64,000 bases of DNA from Bolinopsis microptera (Eukaryota; Ctenophora; Tentaculata; Lobata; Bolinopsidae). Under the pieces are notes generated by a model, which saw only the letters and a program-made list of their open reading frames with translations, searched no databases and had not been told where the DNA came from. Below, piece after piece: positions 1-64,000 of this stretch. Position 1 is the first letter of the stretch; each line of letters begins with the position of its first letter. Location of the stretch: assembly GCF_026151205.1 (NCBI RefSeq), contig NC_087075.1:4252359-4316358 (forward strand). The letters run 5' to 3'. The position numbers and the translations under genes were made by a program.

Positions 1-3000
1 TGAACGCGTACACTGAAGAGGGTCGCATAAAGTCGCACTACGATGGTGTTCTGGGTCTGTCTCCTTATCTAAACACTGAAGGAGATATCTACCGCACTCT
101 AGAGAGGGTTTACAGTGACAATGATCTGCGGTTAACGGTGCGTTTTTTTAAAGTCCCGTTTTGTTTTGTCAAGTATTTTAATATCATAGTGATAAATTGA
201 TCAATTAACTGTTCCTAATGAAAGGATACCACTGATACACTGTACAATTATAAAGTTATAATAAGATCTTGTAAACTCAGCCCTTTCAGCCGACTGACGC
301 ACTGGTGTATGATTCAGTGTATCTGATAGCACACGGACTAGATGAACTATACAGAACCAACCCCAGGATTGAGATGAACAATTTTAAGGGGGAGTGCTAC
401 GAGGCTGCTGCTTATGATTGGATCCTAGGGACTGAGATTTACACCAAGTTCACTGCGGTTTAAATTCATATGTAACTTATGAATTCATATATATCAATGT
501 ATCTACAGTTATAATTCGTTATGATAAAGAATAGTCTAACAGAAATTAGTCCCAGAATGAAACTTTTACCTTCGAGTTAATGTTAAGGTAAGTTAAACTG
601 AGAACCCCTCAGCTGAGTTACCAGGGCATCACAGGAACCAATCAGATGTGGCCAAACAGCCGACCAGAGAGGGACTCCTACAGGTACAACATCGTCAACT
701 TCAACAGACATCTCTTAAAGAGTGACTCGGTGACAACGGTAATCTACTTAGATGGATACAATTAACTTACGATTACTTGTTACATAATCAGCTTGTGCAG
801 AGTGAAATGTAAATTCCCCACAATGAGTATACTTTTTGATAAACATAACATGAAACTCATCACTACTCAGATTGGGAGCTGGGACCCGTACAGAAGTCCC
901 ACTATCTCCCTTACAAAACAGCCTGTATGGACCCATGGGATGGAGGATGCTCCTACGGATAACCCTATGATAACTGATGTTACTCTCCGGTTGGGGGTAT
1001 TGGAGGACAAACCCTTCATTATCTACAATTATACTAACTACGGGTATCCTAATTGCTCCTGTGAGTTCTACTGATTCATCTAGTTTATTATTTGCAAAAC
1101 TTCATGAAAGAAATGATGGAATGTTCAAGTCAAAAGAGGTCGATTGCTTGTTTAGTTCATATCAAAGGACATTAATCTCTTAATCATCTCTTTCTCTCTC
1201 TCTAACATCCTCAAAAAATGAGTTTTTTTATTTTTGTAATACGTCACAAGTTATGACGTCACAAATTATGACGTCACAAGTTATGACGTCACAAGTTATG
1301 ACGTCACAAGTTATGACGTCACAAGTTATGACGTCACAAGTTATGACGTCACAAGTTATGACGTCACAAGTTATGACGTCACAAGTTATGACGTCACAAT
1401 TTATGACGTCACAATTTATAACGTCACAACCTCACGCTATACATCATAATAAACTTATAATTTGCAGCAATGCCCAACAGAGACTGGTGCTACACAGGGG
1501 TGAGTATTGACATCATCAGACACCTTCAGAACAAACTAAACTTCAAGTACGAGTTTATAGAGTCACCAGATGGGAAGTTTGGGAGTGAGGTTAATGGAGT
1601 CTGGAACGGTCTTATCAATGAGATCGGTGGAAAGGTAATTTAAAAAGGCTAAATTCCTGTTACTCATTGTCGTAAATTACCAGGTTACTTTTGGTAGGAC
1701 TACTTAAGTGTTTTCTAAGATAAAGTGCCTCCAAGTTTAAGTACTTGCGTCTTGGTAACAGCTGAAGACGATATAATACACATGTATTTTGAAAGCTCAT
1801 TCTATCTTTCTATATAATAAAACCTTTTGTGTCATTTATATAGGGTGGGCCAAAAGTCAGTACCCATACGTTGGGTCTTATACCTCCGCCGTCTTTTATA
1901 TTTGAGAATTGTTGCTTTGCAGTGACTGAGCTATAAAGGCCAACGTATGGGTACTGTATTGGCCCACCCTGTATTTTCCAAGAACACTCTCCAGGAGAGG
2001 GAAAAGTTTGAGAAAACTTAAATAATATTATTTCTCTCAGTGGGTAGATCATGATTTACAGATTGAATTTAGATACGAAGGACGAAATAAGTGTTGCTAT
2101 AAATCAGTTTCAACAAAATAAAGCTGATAACATTGAGATAATGTTATAAATCGATAGTCTTGCAAATTTGTCCCAAGATAATGGGTAGAGATAGATTCGA
2201 ATGGTTTACAAATCATAAAAAGAAAAAGAAATTTATTTTCAGAGGCTAGATGTAGGAGTGGTCGGGTTTGGAACGTCTCACAGCAGAGAGAAAGTTGTGA
2301 ACTTTGGGATATCTTTTTACCCAGGGGGTGTTAGAATGGCGACCAGTAAAGATATCTCTACCACGGACTACTTCTTCTTCTTACGACCCTTCTCTAGAAA
2401 TGTGTGGTAGGAAGATTTTGAGTCTTTTATCTTTTTATCTCAAATATTCGGTGTCCTTTATATTTGTTCGCGCATTTTCGTTGTGGTCCCTTTTTTAAGG
2501 TAAACCACGTGGGTGCAATCAGATGTAACCACACGATGCCATACCTCATTTCCATCTAGATCTTCTTTCTCATCTACTACATTCTTTACAACATTTACAG
2601 CATTTATAAGTGTAATAGTACTGTTACTCATAGTTATATAACCGTTATAAATATTTATCGAAAAAAAATGAGACTTTTTTATTTGTATGTCATAATTATT
2701 CCATAATCTGACCTTCCCGTTTCAGGATCTCAATACTGGGTGGGATCGTGTTCTTCTTCGCTATCCTCTACCTCCTGGACAGGTTCAGCCCGTATGGTAA
2801 TGATGGAGGAATCAGGTTTAAAAGTAAATTGTGCATGTGTGAGAACTGTGCAAGGCTACTAAAGAGAGGGGGGTTCAGAGACAATCTGTGTCCGTTTAAG
2901 GAGGACCACGATCTAAAACATGAAATGGGTAGGTAATCTGGCAATCAGGTACCTTTTATTTTATTGCTCTGTTACATCGTTGCGGACCTCTAATTAAGTC

Positions 3001-6000
3001 CCTCTCAAATTGTGAAATATTTTATCACAAATGAGTTACAATTTCAGCGATTATGAGTGCCCCGAACGCTCTCTGGCTCTCTATCTGTTCGTTCCTAACT
3101 GTTGCCCCTGCCGACGGTATCCCCAAAAACTGGTCAGGTCAGATCATGGTTATCACCATTTTACTTTCATTACCATTACAATAGCTGTTTTAAATGATAA
3201 CTGGAAATAAATTATGTTGATGAATGATTAATACACTTATACAGATGTTTCAAGTGATTTTAATAGCTTTGATGTGCATGATGTACATTCTTACATTGTA
3301 CAATCTACATTATAACACGATATCCAGCTACTTGGGATATTAACACGTGCACAACCCAGCTACTTGGGATATTAACACGTGCACAACCCAGCTACTTGGG
3401 ATATTAACACGTGCACAACCCAGCTACTTGGGATATTAACACGTGCACAACCCAGCTACTTGGGATATTAACACGTGCACAACCCAGCTACTTGGGATAT
3501 TAACACGTGCACAACCCAGCTACTTGGGATATTAACACGTGCACAACCCAGCTACTTGGGATATTAACACGTGCACAACCCAGCTACTTGGGATATTAAC
3601 ACGTGCACAACCCAGCTACTTGGGATATTAACACGTGCACAACCCAGCTACTTGGGATATTAACACGTGCACAACCCAGCTACTTGGGATATTAACACTT
3701 GCACAACCCAGCTACTTGGGATATTAACACGTGCACAACCCAGCTACTTGGGATATTAACACGTGCACAACCCAGCTACTTGGGGTATTAACACGTGCAC
3801 AACCCAGCTACTTGGGATATTAACACGTGCACGTAACCCAGCTACTTGGGATATTAACACGTGCACGTAACCCAGCTACTTGGGATATTAACACGTGCAC
3901 AACCCAGCTACTTGGGATATTAACACGTGCACAACCCAGCTACTTGGGATATTAACACGTGCACAACCCAGCTACTTGGGATATTAACACGTGCACAACC
4001 CAGCTACTTGGGATATTAACACGTGCACAACCCAGGTCGGATCATGATAACCATATGGTGGATGATATGTCTGGTCATGGTCAGCATGTACACTGCCAAC
4101 CTGGCTGCTTTTCTGACAGGTTAACTTTCACTTTTGCTTTTATTTTCATGTGGTCAGCATGCATATACCACCAATTTAACAAGAAATGTTGCCGCTTTTC
4201 TTTTGTGGATGGCCGCTAAATTTCCCGATCCGTGATGGCCGCCCAGTTAATTCCATATTAAATTAGAAATACATTTCTATGTCATATGTAACACTAACCA
4301 TATGTTTATTGTTTATGCAACCTGATATAGTGATATGACACGGATCTGTGCAAAATGGTAATACTATAATTTACTAACTCGAAATAATATGCTATCAATT
4401 AGTGCCTATAAGCTAGTTGGATGAAATTAACGATTTGATCGGTTCAGCGTCGCGCGCCAATACCAATTTAATTCAGATTTCAGAATATTGCGCAAAATAA
4501 CTTTGCGGAGTGACAAACAAAATTTGGTTGCTTTACTGACAATGACATGGATTTGTTGAGCATCAATTTGTAGCTTTTACGTTAGAGTTATGGTGAGGGT
4601 CAATTTTCGGGGGGTCAATTGTCGGGGTGTAAATTGTCGAGGTGTAAATTGTCGGGGTGTAAATTGTCGGAGGGTCAATTCTCGGGGGGTCAATTGTAGG
4701 GGGGTCAATTGTCGATATAATTAATGGGCAATTTAGTTCATTTGTGTGGTATGTTCGCCTTAGTATCCACATTTAAACAAATAAAAAGCTATAACTTACA
4801 GAGAATATGTAGTCTAGGCTTACCTTTCATATAAAGTAAGTCTCATTCAAAAATATTGATATTTAACCAATTTATGGGCCGAAATCTATTAAATTTGGTG
4901 CGTATGCCCAAATTTGGGCAAATGGTTTTTGGCCCATAACTCAGTCATCTTTTGTCCAATCTTGATGAAATTTCATTTATGAGTTTAGGAGCCCACTAGC
5001 TACAACCTGGGGTTTCGACATGTTCAGGGTATTAGGTCAAATTGGGCCTAATTTGGACCAAATATGGGCGTGGCTGCACCGCGGGCACCGTTTGGCGGTT
5101 GGTGTCCGGGACCCCTCAAAAGTTCGGTCACCGGTCCTAGTTTGTTGAAATCAAACCCCCTATCTTGAAATCAAACCCCCTCCTTAATATATAATGTTAC
5201 GCTCAATGGACTCTGCAATCTATATTACAATCGTGGCAATTACGTCGCGACGGTCGTTTTCTTCATTAGGTTCAAGGTCGCAATATTTATTGCAGCGGAA
5301 AACATTAAAGTTTTAGCAGATTGTCCGGCTAAATCTCCCTTTATATGGTGTTACCAGGTTACATCTAGTCTCGTATTCTGTACAATAACAATGGCTCCAG
5401 AATTATAAAAATTATAGCTCGCCAGTGAACTATAGTTTTTATAGTTCCCTTAAATCACTCCAGCATTCTCACATAGCATACGTAACAGCTCCTTTTCCTT
5501 TGCGTGTGTAATGAAATAATCGCCTTCCTATATTATAGAATGTTTGAGTTAACTTTGTTTGTCGAATTTGCTCGCCCTATCTCTCTCTCCTCTCCTCCTT
5601 TCTTTGTTTTCTCTGTCCTGCAGTGATCATGCACGCCACGCCGAGGCCAAAACTTGCGGCGGAGGCGGCGTTTTTTACCTCTTTCCCTCAAAATTACTCG
5701 TGACTATCAAATTTCACTAGTTCTGTGACTCTGCACGTTTGACTCTGTGAGTTCATCTTTTTGTTGCTCTCCTTCAGTCGGCTGTTTTTCTTTCGCTCTT
5801 CAATTTTTGTAAATCTTCAGGATACAAGCTATAACTTTATGATATCTTTTTATCAACTTATTAAGTTCACAATGATTTCTAAACTTGGTCTGTTTTGTTC
5901 TACATCAAATAAAATTTTATCATTCACATATTAACACATCCCTACACGGGAATCGGTCGCGAGGGCGGAAGTCGCGAGGGCGGAGGTCTCGAGGACGGAA

Positions 6001-9000
6001 GACCCAAGGGCGTAGGACTCATGTGATCGACCTCCGCCCTCGAGTCCAACCTTTTAGGAAACTTCCGCCCTTGAGTCCTACGCCCTTGGGTCTTCCGTCC
6101 TCGAGACCTCCGCCCTCGCGACTTCCGCCCTCGTGTCCTATACCCGATATGTGATACACATATCGCATAAGCTAATTTATTCACGTTAAGCTGGCACTCA
6201 ATCATAACAGTTTAAAAACTTTTATAAATACCATCTTAGAAAGCAACGATGGAAGTCCAAACGATCATTATTAAGATAAAGGATGGTGATCCTCTGCTCG
6301 TGTCAAAAAACCTACTTACCAAGGATAGCCGTATGTTTACGTATCTAATAGAGGAATTAAAATATGATGAGCTTGATCTAGAGGATTTCTCAACTGAAAC
6401 AGTTTCCCTGTTTCTAACCCTACTAGATGACAGACAACTGGGTGAAATTGAAGATGGAATATTCAGAGAATTGCACAAAATAGCCAAAGTGTTTGAAGTC
6501 AACTGGTTGAGAGAAAGATGCTGCAATTGGTTAAAATGCAGAATGGACTCCATCGCAGAAAATAATGAAATAAAGTTCCTATTCGACGAATGCTGGTATA
6601 TTCTCAAAAAGTGGGAGGATAAAGAAATGACAAATGAACTGGTTTCAAGTTTGGCTCTGAAGGACAATTCATCGTTTATCTCAGAATATATGTCAGATCT
6701 TGACAAACTGGAGACAGGGCAGATAGATTTGCTAGTCAAACTTGGAAGAAGCAACACTGATCACTTCCTCCAAATCATTTTGCACAACTTGTCCGGTCAA
6801 AAAGTTTTGAATGAAAAAGTGAGACATCTTCTTGAAAACATAAATTTGGCGTTATGTTGTAAAAGAAATGAGGAGCTGTATCTTGAAGTGTTTGAAGTTA
6901 TATCGAACTTGTCCGGGATATCAGTTGCTGATCTGAAATCTACTCACCAACTCACGTTAGAAACTACAAGATTAACCAGTTCTAGAAGAGAAAAAATAAA
7001 ATCAGGAACATGTGTTGTGTATGATGCTAAGGAATATATTTCCCTTCTGAATAGTTGTAAAACATTGAATGATATCACTAAAGCTGTAGATAAAGGCCGC
7101 ATAACATCCATATTAGTGGTAGTTGATGTGTTGATAAGGATTTTCCTTGGTGATGCAGCTAACAAAGATCAAGAAACTGTTAAACTATTTGTGACTGCAC
7201 TCACAAATATTTGCAGTGTTAAAGAGCTACAAAAGGTATCTAGATATTATTTAGATATCATCATAACAGCTTTAAACTACTTTACTCTAGAACAATCAGG
7301 ACAGCTTATCACGCTGCTGAAGGAGTTGAAGAAGAACGAGACGTTCTGTACGCACCATGAGATCGTTACAATAAAACATCATAAAATAAATAAAGTAACA
7401 GCGGAAAAGGAGTACAAAATCCTGTTTAAATTCAAACATCCTGGAACAGGAACCTGCACAGAGTCTGATAGTACGTGCGGTTTTATCTTGAGAAATATTA
7501 GCCATGAAGGTAACAGTACCACTACACTGTGCACACAAGGTGAGGACTACAAGAACACAGGATTACATTATCATGATGTCATATCCGCACGTGACATGGA
7601 CTGGTATGATAAATATATAATATATAAATGGTATGATAAATACTCAGGTACCACACCTGCTGGTTACAAGGTAACAGTGGTAGGGAGGTGCAAGTGGTGG
7701 GAGGAGTGGCTACCAGCTGACATAACAGACTGGAAGTATGAAGCACGTTTTGTAGACTACAATGTTGCTGATTACTTGGTCGCTAAACGAAATTAGTGCT
7801 TTTCATACTTATTCTGTGAGATTTGACTCATTTTGACATAGTATTTCGTTTGTTAGACTCTGGATCAGTATACAGACAATTATCACTTTACCCGGTTACA
7901 AAAGCTGGGTCAGTAGATTGCAGTAATTTTGTAAATACCTTTAATTGTTTCATATTTTTGAAGAAGACAGATTATATAATGAATATCAACGATCAATATT
8001 TATTATATAGTTAGTTTACGATTATGTTTGAAATTTATTGCAGTTTTTGTTGTAACACTAACTCATGATTATGCTGGTATTATTAGATTTATGTCTTGGT
8101 GCAGCATACAAAAGTAACCATCATGTGTTTACTATTTACGTGTTTAATCTTATCCTGTGTTTTATTTCGTGTTAAATGTTATCTTGCACTTGTTTTAACG
8201 TAAGATAGATAACAGAAAAGGGGAGGAAGAGAAAAATAAAGGAGATAGTGAACACCTTTAATTGATACTATGTCCATCTTGAGAATTGACCCTGCTACCA
8301 CTTTACGTCTGGTATAATTGAGTGTTCTGATGAGTTCGTTTCTTTCTTTTTATCTGAGCTATAACATTTTCTGAAACCCTCTCCTCTTGTAGTAGATATG
8401 GTAAAACGTCACTAAACCTCATTATAATAGAGAAATCAGCTTGTATTTGCAAATATAAATCATGTCAGAAGCATTCTGATATGATGAATGGTTCTGAACT
8501 GCATTTCAGTTTCCAGTAAAGGTGTTGATATACGCTCAGTGGATTTAGTTTAACTGCATTTCAGTTTCCAGTAAAGGTGTTGATATACACTCAGTGGATG
8601 AGTTCTGATTTAGTTAAACTGCATTTCAGTTTCCAGTAAAGGTGTTAATATACACTCAGTTTAACTGCATTTCAGTTTCCAGTAAAGGTGTTGATATACA
8701 CTCAGTGGATGATTTAGTTTAACTGCATTTCAGTTTCCAGTAAAGGTGTTGATATACGCTCAGTGGATGATCTCCTGGGCCAACAAGAGTACGCTTTTGG
8801 CACAGTGGAAGGATCGATCACAGAGAATCTGTTCATCAATAGTGATGTAAGACATTAAGATTCCGATTCTATTACTACTATAGTTGATTCTATTACTACT
8901 AGTTGATTTTATTACTACTAGTTACTCTTCTAGCTGAGAACGACTAACAAGTCTTATTTGATATTTTAATTATTTTTAATTTTGAACAACAACCTATTAA

Positions 9001-11533
9001 TTAAGCAATTACATTTGTAGAACCCTGGCCTCCACCGCCACCGCTTTTCGTTTTTGCCCTTCTATTTCTTTTTTATCCTAAATTTTTAATTATCAGAATG
9101 CCAAGTCACTTTAATCCACCAAACAACCAGAACGCCAAATTACGGAAACTGTACGACCGTAGTGCATCAACTGAGTCCTATAAAGAAGGAGTTACACGGA
9201 TGAAGCTGGGAAAGTATATTTTTCTTTACGGTAACGGTCCTCTCGACCTAACCACCTCAATTAACTGCAATTTGGAAATAATTGGCGATGTCCTCGTAGA
9301 TTTCGGGTATGAAGAAATTATTGGTTTTTTGATAAATTTAAATTTGTTAAAAATCCATTTGAAAAAGGTATATGAAGAGGTGGAAATGAAATGTTACGTT
9401 TTACCAGTTATTGTTATTTCATTTGAATGACTGTTTCAGTGTTTCATTTTAGCTTCCAGTTATAATTCCTGCCAGAATAACAATTTTAACATTTTCAGGT
9501 ACGCATTTGCGTTTCAGATCGACTCTCCCTACATTGAACTTTTCAACAGAGAAATGCTGATCCTGCAGGAGAGGGGCATGATAAAGGACTTGTGGCAAAA
9601 ATTTGTTAAAGGTCAATTTTTACAATTAGCTCAGCTGCATTCATGGTCATCGTTCAGACAATTATTCGTTTACTTCCATTGATGGCTATGAAATTCAACC
9701 AACAGTTCAATAACTTGTACATCATCATTTTGATTTTAAGGCGTTAGTGCCGAGTAATGCCTCTGGGTAGTGCTCCTCAATCAATCAAATCATCAATTAA
9801 ATTATGAAATATTTATTGTTTACACAAACCATTCACATGGTTTACTGAACAGTTTGGGGAAAGGAAAATAGTGCCGTATAAATGGTGGAATACGGTATAT
9901 ATCACGGTTTTACTGTACTTGGTAAATCAAAATGAAAACGTACATACTATATATCGCAGTTTCAATTTGAAATTGTTTTCCTTTTCAACTTTTATTTTTA
10001 AAATGTTTAATCGTAATCATAAACATCAGGTCATTGCGACGAAGATGATGATTTTGATGCTGAAGCAGACAGTCTTGAAGTAGTCAACTTGCTGGGTTAG
10101 TAATTTAATATTATAAATTGATACGTATTTCTGACGTTTTCTGACAAATATGTTCATAAGGTCTAAAAATATAAAGTTTTAAATACTTCTGTCACAATTT
10201 CGGAATTTCTTATGTTTCTGATTGGGGATAAGTCTCCACTTAAAAACAAAATATGGATAGAATAAATTATGGATAAAATAAAGATAAAATAACCAAAATT
10301 CCAAAAATGTGACTTATGCACATTTACGAAAGATATCCGATTTTGTTTAGTGCAATTAATACACTAAAAGCTGTAAGCCTGTTAATTACCTACCGGACAG
10401 CAGGGGATCAAAAGAGCATAAGAAGCATAAAGCAACAAATCCACCAAACCGCGAGATAGATCCTTATGACAATTTTATGGCATTAAACTATACATAAAAT
10501 TTGTCGCAGATAATGCTATAATGGGAAAAATCGCGATTCCGTACATGCCGCGATTTCCTTTTGTCCCTGGTATGTTATAGAGTTATACACTTCCACAGAT
10601 TGACTTGCCACTAAAGCACTAAGGGCGTTATTTTACCAACTGGTTTTCAGAATTACTTATTAGATGGTAACTTATAGGTGGCAACTAGGTGGCAACTAGG
10701 TGGTAACTAGGTGGTAACTAGGTGATCACTAGGTGGTAACTAAGTGGTAACTAAGGGCGTTATTTTAACAAATGGCTTTCAGGACTACTCATTATTTGTG
10801 TTCCCCTCCTAGTCCTCGCTGCTTTAGTCTTTTTGCTGGAGATTCTCGCATCTCCTAAAAAGAAAAATGGAAAAAGATTGGTAAGTAAAAATAAATATAG
10901 CTTCTTTACTGGCCGCAGTTTTACAAAATATAGTTTATTAGTCTTGTTTCAGATGTCTTCATAATTAAATAATTAGGTCTCAACTTCCACTTCCACTTCC
11001 ACTTCCACTTCCACTTTCACTTTCACTTCCACTTCCACTTTCACTTTCACCTTTTCCTAACCAGGACATGGGAGATGCGATACAAGCAGTATTTGAGGAC
11101 GATCAGATGATACAAGCTAACAAAACATCTCAGCCTCTCGTGATATGTAGAGAGGACACTGGTGAGACAATAATCAATGTTGTGTGCTAACTCACTTAAA
11201 AAAATAGCCCCAATAAGGCGTAGCATAAACAGCAAATGAATTTTATCTTCAGATTAGAATCAAATTGTCACGAACGTTAACAATACACAGTTAAATACGT
11301 TACCGATAAGTTTTATCAGCTCACTGAGAGTATCTAAGAAAAAAAAATTCTTCAAGTTTCTTAAAAGACAGCTAAGTTTAACCTGTCCAGATCTCACATA
11401 CGAAGTACCCAGACCGGGCAGCTCCCTAGAGTACGTGAGTCCTGATTTTGATCAGTCAGTGTATGATAGGGAGGCCCTGTGGACACAGTCCCACAACAAA
11501 TCTACTCTTACTGAGACTGCTGATAATATTCTG
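1..11533 (+). CDS. Ionotropic glutamate receptor subunit, 16 exons, 5' end outside window
   Basis: Ligand-gated cation channel of the plasma membrane. Exons, all joining in phase: 1-137, 290-457, 613-738, 871-1060, 1468-1634, 2243-2406, 2726-2928, 3048-3137, 4036-4119, 8734-8846, 9131-9306, 9499-9611, 10030-10095, 10783-10880, 11065-11161, 11391-11533, about 711 residues. Order: end of the amino-terminal domain (GVLGLSPYLN); S1 with CYTGVSIDII and the ligand-carboxylate arginine in SHSREKVVNF; M1 (ILGGIVFFFAILYLLDRFSP, about 318-337); pore loop about 384-412; M3 with the family signature MYTANLAAFLT (about 432-442); S2 with YAFGTVEGSITENLF; M4 LLIICVPLLVLAALVFLLE (about 599-617); cytoplasmic tail. 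Odd points: the S2 position that normally holds a ligand-binding Glu/Asp reads FLYGNGPLDL, and the Q/R-site region reads SFLTVAPADG. The last donor (GTGAGT at 11534) is strong, so more exons may follow. The family is certain; the subtype is not assigned. Confidence 0.93.
1240..1430. repeat. 15-bp minisatellite carrying 11 TGACGTCA palindromes
   Basis: The unit is ttatgacgtcacaag, about 12 copies, in the receptor intron just before the S1 exon at 1468. Eleven copies contain TGACGTCA, the consensus CRE (CREB/ATF bZIP site). The open frame across it (MTSQ repeats) is a by-product of the repeat. Confidence 0.95.
1841..1971. mobile_element. Short palindromic MITE, mariner-like ends
   Basis: A 131-bp element in a receptor intron with imperfect terminal inverted repeats (tagggtgggccaaaagtcag at the left; complement of ggcccaccctgta at the right) and an inner inverted pair cccatacgttgg / ccaacgtatggg. 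TA at both borders suggests a Tc1/mariner-type target. A relative lies at 20246-20994. Confidence 0.7.
3324..4035. repeat. 32-bp minisatellite, about 22 copies, forming the acceptor of the M3 exon
   Basis: The unit is cagctacttgggatattaac plus acgtgcacaacc, nearly identical in all copies, and each copy holds the E-box palindrome CACGTG. The last partial unit (acaacccag) is the splice acceptor of the M3 exon at 4036. The intron starts with gtcagatcatggttatcacc, which resembles the M3 exon start gtcggatcatgataaccat, so the array lies between two related junctions. Confidence 0.95.
4120..4595. other. Intronic DNA, no gene seen
   Basis: First part of the 4.6-kb receptor intron between the M3 and S2 exons. 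AT-rich, with no exon-like frame and no clear repeat. Confidence 0.5.
4596..4715. repeat. Imperfect 15-17 bp tandem repeat
   Basis: About seven to eight diverged copies around ggggtgtaaattgtc / ggggggtcaattgtc within the same receptor intron. Confidence 0.8.
4783..5160. mobile_element. Dispersed repeat, truncated relative of the 11579-12545 element
   Basis: Long, strong similarity to 12108-12473: shared stretches include ttggtgcgtatgcccaaat, ttttgtccaatcttgatgaa and gggcaccgtttggcggttgg. The inverted partner arm and the terminal ggttcaccctga are missing, so this is a partial copy. It has no coding capacity. Confidence 0.8.
5161..5959. other. Upstream region of the nested BTB gene, no exon seen
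   Basis: Intronic with respect to the receptor and upstream of the BTB gene. It has a pyrimidine-rich stretch near 5577-5620 but no recognisable exon or promoter element. Confidence 0.4.
5960..6133. repeat. Perfect GC-rich inverted repeat, 62-bp arms, just upstream of the BTB gene
   Basis: The left arm 5960-6021 is the exact reverse complement of 6072-6133, with a 50-bp spacer. Each arm is a run of 15-bp units of the type cgcgagggcggaagt. It contrasts sharply with the AT-rich flanks and ends 115 bp before the BTB start codon. Confidence 0.95.
6249..7796 (+). CDS. BTB/POZ-domain protein, single exon, nested in a receptor intron
   Basis: An intact 515-residue frame in the same orientation as the host gene. 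Residues 1-100 look like a BTB/POZ fold: a strand-rich start (VQTIIIKIKDGDPLLVSKNL), the S-R-M-F-x-Y-L-I segment, then LDLEDFSTETVSLFLTLLDD and a leucine-rich helix ending LRERCCNWL. A helical BACK-like middle follows (about 100-350). The C-terminal 140 residues are different, rich in Cys, Trp and Tyr (GRCKWWEEWLPADITDWKYE), perhaps a beta-rich module I cannot name. BTB proteins commonly dimerise and serve as cullin-3 adaptors; that role here is inference. I chose the first ATG in a frame closed by a stop just upstream. The single exon inside a 4.6-kb intron suggests arrival by retroposition. A functional gene is likely because the frame is long and undamaged. Confidence 0.85.
   Translation: MEVQTIIIKIKDGDPLLVSKNLLTKDSRMFTYLIEELKYDELDLEDFSTETVSLFLTLLDDRQLGEIEDGIFRELHKIAKVFEVNWLRERCCNWLKCRMDSIAENNEIKFLFDECWYILKKWEDKEMTNELVSSLALKDNSSFISEYMSDLDKLETGQIDLLVKLGRSNTDHFLQIILHNLSGQKVLNEKVRHLLENINLALCCKRNEELYLEVFEVISNLSGISVADLKSTHQLTLETTRLTSSRREKIKSGTCVVYDAKEYISLLNSCKTLNDITKAVDKGRITSILVVVDVLIRIFLGDAANKDQETVKLFVTALTNICSVKELQKVSRYYLDIIITALNYFTLEQSGQLITLLKELKKNETFCTHHEIVTIKHHKINKVTAEKEYKILFKFKHPGTGTCTESDSTCGFILRNISHEGNSTTTLCTQGEDYKNTGLHYHDVISARDMDWYDKYIIYKWYDKYSGTTPAGYKVTVVGRCKWWEEWLPADITDWKYEARFVDYNVADYLVAKRN
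7797..8490. other. 3' flank of the BTB gene and intronic DNA, no gene seen
   Basis: AT-rich, no exon-like frame. Possible polyadenylation signals (aataaa near 8235) lie downstream of the BTB stop. Confidence 0.45.
8497..8772 (+). repeat. Five tandem copies of a splice acceptor plus the start of the S2 exon
   Basis: The block aactgcatttcag followed by tttccagtaaaggtgttgat and more of the exon start occurs with AG ends at 8509, 8564, 8629, 8675 and 8733. Only the last runs into the real exon (8734-8846). Entry at copy 4 reads into a stop after its exon-like segment, so the first four look like decoys. Confidence 0.95.
10519..10571. mobile_element. Fragment related to the hAT-like MITE at 51636-51784
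   Basis: gggaaaaatcgcgattcc, then ccgcgatttccttttgtccctg, share the unusual tcgcgatt core and the terminal ccttttgtccctg with the complete element. Only one end is preserved. Confidence 0.6.
10618..10790 (+). repeat. Duplicated M4-exon acceptor flanking an 11-bp minisatellite
   Basis: aagggcgttattttaccaac...ggttttcag (AG end 10650) and aagggcgttattttaacaaa...ggctttcag (AG end 10782) are near copies, and each is followed by a similar exon start (aattacttatta versus gactactcatta). Between them lie about six copies of gtggtaactag. Only the second leads into the M4 exon. Confidence 0.9.
10981..11052. repeat. Hexamer repeat acttcc / actttc
   Basis: Roughly twelve copies directly before the acceptor of the tail exon at 11065; it also serves as its polypyrimidine tract. 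Confidence 0.9.
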
Positions 11534-11578
11534 GTGAGTACTACATGGATTATGTTTGATACATTTTGTTTCCTTTAA

Positions 11579-12545
11579 GGCTGGGGTTCACCCTGAATTT
11601 TTTGTGAAACTTGGTTTCGAGATAGCAGTTGACCAATTTTCATCAAGATTGGACAAAAAATGACTGAGTTATGAGCCAAAAACCATATGACCATATTTGG
11701 GCATACGCACCAAATTTGATCGATTTTGGCCCATAAATTGGTCAAATATCAATATTTTTGAATGAAACCAACTTTATATGGAAGATAAGCCTATACTACA
11801 GATTCTCTATGATTATCAGCTCAATATCTACCTAACTGAAAAATGCCCGGCAAATTTCAGAATTTGGCCGCCAAATTTTTTTAAAGGCCTAACTCAAAAT
11901 TCCATATTAAAACTTAAGGTCGAAATGCGATTCTACGTTGATTCTGAAAATTTCATGTAAAAATATTGAAACCCTATTGAGTTCTATTGTTTTGAACGAA
12001 ATCAGTTTCGCAAATATCGCGAACTGAGATATGGGCGATTTTGTTCATTTTTTGCAATTAATTGAACACAGAATCCACAGTTAGGTAGATATTGAGCTGA
12101 TAATCATAGAGAATCTGTAGTATAGGCTTATCTTCCATATAAAGTTGGTTTCATTCAAAAATATTGATATTTGACCAATTTATGGGCCAAAATCGATCAA
12201 ATTTGGTGCGTATGCCCAAATATGGTCATATGGTTTTTGGCTCATAACTCAGTCATTTTTTGTCCAATCTTGATGAAAATTCATATACTTGTTCAGGGGA
12301 CCACTAGCTACAAGTAGAGCACCTAAAATCTGGGTTTTGGGCATGTTCAGGGTATTTGGCTAAATTGGGCCTAATTTGGATCAAATATGGGCGTGGCTGC
12401 CCCGCAGGCACCGTTTGGCGGTTGGGGTCCGGGACCCCCTCAAAAGTTCGGTCACCGGTCCTAGTTTGTTGGTCAACTGCTATCTCGAAACTAAGTTTCA
12501 CAAAAAAATCAGGGTGAACCCCCCCCCCCCCCCCCCCCCCCCCCC
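11579..12545. mobile_element. TTAA-flanked foldback transposon, non-autonomous
   Basis: TTAA at 11575-11578 and 12546-12549 bracket a 967-bp element whose ends are inverted repeats: ggggttcaccctga at the left and its complement next to a poly-C run (about 12519-12545) at the right. Long inverted arms (about 11581-11840 against 12077-12510) share ttatggcccaaaatcgatca-type sequence. There is no transposase frame. A TTAA target and TIRs recall piggyBac-type MITEs. Confidence 0.8.
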
Positions 12546-12758
12546 TTAAGGTTATCTTTCTGTAGCTTTATAAGTTATCAAATAAATCGTCTTACTGCCA
12601 TTTGTAGTGATTCCTACAGAGGAGTCATCGGAGTTTTATACTTTCATAATTCATTGAAGTCATGTTAACTTCAGCCACTTTTCACCATAAGCCATAAGCT
12701 TTCAATCATTTTAAGATGTTTTAAAGCTTTAATTAAAGTTGTCTGCCCCAAATTTCAG

Positions 12759-15700
12759 GCACATGTAGCTATCATAACAGATGCTAGTTACACAGGCTGG
12801 GGTGCAACTAACTTAAACACTAAGAAAAGGTTTGCATTTAAACTGTAAAGAGTCTTTCCACTTAAGAATTTTAACGCTTTCTTCTACCTCTTCCACCTTT
12901 CTCCCACAAGTAAACACCAAATAACACGCTAATAACAAGCTAATTACAAGTTATTACACACTAATTGCCTGATAGTAACCCACTAATTGTTACAGTGTAA
13001 GGGGTTACTGGAGGGAGGAAGAAAAAGCTCTACCTCAACACATCTTGGAACTGAAAGCTGTGTATTTGTCCCTCAAGATATACTCTAAGTTCCAGCAAAA
13101 CGTGCACATGCAAGTCAACCTTGATGATCAGGTGAAATAACACGCTAATAACAGTACGCTAATTACACGCTAATTACACGCTAATTGCCCGCTAATTACC
13201 CACTAATTACCCACTAACTACCCACTAATTACCCACTAATTACCCACTAATTACCCACTAATTACCCACTAATTACTCACTAATTACCCACTAATTACCC
13301 ACTAATTACTCACTAATTACCCACTAATTACCCACTAATTACCCACTAATTACCCACTAATTACCCACTAATTACCCACTAATTACCCACTAATTACTTG
13401 ATGATCAGGTGAAATTCATTCATTAATTTGCACGGACTGTTTTTCGGATATCAGAAATATCTTCTTACAAAAAATCAAGTAACTATGACTGTTATTTTTT
13501 TCATTTTTTAAAATTTGCATTGTAGATTATAGAACTTACTACATGCGGGTTCGCGGTAAATCGGGGTTCGCGGTAAATCGGGCTTTAATTGTTTGTTTAC
13601 ATTATACATCAACATGTTAAGCCCTATTTATATTTAGGAGAAGGAGATGGCCGGCCGTGGTAAATCGGGGTTTGCGGTAAATAGGGGCGCGGAAAAATCG
13701 TGGTTTAACTGTGCTGTACTTTTTAAACAAAAACTAAATAATAATATTGTTCTCAAAAGTTAAATTATAATTGTTTTTAATCTCAAGAGTCGAGTTGGAA
13801 TCAAAATCAAGACCAAAGAAAAACAGTTTCACTCAGATTTCAAAGTTTAAATCTATACACTTTATAGTTTAGACGTTTAATCACTTTAAAACCTTCACTT
13901 AGCAGTTATATTTATCCATGTAGCACATGACAGCTCTGCAACAAGTCTTTTCCTTTTTCTTCCCGTCCTTTAGTCGGGTACAGTGGTGATTGTACGTAAC
14001 ACAACTCCACGGATCTGAAAATAACTTTGTCAGATTTGATGCTTCATATTAATATTTAGAGGTGATCAGAAAGACATGAAGGGGCTGTGTATCAATTAAA
14101 AATCTGCATCCATTTGAATTGCGTTATTTACCGTAGCTAAGGCTTGATCCGCACTTTTTTATATTGTTGAGATATGCTAGACAAGAGCAATCCATTACGT
14201 ATATCTCGGGCCCAGAGCATTTCGTAAACTTGTCTACGCTGATAGCGTGTTCCGCCTCAAGTCCTGGAAAATAAGATTTGGTTTCGAGAAATTCTAAAAA
14301 CTGCATTTATTAATGTGCACATTTCATTTATTGATTTATCCTAAAAATTTGTGTTTTCCTTTCTAGCAAAGACATCATCGGTATCCAATCAAAGCCTAAT
14401 GAACCTCATTAATACACGCTAACGCCTTACTCTTGATCAGATTGGGTGACGAGATCACTAATTGAGTGCAAATATCACTGACTGAGTGCTCGGATCACAT
14501 ATCCGATGGATTTTAAAATGGTCATAACTCAGCCATATTTTAACCAATGAACTTGAAACTTTTGGAAAAGTTTTCAATTATCAAGCCAAATGTGTGCAAA
14601 AAATTTGGAGTTCTTAGCTTAAAGCGTTCTCATTTTATGAAGACAATAGTGAAAAAGAGGGAGTGTCACGCCACGCCCACTGTAATTGGGCGTGGCTTAC
14701 GAAACTTTCAGAAAATCTAAGTTTGACCCATATCTATAATCTCTGAAATTTTGGTGCAATTTGGAGACGAATTACGTGAGCTATTAAGAGGTTGCGTGTG
14801 GGTAGTCACTTATGGGCCACTCTTATAGAAGTAAATTGCATTCTGTACTTTTCTCATCGATTATTATAGGTGGTTCTAGGGTCCTAATCTTGAAAACCCA
14901 CGAAATTGTTTTCTTGCCCTTGGGAGAGTCCACGGGGTTGACACCATTTCTCAGGGAGTACCTTCGAGAGGACTTAATGTAGGTGATGCCACCACAATCT
15001 GGTAAAACAGATATGAAGTGAAGGGATCAACTTTATAAATCAACTTTATAAGAAATAAAACTTACGGTTTATAATTTGTAAAAATGTAGATCAAGATGAG
15101 AGTCATTAACAGAATTTCAGCTGTTTACTAACCAGAACGCTTGACACACCCAGTCTGTGCTTGTTCTAAATCGTCGTAATCGGAAACTCCAGATCTGTTT
15201 CTTCCCCTTAAATATTTTCCACGGTGTTTCTCCCAGATTCCTGAAAATATTTACCAGCCGTTAAAGGACGCACGGACAAGGATCTTGACAAATATGATAA
15301 CAATTTAGTTCTGACTCTATAGAAATGCTTGGTCATGACTTACCGGAGTCAGCTGTTACTGCAACAATTATCAAAGCTAGTGCGACCAGAGAACACATTC
15401 CTTGACTGCTCCGAAACAAAACAATAGTATAAACAAAGTCACGTTTAGTTTGAAAATAAATCTATTTATGTGATCATTGATAAACTTTTGAAACTTCCAA
15501 AGATACAATCATACAATGGCCATAAACATTTAACAAATACTATTCGATCGAAACTTAATTCAACAATACATCTCGAGATTTGTTTATATATTAGAACTAC
15601 ACAATAGCATGTTTCGAAGCAGCTCCCCAAAATGTATCCGGGTAAACTAACGACTGTTAATAACCTTTCTCCAACAGCGGCGTACAGTTATTTAGTTTCA

Positions 15701-18623
15701 TCAATACTGATCTGATCAGAGAAAATCAACAAATCAAATTAATCAAATTTTCGTAATTCCATTGAGTTCCTTTTCAACGGAACTGCAGGACTTTTGATGA
15801 TGATATTATAATTTGCAGGGGTGTTCTGGATTAAACTTTAAATTGTATCTTTTGTTAGAGATTGTACTCTTACTCGTAGAGTGCAGTAGTAACTATGGTA
15901 ACGCTTTTGTTAGAGAATGTTGATTATATTTGATGCCAATGATCCTGGCATAATGCTGTCGTGAATGGCACCGGACTACCGCGTTGTTTCTTTCACCGCT
16001 CGTACCTTCATATTATTATTGCAGAAAAATGAACTCAATTATTTATTGAAATTCATGTCTATAATTTGATTAAAATTCTCTACTGTTTCTTAGTAACTGG
16101 TATCCAATCAGATAAAAAGCCATCTACAAAGTATGTATTGCAGAATGCAGATGTATATTATATGATAACATTACCTTAAATGGAAGTGTAACTATGGACA
16201 TGGTAACACTACCATATCAAGATTAATGTTTCCCGAAAATCAAACAACGAATGAGTACCACAAATTTCCAACAACATCTTTACAACATCGGTAAAATATT
16301 TTCGTCCATCCTCAGTTGGGGTAAAAACTCCAATAAAAACACTACCATATACGGTAACACACTCTTCCTCGTAGAGCGCAGTGGTAACTATGGTAACACT
16401 ACCATATACGGTAACACACTCTTCCTCGTAGAGCGCAGTGGTAACTATGGTAACACTACTATATACGGTAATACACTCTTCCTTGTAGAGTGTAGTGGTA
16501 ACTATGGTAACACTACCATATACGGTAACACACTCTTCCTCGTAGAGCGCACTAGTAACTATGGTAACACTACCATATACGGTAACACACTCTTCCTGGT
16601 AGAGTGGAGTGGTAACCATGGTAACACTACCATATACGGTAACACACTCTTCCTCGTAGAGCGCAGTAGACGTTATCAACGGTACAGACAACAAGAAAAG
16701 TTCGCAACCAGTTTCCTTCCTAAAACGTAAGATCTGGGAGCAGGTCCTGCAGTTCAACATAACGTTAACAGCCCGGTACGTTAGCAGCATATATTACCAC
16801 CTAGTTACCACCTAGTTACCACCTAGTTACCACCTAGTTACCACATAGTTACCACCGTAAGATCTGGGAGCAGGTCCTGCAGTTCAACATAACGTTAACA
16901 GCCCGGTACGTTAGCAGCATATATTCCTGTTACTTATTGATGTGGGTTACTAGGTTACTTTAGATAGGTCTACTTGATTGTTAAGTAATTGTTTGGTAAA
17001 ATAAGAAATAGTCAATCATACCGTTTACTTGATTGTTTAGTAGTTTTTAATATTAGTGTAGTAATAAATAGTAAATATCAACTAACAATGATAAGTAATA
17101 AATTCTGAATCACACCGTTTACAGGTACATGGATGGTGGGAAGAGCATCACAGCTAACACCATGAGTAGATTACCCGTCGACTCCACCGATTGGACCATC
17201 ACTAATGAGCTGTACGATACAATCTGCAGCCACTTTGATGTTCAACCTGAGATTGACCTCTTTGCTTCGTGGATCACTTCTAAATGTCCGCTTTTTGTCA
17301 GCAAGATGGACGACCCGAAGAGCTTTGCTGTGAACGCTTTTAAGCAGAAGTGGGACTCCTGGGACTGTGTGTACTGCTTCCCTCCAATCAGCGAGTCTGT
17401 TCTCAGCAAGGTAAAATAATTACCACCTAGTTACCACATAGTTACCAACTAGTTACCAACTAGTTACCACCTAGTTACCACATGTGTGTACTGCTTCCCT
17501 CCTATCAGCGAGTCTGTTCTCAGCAAGGTAAAAGGATTAACAAATAGTAACCAAATAATTACCACCTAGTTACCACCTAGTTACCAACTAGTTACCACCT
17601 AGTTACCACCTAGTTACCATCTAGTTACCACATGTGTGTACTGCTTTCTTCCCGTGAGTCTGTTTTCAGCAAGGTAAAATCATAAAACTTCTGTTTTAAA
17701 AGCTGTCCTCTGTCATACTTATATCACTGTAGTAAGCTGGTGATAAACTAAACTGATAAGCAAATATAACTTAAAGTACAGACTGTTCTAAAAACCTAAC
17801 TAAATCCTCGACCCTAATAGAGAACCTCACAACAGGTGTCAGCTCAGGTTGCCAGGTCCTACTGCAAGGTCTTGCTCATAATCCCCTGGTGGACAAGAAG
17901 CAACTGGTTTGTGGAACTACAGAAACACAAGATAGCAGAGGCGTACCCTTTGGGGAGGAAGGTAGAGCTGTATCATCCCCACGACCGACTAATGGCGCAT
18001 CCTCAGGTTACCACCTAGTTACCACCTAGTTACCACCTAGTTACCACCCAGTTACCACCTAGTTACCACATAGTTACCACCTAGTTACCACCTAGTTACC
18101 ACGTACCCTTTGGGGAGGAAGGTAGAGAAGTATCATACCCACTACCGACTAATGGCGCATCCTCAGGTTACCACCTAGTTACCACCTAGTTACAACCTAG
18201 TTACCACCTAGTTACCACATAGTTACCAACGACCGACTAATGGCGCATCCTCAGGTCATCATCCTTTTGTGAATTCTGAAATGATTTTGATTTATTGGAG
18301 TAATAATCATATCTTGATTAGGTACTGAATACTGATTATGAAAAACAATATTCGACCAATTTTACAAAGACTTGATTGGAATTTTTAAACATTTATTCTG
18401 ATTGCGGGAAATATTAATTCTTAACCTGCAGGGGCCCCGGTTGAAACTAGCAGCTATTCTGTGCAGACCTGGTGGGAGGAGGACACAGGGAGGGTTCGTA
18501 CCGGAGGGGCAGAGTGACACTAGTTTAGTTACAGGGCCGGAAACCCTGCCTGGGAGGGGTCCTGATACCATGAATGTCGCTATCAATGATATCAGTGGCA
18601 ATGAATTCCTGAATAGACGTTAA
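12759..18623 (+). CDS. DIRS-like pol (RNase H and downstream) gene, six spliced in-phase exons
   Basis: Exons 12759-12829, 12996-13131, 16660-16775, 17125-17410, 17836-18006 and 18432-18623 join without a stop into 323 residues ending at TAA 18621-18623. The product matches the C-terminal half of tyrosine-recombinase (DIRS-type) retrotransposon pol: RNase H signature IITDASYTGWGA, then HILELKAVYLSLK and NLDDQSAVDVIN, the ANTMSRLPVDSTDW segment, PEIDLFASWITSKCP, AVNAFKQKW and CFPPISESVLSKV, and KVLLIIPWWTRSNWFVEL. The RNase H carboxylates D8, E42 and D67 are present, but the last Asp (usually AD..SR) is Asn119. No reverse transcriptase domain is seen upstream in the window. Several introns hold minisatellites and copies of splice junctions. 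Two readings: a domesticated, intron-bearing host gene, or the 3' part of a longer transcript. The first donor (GTTTGC) and the fifth (GTTACC) are weak. Confidence 0.8.
13133..13415 (+). repeat. 11-bp minisatellite taattacccac ending in a copy of exon end plus donor
   Basis: More than twenty copies of the 11-bp unit follow exon 2 of the DIRS-like gene. The true junction cttgatgatcag/gtgaaat (13120-13138) reappears at 13397-13415 on the far side of the array. Confidence 0.95.
13416..13898. other. Intronic DNA, no gene seen
   Basis: Contains a short repeated motif ggttcgcggtaaatcggg near 13548-13690. No exon-like frame. Confidence 0.4.
13899..15398 (-). CDS. Cysteine-rich secreted protein, nested antisense in the DIRS-like gene
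   Basis: Exons in transcript order: 15398-15344 (ATG at 15398-15396), 15240-15133, 14998-about 14898, 14263-14132, 14014-13899 (TAA). Exon 1 encodes a signal peptide, MCSLVALALIIVAVTA. Exons 2-3 carry GCVKRSDCGGITYI, RRYSLRNGV and KGKKTISW, resembling a cysteine module common in cnidarian and amphioxus secreted proteins (C..GIT....Y.LR.G....S.....SW). Exons 4-5 form a basic, cysteine-rich tail (CSGPEIYVMDCSCLAYL; KEKTCCRAVMCYMDKYNC). Phases agree for 1-2, 2-3 and 4-5. The exon 3 to 4 joint does not fit with either visible donor (14897 or 14901), so an extra small exon or another donor is likely, or two genes are present. Function unknown; extracellular by its signal peptide. Confidence 0.65.
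15861..15905 (+). repeat. Outlying copy of the 57-bp acceptor unit
   Basis: gtactcttactcgtag, then agtgcagtagtaactatgg, matches the unit repeated at 16339-16665, about 450 bp upstream of the array. Confidence 0.75.
16339..16665 (+). repeat. 57-bp tandem array, six copies, each holding a splice acceptor
   Basis: Units contain cactcttcctcgtag followed by agcgcagt, at 57-bp spacing (gtagag at 16371, 16428, 16485, 16542, 16599 and 16656). The last unit provides the real acceptor for exon 16660-16775 of the DIRS-like gene. Each unit also carries gtaactatggtaac, which matches the RFX X-box consensus. Long frames on both strands here come from the repeat. Confidence 0.95.
16727..16925 (+). repeat. 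69-bp duplicated exon end and donor around a minisatellite
   Basis: 16727-16795 (end of exon 3 and its donor gtacgt) is repeated at 16857-16925. The two are separated by five or so copies of the 11-bp unit ctagttaccac. Confidence 0.95.
17366..17680 (+). repeat. Three copies of exon-4 end plus donor, separated by 11-bp minisatellite
   Basis: tgtgtgtactgcttccctcc continuing to ctcagcaag/gtaaaa occurs at 17366-17416, 17483-17534 and, shortened and diverged, 17633-17680. ctagttaccac units fill the gaps. The first is the in-frame exon end. Confidence 0.95.
17940..18255 (+). repeat. Three copies of exon-5 end plus donor, separated by 11-bp minisatellite
   Basis: Copies at 17942-18008, 18103-18176 and a short one at 18229-18255, all ending cgcatcctcag/gt. 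ctagttaccac units separate them. Confidence 0.95.
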
Positions 18624-19178
18624 CGTGTTTTTTTGCTTTACAAACTCCGTTATAGGCTGTTGCTTTTAAATTTGATGTAATTAGAACAGGGCTAAAAAAG
18701 TAATTTTAAAAGATGTGGTCCGATTCACGAGCTCTACAAACTGAACATGAAGGGTTGGATACTGCCGGATTTGTTGACTTCATAAAACTCTATGGCGGTC
18801 GATAGTATGTGTTAGCCGATCTGATCAAGTACCTCTGGGCTGCCGATACAGATTGGCTGGAATAATTATATTCTTAGTCTCTTTTCCTAACATTCTCAAC
18901 ATTTTATATCTCATTGGTTATAATTTTGTCCGATTGTTATTTTTTCTTGCTGATCTGAGTTGGGACTAGGATTTTTATCAGCCATATTTTTACAATTATA
19001 TGATATAATAAATTGTTTCGTCTGTTTTTTGTTGTTATTGGGGTTCGGTTAGGGTTAGTCCCCCTTCGTTCTGAAGTAACGTTACCTCGGAAGGTTTTTG
19101 TACCACTTGATCAAAACCTGACCTGCTCGTGACATGTCAGGTGGAACTGTACCACGTGTTTACTACCAGAACATCATA
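18624..19178. other. Intergenic, no gene seen
   Basis: Downstream of the DIRS-like stop. Short open stretches near 18710-18860 have no recognisable domain. A first copy of the gaagtaacgttac motif lies near 19070. Confidence 0.4.
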
Positions 19179-19206
19179 CCTTCCGAAGTAACGTTACTTC
19201 GGAAGG
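19179..19206. repeat. Perfect 28-bp palindrome
   Basis: Centred on aacgtt with arms ccttccgaagtaac / gttacttcggaagg. A diverged version lies at about 19065-19098 and a half-copy at 19267-19282. Confidence 0.95.
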
Positions 19207-19282
19207 GTTCAGCAGCCATAATCGGAACCCTAGCTCTCTCTCTCTCTCTCTATTTGTGGTTCTCGAAACCTTCCGAAGTAAC

Positions 19283-20039
19283 ACAAAAACTGCCCGAGTA
19301 ACACCCTAACTCATAAAATCTTGGTTTACCTCTAGTAGCACTTTGATCGTTTTGAACCGATTTAAAACCGTGTTCAGTGTTGATCGGCTGCAAAACCTTA
19401 AAATACCATACTGGACAATGTACTACACAAATTAACTGTAAATAATATATTACACTACACAGAGAGTCACCTGTAAGTTTGGGTTGAGTAGTAAAAGTGC
19501 AATAACCCCACTCTCCCACACTCTCACACTCTCCCACTGTATGACCCGTACTCGCACATTGGTCAAATTGTTACAAATCTATATCCTTACCGTTAACAAA
19601 TATTTAGCTACCTTATCAGACTTTATTTGAACGGAAATTAATTGGATGCTGAAGGCCCTATAGCGTTCAAATAAAGTTCGTTCAAATAAAATTTCCGTCC
19701 AACTGTCAAAGTCCGTTGATTTTTTCCCAAAAGTATTCCACTACGAACTTAGTTGTCCAGGATATGACGACTTTTTAATTTTTTCGATTTCAATTTTTAT
19801 CATCAACATTTTACTGTTTAACGACTACTTTTTTTTGCTTACTGTATTAAAAATCGATCGAAAATGTATCTTTAAATTGTTTAAAAACGCCCAAAAAGAT
19901 ATCAGATATTTTTTGAATGCCTCCGAGCGTTCATTTTAATGTCCGTCAAACATTATACGTTTACCTATAAGTATAATTTCCGGTAAAAAAAAACGTCCGA
20001 TAAAGTTTTTTTAATCATTTGTGCCCAGTTGTAACGATA
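19283..20039. other. Intergenic, no gene seen
   Basis: AT-rich. Near 19622-19705 there are inverted and direct copies of a ttcaaataaa / tttccgt motif. No coding exon recognised. Confidence 0.4.
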
Positions 20040-20240
20040 AGCATGTATCGACTATTAGTGGATCTCGACTATTAGAGGATCGTGATTATTAAAGGATCGT
20101 GACTATTTAAGGATCGTGAATATTTAAGGATCTCGACTATTTAAGGATCGCGACTATTAAAAATAGAGGATCATGATTCATGACTATTAGAGGATCGTGA
20201 CTATTAGAGGATCGTGACTATTATAAAGGATTGTGACTAT
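20040..20240. repeat. Imperfect 18-20 bp tandem repeat
   Basis: About nine to ten diverged copies around gactattagaggatcgt. Confidence 0.9.
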
Positions 20241-20245
20241 TCAAA

Positions 20246-20994
20246 AGTCATTGGGCATACGTTGGTCTTAGCTCCGCCGTGTTTTATATTTGAGAGCTGT
20301 TGCTTTGCAGATAGCATACTGTACCTTCTGGTTCGAAGATTTTGTGGTCAAAATTTGAAAATTCGAATATTTTAGACCACGCCCATTCATTATTAAAACA
20401 CCTATATTGTTCTCTCTGAACATGCTGGACGTCTAATTTTTTCAGAGACGGTAGATTATTACTATTAGTAACATGTTGCATCTGATTAAAAAAATTACGT
20501 GAAACAGATTTGAAACGAATGAGTTATCAAGCATTTAGTTTATCTTGTTAGCAAAATTGATTCGGTGATTATGTCATTATGTGACACCTTGACACAACAC
20601 TTTGGTTAACGGGGTGACCTTATCAGTTTATCACGTGATCAGGTAAGCCAATCACCTGATCATACGTAATGAATAAACTCGTTATGCTTCGTATCTCAGC
20701 CATCTGAGAAGCTACAACTCTAATTTTTTCAGGACAAACGTAATCCAAATGACCAAACACAATTCAATGAAATGTAGCTCGATCCGACTATCCAAATTAT
20801 CAAATAAATGCAAAAATGAACCTTCATTTGAAAAAATGAACTAGAACTCGAATATTTTTCGATTTGACAAATTCCCCAAACCAGTGGTGGTAGTAAGTCA
20901 TACCAAAAAGAATTATTTCAATTGGGCACTCAGTGACTGAGCTATTAAATTCAAGGCCAACGTATGCCCAATGACTTTTGGCCTACCCTGTATG
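20246..20994. mobile_element. Copy of the 1841-1971 MITE family interrupted by about 620 bp
   Basis: The left part (caaaagtcattgggcatacg to gttgctttgcag, ending about 20310) and right part (gtgactgagc... to cctaccctgta, about 20932-20994) match the two halves of the short MITE, split inside gctttgcag/tgactgag. The middle is AT-rich without a transposase frame. Either an insertion into the MITE or a longer parent that gave rise to the short form. Confidence 0.65.
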
Positions 20995-21889
20995 CTGTAT
21001 TTATCGTGCCTTGGACGAATGTTTCTTTGCAATATTCTAGTTCTTTTTGATCTTTTCACTTCCATTTTTTGTAATATGAGATAATATTTTTTATCAGCAG
21101 GGTCCTGTGATGCAAATTTCAACATTAATAAAATTCCATATTTCGGTCGGAAAAATAACTTAAATATTTCTTGTGCAATTTTTTCAACGTACATACTATA
21201 ATAATAATTATATTATATACGGGGGGGGGGGGGGGGGCAGTGGCGTTACAAAGAGCCCCGCTGACCCGCTGTGCCTAGGGGGACGCAAAATCGCATCGTT
21301 TGAATGTGAGACAATTTTGAAAAACTTAACTGCCATGCAGTACTAGCAAAATAAGCAGATATTTTTGATATTTTGCCGGCGTATCCTCTAAATTCACCTA
21401 ATTTTTCTAATTTTAGGGAGGATACCGCTATTTGTAAACACCTCCAGGATACCGCTATTTGTAAACACCTCCAGGATACCCCTATTTATATTATAATACG
21501 CGTTGCTCTGATAACGCTCTGATAACGCCACTCATTATATAAGCGCTGTCCTCTGATGTATCGCGGTCACAAAATTTTTTGTGATGCATGACTGCGGTAC
21601 AGTCACAGAACACAGAATGACAAATTCTTATCAGTTGTTCACGCTCAAAGTAGGTATAGGTAACAAAATGACACGCAATATCTTGGGAAAGCTTGTGATA
21701 AGAAGATTAAATTAGAGAAGTTGATTCCTCGGGACAAGTTAAAAGATAATAGAGCTGCAGCTAGGGAGTTACTCAGGTGACAACTCAACTGATAGTATCA
21801 AATTACCTGCTTATCATGCCATACTACTCTTCCTTCTTTTTCAGAACAGTTTGTGCAAAAAGTGATAACTTATTATGTGAACGACCCCT
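20995..21889. other. Intergenic; poly-G run and short repeat, one weak exon candidate
   Basis: A G-run lies near 21221-21237, and about three copies of aggataccgctatttgtaaa around 21418-21490. The frame about 21671-21777 reads KLEKLIPRDKLKDNRAAARE and ends near a possible donor, but I cannot place it in a gene. Confidence 0.4.
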
Positions 21890-22690
21890 AACATTTTTTG
21901 TTTTTAAGTAACACCCTGGCCTCATTTTCTGTTTTTAAACACCCTTTGTTTTTAACTAACACTCTGTTTTTAACTAACACTCTGTTTTTAACTAACACCC
22001 TTTGTTTTTAACTAACACTCTCTGTTTTTAACTAACACTTTCTGTTTTTAACTAACACCCTTTGTTTTTAACTAACAGTCTCTGTTTTAAACTAACACTT
22101 TCTGTTTTTAACTAACACTCTGTTTTTAACTAACACCCTTTGTTTTTAACTAAAACTTTCTGTTTTTAACTAACACTCTGGTTTTAACTAACACTTTGCT
22201 TTTAACTAACACTCTGTTTCTAACTAAAACTCTCTGTTTTAAACTAACACTCTCTGTTTTTAACTAACACTCTCTGTTTTTAACTAACACTCTCTGTTTT
22301 TAACTAACACTCTGTTTCTAACTAACACACTCTGTTTTTAACTAACACCCTTCGTTTTTAACTAACACTCTGGTTTTAACTAACACTCTCTGTGTTTAAC
22401 TAACACTCTGTTTCTAACTAACACACTCTGTTTTTAACTAACACCCTTCGTTTTTAACTAACACTCTGGTTTTAACTAACACCCTTTGTTTTTAACTAAC
22501 ACTCTGGTTTTAACTAACACTCTGCTTTTAACTAACACTCTGTTTCTAACTAAAACTCTCTGTTTTAAACTAACACTCTCTGTTTTTAACTAACACTCTC
22601 TGTTTTTAACTAACACTCTGTTTCTAACTAACACACTCTGTTTTTAACTAACACCCTTTGTTTTTAAATAACACTCTGGTTTTAACTAAC
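21890..22690. repeat. 17-20 bp minisatellite tttttaactaacactctg, about 40 copies
   Basis: A variable-length array upstream of the saposin gene. Its unit also occurs inside the longer cassette that follows, so the array probably arose from part of that cassette. Confidence 0.95.
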
Positions 22691-22990
22691 CCCCAAATCC
22701 TTGTGTAGTTTTGGAAATTGAAGAGGGAGTACAAATTGTTTTAACAAACACCCTTTTCTCCTAGCGTAGCCTGAAATGTTTAAAGAGGAGTACAAAATTG
22801 GGTTTTAAAATAACACCCTTTCCCCTTAGGGAAGTGGAAATTTGAAAAGTGAGTACAAATTTTTTTTAAAACTAACACCCCCCTATCCCCTTAGTGTAGC
22901 TGGTAATGTTTAGAGGATACAAATTTGGGTTTTAAAAACCCCCCCTTTATCTCTTGTGTAGCTGGTAATGATGAGAGGAGTACTAATTGG
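22691..22990 (+). repeat. About five decayed copies of the saposin gene's 5' edge
   Basis: A 60-66 bp cassette (tttaactaacaccc, then cttgtgtag, then a purine-rich segment and gagtacaaattg) recurs at about 22701, 22761, 22821 and 22891. The final version is the real junction ctcttgtgtag/ctggtaatgatgagagg at 22951-22979 that carries the start codon. The earlier copies have lost the ATG context. Confidence 0.85.
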
Positions 22991-24314
22991 AGCACTCTTA
23001 GTGCTGGGAGTCAGCTCAGTAGCTGTGCAGATCATAGACCCAGCTAAGTGTACGCTTTGTAAAGCAGCTGTGTCCGAACTCAAGGTTATAATGGAAGACA
23101 AAGACACTAAAGATCTGCTGGGCGTGCTGAAGAAGTTTGTGTGCGCCAATGTGCCCATACAGGACTGCGATAACTGGGTAGATAGTGAGTTGTCCCAATT
23201 GGAGAGTGTGGTTGAAGCTTTGGATCCTGGCGCTGCCTGCTCTCAACTTGCTGTGTGCGCTACTACCATGGCCCCTCTTCAAGACTCCATACAGTGCGAG
23301 TTCTGTGAGTTCCTGGGGGATGAGGTGGTGAAGAGAGTGCTGACTAGCGCTACAATAGACGAGGTAGTGGCTGCTGCTGAGAAGGTATGTAGTGAGCTCC
23401 CCTTCGTTTCTAATGAGTGTAGTGCCCTGGTCAAGGAGTACGGACACTTTTATCTCGACCTGCTTGTAGGCTCGATTGATGTGCAGCAACTCTGCTCAAA
23501 GATAGGACTCTGCTCTCGACAAGTTAGGGACCTCATAGAAAGTACAGAGTTATTCGAGGTAATAAAGAAGGGTCTCCAGGACGACTCACCCCTCTGTGCT
23601 GGCTGTCAGGACCTGCTAGGTGAAGTGAAGAAAGCCGCTAATGACCCTGACACGATCGCTATTAACAAAGACCTAGCTCCCGTTATCTGTGAGGTGATTT
23701 CTATTCCTTTCTGTAACTCACTCATGACCAAGCTCCTCGAGGGGACCCTGGTAAAGGCACAGAACCTAGACGTAGAGGGGACATGTGTGGCTCTGGATGC
23801 TTGTTCGGGATCAGTAGTAGGAATGGGGGATGTGTGCTCAGACTGTGCTCAGATAGCTGACCTTGTTATAAAGGAGCTACAGGACCCGGCTGTGCAGCAG
23901 CAGATAGAAGCAGTGCTGGACGAGGCGTGTTCTATCCTGCCCATACCGGACTGCAAGGAGACTCTACACAGCTACATGGTCATCATAGAAACACTCATCT
24001 CAGGGATGGACGGTAAAACAGTATGTGGCTACGCTGGCCTGTGCAGCTCCAAACATGAGACAGTGAGCAGCTACGAAGTGAGCAGCAGTGTAGGAGACAC
24101 GTGCTCAGAGTGTACCATGATAGCAGGGGAGCTGATAACCCTTCTAGAGAACCAGCAGGTAGACGCTATCTTGAAAGGGGTCATCTCCGAGATTTGCACC
24201 GTTCTTCCCATCTCCAACTGTGAGACCACTCTAGACGGCTATTTCGACGAGCTCGTCGCTCTTCTCAAGAATCTGGACGGGAAAACTCTTTGCAGTCTCA
24301 TTGGACTCTGCTAG
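22968..24314 (+). CDS. Prosaposin-like precursor with five saposin B domains
   Basis: A 448-residue frame without introns. Residues 1-20 are a signal peptide (VLIGALLVLGVSSVAVQ core). Five saposin B domains follow, each with the six family cysteines: C28-C97, C110-C182, C210-C279, C290-C359 and C379-C448. Saposins are small helical, lipid-binding proteins cut from a secreted or lysosomal precursor; they present sphingolipids to hydrolases or disturb membranes. Spacing and cysteine count are regular, so the gene looks intact. The last cysteine is immediately followed by TAG. I chose the ATG at 22968 because the hydrophobic leader follows at once and a likely splice acceptor (cttgtgtag) lies 7 bp before it, so an upstream noncoding exon is possible. 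Both edges of the gene are amplified into tandem arrays. No saposin A domain is seen, unlike vertebrate prosaposin. Confidence 0.92.
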   Translation: MMRGVLIGALLVLGVSSVAVQIIDPAKCTLCKAAVSELKVIMEDKDTKDLLGVLKKFVCANVPIQDCDNWVDSELSQLESVVEALDPGAACSQLAVCATTMAPLQDSIQCEFCEFLGDEVVKRVLTSATIDEVVAAAEKVCSELPFVSNECSALVKEYGHFYLDLLVGSIDVQQLCSKIGLCSRQVRDLIESTELFEVIKKGLQDDSPLCAGCQDLLGEVKKAANDPDTIAINKDLAPVICEVISIPFCNSLMTKLLEGTLVKAQNLDVEGTCVALDACSGSVVGMGDVCSDCAQIADLVIKELQDPAVQQQIEAVLDEACSILPIPDCKETLHSYMVIIETLISGMDGKTVCGYAGLCSSKHETVSSYEVSSSVGDTCSECTMIAGELITLLENQQVDAILKGVISEICTVLPISNCETTLDGYFDELVALLKNLDGKTLCSLIGLC

Positions 24315-25252
24315 AACTCGCTGCAGTCTCATTGGACTCTGCTGGAACTCTCTGCAGTCTCATTGGACTCTGCTAGAACTCTCTGCAGTCTCATTGGACT
24401 CTGCTAGAACTCGCTGCAGTCTCATTGGACTCTGCTAGAACTCGCTGCAGTCTCATTGGACTCGGCTAGAACTCTCTCTGCAGTCTCGTTGGACCTCTGC
24501 TAGAACTCTCTGCAGTCTCATTGGACTCTGCTAGAACTCTCTGCAGTCTCGTTGGACTCTGCTAGACCGCTCTGCAGTCTCATTGGACTCTGCTAGAACT
24601 GCTCTCTGCAGTCTCATTGGACTCTGCTAGAACTCGCTGCAGTCTCATTGGACTCTGCTAGAACTCTCTGCAGTCTCATTGGACTCTGCTAGAACTCGCT
24701 GCAGTTTCATTGGACTCTGCTAGAACTCGCTGCAGTCTCATTGGACTCTGCTAGAACACTCCTAGCAGTCCATTGGCTCTGCTAGAACTCGCTGCAGTCT
24801 CATTGGACTCTGGCTAGAATCTCTGCAGTCTCATTGGACTCTGCTAGAACACGCTGCAAGTCTCATTGGACTCTTGCTAGAACTCTCTGCAGTCTCTTGG
24901 GAACCTCTGCTAGAACTCGCTGCAGTTTTCATTGGACTCTGCCTAGAACTCGCTGCAGGTCTCATTGGACTCTGCTAGAACTCTCTGCATTCTCACTTGG
25001 ACCTCTGCTAGAACTCGCTGCAGTCTCATGGACTCTGCTAGAAATCTCTGCAGGTCTCATTGGACTCTGCTAGAACTCGCTGCAGTCTCATTGGACTCTG
25101 CTAGAACTCTCTGCAGTCTCATGGACTCTGCTAGAAACTCGCTGCAGTTTCATTGGACTCTGCTAGAACTCGCTGCAGTCTCATTGGACTCTGCTAGAAC
25201 TCTCTGCAGTCTCATTGGACTCTGCTAGAACTCTCTGCAGTCTCATTAGACT
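24285..25252 (+). repeat. 31-bp tandem array derived from the last codons and stop of the saposin gene
   Basis: The coding end (aaaactctttgcagtctcat, then tggactctgctag) continues straight into about 30 copies of ctgcagtctcattggactct plus gctagaact, so the TAG stop is repeated in every unit. From about 24760 many units gain or lose single bases; I attribute much of this to sequence error. Confidence 0.95.
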
Positions 25253-28200
25253 TTGTGAGAAATATTCCTTATGATTTTTACAAAAAAATTTTGGTTTTCC
25301 CAAAAAAGTTTAAGTTTTTTAACGAATTGAGCCCCCCTTTTTAAGATTAAAAAATGTTTAAATACCCCTGCCAACTAGGTATAATAAAATGATTAAAATG
25401 ATTTTTTCCATAAATTTTAAAACAAATCAAAGGTTTTGTTTTTTAGAAACACGACGTAATTTTTCAGCTTTGAAAATTTTTTTTTTGTTTGTGTTGGTGA
25501 AACTTTAAAATCTTCCAAAATTTTTTATTTGTTACTTTTTTCCCCAATTTTTCAATCCCAGTTTTTTGGACTGTATCGTGAAAAAAAAAATCCCCTTCCC
25601 TTAAAAATTTGGAGAACAAAAACATAAAAAACCCCAGGCGTTGGCCACATGCAACAAGAAAACATTTTTAAAATTGAAATTTTAAAGGGCCCCTTTTTAA
25701 AACCCCACCCCCCCCCTTTTGGCCTTAATTTTTAAAAGTTTCCTTAATTTAGAGCAAATTTAAAATTAAAGAAAATTGAATAATTTTTTTTTAAGATATT
25801 TTGTAGGATATATGCTTTTGGGGTCGGGGTTTTTTTCTTTTTAAAGGTGAGCAGTCCCCTTTGATTTCCCCCCCTCTGAGCAGCCCCACTCTGAAGAAAA
25901 ACCCCCCATCCCCCTGAGAAAAGGTCCCTCTCTATCTCTGAGAAGTCCCCTTTTGAGCTTTCCCCCTTTTTGAGCTTTCCCTCTCTGAGAGTCCCTCTTT
26001 GAGCTTTCCCTCTTTTGAGCAGCCCCAAATTTTTTGAGAAGTCCCTCTTAGCCCCTCGGGGCCCAAGCCCCTTTTGGGGCGTTCCCTTTGACCCATTTTT
26101 TCCTCTCGGGGAAAGGTCCCCCCTTTGGGGTTTTCCCCTTCTGAGAAGTCCCTTTCCCCTGAGCGCCCCCTTCTGAGCGTCCCTCTTTGAGAAACCCCCT
26201 TTCTCTGAGCATTTCCCCTCTCTGCCCAATTCCTCTTGAGCGTTCCCTCTCTAAAGCGGGCCCCCCGGGCCCTTTCCCCTGAGCGCCCCAATTTTCGGGA
26301 GTAGTCCCTCCGATCTGAGCGGGCCCTTTTTTTGAGCATTTCCCTTTTGGGGGGTTCCCTTTTGGGGGTTAGCCCTTTTCCCCTTGAAACACGTCGCCCC
26401 CCCAAATTGTCGTTTCACTAAAATGAAAAGGGGTTCGCCTGTAGTTTTTTTTACGATACAGGGGGGCCACACCGGCGCAGGGGTCACAAAATTTCGTATG
26501 ACAACTCTCAGGGATGGGGCCCCAAATGAGAAATTACCAGTATTTCTCTAAAACAACAAGAAAGAAACCGTCCCATTCTCTGAACTTACAACCATTGTCC
26601 CAGTACTTTCTCTGAACTAAAAAGTATTGTACCGGGAAAATTTTCCCCCGAATTTACAAGGACCTATCTCTGTGGTAGTTGCTGGTAAAGTGTGGACCTG
26701 GGGGCCCTATATTCGAAGCTTTTGGGACTCCCTGGAGGAGTGCGGGAACCTTTAAGCAAAAACTTGCGGGCCTATAAAATTTAATAGACTATCACTAAAT
26801 GTTTCCACCCACTCCAAGGTAAACCCCCGCATGTGCATATGGTAAAGGAGCAAATCGGGTTTTACCCAGCTCCTCAAGGCCCCGGGAAAGGGTTTGGTCA
26901 AAAACGTTTTTTATAAAACCCGGCCGCGCCCCGGACGTTGCGCGGCCCCCCCTGTATGCAAACCCTTCCCAGTCGAAACTAGCTACTTATAGGGGAAGCG
27001 CCAGTGGGGGTCCCCACATGAAAAAGGAGAAGGGTAGTGGAGGGGGTTCTAAAAGGGTTTGGGGGAAATTTACTGAGGGGGGGCCCCGGGGTTTTGTAAC
27101 AAAGTTTTTCTTTGTATACGCGAGGGCGTTCCCTCTTCCCATTTGGGCCCGGGGCTTTTAAATTTATTTTTATGTTTTTTGCCTTCACGCTAAAATCGGC
27201 GAATCCCGCTACTGGACCTTCCCGCACCGAGCTGCGATGAATTGCCCTTTCGTCCATATTTTTTTTAAGTTTTTATTTTTAGTTTATTTGGGGTTTTTAA
27301 AAAATATTTAAAAAGCTTTTAAAGGGGAAAAAAGGGAACGTTTTTTCCCTGCTAGGGTTTTTGAGACCAAACCGCAAATTAAACAAAAATTTTTATTTTC
27401 CTAAGGATCGATAATATTTAAAGAAGTTAAATTTTTCCCTTTTTTAGTAAAGTGCTATCCCAAAATGCACTTTTTTAAACTTTGATTCTTTTAACTCTAA
27501 AGGCAAAAAAAGAAATTTTAAAAATTCATATTTGTAGCCAATAAGTTTCCCAAAAATTTTTCTTTTGTTTGGGGGAAAATATGAGTTTGAACCCGGGACA
27601 TAAATCCCCGCGATTTTAGCTTTTTGAATTTATGATGAACGCGGGGGGTCCCCAATTGATAAAAACTAAAATGCTTTTGGGGGCGTATCCCGCGTCGAAA
27701 ATTTAAAAAAAACGCTTGGGGAGGGACAAATATTAAAAACTTCGTTTAAAAGTTATGAAGTGGGGTACTTTTTGGGAAAAAGGAAAAAAAAATTTTGGGG
27801 ACAAACAAGTTTGTGACTATTTTTGGGTTGATTTAATACAACTGCAAAAACTTAATTCAAATTTCAAGAAAAAAAAGTAAAAATTTTTACCCTTTTTTGG
27901 ATTTTTACCTGCGTTTTAAAATGAGGGATTTTTTTTAAAAATTTTTATCCCATCTTGTGGGGGCTGTTTTTTTAGCTACTTTTTGCAATTTTTCCCGGAA
28001 AATCCAAAATATTAACTTCCCCAAAATTTTATAAAAAAACAGGGTTTTTGGGGGCCCTATTTTTGTAAAAGGGTCCAAAAATCTTAAAAACCACTTTTTA
28101 ATGTTTCTACGGTCAAAAATACGTCTGGGTAAATGTATCTGGGTCCCTAGCGTATCAAACCCAGAAAAAGGCCCTTTAGACCCTTTAAATATTAGGCAAT

Positions 28201-29310
28201 GTCCTTGCTAAAAAATAAAACCCCGATAATCCCTTTAAACCCTGTATGGCATGTGTTCACCAAAACCATGTGCTTTACCCGCCACTGCGGGGGTTTTGTT
28301 AAAGTCAAAAAAACCGGGCCGTGAGGCGGGCCCCGCCCCCCACGCAAGGGGAAAAAGGGCTCTGGATAGAAAAAACTTTGTGTATGGGGTTGGGCTATCC
28401 CCCGTTCAAAAGTTTTTAAAAAAAGATTTTTAGGCCCCTGAATTAGGCGACGTTGGGGTTTTTTGAATTCCGTACAAAAAATCTTTGGCTCGCAGGGGGG
28501 GCGCATTTCCTACGTAGGGAAACTTAAAAAGAGGGGCCCCCCTAACAGGGATTGGCGTGCCGGTGCCGGGTAATAAAATTAAAAGGGCAGCAGGCAGTTT
28601 TATAAAATTTTGTAAGTGAAACCGGAAACTTACGGGGAACGGGAAATATTTCCCTGGGCCCCCCAGGACCCCAAACCGGTTTTGGGGGGGGCTTAATTTT
28701 GAAAGTAAAAGATTTTGGAGATTTTCCGGTTTTTTTGTAAATGTTCTTTTTAAAAAGTAAACTTTACCTCTCCAGGGGGAAAATTCAAGAAAAACGTAAT
28801 TGGATCTTATTAAATTCAAAATCTCCAAAAAAAAGCCCCTTTCGGGCCGATAAAAAAGTTTGAAAATTTAACTTTGCGGATACCTGTACTTGGGATTGGC
28901 CGGAATTGGGGGTTCCCGTGGAAAGCCGCCTAAACATTGGAATCCCCAAAGCGTGAAAATCTGTTTTGTTGTCGCGCGCGAGGCCCAAGGGACTCAACCG
29001 TCTTTAAATTAAAACCAACTCAAGTACCCCCACCCCGGGTAACTTTTCCTGGGCCGCGCTCCCCCTTGTCATTCCCCCCAAATCTCTTTTAAATTGTTTA
29101 TCAACTTTAAAAACCCGGGGGGTCCCCCAGTTTAAAGAAATATAATCGAAATATGAAAAAAGAAAAATTGCTAAAAGGAATATAAAATTTTGAAAAAGAA
29201 AAGAAAAAGATAAACCCCGTTTCTAATTCATTCTTTCTTTCCACTTTCCTAATTTTGACTTTGGGAAAAAGGGTTTTTTGACCCTTTTAAAAGGTGGGGC
29301 AAAAATATAA
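25253..29310. other. Low-quality sequence, no gene callable
   Basis: Homopolymers are inflated throughout (runs such as cccccc, gggggg, ttttttt), with no repeat structure, splice sites or recognisable protein. Open frames here (for instance minus-strand 25744-26487 and 28192-28997) are low-complexity and I treat them as artefacts. Confidence 0.75.
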
Positions 29311-29734
29311 TCCCAATGGTTTTGTTGAAGAAATCATTCTGACAAAACTACAGTTGTGATGGAATTTCTTGCCGTACAAACAATACATCAATACAAACAA
29401 CCATCATAAACTGTTTTGTACTGATCCAATACGTATAATACTTCATACTTAAAGAATATTATATAATTTTTCCCGAACATCATACATGAACATCTCTTAA
29501 ACGTAAAAACTTAAGTCAAACTTAAGCCAAACAAAAGCCCTACGTTAAATTTGTAAGATTATTTCAGTGATCAAATTAGTCACGCCTACGTTTCAAATAT
29601 TTTTCGCTCCTGTCTAAGCTTAAAAGGGAAAATTAAATACAATCTCGGCAGCATCTGAGCGAATCTGTAATACAACACTTTCTCTTGAGAAAAAGGGCAT
29701 GATTACCTTTATTTGGTATCACGACTCCATATAG
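29311..29734. other. Intergenic or intronic, no gene seen
   Basis: Cleaner AT-rich sequence between the noisy block and the next array. Nothing recognised. Confidence 0.4.
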
Positions 29735-29862
29735 GAGCGAACATGTCTATATAAGGAGCGAACATGTCTATATAAGGAGCGAACATGTCTATATAAGGAG
29801 CGAACATGTCCATATAAGGAGCGAACATGTCTATAACTATAATATAAGGAGCGAATCTGGTA
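29735..29862. repeat. 21-bp tandem repeat aaggagcgaacatgtctatat
   Basis: About five copies. A related ggagcgaatttgtctat occurs alone near 32721. Confidence 0.95.
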
Positions 29863-30084
29863 TACAGCATCTCTTCAAATCAAGTGTGCTGGTAGGAGTA
29901 AATTTTTCCAGTAATCTTCAGTGCCAGATTCGCTTTGTAGCTGCTATTTAACCGTTTTGCAGCCACTTTTTAGCCACTTTGGTGCCGCTTCGATAGTGCC
30001 AGATCAGGTTCAAATCAACACTGAACCTCTTTAGTTTTACCTGGGAAAAACAAAAATGAGAAGTTTGCATTTCGTACTTTATAA

Positions 30085-30540
30085 TATTTACTCAATTCAC
30101 TATTATCTACTCAATTCACTAAAATAAATCCTTGTGTTTATACTCAATTCACTAAAATAAATCCTTGTGTTTATACTCAATTCACTAAAATAAATCCTTG
30201 TGTTTATACTCAATTCACTAAAATAAATCCTTGTGTTTATACTCAATTCACTAAAATAAATCCTTGTGTTTATACTCAATTCACTAAAATAAATCCTTGT
30301 GTTTATAATAATCAATTCAATAAAATAAATCCTTGGGGTTTATACTCAATTCACTAAATAAACCCTTTGAGTTTTAAAAACCAAATTCACAAAAATTTAA
30401 ACCCTTGTTTTTATCCCCAAAATTCACTAAAATAAACCCTTGTTTTTTTAATAATTTAAAAATTCACTAAAATAAAACCCTTGTGTTTAACGTCAATTAA
30501 AAAAAAAATTAAAATTCCTTGTTTTTTAAACTTTACAATT
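30085..30540. repeat. 32-bp tandem array, clean then degraded
   Basis: Units of actcaattcactaaaataaa plus tccttgtgttt are exact from 30110 to about 30310, then acquire extra bases in homopolymers (aaaccctttgagtttt, ccccaaaattc). The change marks the onset of poor sequence. Confidence 0.95.
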
Positions 30541-31860
30541 TTTCAGCCCCCCTATCCAGTAAACCCCTCGATTCGTCCGCAAGTATTTTCCCGGGGGACC
30601 ATTAGCGTTATGTTTATCAAAGGGGGGTTGGGGCTGGTGAACAAAGGGTTTTAAAATGGGTCAAAACCGGAAATTCCCTTTTATAACAATGTGTAGGAAC
30701 AGGTTTTATGCCCATAAATGGAACGAAAACTTTTTTTATGGGGGCTCAATTTTGGGAAATGAAAAAGGGATTAAAAATTAAAATAGAAACGTGGGGAGGG
30801 CCCATAAATTGTGCCGGCATGTGACCGTGAAAAACCAAAAAGTTTCCAGAATTTCTTTTCACGGGTTAAAAAAACTTAAAAAACGGCGTACCCCTTAACG
30901 GGGCTTACACCCTTAAATAACCGGGCTTACAGAGAGAAAGTTAACTAAACCATTTTGCAAGCTAATGACAAAAAAAAAGGGCCGGAAACAATCGGAAAAG
31001 GGGGGCCTTTCCCATTTTTCACACATTTTTTTAAAAACCGCCATTTAATTACCTTCGGAATTATAGTGGGTTTCACGGTCCGGTTCGAGGTTTTGGTCTT
31101 TTAAAAACGGTTGAAATCGAACTGAACCTAAAAACCCAAAAGGGGCTTAGTTTAAAATTGCTTCCCCATTTTACCGATAACTTTTAAAGCTAAAAATAAA
31201 ATTTTTTTACTATACCATTACCACTTTACCGCCACGAAAATTTGGGCCCCCCCAAAATGTTTTTCCATTTAACGTAATTACATTCCAAAATTAGGAATTT
31301 TAATGAGGTTTAAAATTGGGAAAACAAAGTTTTTACTGTAATTTTTATTGAAAATTTAGACCCTTTTACGTGATTTTTTTCACTTTTGAGTTTTTAAAAT
31401 CCCCTCCGAAACCCCATATTCAACAGTGAATGAAATTTTGACGGGGGTTTTTTTTTATTGATTCGATACCCCCTTAAATTTTTAAAAAGCCCTTTTTAAA
31501 ATAAAAATTTAAGTTAAACCTCGGTGAATATTGAAAAAAAAGAAGAAGCTCCCCCTTCACTATTGACATTGAAGTACATTATAAAAGCCCAAAATAAACC
31601 CCCTAAATAGTGAAAAAAAATTTACCTCCAATTTTTTACCACGATGGGCCCACAATTACATTAAAACATTTTTAATCAAACCATTGACAAAGATTTTTGT
31701 TTTTGGGGTTCAACAACTAGTGCCCCCTACTAACTTACTAAAAAAATAGAGCTTCTTAAAAGCTTAAAAAAGAAAAACGATGTTATTTTTTTACCCCAAC
31801 CCCCTAAAGGTTTCTCACACAATTGATTTAGATTAAATTAATTATTTATTATTAACTCCT
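30541..31860. other. Low-quality sequence, no gene callable
   Basis: Same inflated-homopolymer character as 25253-29310, continuing from the degraded array. Confidence 0.7.
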
Positions 31861-31929
31861 TAAAAGGTGTAACCATGATAACCGTAGCCCTTATACGCGT
31901 GCTGTTACGCCAGTACAGAAAGCGTGAGG

Positions 31930-32075
31930 CTGGATATGCCCATATATGGTTACACTAAAGGTCGTACATAGTTACATGATAACAGGATATGCCCATATAT
32001 GGCAACATGATAATATGCCCATATTTGGCAACATGATATGCCCATATATGGCAACATGATATGCCCATATATGAA
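31930..32075. repeat. Imperfect tandem repeat gatatgcccatatatggcaacat
   Basis: About five copies of 17-27 bp. A diverged single copy lies near 32687. Confidence 0.9.
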
Positions 32076-32095
32076 GCGTTGAGCGGTTAACTTAC

Positions 32096-34056
32096 CACCG
32101 GAGTATCTCGTCTCATCTGGTGTCTCTGTGAGAATTCAGTTAATTTTCAATCATAGAAAGTAAATCGAAAAACTTAAATTCTTAAATCGGGCGACAATTA
32201 AATTCTTGGAGCCCAACCATTTACAATTTTATTTAAAGCATATTAATTTCAGCATCTACTAAGACATCTAAGACATCTACTAAGACATCTACGCTTCAGT
32301 AAATGTTTTTTATTTTTTACACATGCCACTGATCTCGCTTATAGTTGGAATTCAGCGTTTGAAACAAAAAATAAGCTTTCATCATATTTTGTAAAATCTA
32401 TAACATTGAGCGTTATATATCAAATTATATAAAAATATCTTTAATTAATCAAATAATGTCAAAAATAATGATATCATATAATTAATTATATTATCATATA
32501 ACTAATTATTGTTACAGAGGAAAACAATGCGAAATAAAGGAATACGCGTCCACATATTATTAGCAAGTCATGGTTATAATATGTAGCATCTAGAGCCTAA
32601 AGAAAAAACGTCACATTTAAGAAAAACAACATTTCGTAAAGGGAAAACGTCAAAAGCGTCCACGCGTCATAATCAATGTACCAGGGATATGCCCATGTAC
32701 GGTCACATTATAGTTCTCATAAGGAGCGAATTTGTCTATCCTTATATTTTTGTACATTTTTTACAATATATAAAAATTGTAGAAAACACTTGCTCAAGAG
32801 TGCTCAAATCCTGTATTTAAATATCAATTAATTAACTGTTAAATGACCGGTTAATGGCTGTTAAATGACCGGTCCTCAAAAATAACCATGCAACTTCACA
32901 CGTATCTCACTCTACAATCACTTATCACTAATCTCCACACTATACTAATTAGCATCATAATAACTGTCATTGTAATTCACCAAATTAATTAATTAAAATT
33001 AATTAACCAAATAATTAAAACAAGAAACTTGGCTTCTCTGTGTGCCAAGCCAGGCATTTCAAATATTCATAACATCAACTGAGAGATTAATATAACAACT
33101 TTAAACATTATTATATTAATTAACGTACGTGACGTATAATTAACATAACAATAGTTAGTTAACTAATTAAAGTTAACTAATTAGTTAATATATATATATG
33201 TATATATCATGGTGTGTAGTGCAAGTGTAACGATTGCTGGGTTGTTGTTCTTGTTCTTGTCAGGGATGTATCTCAAACAAACCATCTCCTATTTGTTATG
33301 CCTATATAAGGAGATGCCTACATAAGGTGACGTCGTAAGCCCTTATATGGTATTACTTTTTACTTACGTTACGTCCGGTGCCCGCTTTGGGAGGAGCTGC
33401 CGCAGCCTTCACTGGTTTTTTAGTCGCATCAGTTTTAGAACCAGTTCTGAAGAGGGAAGGTGGTTAGTTTCGGGGATTGGTTATGTGGGTTATTACTTTA
33501 TAATAATGCGGGATTATGCGATAGAATAACGAGGCGGTGCGTACGAGGGTTGTCTGTTGTGTGGGTGCGGAAATTATGCTTGTGGTATGAAAGCTATGCG
33601 TGAGGTATGATAGCTGGAACGAATGTTATTTTGAACGAAGAATATTTTGAATTTTCAAGGTCTATGAATAAACCGTTACACGATTCAACATTTCGAATTA
33701 AAGTTGGGTTTGGTTGTATTACTATTTGGGTTGCTGCTCAGAGGAAGACTTGTTTTACTTAAAGTCTGTGTATTGTCTAATTTAGAATATAAACTTGTTA
33801 AGTACTTAAGCGCAATTTCAGGTCTTGTTTATGTTAGCTGTTATCATATTTCCTTGTGTTCGACAGATTCTTATAGTACTTATTCTTAGTAGTAATGATA
33901 CTTTCTCGCGTTTACAAAAGTTTAAACGACAATATCTCCTTGTGTTTACCAATGCCTAACAATAATATTTCCTTGTGTTTGAACTTACTCAGAGCCATTC
34001 TGTTCTGTTGGTTGTGGCTTGACAACAGGGGGTTGTTCCGTAGCCACTTCACTCAT
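32096..34056 (-). CDS. 5' exons of a Lys/Ala/Pro-rich protein (own start codon)
   Basis: Transcript order: 34056-33989 opens with ATG and reads MSEVATEQPPVVKPQPTEQ before the donor gtaagt. 33446-33368 continues in phase (TGSKTDATKKPVKAAAAPPK, then AGTGRN; donor gtaagt). 32125-32096, a possible 30-bp exon, also fits in phase. Composition (K, A, P, T) matches the basic exons at 53859-57082 on the same strand. The donor of 53859 also ends in phase 2 and would join 33446-33368 equally well, so this may be an alternative first exon of that gene or a separate gene. A basic, disordered cytoskeletal or chromatin-binding protein is likely from composition only. No stop codon was found. Confidence 0.55.
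32126..33367. other. Intron of the minus-strand gene, no other exon seen
   Basis: AT-rich. Short inverted taattaa/ttaatta stretches near 33000-33190. Confidence 0.4.
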
Positions 34057-35006
34057 TATTCCTACCAGCCAACATAGTTTAGAAAATAAGTAATACAAAA
34101 TAAATAGCAGCGAATAAGTTAATAAGTAGAACACGAAAAGAATCCGACCGGAAACAGAAAACGATTATTAAAGAAATTACAGAAGGGAAACAATATGAAT
34201 AATATCTGAAAACAGCCCAAGAACTATAACTAAAACTAGGCTTTGCCAAAATAACATAATCTACAACAGCAAGATGGACGGAATTTGAAATCGGAATTGG
34301 AACTTATCCAAAAGAGAGAGAGAGAGAGACGATAAGCAGAAAGTCTTAACAACATTTTGAATGAGGGGCCAATAAATCTAATTGCTTAAGAGGGCCTGAT
34401 CCGTATCTTTACAAGTAACAGACCCCTCTAATGCATTCTTCAAACAAGTTTCACGTTTCTTGTCTGATCACTTTCCATGTTGTTTATAGGAACATGAAAT
34501 CAGAAACATTCCATAATTTGGTGGGAATGTAAGGAAATTAGCTTAAAAACTAATTCAACTTGAACAGGGAATAGCAACCTAGCAATATACCTAGCAAAGT
34601 AGAACAATTCTTAAGAGAAGGTCAAATTATTTGCAGTAAAAATACTTAAATGAACTTAAAACGTTGACGAAGAGACCCACTTCCCTCAGCAACAAGATAT
34701 AGAGAGCTATCTAATCGCGCCAAAACAAAATACACTTAAAGTGTTTTGATTATATAACGCGGTCACTTAATTAAACAATTAAATATAATGAGATGACGCA
34801 CGTCCAAAGCTCTAATTGGCACGAATGTCTCAAATTTAAGTTAATTTTGAGTACATGTGACGTCAGATTACGCCCTATAAAATATATATAAGCACACTAT
34901 ATATTGTATCTTTTTATTATATTATTATATATATATATATAAAATACGATGTTTCTTTTGGAGAAATCCAGTTTCAAGAGTGCTCTACCCCGGGAGGGGA
35001 GCATTG
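34057..35006. other. Upstream flank of the 34056 start, no gene seen
   Basis: AT-rich, with a GA repeat near 34312 and a TA run near 34918-34944. No exon recognised. Confidence 0.4.
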
Positions 35007-35913
35007 TACAATGAAAACAACGATTCTACAAACTCAGAGTTTCATGCAAATAGCAATCATCAGTGTATCAGAAATAACTTACTAAATTAATAAATCCATG
35101 TTTTCCTTACAAGCTCCTTCATAAAATTAACTTAACTAAACTAAATCAAAAACAAACGAAAGGAAACGAAATTGAAACGAAAATGAAATACAAGAACAAA
35201 AACTAAAATTAAAATAAAATATTCCTAAAAGCATTCTTCAGCATAAACTTGTTGGTGTGCCTACATTTACTTATGAGTTCCCTCCTCCTATTTAATAGAT
35301 TGCCATCTTTATTTAAAATAATATAAAGTTTTTCAGTAAGGCAGAGATGACAATCTTAGAAAGAGCACAAATATATTGGGCTTACTGAAAACACTTTTAA
35401 GACCCGTTTCAGTTCACACACAAGCTCTTTCAAACTCGAGAAGCTACGAAATCAGACGGAGCTATCTAAGAAAATATGGGAGTTGAAAGATAACAAACAC
35501 CATATAAAATATCTTGGAAAATAATCAAACATGCCCATCCGTACAAAGGGGGGTACGAAAGATTGTCATCTCTGCCTTACTGAAAAACTTTATATTATTT
35601 TAAATAAAGATGGCAATCTATTAAATAGGAGGAGGGAACTCATAAGTAAATGTAGGGCCACACCAACAAGTTTATGCTGAAGAAATGCTTTTAGGAATAT
35701 TTTATTTTAATTTTAGTTTTAGTTCTTGTATTTCATTTTCGTTTCAATTTCGTTTCGTTTCGTTTGTTTTTGATTTAGTTTTAGTTAAGTTAATTTTATG
35801 ACAGGAGCTTGTAAGGGAAAACATGGATTTATTAATTTAGTAAGTTATTCTGATACACTGATGATTGCATTTGCATGAAACTCTGAGTTTGTAGAATCGT
35901 TGTTTTCATTGTA
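35007..35913 (+). mobile_element. Penelope-like element 3' end in inverted-repeat arrangement
   Basis: 35007-35357 is the near-exact inverted copy of 35559-35913. The spacer and right arm encode, on +, the end of a GIY-YIG-type protein: TRFSSHTSSFKLEKLRNQTE and LSKKIWELKDNKHH (R and H of the endonuclease fold), one stop (TAA at about 35521), then CHLCLTEKLYIILNKDGNLL and NRRRELISKCR. This C-terminal sequence is typical of Penelope-like retroelements, whose copies are known to carry end repeats in direct or inverted orientation. The fragment lacks reverse transcriptase and has an in-frame stop, so it is a dead copy. Confidence 0.8.
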
Positions 35914-35959
35914 TATATAAAATACCGCATTTCAGTCTGATATTACATTACGTTGTAGA

Positions 35960-36288
35960 GCAGCTCACAGCTCATTGGAAATAAAATGGGAAAAGGGCCA
36001 AATAAGGTTTAATTTTAATAACTTTTTTATACTCTTTTTTAAAAAGTAGCTGGTTTTTCTGGTAGCCCAAATTTTTTCCCCGTGTCATTTAAAGATGGGC
36101 CGGTGAGAGGGGGGGATTAACTGGACGTTAAACTGGCGTTATAATTTCTAACTTATATAGTACTTAAAAATTCCCCGGGTTTCCCCCTTGGGAGACCCCT
36201 TTCAGAACCGGGAAAATTTGAGAAGTTAAACAAAAGGGGGGTTTGAAGGCCCGCCGAACCAAAACCAAAAAAAAAAAAAAAAAAAAAA
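35960..36288. other. Low-quality sequence
   Basis: Inflated homopolymers including a long A run near 36268. No feature callable. Confidence 0.6.
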
Positions 36289-36540
36289 TACTAGGTAAGC
36301 AAATACCCAGGTAGCAAATACAAAGGGTACAAATACTAGGCCCACAAATCCCCAGGCTGCAAATACTAAAAAGGGAAGCAAATACTAGGGGTAAACAAAT
36401 ACTAGGGGGAGCAAATACTAAAAGGGTTGCAAATACTAGGCTTTGCAAATAAATAGGCTCCCCCAAAAATAGGTTCCAAAAAACTAAGGGTAGCAATACT
36501 AGGCTAGCAAATACTAGGCTAGCAAATAGGTAACTAGGCC
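36289..36540. repeat. 15-bp tandem repeat gcaaatactaggcta, degraded on its left
   Basis: Units are clean only at the right end (36495-36530). To the left they show base gains in runs, matching the noise beside them. Confidence 0.85.
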
Positions 36541-37649
36541 AATAAAATTCCTAAACTTTGAACTTTGCACTTAGAGTATGAACACATAATTGGAAACGAC
36601 ATGATTTATTGATTCGATTGATCGGGACCAAACCCAGAACAATTAAAAAATAACTGATCGAGTTAGGGGTTTGCTGGTCGGTATTTAGTATTTACATAAT
36701 TGTGTAGACATTAAACAACAAATATTAGTTATCTATAATCCATAATAGCTCCTATTACATATTAGTTGGCCGTTGAGCACTTGAATGTTGAAAGCACGTT
36801 TATAATATAATATATCATATACCTGAGACTGAACTAAAACAACTATAACCCCAGTAAAATGAAGAGGGGGGGGGGGGGAGTGCAGGGTAATTGCCCCTAC
36901 AAAACCAGAGAGACTTGTCTCTTTAAAAACACGTTTTTCACAGCACGAATAACTGCAGTGAAGTTAACTGAAAAGCTATTGCCGCACAGCAGTAACCGTG
37001 ATGTGGCATCTGGCACGTTGTGCATGGCAACTACCTACGTAGTGCACGACTGAAAAAAACGTATTAATTAATAATACGAAAGTAGATCAAAAGAGCCGCT
37101 TAAAATATACCGATTATCCTGGAGTGACCGGGTCACAGTCACCACAGTAACCACAGTAACCATAGTAACCACAGTAACCACAGTAACCCCGACCTAGTTA
37201 CACACCCTCTAGTTTACAAACACAAACAGTGACCTAGACCCTATCAATGTGTGGATGAGACGTATATCTGATAAGAGAAATGTCACTAACTGACAGTAAC
37301 CATAGTAACATATCTGTCACTGACTCACCACTGAAGACAGGCTATAATAGTGGTCTGCCAGTCAGACTCTCTTTTTAACTGAGACTCTTAATATGATTGA
37401 TATCATCACAGTGGCATCTTCTCACCCAATACTGCACTCTGATTGGCTCCCAACATCACATACTGGTCCCTGATTGGTTTCCATGTCAGGATCACGAGGT
37501 GTGTTCTGGTTGGCTGGTCCGGGGGTGGTCTAGAAGAGTATACTCTAACTGGTTCAAACTTAGCTTTTTGGCGCTTAGTGAAATAAACTGGAGGGAGTGT
37601 GGTAATTGAAATGCGGCTGAGATAGAACACAGACAATATAAAACTCCTG

Positions 37650-37683
37650 CACGTGACGTCACCAAAACACCACGTGACGTCAC
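37650..37683. promoter_or_regulatory. Two overlapping E-box/CRE composites
   Basis: cacgtgacgtcac occurs at 37650-37662 and 37671-37683, combining CACGTG (bHLH) and TGACGTCA (bZIP). Whether it is used is unknown. Confidence 0.35.
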
Positions 37684-38192
37684 CAAATTGATGAGGAGTG
37701 AAAAGATTAAAGCTGTTTCAGGACTAATGCTCCTTATAAAGTCATAATACTGTGTGTCTTTTTTGGATAACAAGAGGGATTAACAAAACGTTGTGTAATG
37801 ATTGTTAACCTGTAACTCAGTAGAATAATCATTAATAGATTAATCATGTTTACTACTTTAAGTAATTATCGGTTATTACAGTTATTATCAGTAATCACAG
37901 AGCATCCAAACTCTTATCAACCCAATGAAATTTAACTTTGTATTCTTAAAATCGTCTTTCTAAAAGACGTTTCAACGAATCTTATAATCAGCCTAAAATA
38001 CACATATAATTTGGATATGTGTATATATGTTTGCGAAATATCGCGTTCAGCTAATTGACAGAGTATTTTATGGATCAAGAGAATGAAATGGGCAAGGTTT
38101 TACTGTATAATAATATGATGAATCAGAATGAAACAACGAATAAGTCTCTCAACAACAACAACAACATCTGTCAGAAAGTTGGGGTTCACGTC

Positions 38193-38224
38193 GTGTGACG
38201 TCACAAAACACCACGTGACGTCAC
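38193..38224. promoter_or_regulatory. Second pair of E-box/CRE composites
   Basis: cgtgtgacgtcac and cacgtgacgtcac (38212-38224) with the same 'aaaacac' linker as at 37650-37683, so the pair is a dispersed duplicate. Confidence 0.35.
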
Positions 38225-38264
38225 AAAATGTTGTTTGGCTACGTTATACGTTATAAGGTTATGT

Positions 38265-41035
38265 TGCCTGGGAAATTAAACCCAAAAAGGTAGGTATCGG
38301 GGTATTTTTGTCAGTGTTGGGGTCCAAATGCAAAGCTGCAGCTAATTTATTTAAATGGGCGGGAAATTGGGAAGAAACAGATTTAAATTTTGAAAAGGAG
38401 CACAAATTTAAAAATGAAAACTGTCTGGGGCAAAGGGGAGGGAAAAATAAAGTCTCCAAAACCCCTCCTTTTAAAGGAAAAAAAAACTCCAGGTAAAGCA
38501 AATAGGGAAAAATCTCCCCCAATTTAAAAATGCAGTGCAACCTTTGGGAGTGCTCAATAAAAAAAGGGATTAAATACTTTTGCTTTGTACGATTTTTAAA
38601 GGGGAGGATTGTCGGGAGCAAGAATTTCAAAATCGTTTTAATGAATAACTACAGGTTTTTAGTTTGGGAGTTAAGATGCTTAAAAAAACTGTGCGTATTC
38701 CACAAGTTGATAATCCCGCACAAAAGTAACCGTTTTGATAACAAAATTTTTTGATTTAAAAAAACCCCGTGGGATGAGGCTTATTAAAGCTTGTAACACG
38801 GTTTTTGGGAAATTTGGGGGGTACAGAATTTTTGTTTTTTAAAATTCATGGCTGAAGAAGTATAATGGAACAACTACAGGGGTACAAATTTTTGAAGGAA
38901 ATCGTCAAAAAAGTGACCTCACAGAGACTAACAAATTCCTGTCACCCGGTCGAGACGGCAAACCCGAAAAATTAATTAAAAATTTCGAAAATTTTGAAGA
39001 AAAGAACGGGGAAAAAAAAAGACGGAGGGAAAAATTAAAAATTTTAGACCCCCTGATTTCCTAACAAAGGTTCCAATTTAAAAAGGCAGGAAACAACCCG
39101 GGAGGGGGTGCCTTTCAAGCGGGGGCAAATTAGAAAAACAAACATCCCCCCCCAAAATTTAAAAAGGGGGGGCCAAAAAGGTGGGGAGATGGGGGAAAAA
39201 GCAGAAAAAGGATCAGTAATGAAAATCGGTGTTACAATGCGGCACGTGCCAGCAGCCTGTCACGGGGGGGCTTGTAACCAATCAGAGCGCCCGGAAAACT
39301 GCCCCGTGGGGAAAATGCACGTGCATATTTTTTAAAAACTTTAAAAATGGAGGGTTGTGTGGGGTGGGAAAAAGTAGTTGGGCGGGTGGGGTGTGGTTGG
39401 AAAAGGGGGAAAGCCGTAGGTTTTTTTTGACAAACCTAGAAAAATTAAAATGTCAGAAAAAGGGGGGCGCAGAGGGAGGTTTTTGGAAGGGGTTTTAAAG
39501 GGGAAATCAGGAAGGAAAGAGAGGGTTTCAGTTGGGAAAAATTTGGGAAATGCAACGGTGGGGTTTAAATTTTAGGAAACGGTCAAGGGGCTGACATGAG
39601 GGCACACGCTCTTTAAGAATTGGGGGAAAACTTTTTTTATTTTTTTAAACCTTTTTCCTTTTTTTTGGTTTGGCTGTGTATGGCCCCCCTTTGTTACACC
39701 GCTTTAGCATTTCCCAAATGGGGGGGGGAAGGGGGGGAAGGATGGGATTGGGAAGCTGTGTTGGGGACAATTGGGGGAATGTGCCGCATTTTCTGGCTGG
39801 TTTTTTCCCTTGGGGACTAAGTCCAAAGGGGATACCGATGGGGCCCCCCACGGGTAAGGGGCTTAAACAAATAGCGACCAAAATGGGAAAATTTCCCCTT
39901 GTGAGCGGGGGGGAGTCAACAAAAGGGGAAGGGGTTTGTGTCAATTTGGAAAAAAAGCCTTTGGGGTTTGTTTCCAGGCAGGAGGGAGGTTTTTTTGGGG
40001 GTTGAAAGGCGAAAGGGCAATGGAAATTTGGGAATTTTGGGGAGGGCCACTGATTGGAAAATATTAGCAGACCTGGATAAAACAACTTTAAATTTCCCGT
40101 GGATTTTAGCACGACCAGAAAATTTAAAACCAGTTTGGTTTTTTCCCCCCGAAAGCTTCCAAGGAGAGTAATTTGGTGGGAGCTTAAAAGTTTCCGTCGG
40201 GGAAAAGAGAATGCCCGCCCTCCCATGGGGGGAAACTTTTATCGGAAAAATAGTCTTAAAGGGAAATACAAAACCCAATTTGGGGGGGGCATGTTTTTTA
40301 GCTTTGCTGTTTGGTTGGTGCAAAAGGTGTGGTCCCCAGTAAAGTTTGGGGTGTCATCAAGGAAGATTTGGGCTGAATTTTTAAACCTCAAGAAGTTGGT
40401 CAAGGGTTGGGGAAGGATTAAAACCCCTTGTTCAAAATGGATTTATCTGCTGAATGGGCAAGAGAGTGGGAGATTTAGAGCTTTTTTGAGCTTTTTGAAA
40501 ATTTTACCTAAAAGCCAAAAGGGGCCAAAAGCTAAAAAACCCCTTTGTAAAACCCCGAGCATAAACAGGTATCCTCGGGTGATGTTTAGATCAGATTGGG
40601 GGGGTCCAAAAAGAGCCCGCTGGGGCACCAAAACCGAAAACCCCTATCGCAATGAAAGCCCGAAAAAGGTTTTCGGTTTGGCTGGGGAAACTTTGATCAA
40701 GCCTTCCGGGTTTGAGTCTTAAAAGTGTCGCCCCTTGCCGATGCCCGTTTTATTGCGGAGAAGAAAATTGGGAAAATGGGGGAAAATGGGCTTTTAAAAA
40801 ACAGCGCCCGGTTTTGGGTTTGGGTTTCCGGTTTTAAAAGCATGTAAAAGGGAGAGTATATCCGTTTTTCGCTGCAAATGATGCAAATCCCTTTTGGGCC
40901 CGGTTTGCTAAGGCCTTCCCCGGGTTTCCTTTATTTGGGGCTCCCCATGGGCTTGTGACCTCTGCGGGGGTTAAAAACCGCGGGGGGTCTACCAAACCCA
41001 TTTTAAAAGGGGTTTAAAGGGGAATCACGTACAAA
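38265..41035. other. Low-quality sequence, no gene callable
   Basis: Strong homopolymer inflation. The open frames (e.g. 39645-40722, both strands) are K/G/F/P-rich with no domain, and I judge them artefacts of the inflated runs. Confidence 0.75.
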
Positions 41036-42469
41036 TAATTTTGTCCAGGCTGTTCAAACCGTGACTTCACTTTCACTACAATTGCGAACTAATACTTGCA
41101 ATTTCTGTTTGACTCCACACAAACTCCACTGTTAATACTCTCAATGTCAGGTGTGTTGGAGAGACGGTTTTAGACAGCCTGCCACTCTATTTAGATAGCC
41201 TAGACAAAATGGTCAACTTTCTTAGTGCTCAACAACTTTAATGAAATGGGAGAAACAAGAAGACCGTTATAAGCAGACATAACGGGTAATGAACTAGTAG
41301 ACACTCATCAAACATTGTTGAGACTTTGCGAACTGGTCGCTGGAAGGGGACACTGTTAACTTGTTAATGTTATGGTAATGGACAACCAGACAACTAAATG
41401 AGCATGGAATAAGCAAGGCCAAAGCATTAACTCCCTTTTACTTTTACCTTCTTATCTCTTTATATTACTTTGGAGGAGGTATTGGTTAGACTAACTTTAC
41501 AGTTGTCAATAAGTTACTCCTAGACAAGAGTTGTAAACTTTATGAAGGAGCTGTTGGCATGGTTATCAAGTTATTAACTTATAAAGTTATAATGGGGTAC
41601 TAAACACTTAAAAAGAGCCTAAATTAAGTGGGAGGGACACAGCCGGATAGGTATAATAAAAATAAATAAACAATATAGGTCGTCTAAAAGGTATTCTGCT
41701 GACAGTACACTGCTGTAAAGCTAAAGGTCCGTCTAAAAAGTGCAATAAGAGAATAAGTATCGGGGGAGCCAGATGTTGAGACGTTGTCATGGTGACACCA
41801 CGTTACGTCTGCACCAACACGTGATCTAGTGGACTTAGCAAATAAGGACCCTCTAAACGTATCACGTGATATGATGTGCAGGGGGAAGAACTTCTCAAAT
41901 CTGGTGTATTCACAAACCACCTGGTTATAAAGTGGATAAGGGTATGTAATAAGGTAATACAACAGTAATATTATATTATAACGGTGCTGCAATGGTGGAT
42001 TATCAACACAAAAAACTCAGTGCCCCTTTAAATATATTTAATAAAAGTATTCTAGTTAAATATATATATTTAATAAAAGCATTCTAGATAAACATATGTA
42101 ATAAAAACATTCTAGATAAATATATGTAATAAAAGCATTCTAGTTAAGCTGTTGAGTGTTCATGCAGCTAAAGAGTATTGGAGGCACAAAGAATCAAAGA
42201 TAAAGTGTCAAATTGGCAATTATCACTATGGCAGCAGCCAACATGTAAGTACCAATAATAAGACACTTTCGTGGTACTACCGTGGAAGTGCCTCATCTCC
42301 TCCAATCAAAGACCTCTGAATCCTCTAATCGTGCAATCAGAGACCTCTAAATCCTCCAATCATGCAACCACAAGCTTTGAATCCCATAAATAAATCAGTC
42401 ACAACGGGATTTAAAGTTTAGCGATAAGGGTACTGTCTCTCAACCCATACTTTATACTTTTATAATAAC
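41036..42469. other. No gene seen
   Basis: Clean AT-rich DNA. A small repeat around taataaaagcattctagtta at 42030-42145. A stray atggcagcagccaacat before gtaagt at 42228 could be a first exon but is too short to support. Confidence 0.4.
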
Positions 42470-44048
42470 ATAAACCCGCCACGCAAAGGGTTTATATAAC
42501 AGATCATCCCGCGCTAGCGGGATGATCTGATAAACACATACGAGTGCGCGCAGCGCACGAGTTTTGTGTTAATATGTAATCCCGAAGCGCCAGCTGAGGG
42601 ATTACATTTATATAAATATCTCCGGGATTTCGACGCGGGATCATATTATCACTCAGCCCGGCCCGCTGTTAGATAAACATCTCAAGGTGATATCATCCCG
42701 CCCCGGAAATTTGTATAAACCCGGCCCGCTTTTTAGTCGTAACTGATGTTTATCATTCAATTCTCCGACTTACAATAATCAATGATACTGCTGATTAGAA
42801 CTCGATAATAGTAGAACAGTTATACACGCGATCACGTGGGCGCGTCACGTGCGTACCACGTGCCACCAATAGCATACGCCGAGTCTATACCACGTGACTG
42901 GTGACACGAAAGCGCACCACGTGATATGAAACATCGTAACCGTCCACTTCTTTTACACGCAAATTCCTGGGAACGTTGCCAAAGCAGCTAATTCTTGGAA
43001 TTTCTCCAACGCGTGGCGTGAGAAGTTGGCGACTTGCCAGCTACCCTTGTCCGTGCCCTAAAAATAGTATTGTTTTGCTTGCTCTCCTTCCAGCTCTTGT
43101 TCCTGCTAACGTTCAAGCTATTGCTCCACTATGACAGATCGGTTTGACATTCAGATTGATGAACTGCTTTCCAATCGTGTTCCGGACAGTACAAATCCCT
43201 TGTCGAAATCGCCGGAGATAATTATAATCCATAAACACTTCACGCTCAGGGCTAAATAAATGTAATCCCTCAGCTGGCGCTTCGGGATTACATATTAACA
43301 CAAAACTCGTGCGCTGCGCGCACTCGTATGTGTTTATCAGATCATCCCGCTAGCGCGGGATGATCTGTTATATAAACCCTTTGCGTGGCGGGTTTATGTT
43401 ATTTTAGCCCTGAGCGTGAAGTGTTTATGGATTATAATTATCTCCGGCGATTTCGACAAGGGATTTGTACTGTCCGGAACACGATTGGAAAGCAGTTCAT
43501 CAATCTGAATGTCAAACCGATCTGTCATAGTGGAGCAATAGCTTGAACGTTAGCAGGAACAAGAGCTGGAAGGAGAGCAAGCAAAACAATACTATTTTTA
43601 GGGCACGGACAAGGGTAGCTGGCAAGTCGCCAACTTCTCACGCCACGCGTTGGAGAAATTCCAAGAATTAGCTGCTTTGGCAACGTTCCCAGGAATTTGC
43701 GTGTAAAAGAAGTGGACGGTTACGATGTTTCATATCACGTGGTGCGCTTTCGTGTCACCAGTCACGTGGTATAGACTCGGCGTATGCTATTGGTGGCACG
43801 TGGTACGCACGTGACGCGCCCACGTGATCGCGTGTATAACTGTTCTACTATTATCGAGTTCTAATCAGCAGTATCATTGATTATTGTAAGTCGGAGAATT
43901 GAATGATAAACATCAGTTACGACTAAAAAGCGGGCCGGGTTTATACAAATTTCCGGGGCGGGATGATATCACCTTGAGATGTTTATCTAACAGCGGGCCG
44001 GGCTGAGTGATAATATGATCCCGCGTCGAAATCCCGGAGATATTTATA
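42470..44048. repeat. Two interleaved perfect inverted repeats (S-L-S'-L')
   Basis: Segment S 42470-42611 is the exact reverse complement of 43256-43397. Segment L 42611-43256 is the reverse complement of 43403-44048; I saw no mismatch where I compared them. S is itself a chain of hairpins (ataaaccc...gggtttat; cagatcatcccgc-gcta-gcgggatgatctg; atgtaatccc...gggattacat). L contains several CACGTG motifs (42835-42925). No protein is encoded. It could be a foldback transposon, a recent hairpin inversion, or an assembly fold-over. Confidence 0.9.
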
Positions 44049-44164
44049 TTACGAGAAGAATTATTTCAGTGCATGTAGAATATATATAAATACAAATCAT
44101 AAGTGAAACAACAGGGAGTATAAACATTAAACGTCTGAGTAAACCACCGCAGATCCCTCTTATA

Positions 44165-44292
44165 TACTTATACAACTACAAGTATGCAGAGGAACGTCAC
44201 CAGATCCCACCATACAACTACAAGTACGAGGAACGTCACCAGATCTCACCATACAACTACAAGTATGCAGAGGAACGTCACCAGATCCCAAG
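44165..44292. repeat. About 50-bp tandem repeat, three copies
   Basis: Units run from acaactacaagtatgcagag to gaacgtcaccagatccca; the middle copy is slightly shorter. Confidence 0.9.
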
Positions 44293-46619
44293 ATCACCAA
44301 GTTACCAAAACCACAGTTTACGTAGAATTGGACTAATGGTGAAAATAACGCACGTCTCTCAAGGAGTAACGTCTAACTACGTAACAATAATTAAACCTCA
44401 TAGTGATGAATAGTAGCAGTAGTCATGGTGATGAATCATGTAATGACACGTTTACTGTCTTTTGTCAGACCATTTAGATGGTGTGTACGCATTTTTTGTC
44501 TCGATCATGATTGGCTCCTGCACTAATTTCATCGGTGAATTATGATTGGCTCCTGGGTTAGAATGATCCAGGAATGTTCCCAGCATTGATCTATGAAGGC
44601 ATGATCTGTACGTTAGTATATTAGAAGTTATGCAAGCTCGTTGTCTCTTAATCAAACTACCGAGCAAACCATTTATTAAAAGTTAGAACTATTGATACCG
44701 CGCCATGATGTTGTGGAGGTGAAAGCCAAAAGCTGATGATTTAAAATCATGACATGCCCTGTCATGGTGACACGCGACAAGTACAAAGAATGCGCTGTCG
44801 TTCTCGAATAACCTGGAAAATGACTAATTATTCGAATCAAAACTCGTGACTATAACGCAAGGATCAGGGTAAGAAATAGTGGATGCGTACATCCACTGCT
44901 GGTCAATACATTGCAACCAGCAGATGACACGTATAGCCTGCACATCACGTACATTATGAATATGACCCACTATATGAGGCTAACAACAGCTGGTGTTGTG
45001 TTTTACTGTACACATTTAACCCACCAACAAAGAGTTAAACTATGTGAGCTGCGGGACTGGGCTCCTGTTACCCATATCTCATCAATACTGTTACCAATTT
45101 GTTACTGCAGAGTCATTTGCAGGGTTTTACTTGGTCCAACTGTCGTTGATGCAGCAATTACAGCGAAGTAAGAAAAGAAGAACGTAATAAGAAATAGGAT
45201 GACCGTCGACCGACGAAGTTATATCTGATATGTTTCCCCCTGCAAGTGAAGTTAAAGAACTGTCTAGTGGCTAATAAAGTAACTAGATAATAACTTAACG
45301 AGTTAACGAGGTAATTATAGAAGTGTTTTAAACTGGTTTAACGAGTAGTTACTAGGAAGATGGAGCGTGAAGTAGAGGGTTTAGTGGATTGCACGTGCTG
45401 AGGAGTACTGGAGTAGAGCGCCAATTGCACGTGCTACAACCATTGCACGTACTACAAGGACCGATATAAATATCATATTTAACTATCTACAGCTACTGTA
45501 GTACGTGATACTAATACAGCTGATTAAGTACTTAGAACTGGGAAATGGTAGAATGTAACTTAATAAGTTAATACACAAACCATCACAGGACGCAGGCAGA
45601 ATTATGATATGCTTGAACTCTTGAAGAAATTCATTCGTATTCTAAATTTTCTAGGAAATGGTATTCGGTTTAAATTTTTAAGGTTTATGGCAATAAAGAA
45701 AACTAAAGACACAAATTAAAAAGATATAATGAAAAGTCGAAAAGTCAAAAAAAAATAAATAAACAAGATCACGAGACAAACCATGTTTTCTAATTACAGA
45801 TACGGTCGGCTAATTAGCTAATACTAGAGTAATAGTCGTCTGCATAGCCATAACTTTACCAGCAAAACCCAGATCGGTAATTACATAATTGCCCTCAATT
45901 ACTTAATTGCCGCCCTGGAATCACCTGGAATAACAGCCACTGGCCAATTAGAACGTGAATCAACCATTTTCTGGAGTGTGTCACCATGACAACAGACATG
46001 TCACCATGACAACACATTTGATGACCAGTTTTAATACTGATAATTTGTTTAAGTAGTGCGTTTTCAATGATGGTTATCGTATACTAATGTTAAACTTAAA
46101 TACTGAGTGATTGAGTGAAACTAAACTAAAAAGTCGATAGTTGATATAAACTAGCCTTAGGTAATTGCAGGAATTTGTTAAATTCTGTAGACAATTCTGC
46201 TGCGTACGTGAAATTAATTCTACTCTAGTTAATTAATGCTCACATATCATAAGTCCCTCCTACTGACTTGATGTTGGCAGATTTAATGCAGTAAATACGT
46301 GTCTACTGTAAGTATTACTAGTCTGTAACCATGTAGACAGTAGCCATGGAGACATGATGTCTGGATTACAGAATTCATTATTTTTCGGATTCATTAATTT
46401 AGTGTAAATTTTAATTACTAAATTTATAATTATTTCAAATAAGGTTTCTCTTGAAGAATCTTATATGTCACAACGTTTTCCGGAAGATGTCGTGTATTCA
46501 AATAATTAAAAACTGAAGTGAATTTTGATGAACGTTACATGGAACTTTGAAATGAATAAATGACTGAAATAAATGAACGATACATGAATTAAAGGGGGAA
46601 GTACATGCAACCGGAGCTT
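44293..46619. other. No gene seen
   Basis: AT-rich, with isolated gtcaccatgacaac motifs (45984, 46002). Short open frames (e.g. 44911-45171) show no domain. Confidence 0.4.
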
Positions 46620-47400
46620 TTAACGAATGAAACAGGACGCTTGTCACGTGTCACCATGACAACACGTGACATGGCGCTTGTCACGTGTCACCATGACAAT
46701 ACGTGACATGGCGCTTGTCACGTGTCACCATGACAACACGTGACAGGACGCTCGGTTGAAGTACCGGCGGACTACTCGCTATACCCGAAGATTAACATAA
46801 CAACTGTTACCCGGGTTACCCGAAGATATGACCAATGGATAAAACTGGGCTTTACATAGCAAGACACATCAAATCACCATGACAACACATGACATGTCAC
46901 GTGTCACTATGACAACACATGAAATGTCACGTGTCATCAACATTCAACAATCACCCTCTTTCTTTCCTCAGCCGAGTATAAAAAGTGTGCATCTCAGGAT
47001 AATTAGAGGGAAGGATAACAAGCAGATGCATGATAATGATAATCCCCAAATCAACATGGATACGCTTGCCACGTGGTGTCACCATGAAAACACAAGACAT
47101 GTCACGTGTCAACATGGGCACACGCTGGTTAGGACGAATAAAGAGTGCCGTGAGCCGACACCAAAATCTATAAAGTTCGGGAACGTTCTTCGAATACGAC
47201 AAAGAAAACCAGACAGCTTGTCTACCTAACTATAAGCGAATCCTAGGTGGGCCGGTTACCAAAGCAAACAGTTCGGGTTCGAGACCGAATATTCGGGAAA
47301 ATTTAGCAACTAAAGGGATGGTGGCGGCTCGCAGCCCCCAGAATACAGCTCCCAGATAAGATGTGTCACCATGACAACATGTCACGTGACAACAGTGGTA
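46620..47400. repeat. Repeats carrying RFX X-box-like motifs
   Basis: A 51-bp unit (cgcttgtcacgtgtcaccat, then gacaacacgtgacatgg) occurs three times at 46637-46755. Diverged units follow at 46874-46935, 47078-47118 and 47363-47395. The core gtcaccatgacaac fits the X-box consensus GTHNYYATRRNAAC. Confidence 0.85.
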
Positions 47401-47835
47401 TATTTACACTACTAGAGAAGGTAGATGGGCTGGACCCCATATCTCGGACGGAGCGCAGTCCCACACAAACGTACCTCCACACTGTCTCACTTCCTTTACA
47501 CTCAGCCTCCGCCTTATTGGTGGTAACACGGTGGTAGAAGTGGTAATTTAGTGGTAATGTATACATTACATAGTATATATTAAAATACACTCGCGCCGCG
47601 CATTCATTGACCACAGGCTAGCTATACATTACATCTCCGCAAGCAATCCTCGTGGTAATGTATCGTAGTGGTTCATGAAGTTTGGAGATTTAGAAACGAT
47701 GTTTGAGGTATAAATGAGACGAAAAGCTGTAAAGTGTAAAATTATGAGTTTTTTGTTGGATAAAGGAATTTGCTAAAATTATGATAGTAATAAGTAAAGT
47801 TAAAGTTTCAGTTGATCTAGAGACACAACTAGCAA

Positions 47836-48066
47836 TGTCACCATGTCACCATGTCACCATGTCACCATGTCACCATGTCACCATGTCACCATGTCACCAT
47901 GTCACCATGTCACCATGTCACCATGTCACCATGTCACCATGACACCATGTCACCATGTCACCATGTCACCATGTCACCATGTCACCATGTCACCATGTCA
48001 CCATGTCACCATGTCACCATGTCACCATGTCACCATGTCACCATGTCACCATGTCACCATGACAAC
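47836..48066. repeat. 8-bp tandem array atgtcacc, about 28 copies
   Basis: Almost perfect, with one variant (atgacacc) near 47940. The frames across it (MSPCHHV) are repeat artefacts. The unit resembles the left half of the nearby X-box-like motif. Confidence 0.95.
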
Positions 48067-51000
48067 TAGCAACAACCACCCCCAACTAGACTACAAGACT
48101 ACAGTGACTCACTAAGAGAGTACACTCAAAGCAATGTTAACTAGTAGTCTCGTGAACAACACAACAGTGAACACCACAGAGAAGACTCAGTTTAATGTTA
48201 CTAACACAGAGAGGAGACCCAAAGCAATGTTAGTACTAATAACCGTAATATATATGCTCATAAGACCCTCATATGACCCTCATATGACTACTTGTAATAT
48301 ACAGACCTGGCCTCACAGAACACCTAATCCTACGGTTAAACTACGGTTAAACAGTAATTACAAATAAATCAAACAAGGACCTGTCTCATAGAACTGCTTA
48401 TAAATACCTAGACATTAATTGAGTCGGGACTTAAGAACCTAATGACAGTCATAATGACACTTATCACATGAAAAGACATCATAATTTCTTGTAATGTCAT
48501 TTAAGCCTAAAAATGGAGCCTCATAGTGGTTTAATAAGCGTGAGAAGTCAGAAAATTAATCAGTTAATCTACTAATTTACTGAGGTCATGTTATTGATTT
48601 CATGTTTAGATCAGTAGTATTGAATTGCCGTTTATAATGGTTAAGTAAGAGGTTATAAAGCTATAACACATACTGAATGGTAGTGAGCAAATAAATCAAG
48701 TGTTCAGGTCTGAATACAACGTCCATCTCCAATAGGTGTATAGAGTGAAGCACGAAGAGGTTATAATACATAACAGGTTATTATACAGGTATAACACGTA
48801 ATGATCAGTCTTACTGAGCAAATAGATAAAGTTTTCAGCTGGCTGAATTTAGCGCCTATCACCTACAGGTATACTGTATACCTGTATAGTGGGAAGTATA
48901 TGGATAATAAGAATAGCTTGCAGTGTCGCAGAATAGGTTGAAGTTCATAGAATGGGTTGCAGTTCATAGAATTATAAAATAGATGAAGATCTGAATTAGA
49001 TTAATGAAGCTTCTAGAACTTTCTATTGTGTCCTATCAACTAACACCCGGCCTTAAAGGATACACTGGTCTCAATATTTAAGGTTGATAAGTTAACTGTG
49101 ATAACCGGGCTTGTTTATTCATCAGAATGGCTTTCACTTTATGACGTTGCCCGTACAGGTTAATTTTATTACCCACAAATATTTGCAGTTGCTTAATTCA
49201 ACTAAATGGCTCTGTCGAATACTTAAGATTAGAAGATAATAGATACTAGAAGATTCTACGCCAAGCACTAGTGCTTTAGCTGTAGTAGCAGATTATAATC
49301 CATTTTATCGCAAGGCAAATTAGACAAAAGGTGACGCAAACGGAGGAGTGACGCAAATGGAGGAGTGACTTTTGGGTTGATACTAGATTATCGCTCCTCT
49401 GTTTGAAGCTTGATTGAGAGACCTACTCAGTACTAATATGTTTTCAGTATTAAGAGACTTACTGGAAGGTAGATTACAAAAAGACTACTACCATCTTCTG
49501 TGGTTTGATGTCAATAGAAAAATCAAAGAAAAATCGGGGGAAATAAAAATTGATATCGAAACCCTGATTAAAAATGAATCAGGTATCGCTTTATTTTTAT
49601 TTTGAGATTTTAATAGTCGGCAACAAATAGAAAACTAAGAGACATGATCAACAATGAAATACAAGTATATTTGTGCCATTTTCAAGAACCACGATAAAAA
49701 CCCTTACTCCGACTCAGACGTTGTAATAAAATTCAGGCCAATTATATAAACCTTAAACCGACCCTGGCTGTATCCCTACTACTGCAGGCAACTAAGGTGT
49801 TACTAAGGTGTTACTAAGGTAACCATTGTAATACTTAGTTTAGTGGATCATACCCCTAACACTAATTTAATAACAGACATTTACACTTGCTGTTAGGTTT
49901 ACGAAGTGCTCCAGTAGACTAAATTTAACGGATTTTATATTGTAAAGTGCTTCATTTTAGTGCTCGAGAAATTATCAAAATATTCTTATTAGATTAACGA
50001 CAAATCTTATATTCGGTATGACGTATGTATACTAATATTATTTATATCGACCATATTATATTGATAAGCCAAATTCTGGGTAGCACTTGATGATTTCAAA
50101 TAATATTATAAATCTATAAATGCCCGAAAATTACAATCATCACAAGGTTCAAATCTGATGCTACTGAAAAAACAGCAAATTATTAAAAGTCAAAACCAGA
50201 AAATCTAAACCTTCTGTCAGACCAACAGCAGTAACTGTTAGCAAGTCTGAAGTACTGTCTGAACTCTGAGGTGGTCAGATAAACGGCTTCCACCCTAGTT
50301 CAGGTACCGCCGACATGGCAGTAAGTTCACTAACTAGTTAAACATCGTGACAGTTCTTTAAACTTGCTAATGTTAACAAGTTGTGGATAAGCCCCAGCAA
50401 GAACGGCTAATATAGCTGTACTATAACAGTTGAGACCATTTTTTGTATTTAAAAAAAGGAAGAGCAGACCCTTACGCTTCATTGAAGGATATCGTCTACA
50501 GCTTTACCTACCTATACGTCAGACACTTGGAAATGTTAGCTTTTTACACAAAATCTGAGACTCATTACTGCATTATAACAAAGGGATGCTACTTGTTAAA
50601 GAAGGAATAGGGATGAGGTTTTAACACTTGGAAATTTTGGCCTTTTAAATAAAATCGGAGACTAATCATCAAAGGGATGGTGTGTTAAAGAAGGAGTAAA
50701 GACGGGGTTTTCATTGTTCTCTCTGAGAGTTTAGGTATTGTATCAGTTATTAGCCTCATTCTCATGTAAAAACTAGTTCTCTGTACAAAGCTGGCAAAGT
50801 CACAGCTCCAGTAAAACCCCGATTAACGGGGTTTTACTGGCTCACCAATTGTCGACAGGCAAGTTGTTGGGGAACCCGTAGCGTTATTAATGGAAAAAGT
50901 TAACGGCTACTCTGTTAGAGGGTTTTAGAAATATATAATTTATTTGGAGAGCACTTTGGAACATCTCTATGTGAGTATTTGGGTTTATAGTGATATCTCC

Positions 51001-51115
51001 AAATATCTCCAAAAGTTAATATTACCATTTACCAATTAGAAAAGCGTAAAAAAACAACAAATATTCGTTATAATTCAATAAAAATGCCCAAAATGAGGAG
51101 CCTGGCAACCAGGAA
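48067..51115. other. No convincing gene
   Basis: AT-rich. A 63-codon frame at 49414-49605 (LQKDYYHLLWFDVNRKIKEK) has coding-like composition and could be an exon or element fragment, but I do not recognise it. An approximate 100-bp duplication covers 50520-50700. Confidence 0.4.
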
Positions 51116-51627
51116 CGCTCCACACAGTACACTATGTGCGCTCCACACAGTACAGTATGTGCGCTCCACACAGTACAGTACGTGCGCTCCACACAGTACA
51201 GTACTTGCGCTCCACACAGTACAGTATGTGCGCTCCACACAGTACAGTATGTGCGCTCCACACAGTACAGTATCTGCGCTCCACACAGTACAGTATGTGC
51301 GCTCCACACAGTACAGTACTTGCGCTCCACACAGTACAGTACTTGCGCTCCACACAGTACAGTATGTGCGCTCCACACAGTACAGTACGTGCGCTCCACA
51401 CAGTACAGTATGTGCGCTCCACACAGTACAGTATGTGCGCTCCACACAGTACAGTACGTGCGCTCCACACAGTACAGTACTTGCGCTCCACACAGTACAG
51501 TACGTGCGCTCCACACAGTACAGTACGTGCGCTCCACACAGTACAGTACGTGCGCTCCACACAGTACAGTATGTGCGCTCCACACAGTACAGCATGTGCG
51601 CTCCACGCATTACAGTACGTGCGCTCC
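51116..51627. repeat. 23-bp minisatellite gtgcgctccacacagtacagt(ac), about 22 copies
   Basis: Very uniform; variants differ at one or two positions. All six long frames across it are repeat artefacts. The array resumes after the inserted MITE (51785-51805). Confidence 0.95.
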
Positions 51628-51635
51628 ACACAGTG

Positions 51636-51784
51636 CAGGGACAAAAGGAAATCGCGGCATGTATGGAATCGCGATTTTTCCCATTATTTGCGACAAATTT
51701 TATGTATAGTTCAATGTATAACCTGTTAAATTTCGCGGTATCGCGATTTTTGGCCAAAATAATCGCGAAATCCTTTTGTCCCTG
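51636..51784. mobile_element. 149-bp hAT-like MITE inserted in the minisatellite
   Basis: Terminal inverted repeats cagggacaaaaggaaatcgcg / complement (cgcgaaatccttttgtccctg, one mismatch zone), flanked by an 8-bp target duplication acacagtg (51628-51635 and 51785-51792). The 8-bp duplication and CAGGG ends are hallmarks of hAT elements. It lacks coding capacity. Confidence 0.9.
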
Positions 51785-51805
51785 ACACAGTGCAGTACGT
51801 GCGCT

Positions 51806-53858
51806 GAGCTGTGAATACGTCTAAAGACCCAGCACTTACAAGACCAGTGCTGTGACGAAGGCAAGGACTTTATAGCCACTACTAACGTCAGACTGGGGTA
51901 ACGCAGTTACCATAGTTACAGAGTTGTATAATAGCCTAGTAGGTTTATAGCTTAATGTAGAGATACAGATGGTTTTAGGGTATCTGCTGGTGACAAGATA
52001 TTACTATGAGCTTGTAGCTGTTGTCTGAACGATCCCAGATGACGTGACAGCTGGTGAATAACAGGTCAGGTAGGGGGGCCAACGCTTTTGGGGCGTTGCC
52101 CCTCCCCCCCCCCAGGTAGCAGTTTTAAATTGTTCCGAGCTCCCTCAGACAAGACTGATAATATGTCTCATAAGGTGACACTTACAAACTTTATATCAAG
52201 TAAGATATAGGTTTATTAGATTATAAGATAAGGGAATTGTGCGTTTGATAACCGCAGACGAAAGCAAGAGCTATTTATAACTACCCTGGTGCAACAAATT
52301 CTGACCATAAGCAGGCTGACCATAAGAAGTTGTATGTTCTGAAGTGCAGCTGATGTATCAAAAGCAGTGTGTAACAAAACACCCGCCCTGAAAAACAACA
52401 ACGAATAATAGCTATGAGTAGCACAGAGAGGAATGTAGCGGAGACATTGTAAAAACTCTCTCCAACCCGAAGGTTCTAGAATTACAGACCTACAGAGGAG
52501 GAGATTGTGGTAACGTGACACAGATAGTAACAGTTATTATACAGGAGCTGCTATCTGTATTAATATTTGATTGGTCTTTTAGAAAAAATAAAATGGAAGA
52601 TGTCTCTCAGGTCAGATATAATACGTTATTTTGTATTCAGCAATCGATTATGTCTCTCAGTGTACGTCACACCACCTGGAGCAATCAGAGGAGAGTATTC
52701 AGAACACGTGATTACAGTCGACCAATCACCGTCCGGGGCGATCCTCCTTAATCATAATAGGTGCAGGACACGTGCACATTTACAATTCGTAACCCATCGG
52801 ACAGGTTGTGTTGCCATGGCAATGTGTGCAGTCACGTGGTGTGGTGTCAAGTCACGTGGCGTTATAATTCGGAGATTCTGAGCCTGTAACTATGAAATTG
52901 TTCACGTTGAGGAATATAAGGTGTTTCTCCGTTCAATAAAGCTCAGTTTGCTGCTGAAACTTTTATAAAACGTGAGTTTGGTTGAGTAGAACAGGTTGAT
53001 GAGGTGAGAGCGAGAGATTTTGAAATATTATCTAAAAGTTTCAAGTTGTATTAAACTTTAGGTTGAAATAACACGAGTAGTACCAAGTAAGATTAATCTA
53101 AAACACAAAGCAACCGCAATTCCATTAAAGCTACAATAAACAGCAACAAACAAGCTGCGTGTCTAACAAACACCAGTGAGAGAATAACAAGCAATTGTTT
53201 GTTTGTTATTTGCACTACTAATCCACTATAATATCATAACACCAGGTATTATACGGCCTGCAGACTAACGATCTGTACTATTAATAATTTCCACACAGAC
53301 GCTTAGCGGGAAACTTCCAGCTACCAATCAACAGTTGAATTACTGTAAAGTGCCCACGTGACCAAATATTGACGCCACGTGATGCTAGAGTTATGTCACG
53401 TGATGGGATTAAGCGCGATTGTGGCGAGGTGTCCGTTATGGACCCTATTGTTTGATGTCTAGGATTATCGGTAGCGTGACCCACGCCCATCTCTACCAGT
53501 CTAACTCTATAAGATGGTAGAAGTGCAACAGTAATTTTGGTGAAGGAGCACGGTTATTTTGGTGAAGGAGGTTGTGATGTGTCAGCTCAGCGGAACATGG
53601 ATTTACCGAACTTTGTTGAGAGATAATACTGAGAAGTCTTAAGTAGACTAACCATGTTAGTTGAATTAAAGTGTTGATGTGATTGAAATAGAGCATCTAG
53701 TTATTCTGGCCTTGTAAGCCATTGTGAAATCGAGAATGGATGATCATCATAAACGACTTATAGTCAGTTTAAAGTAGAATATCAAACTGGTTTAAATACA
53801 TCTAGTTGTTAAGTGTAAAGGTGATGTTATATTATAATGCGGGCAGAAAAATACTCAC
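51806..53858. other. No gene seen
   Basis: Clean AT-rich DNA. A small hairpin with C run at 52075-52115 and an X-box-like gttgccatggcaatg at 52808. It may belong to the long intron of the minus-strand gene. Confidence 0.4.
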
Positions 53859-56800
53859 TTTGGGCTTGCGGCAACTTTGCTAGCGGACTTGACGCCTGTA
53901 ATAATTAATGTTAACAAAGTAACAATAATAGTTTAAAAACCCTGAACTCTGATGGGGAGGTGAGTGACATCAACATAAACCAATCAGCTTCCACTATAGA
54001 CCGATCAAACACCAGAAACACTGTCACGCGTCAAAAAATATGTCTCGCCTCCCCACCAGAATCTGCATCTTATATTGTTTATGAATATAAATTGTTTATT
54101 TATTTATATATTTGTTTATTTATTAATAGTAAAATCTATTTATTTTATAATTTAATCACTATTTCTCACCTGTCTTACTCGGCGTTTTCTTATCTCCATT
54201 TACAGCAGGTTTCTTGGTAGGTGTAGCGGGCTTCGTGGCTCCTGCAACAAAATAATATTAATCATCTTATTAACTTATTGATCAACTAATTAGCTGATAG
54301 ATTTATGAGAAATTCATAATTATCTTGAACTTTATTCCCACGAGATCGACCCCTTTGAAACGACGTGTATTTTCTGTTGTGAACAACGTTTGAAAACTTA
54401 AACCAACAGCTTGAGGCTACAGAAGAGAAGGAGAACTGTCCAGAACCCAGAACGAACGTCAACTTAGTTGGTACTTAGGCAACAAAAGAGGGGAAAGAGA
54501 AAACCGACATTGTTCAGATTAAGAGGATACAACCATTCCAAATGTGTCATAAATAATAAATATCATAACTGTATCCGACGTGTTTTAAAATCAATACTGC
54601 TACTGAACTTAGTAACTAAAACAGCAACTCAACTCAAATAAACAAAAAGTCTTCAAATGTAGATGTGCAGTGTGCACCGTTATTGGGGCTCATACGGCGG
54701 TCCGCGGTTGTGCAAGTGCAAGTGCAAGTGCAAGTGCAAGTGCAAGTGCAAGTGCAAGTGCAAGTGCAAGTGCAAGTGCAAGTGCAAGTTAGAAAGAGAG
54801 GTCTAAACATTGAGGCCATGTTTCTGAAATATAAAGGACAGAGATTGCCTCAGAGTTGGGCATGCAGTAGGGTATAGAACACTAAAACATTCCGCCGGAG
54901 TTTCCTCCGCCGGTAAGTCATGCAGCTTTGCACACTAAAAACCTAGCTTGGTTCCTGGTCTGACTCTACTGGTCCCATTCGTAAGGGGCTTCTTCTCTAG
55001 ACCTATTGTAATAACATTCAACACCCCGAATAACATTCAACACCACGAGTAACACTCAAAACCATCTTAGAATATGTTGGAAATTCAGAAGAGGAAAATG
55101 AGCAAAGTGAGGTTCGCCAGAGTAAGAAAGTAAACGCATTTCAAACTAACTCAAGTTGCCAAACAAGAATAACTAACAATAATGGTAGGAACTGCATCTG
55201 TCCGTACGTTTGTAATTTACGGACCGCTTAATCAAGAAAACGGTAGGAGTAAGGGGACCGGTTTTTTCGGTATATTGCCGACAAAACTCTGAGGAAGTAA
55301 ATAAAAAAATGTTTTTCCTCCGGTTGTTGTAATATAACGTTTAACCCCAGAAACCCGGTTTTCTATACGGTTAGTGGTTAAATTGGTGACATTATGCTTG
55401 GGCTATCTACTAACTGTCCGGGGAATGGTGCTTTATAGGAAGTTCAATTTGTGCACAACATTTAGTTTCGATACATTAATCAAGTTTAAGTGTTTTCTCT
55501 TTATCCTCACAGGTAATGTTTCATAATTTTGTTTTAGGTATGTTCTTCTGTCACATGAAATGAAGTAACGTATCTTGATTGCTTGATGCGGGTTTTAGAC
55601 TGAGCGGGACTATACTTTAAGGCAGAAGGCCGGGTTACAGCTATAGTGTTAACATAAGTCTGATGTGCACTGTGAGTATTTCAAGAAAACATTTCTGATA
55701 GATTTTGCTCAGAGTCAGACAGGACAAAGTCTATTTATCTGATTCTGATCTTAAACAAACAGTGCAATTAGTGCAAGTGCAAGTGCAAGTGCAAGCGCAA
55801 GTGCAAGTGCAAGTGCAAATGCAAGTGCAAGTGCAAGTGCAAGTGCAAGTGCAAGTGCAAGTGCAAGTGCAAGTGCAAGTGCAAGTGCAAGTACCACCCT
55901 GACAGGAGAAGGAAGAAGGGAGCCTCAGTGCAGCATGCAGGAGGGTATAAAACACTGCAGTGGTCCACCGAAGTGTCCTCCACCGCAGTCAGAACATGCA
56001 GCATTCTCGCACTCTCAAACTATATAAACCTATTTTTTTCGTTCCTGCCTTCGGTTTACCCGTACCATTCGTCAGTGGCTTCTTAGCAGCTGGCTTGGCG
56101 CCAGCTGTTTTTGTAGGTGTTTTTGCTGCGGGCTTGGCTGCAGGTTTTGCTGCGGGTTTTGCTGCGGGTTTGGCTGCAGGTTTGGCTGCAGGTTTGGCGG
56201 GAGTTGCAGGTTTCTTGGCGGCTGCTTTAGGGGTAGCGGGTTTTGCACCGGCCTTCTTGTCCTGAAGAGTGAAGATGGGGAGTTAGATGGAGGGGGGTTT
56301 TTGATAAAAAACATAGGACTGTTCGAATCAATCAGAACAATCCAATAAATCAACAAAATAAGTGACAGAGAAAATAAGGGTTTCAAGATACTGTTTACCG
56401 TTTTCTGACAAAAATGCGTAAATACCACTGAAAAATCAAAGGTTTTCAAGCACTTTTTTTAGCTCTTGACCCAAAGAGAAATTTGGGTAAAATAATTCAG
56501 AATTTTAAAATAGTCTTTAAGCACACTCGTCAGAAAAGGGCAGCCATGCTGTTGTTAAATAGTTAAATACCTTCAAAACATTTAATAGATTCTCAAAAGG
56601 GTAAGAAGTTAAGAGTTTCAGAAGCAGTTATAAGTGGGCAAATGGAAAGACGAATATTGTTTTAATGAGACCGAATGAGCAGTATCGACCAATCTTTTTG
56701 ATAATATTCCTTTGGTTTTTCTTTATTTACTTATGAGAGCATAATCATCAAAAACAATTTACACAATATTGTATGCGAATCAGCATAAAATTTTCATGCC

Positions 56801-59800
56801 ATACATCCATATACAGCACAAATCAAGCACATTATTTTCCCATAAAAACTAAAGCGATTAGCGCACATGGAGAGCCATGCCACAAACTTGAGCCGGGGAT
56901 TTTGATCGTTTAGGTGGCAACTCTGGGGGACTAAGTTTTCCGTTGGCTTTTGGGGGAAGAGCAGGTTTGGCACCAACCTTGGAGGGGGTTTTGGCTGGCG
57001 TTTTTGCGGCCGGTTTGGCACCAGTTTTACTCGGTGTGCCCGTCCTACTGGGGGTAGCGGGCTTGCCTGCTTTAGCTGGGGTCTGATAAAGTTTCTCGTC
57101 AGTTTGAAGCAGACAACGAGGAGTAATATTATCATGTGTTAGAAAACATGAAAAATGTGGATGCGCGGCTCAACGCGCAACAATTTGCAAACATTGTAGT
57201 AGACTTGTTGTACAATATTTTCATTCGATTTTCGCGCTAAAAATTTTGTAGAGCAGACGGCGTGAAAATCGCGAGGAAGCGTTGGTACTTGGTCATAAAT
57301 GAAAAACTTAACTCAAGAATTGATAGCCTTAAAGACTTAGAACTGGTAGTATGACTGGTGGTACTGCGTATGAGCGGGATTCACAGCAAGAGAAAAGTAT
57401 AGCCAGCGAAATTTTGATGTCGTTGCGTCATTTCCACAATTCCATGCAGCTTTACAAAAGATGGAATGTCACTCAAAATATGCATATATTGCACGTTACT
57501 GTCAAATATTCTAGCTATTTCCTGAATTCAACATGCTTCTGTCTAATAAGCTTAGGGATCGTTCACGTATTACGTAAGCCACAATCCTCCAATTCTACAC
57601 ACCCCTCCGTAATAGCCACGTGACACACAGCTATAATTGTGTGTAAAAATAATACCAGCGTAAGTTTTCCCAAACCCCTCTCCCAAGGTTGGGTAGCACG
57701 TGAACGGTCCCTGTGTAATAAGTTCCAGCATTTACATTACAACATACCGCTGATTTCTTGCAGGGTGCTTCTGCCTTAGTGGCTTTTTTCTCCTTAAAGA
57801 GTAACATTTAAATGAATGTGGTATTTCAATGAATTCAGTGAGCACAAGATGTAAAATGTAGAATATAAATGGTATGCTTCACAGACATTAAATTGTCATT
57901 ACTTCAGTGCTTGAGCACAAAAAGCACATAGAATTATATATAACTTGAACATTGCCTTGAACTGAAATGTCAAAATGGAGAAAACAAGCCAAAACGCACC
58001 TGCATAGCTTTGATCTCCTCATCTTGAGCAGCTTTCTCAGTCTGCAGCTTCTCCATTGCAGCGGTCATCTCAGCGATCTTGGCCAGAAGATCAGTGAGTT
58101 GAGCCTTATCCGCAGCAATAATAGCATCACGGTTCTCAATTTCCTTCTTAAGTTCCTGGTTTAGAAGGTTTCGTTAAGTTTACGTTTTATACTGAGTTAC
58201 ATTTAACAGCACATACCGGTGTAACAATTTCTTAATTTTTGGGGAGGCATACTGAACTTTCATTTCATGCGAATCAGTAGATGGAATCAGGGTAGAAGTT
58301 GAAAAAAGCATGCTAATAATCAAGTATAATCTCCAAGAAGTAAGATTAAGTCCGTATGGTAGAGTTTCACCTGGTATCTCACACCAACAAGTGTGTGATA
58401 CCAGGTTTCTGGGTTCTTCAACAGAGAGTTTAAAACCAGAATCAAACAGTAAATTTTAGACCGCGGCTTACGAAGACCAGACAAAAGAAGATCAAGATAA
58501 AAAAGTTGCAAAATGAAATTCGAGGCCAGTAAACCTCCTCCACGGGGATATTTAAAACAAGGTTGGTACAAAATATCAAATATATATTAGAACAACTATA
58601 TACATTTGATTGGTGAATCATACAGAGGTTGCAACAGAAAATCTAGAGATGTAGTGAAATTCAAGTGAAATTCAAGTGAAATTCATCAGAACTGCAACTG
58701 TGCAAATGAAAGGGAGAGGTAGGATCGGATAAGGATAGTCGACAGGATCAACCAATGATGATTTGCTGTATTTTATGTAAAAGAACACACGCAGGACTAG
58801 GGCAGGTGGAGGGAAATCTCTCTGAATCAGATGCTGGTTACCTCTTTTCTCTTCTGTGAAGCAAGCTCTTCTTGCGCGGCAAGTTCCTTTTGCGCGGCAA
58901 GTTCCTTTTGCGCGGCAAGTTCTTCCTGCCTGGCAAGCTCTTCCTCGCTGGGTCCAGTAGGATCAGGCTCAGTAATAGGAATGAAGGGTGCGCTAATAAT
59001 GGTCGATGGAGATTCGGGCTCTGACTTTGACTCTGATCCAATAGATGACCGGGGAACAATAGATGTGCGGGGCAACAAGTTGGCTGATTCCTCTGAGGAA
59101 ATATTCAGGACAGATTCCTCTATCTGTTCATCCTCTTTTGTGTCATGGAAGCCATTTTCCATGAATAAGTTATCCGCTGTCTCATCATTGACATCAATCA
59201 AGTCGTCTAGATCATCTGAAAGCACTGCAGCATGCTGAGGAGGAAGATGAACGTCTGACTCACAAGGTACTTCATGCAGATCTTCAGTAGATACTGCAGT
59301 GGGTTCCGGTACCACATTGGGCTCTTGTGCTAACTCTTCATATGAATCTACAGAAGGTCCTCTGTACTCAACTTCTGGCTCGGATGGTTCAATTGTGTCT
59401 GGTTCTGAGAGTGCTGCAGAAAGGTCTTCATAGTCAGGCTCTGCTGCCGATTCTGCTGTAAGTTCTTCCTGCCTGGCAAGTTCTTCCTGCCTGGCAAGTT
59501 CTTCTTGCTCAGCAAGTTCTTTCTGTACGGCAAGTTCTTCCTCCCTGGCAAGCTCTTCCTGCCTGGCAAGCTCTTCCTGCCTGGCAAGCTCTTCCTGCCT
59601 GGCATGCTCTTCTTGTTCGGCAAGTTCTTTCTGTGCGGCAAGTTCTTCCTCCCTGGCAAGCTCTTCTTGTAAGGCAAGCTCTTCCTGCCTGGCAAGTTCT
59701 TTCTGTGCGGTAAGTTCTTCCTGCCTGGCAAGTTCTTCTTGTAAGGCAAGCTCTTCCTCCCTGGCAAGTTCTTCCTGCCTAGCGAGTTCTTCCTGCCTGG

Positions 59801-62800
59801 CAATTTCTTCTTGCTCGGCAAGCTCTTTCTCTCTGGCAAGTTCTTCCTCCCTGGCAAGTTCTTCTTGCAAGGCTAGCTCTTCCTGCCTGGCCAATTCTTC
59901 CTGTCTGGCAAGTTCTTCTTGTGCGGCAAGTTCTTCCTGCCTGGCAATTTCTTCTTGTGCGGCACGCTCTTCCTCCCTGGCAAGTTCTTCTTGTAAGGCA
60001 ATCTGTTCCTGCCTGGCCAGTTCTTCTTTCCTGGCAAGTTCTTCCTGCTCAGCAAGTTCTTTCTCTCTGGCAAGCTCTTCCTCTTTAGCAAGTTCTTCTT
60101 GCAAGGCAAGCTCTTCCTGTCTAGCTAGTTCTTCCTGCCTAGCAAGTTCTTCTTGCAAGGCAAGTTCTTTCTGTACAGCGAGTTCTTCCTCCCTGGCTAG
60201 TTCTTCCTGCCTGGCAAGTTCTTCTTGCTCGGCAAGTTCCTTCTGTGCAGCGAGTTCTTCTTCCCTAGCGAGTTCTTCCTCCCTGGCAAGTTCTTCCTGT
60301 AAGGCAAGTTCTTCCTGCCTAGCTAGTTCTTCCTGCCTAGCAAGTTCTTCTTGCTCGGCAAGTTCTTTCTGTGCAGCGAGTTCTTCCTCCCTGGCGAGTT
60401 CCTCTTCCATGGCTAGTTCTTCTTGCAAGGCAAGTTCTTCCTCGGTAGGTCCAGATTCTGACACTGGTTCTACTGGCTCAGCCTCGGGTACCATTTCAAA
60501 TGGTTCTTGCTCTGGTGCTTCAATGATCTCAGGTTCTGACGGTTCCTCAATAGTCTCTGGCTCTGAAGGCGTTTCATCTAATTCTGGTTCTGCAGGAGTT
60601 TCTGTGGGCTCGTCAATTGAATCTGACATTGAAGGAGTAGCCACAATTTCTGCATAAGTGGGTGACTTCGGTGGTTCTTCCTCAGCTGTTTCTTCTGAAA
60701 TTGCTTCAACAACTTCTGGTTCTGAAGGTGCTCCATCCATTTCTGATTCTGAAGGAGCGTTAATGGTTTCTGGCTCAAGAGGTTCATCAAATTCTGGTTG
60801 CATGGGTATTCCAACAATAAATTCTGGTTCATCCTCCGCTTCGGTTGGTGTGTCCATGGGTGGTTCAACAATTTCAGAGGGAGTTTCCGGTTCTGGTTCT
60901 TCAGGTTCCGCACGAGTGTCGACAATATCTGGCTCTGAGGTTGTTTCAACGGTGTCTGGCAGAGAAAGTACATCAGTTGACTCGGGCTCTAAATGTTTAG
61001 ACATGAACTCGAAGGATGGTTCCTCAGGTTTTTCAGATTCCTCAGGTTCTTCAACTGCGTCAGGTTCAACAACAGGTGTAGGCTCAGGTTCAAGATCGAA
61101 CATGGGCTCTTGTTCAGCATCACTTGTAGGTTCTTCAACTGAAGGCTTTGGAGCTTCAACAGCTTCTGGTTGCTGACTCGGTTCACTGACACCGGAATCA
61201 AGATCTGTCATGTCAACTAACATATCATCTAATGCTTCTGATGAAAACTCTTCTTCCGACTCTGAGTCTTCAGTGGGCTTTCCTAATTCTTGCTCTGAGA
61301 TAATTTCATCAATGGTTTGTTTAGATTGTTCAGGCTGATCTTCAGAACCTGGTTGAGACACCATACTTGCCAGCAAGGGTGTATGTCTGAAGGGTTCCTC
61401 CTCTGATGGTAGATGTCCTGGACAGTGATCTGAAGGGGTATCGTCCACACCAGAAGATGGCTCTTCCAAATCTGCTGTTTTTTGGTCAGACTGTTCCACA
61501 CCGTCTGTTTGATCTGTCTCTGGCTGACTCTGATAACGTAGAAAATCATATGAATCTGATCGAGGTGTGTCTGGTCCAGTAGAATCTACCCTAGAGATGG
61601 CCTCTGTGGATTCTAGTCTTAGAACAGGCGTGACATCAGACTCCATGTTATAGCCGTAGTCAGGTTCATCCTCCATGTTATATCCCGGAGAAACAGGTTC
61701 TACATATGAGACTGACTCAGAGGGATCAACAGGTGATTCGATATGACCAAGGGACTCACTTTCCTCCGTTACCGATTCCTGTATGAATATGCGGGTGACT
61801 ACACTATAGTAGGTTCGTAACCATAGTAACTATAGTAACTATAGTAACTATTGTAATTATTGGTAACTGTAGTAACCATAGTAACTATAGTTACTATAGT
61901 AGGTTCGTTACGAGATATTGATTAAATTAACAAGTTGGTGGTTCACGAGTACATTTTGGATATCTAGTTCTCAATAATTTTTGAATTATCTGGCACGACA
62001 ACCTACCACGATACATTCAATCCGGAATACAAAACATTGAATCTTATGACAAAGATATTTCAGCCTTATTGAAATCTGAAATAAGCATTCAAGCATTAAC
62101 ACTCTTGATTGCATGCACTCAGCAGTGACAATTTAGCAGGAACTTTATCGGATACAATTCAGTTCCCTGGCTCCAAAGTAAACCCAAGGGCTTCATAGCA
62201 ACATAGAAAGTATACCGGAAGGGCTTAGTAAACCTAGTAAACACATAAAGATGCAACAAAGATTATGGATTTAAATGAGTAGATTATTCCAGAAATACAT
62301 GTGCTAAGTCCAAAGGTGCATAATACGTAGGTATAGCTTACACGTTTCTCCTAATCAATTATGTTGCTATTATGAACTGATATTATGTTGTTATCATGTT
62401 GCTATTATGTTGCTTTTATGTTGTTATTATGTTGTTATTATGTTGCTATTATGTTGTTATTATCTTGTTATTATGTTGCTATTATGTTGTTATTATGTTG
62501 TTATTATGTTGTTATTATGTTGTTATAATGTTGTATTTATGTTGTTATCATGTTGCTATCATGTTGCTTATCACGCCACAGTAGGTTTAAATTGAGCTTA
62601 ATAACGATTTAAATATTGACGAAAGCTAATGTGACTAGAAAACGAATAAACACGGTTCATACACATTCAATTTACCTCGATAGCACTGCTAGATTCATCT
62701 GCTACATCACAAGGTGCTTCACAAACAACCTCGGCTCCTTGGGGCTCGGTTACAGCTTCAGGCTCAATAATAGCTTCAGCTTCAGGCTCCGATGTCATAA

Positions 62801-63617
62801 CGACATCGTTTTCATGTGTTGAAGTTTCCTCGTTATCAAGAGATAAGAGGTCGGCTGATTCCTCTGCTTTTGCTTCACTTTGCTCTTCTGGTACTTCACT
62901 TGCCTCTGTTGAAAGGTTGTCAGAAAGTGGCTGGGGTTCAAAAGCAGGGCTAAGCGGAGTTTCTTCTGGGGTGGGTTCCTCTGGGGTGGGTTCCTCTGGG
63001 GTAGGTTCCTCTGGGGTAGGTTCCTCTGGGGTAGGTTCCTCTGGGGTGGGTTCCTCTGGGGTAGGTTCCTCTGGGGTCGGTTCCTCTGGGGTAGGTTCCT
63101 CTGGGGTAAGTTCCTCTGGGGTAGGTTCTTCTGGGGCGGAATCTGCGGGGATTGGTTCTTCTGGGGTAAGTTCTGCAGGGCAAGGTTCTACAGGAGAGGG
63201 TTCCTCGGGGGTAACTTCATGTACTACCTCTTCTGGAGTTCCTTGATCTGGGGTTATTTCGTCTTGGGCTGTCTCCAATGGGCTTTCTTCTGCAGGAGCA
63301 GCATCTACTTCAGGAGCAGCATCTACTTCAGGAGCAGCATCTACTTCAGGTACTTCCTCATGAGATAGTTGTTCTGGGGCTGGCTCCTGTGGGGATGATT
63401 CTTCGTGAGCAAAGTCATCAAAAGAAGCTTCAACTGGTTCAGCGGCAGCGAGTTCAGCATCCTGATCCAAGCTACCAATATCAACAGAGTGTTCCTCAGC
63501 GGGCGCATCCTCATGGCTAGGAATATCCATGTGTTCGTCGCAAGCAGCGCAGTTTTCATCCGGTACAGTATCTTGGTCTACTTCCAGAGTGACATCATCC
63601 AGATTAGCGAGGCTAGG
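53859..63617 (-). CDS. Large acidic/coiled-coil/basic repeat protein, 5' end outside window
   Basis: Transcript order: 63617-62676 (314 codons, with a run of TPEEP repeats), 61778-58842 (979 codons), 58155-58000, 57792-57748, 57082-56858, 56261-56060, 54241-54170, 53895-53859. The first two exons are very acidic; the second holds a long block of six-residue ELARQE-type repeats (genomic 59460-60440) likely to form one continuous helix. Exon 58155-58000 is a coiled coil (IAEMTAAMEKLQTEKAAQDE). The remaining exons are basic: PAKTPSKVGAKPALPPKA, then KPAAKPAAKPAA, then PATPTKKPAVNGDKK. Phases agree at all joints, except that 57082-56858 must use a GTTTGT donor after SPAQ or end at its TAA (alternative terminal exon). 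Such acidic-plus-KAP architecture recalls neurofilament or microtubule-associated proteins, but I see no diagnostic domain. Confidence 0.75.
54708..54790. repeat. Hexamer array gcaagt, about 13 copies
   Basis: Intronic in the minus-strand gene. The same hexamer recurs at 55770-55893, and the sequence to the right of both arrays is related. Confidence 0.95.
54791..55010 (-). pseudogene. Decayed copy of the 56060-56261 exon end and its downstream flank
   Basis: Plus-strand gcatgcagtagggtatagaa to cccattcgtaaggggcttct parallels 55930-56090 (gcatgcaggagggtataaaa ... accattcgtcagtggcttct). On the minus strand the real exon end AAG AAG CCA CTG ACG AAT GGT is mirrored, but the donor is lost. Confidence 0.65.
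55011..55769. other. Intronic DNA, no exon seen
   Basis: Between the two hexamer-array duplicates. AT-rich with no coding signal. Confidence 0.4.
55770..55893. repeat. Hexamer array gcaagt, about 20 copies
   Basis: Longer sister of the array at 54708-54790, in the same intron, immediately downstream (minus sense) of the KPAA-rich exon. Confidence 0.95.
56262..56857. other. Intronic DNA, no exon seen
   Basis: Between two basic exons of the minus-strand gene; no further exon recognised. Confidence 0.4.
57083..57747. other. Intronic DNA, no exon seen
   Basis: AT-rich; a 90-codon plus-strand frame (57351-57623) has no domain. Confidence 0.4.
58156..58841. other. Intronic DNA, no exon seen
   Basis: Includes a short direct repeat caagtgaaatt at 58660-58685; otherwise unremarkable. 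Confidence 0.4.
61805..61910. repeat. 10-bp repeat of gtaactatagtaac type
   Basis: About eight copies just beyond the acceptor of the 979-codon exon. Several fit the X-box consensus (gtaaccatagtaac, gtaactatagtaac). Confidence 0.85.
62370..62575. repeat. 11-bp tandem array ttatgttgtta, about 19 copies
   Basis: Near-regular units (ttatgttgctat / ttatgttgttat) in the first visible intron of the minus-strand gene. Confidence 0.95.
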
Positions 63618-64000
63618 CTGAAATGCTACACTTCAAAACTTGTGCAGAAGAATTTGACAAGTTTGAAAGAAACGATAAACGATCTCGAGAAGTTTATACT
63701 TTTTTATAGAAAAGAGTAAATGGAAGTCTCAAGAGTTGTTCATCTACATTAGCTGAATAGCTCAGCAAAAAAGATGCTGTGATAGACTTTAATTCATCTT
63801 ATTATTATTTAAAAAGGGATGATGAAAGTTCAGCTTGCATGCGTTATAGCTGCTTCATGTCCCAAATTTTATGATTCTCTTACTTCCTACTCTACAAATA
63901 TTCTACACTGTAATAATATCGAAACCACAAAACTACAGGACTAACAAATTATTTAATTAATTTTTAAAAACCTCACAAAAAACCCAACTTAACACAACCG
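63618..64000. other. Intron or upstream of the minus-strand gene, no exon seen
   Basis: The exon at 63617 starts at a splice acceptor, so upstream exons must lie beyond the window or be unrecognised here. Confidence 0.45.

Follow-up and report, generated by a model that had tools for sequence, protein, structure and literature searches.

Splice-junction copies bracketing minisatellite arrays in the ctenophore Bolinopsis microptera: a possible route to longer and new introns

The origin of new spliceosomal introns is disputed because fresh cases are few, and a 64,000-nucleotide stretch of the Bolinopsis microptera genome (contig NC_087075.1, positions 4,252,359 to 4,316,358; hereafter the window) raises the question of whether minisatellites make and lengthen introns in this ctenophore, since copies of exon-intron junctions lie beside tandem arrays in several of its introns. 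Structures of this general kind, called mirages, were reportedly described in amphioxus Adh by Canestro et al. in 2002. Amphioxus mirages are minisatellite-like tandem duplications of exon-intron boundaries, found in Adh3, the globins BflGb6 and BflGb9, troponin C, and PGBD5, where splicing is reportedly undisturbed, and they have been proposed as an origin of new introns (PMC3087553, PMC3902484; here and below, statements on cited papers refer to extracts of them). For amphioxus, both the general idea and the part that mirages play in gaining introns are already in the literature (PMC3087553). A ctenophore counterpart in print was not found among the matches listed from the open-licence literature.

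The initial annotation had suggested aligning each junction with its own intron and with mismatched ones, and this comparison was run within the window. Each query comprised 40 nt (30 exonic and 10 intronic) and was aligned with its own intron, the controls being the other window junctions aligned with that same intron. At a score of at least 15, a copy in the own intron was found for 6 of 42 junctions (21 modelled introns) against 0 of 1,680 mismatched pairings, a signal far above chance, as the initial annotation had supposed; boundary copies in tandem inside an intron, which is what marks a mirage of the amphioxus type, are therefore present here. Twelve of the 42 junctions outscored all 40 of their own mismatched controls. 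All the features that had been listed beforehand were found in the sequence at their positions, and the "unrelated genes" in which they were said to recur amount to a gene for an ionotropic glutamate receptor, a retroelement-like region, and a saposin-like gene, three coding regions in all. Scans with Rfam at the gathering threshold and for tRNAs gave no match. The features of the receptor gene are as follows (a slash within letters marks a splice junction).

3048-3137, plus strand: receptor exon ending ..NWS(G), with its donor at 3137/3138; 80.6% protein identity to the paralog L050 over 31 residues
3138-4035, plus strand: intron, mostly a 32-bp array (3324-4035); weak case, shuffle p 0.0005 in a single test
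8497-8764, plus strand: five copies of acceptor plus exon start (AACTGCATTTCAG/TTTCCAGTAAAGG...); junction score 40 against a best control of 11.5
9095-9139, plus strand: two short copies of acceptor plus exon start (CAGAATGCCAAG and CAGAACGCCAAA); weak, shuffle p 0.006 in a single test
10618-10662, plus strand: copy X1, acceptor plus exon start; junction score 12 (best control 10), below the threshold of 15
10675-10753, plus strand: 11-bp minisatellite TAGGTGGTAAC, detected by TRF
10750-10794, plus strand: copy X2, which holds the real acceptor; the exon starts at 10783

In the array at 8497 the fifth copy (8721-8764) is the real junction, with the acceptor TTTCAG/TTTCCAG (8733/8734) placed by frame and by the paralog, and in the pair at 9095 the real acceptor lies at 9130/9131. 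The opening bases of the intron at 3138 resemble the start of the following exon (GTCAGATCATG and GTCGGATCATG). Both of the cases that had been called weak (3138/4036 and 9095/9128) are suggestive only, with cross-intron scores below 11. The second region, at 12757-18600, we take to be DIRS-like, and with the saposin-like gene it holds the following features.

12757-18600, plus strand: DIRS-retroelement-like coding region, split by introns; Pfam Dam at E 4.4e-4, below the curated cut-off
13120-13138, plus strand: copy X1, exon end plus donor (LDDQ/gtgaaat), by junction test and flank comparison
13159-13397, plus strand: 11-bp minisatellite CTAATTACCCA, its exact dimer occurring elsewhere only at C9:2476240
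13397-13415, plus strand: copy X2, exon end plus donor, intronic, by flank comparison
16338-16667, plus strand: 57-bp array, six units with acceptor plus exon start CTCGTAG/AGCGCAG or near it, by array and junction tests
16726-16795, plus strand: copy X1, 70 bp, exon end plus donor (ITLTAR/gtacgt), by junction test and flank comparison
16794-16856, plus strand: 11-bp minisatellite TTACCACCTAG, by repeat detection
16856-16925, plus strand: copy X2, identical to X1 at 70/70 positions, the copy ends overlapping the array by a few bases
17366-17680, plus strand: three copies of exon end plus donor (SESVLSK/gtaaaa) alternating with two 11-bp arrays, by junction test
17942-18256, plus strand: copies of exon end plus donor at 17942 and 18102, and a partial one at 18229, by junction test
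22691-22990, plus strand: degenerate units of about 61 bp with acceptor-like GTGTAG and the start-codon region of the saposin-like gene (SapB_1, E 3.9e-10)

The real junction of the 16338-16667 array is its final unit (16659/16660), the first copy at 17366 adjoins the coding exon, and the arrays at 17942-18256 occupy 18007-18102 and 18167-18228, with an array start at the donor CAG/GTTACC. The units at 22691 are degenerate and lie near poor-quality sequence, the best of them scoring 20.5, above all 500 shuffles. Of the eight cases that had been called clear, five have an array between the copies (10618/10750, 13120/13397, 16726/16856, 17366/17633, and 17942/18102), whereas the arrays at 8497-8764, 16338-16667, and 22691-22990 have a unit that includes the junction, as in a mirage.

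The layout extends beyond the window. An 11-bp unit, GTTACCACCTA, is dispersed, with an exact dimer at 571 places against 0 for the reversed control, and clusters at C2:10.59-10.78, C3:20.59-21.16, and C4:4.26 and 6.29 Mb, as copying from nearby would predict. At 18 of 27 loci with this or a sister unit, host copies of at least 19 bp bracket the array (16 by score, 2 by eye); at the other 9 no copy of at least 19 bp was found. Matching copies flank 13 of 90 arrays in the window, L001/L002, and 193 kb of unselected stretches, against 0.2% of shuffled flank pairs, two of the 13 being a coding repeat (window 59460) and a simple repeat (L015 7677). In L001, L002, and L026-L044 they flank 17 of 36 arrays against 1.9% when shuffled, L035 matching paralogous exons instead and L001/L002 being common to both tests. 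The layout recurs in other genes on C2, C3, C4, and C9, and L006, a stretch of C1 taken without selection, has it too; by reading frame the copies span junctions at L036, L037, L043, L044, L051-L053, L055, and L056, as well as at L006. These observations bear on the possibility of an assembly artefact, which might be suspected because two parts of the window, at roughly 25.3-29.3 and 38.3-41.0 kb, look unpolished; since in some pairs the copies are not quite the same (identical at 65/67 sites in L002 and 68/70 in L043) they are not assembly echoes, and with the same layout at many separate loci we regard an artefact as highly improbable.

The recurrence of one unit also bears on how the arrays came about. 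In the model of the initial annotation, a duplicated junction gives rise to repeats and the intron lengthens; the tandem copy would come first, and slippage at it would then seed a local minisatellite. This fits the arrays built from the junction itself (8497, 16339, and perhaps 22691) and the first modelled intron of L050, where a copy of acceptor plus exon start was found and no GTTACC array was seen. Local seeding does not put an identical 11-bp unit at many unrelated places, however, and because unrelated loci have GTTACCACCTA in common it is not the general rule; as a general account we consider it doubtful. Since one 11-bp unit recurs at unrelated junctions, the array was copied in, most likely along with the duplication.

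The reading that we favour, with a little better than even confidence, is that minisatellite DNA is copied in as filler when a break is repaired, the target being duplicated, and that selection keeps what splicing can remove. A gene would break, in many cases no more than some tens of bases from a splice junction, and an error-prone, template-switching repair would copy in minisatellite of the GTTACC/GGTAAC family, which often occurs nearby, while about 12-77 bp at the break would be duplicated, which would leave copy, array, and copy. Where the duplicated piece crosses a junction, the outer copy would still be spliced and the inner one would become intron sequence, so that the intron grows; where the break falls in an exon and the piece holds AG/GT, donor and acceptor would arise together as a new intron. 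Slippage could later alter array length, and exchange between copies could add further units of copy plus array. The duplicated pieces do measure about 12-77 bp; read by eye, the arrays start and stop at varying points of the unit, and there is extra filler at L027, L042, L051, and L056. Human repair duplications likewise combine a nearby donor, filler, and a target duplication, the differences being that target duplications there are 4-21 nt long, that the extract makes no link with introns, and that the insert here is tandem (PMC2671141). Pieces of up to 77 bp exceed those cited repair cases, and the loci without copies of at least 19 bp, together with the modest motif and coding-proximity signals given below, also weigh against repair.

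The clearest candidates for new introns are at L002, where two arrays break a coding sequence. The predicted introns measure 480 and 144 bp, with a duplicated AG/GT at the bounds of each, and joining at the duplicated AG/GT gives one open frame. We read the arrays as two apparent intron gains, on the strength of the frame and the motif. By sequence, the AG/GT-type duplication that the initial annotation had invoked holds at L002; it does not extend to the window copies at 13120, 16726, 17366, and 17942, which in the gene models sit inside longer introns with acceptors elsewhere; at 3138 such an intron is possible, but the case is weak. In the published AGGT tandem genomic duplication, a duplicated AG/GT could likewise supply donor and acceptor with coding unchanged, the intron there consisting of duplicated exon alone, whereas at L002 the array fills it (PMC3443670). 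At L002, L044 702-731, and L053 the insert has the same piece of exon sequence on either side, as in the staggered-break introns of Daphnia described below. The L040 locus has a second, paralogous exon (87.4% identity over 191 bp) that carries the duplicated piece once and lacks an array, on the exon side only; an intron-side empty site was not found, and the DIRS-like exon 17126-17410, among the best candidates, had DNA matches only to itself and its own end copy, with no empty site.

Two further readings concern what carries the unit. An introner-like mobile element could hold the minisatellite and insert with target duplication, as transposon-derived introns do, and the dispersed unit, the target duplications, and the use of AG/GT at L002 agree with it. 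By eye, however, neither constant ends nor terminal inverted repeats were seen around the arrays, edge phase varies, fillers occur, and the duplications of 12-77 bp contrast with 3-9 bp for introners in the cited extract (PMC9860276), so that we judge it distinctly improbable. The likeness to introners is that many exon edges carry related sequence and that the target is duplicated; the arrays differ in lacking visible transposon ends, in their longer and more variable duplications, and in that splicing here is predicted (PMC9860276). Alternatively, either strand of the 11-bp unit may resemble a splice site, GTTACC/GGTAAC a donor and CTAG an acceptor, which would make the unit a spreading satellite that does the work of an introner although it is no transposon. 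Given that look, a pasted unit would tend to be spliceable, and every new copy could donate to nearby splice sites by microhomology; we put this forward tentatively and think it rather unlikely. A telomeric origin would suggest the repeat at chromosome ends; it was not found in the opening 120 bases of 14 contigs, whose starts may not be such ends.

Whether junctions are targeted at all is a separate matter. Insertions with target duplication might fall anywhere, exonic ones being lost, so that junction copies are a by-product; because introns are short and exonic damage is selected against, many copies on junctions are expected even without targeting. Window introns run from 119 to 4,614 bp with a median of 349 bp, arrays included, and by our own reading four copy pairs lie off junctions (L027, L030, L032, and L035). 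Beside 29 family arrays the coding potential is above that at random places (p 1e-4) and barely higher than beside 32 other arrays (p 0.049), with no excess above a score of 5 (8/29 against 10/32); these values come from a weak classifier based on codon usage. Against this, a junction is clearly included, again by our own reading, in 12 of the 22 copy pairs found outside the window, several arrays start exactly at the donor (L043, L044 twice, L053, and window 18006), and introns as long as 3.5 and 4.6 kb also have junction copies at their edges. Untargeted insertion is, on balance, a possibility on the unlikely side, and it is compatible with break repair, so the two likelihoods do not exclude each other. 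Splice motifs are moderately enriched in the copies: p is below 0.05 in 6 of 21 pairs outside the window (combined p 5e-5), the combined p for 5 window pairs is 0.12, and AGGT is common to both copies in 12 of 27 pairs against 7.0 expected (p 0.018).

Set beside the known systems, amphioxus mirages share with our cases the 5' or 3' boundary copies within introns and the presence in a transposon-derived gene; their unit is the boundary, whereas in 5 of the 8 clear cases here a separate, dispersed minisatellite lies between the copies, and in another phylum (PMC3087553, PMC3902484). In Daphnia pulex, new introns carry direct repeats 4-12 bp long, which have been interpreted as marks of staggered breaks, and like ours they have an insert between direct repeats of exon sequence and later internal repeats; the repeats here are 12-77 bp and the insert is a shared minisatellite (PMC4202315). 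If minisatellites do make and lengthen introns here, many events become datable, some copies being identical over up to 70 bp, in an animal lineage far from amphioxus and Daphnia whose published chromosome-scale relatives allow presence/absence tests.

The process is probably continuing, as the initial annotation had proposed, because the two neighbouring receptor paralogs have nearly equal intron positions and carry junction copies in different introns. In the cross-intron test, L050 has a copy at 1 of 18 junctions against 0 of 288 controls. A CAGG-anchored pattern was found at two places, both in the window.

The initial annotation had held that copies of splice junctions recur in the introns of the window more often than chance allows, and this was borne out when junctions were compared with their own and with mismatched introns: across 21 window introns, modelled from reading frame and GT-AG boundaries and, for the ionotropic glutamate receptor gene, additionally guided by its neighbouring paralog L050, 6 of 42 junctions scored at least 15, against 0 of 1,680 mismatched pairings. 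The corresponding figures for L050 itself were 1 of 18 junctions and 0 of 288 controls.

Window junctions scoring at least 15, and the paralog
8733: acceptor
13131: donor, of the same intron as 16659
16659: acceptor
16775: donor
17410: donor
18006: donor
C4:4237900-4244900, minus strand: L050, receptor paralog

Acceptor 10782 (score 12, top control 10) and donor 4119 (12 against 11.5) fell below the threshold of 15, and the two cases described as weaker, 3138 and 9095, each exceeded their shuffles as single tests but did not reach 11 in the junction test. Five of the clear window cases consist of an array between two copies of host sequence, and in three the junction itself is the repeated unit. 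It is these three that correspond to the repeats of the exon-intron junction named "mirage" in amphioxus (PMC3087553). The closest idea in print is this mirage and the part in intron gain proposed for it; the present cases add a dispersed minisatellite separating the copies and, probably, a ctenophore host.

The observation is real and extends outside the window. In the assembly searched (264,652,675 bases; thirteen of its scaffolds measure 15.2-26.2 Mb), exact matches to a dimer of the 11-bp unit number 370 forward and 201 reverse, and the reversed control has none. We studied 27 loci, none picked on account of its genes: all 21 (L001, L002, L026-L044) among the 100 dimer matches listed, and six more (L051-L056) from two other pattern searches, L051 through the sister unit CCCACTAATTA. 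Ten of them (L035-L041, L054-L056) form one zinc-finger gene cluster and are non-independent. Flanking copies accompany the array at a score of at least 14 in 16 of the 27.

Loci by flanking copies and by Pfam matches of array-adjacent exons
Flanking copies, score at least 14: L002, L026, L027, L030, L034, L036, L037, L038, L040, L042, L043, L044, L051, L053, L055, L056
Flanking copies by eye, score below 14: L032 (20 bp), L052 (45 bp)
No flanking copies of 19 bp: L001, L028, L029, L031, L033, L035 (just 16 bp), L039, L041, L054
Pfam above cut-off: L030, L031, L035, L036, L037, L044, L054
Pfam below cut-off only: L001, L029, L033, L038, L039, L041, L042, L055, L056
Nothing credible in Pfam: L026, L027, L028, L032, L034, L040, L043, L051, L052, L053

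In an unselected 193 kb the copy-array-copy layout also occurs at the end of an exon in L006, which we take to be ABHD17-like (a Pfam search with it was empty), and in L007, where a repeat-rich frame ends; an 18-bp pair lies in apparently non-coding sequence at L018.

Read by eye from open frames (several exons lacking Pfam support), 12 copy pairs clearly span a junction among the 22 that lie outside the window.

Copy pairs outside the window, by eye
Clearly spanning a junction: L002 twice, L036 first, L037, L043, L044 twice, L051, L052, L053, L055, L056
Likely spanning or abutting: L034, L038, L040
Not assigned on or off: L026, L036 second, L042
Off junctions: L027, L030, L032, L035

The splice-motif test is weaker than this reading: outside the window p<0.05 was obtained in 6 of 21 pairs (L052 left out; combined p 5e-5), and the five window pairs gave a combined p of 0.12. 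Junctions may be targeted, for example through the likeness of the 11-bp unit to a splice site on either strand, or targeting may be only apparent, introns being short and exonic hits being lost; codon usage separates family arrays from random places and hardly from other arrays.

The shared unit, the clustered places, the variable array phase, the filler and the duplications of 12-77 bp (the 92 listed for 17942 counts array letters as well) together speak for error-prone repair of breaks in which filler is copied in, a mechanism inferred by comparison with Daphnia neointrons and with repair capture in primates (PMC4202315; PMC2671141). Such repair would copy filler into a gene, and selection would afterwards retain those insertions that splicing can hide.

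Intron positions are nearly identical in the two receptor genes, but of the introns modelled, those with junction copies differ between the genes; in L050 the intron following ..HSDV has a different array of its own, about 1.5 kb long. Identity between copies ranges from 70/70 (16726/16856) to clear divergence (17633), and at L040 a paralogous exon has the duplicated piece once, without an array. At L002 two arrays break a single coding stretch, and joining at the duplicated AG/GT is predicted from sequence to remove introns of 480 and 144 bp, giving one open frame with the joins ..ELRKRR/RLAKEV.. and ..NEALTR/FVEKK; the second intron has at its 3' end a near copy of the end of the preceding exon. 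Both copies share AGGT in 12 of 27 pairs, where 7.0 would be expected (p 0.018). Such a modest excess would be expected if most cases extend introns already present instead of creating new ones. Intron 3138-4035 is a possible gain: its left copy continues the exon frame (NWSGQIMVITI), and on our reading the intron of the paralog is offset by 5 nt and has a different phase. The coding region at 12757-18600, split by introns and with a sub-threshold Dam match, is presumably DIRS-like; were its relatives intronless, its introns would be gains.

The best relative of the receptor with a solved structure is 4zdm_A (101.6 bits), with 80.7 bits for the Mnemiopsis receptor ML032222a. Stop-free open frames of at least 900 residues hold 10 of the 39 receptor matches in the assembly, while introns are numerous in the window gene and in its neighbour. 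A 4.6-kb receptor intron encloses an uninterrupted 515-aa frame (6246-7790), for which Pfam at E 0.1 returned no family and which may be a nested gene. In the first modelled intron of L050 (minus strand), a copy of the acceptor and exon start is flanked by a larger duplication, with no GTTACC array seen.

Elsewhere in the window, 25300-29300, 30300-31800, 36000-36500 and 38300-41000 look unpolished by eye, with doubled and collapsed homopolymer runs, unlike their surroundings; statistics there would be unsafe. By eye, one dispersed repeat apparently occupies three places (4850-5150, 11580-12550 and L030 480-715), and 42460-44050 is a large, foldback-like inverted repeat with reverse complementary halves. 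On the minus strand, a frame of 1000 residues (58830-61829) holds an 18-bp coding repeat of about 55 units at 59460-60442.
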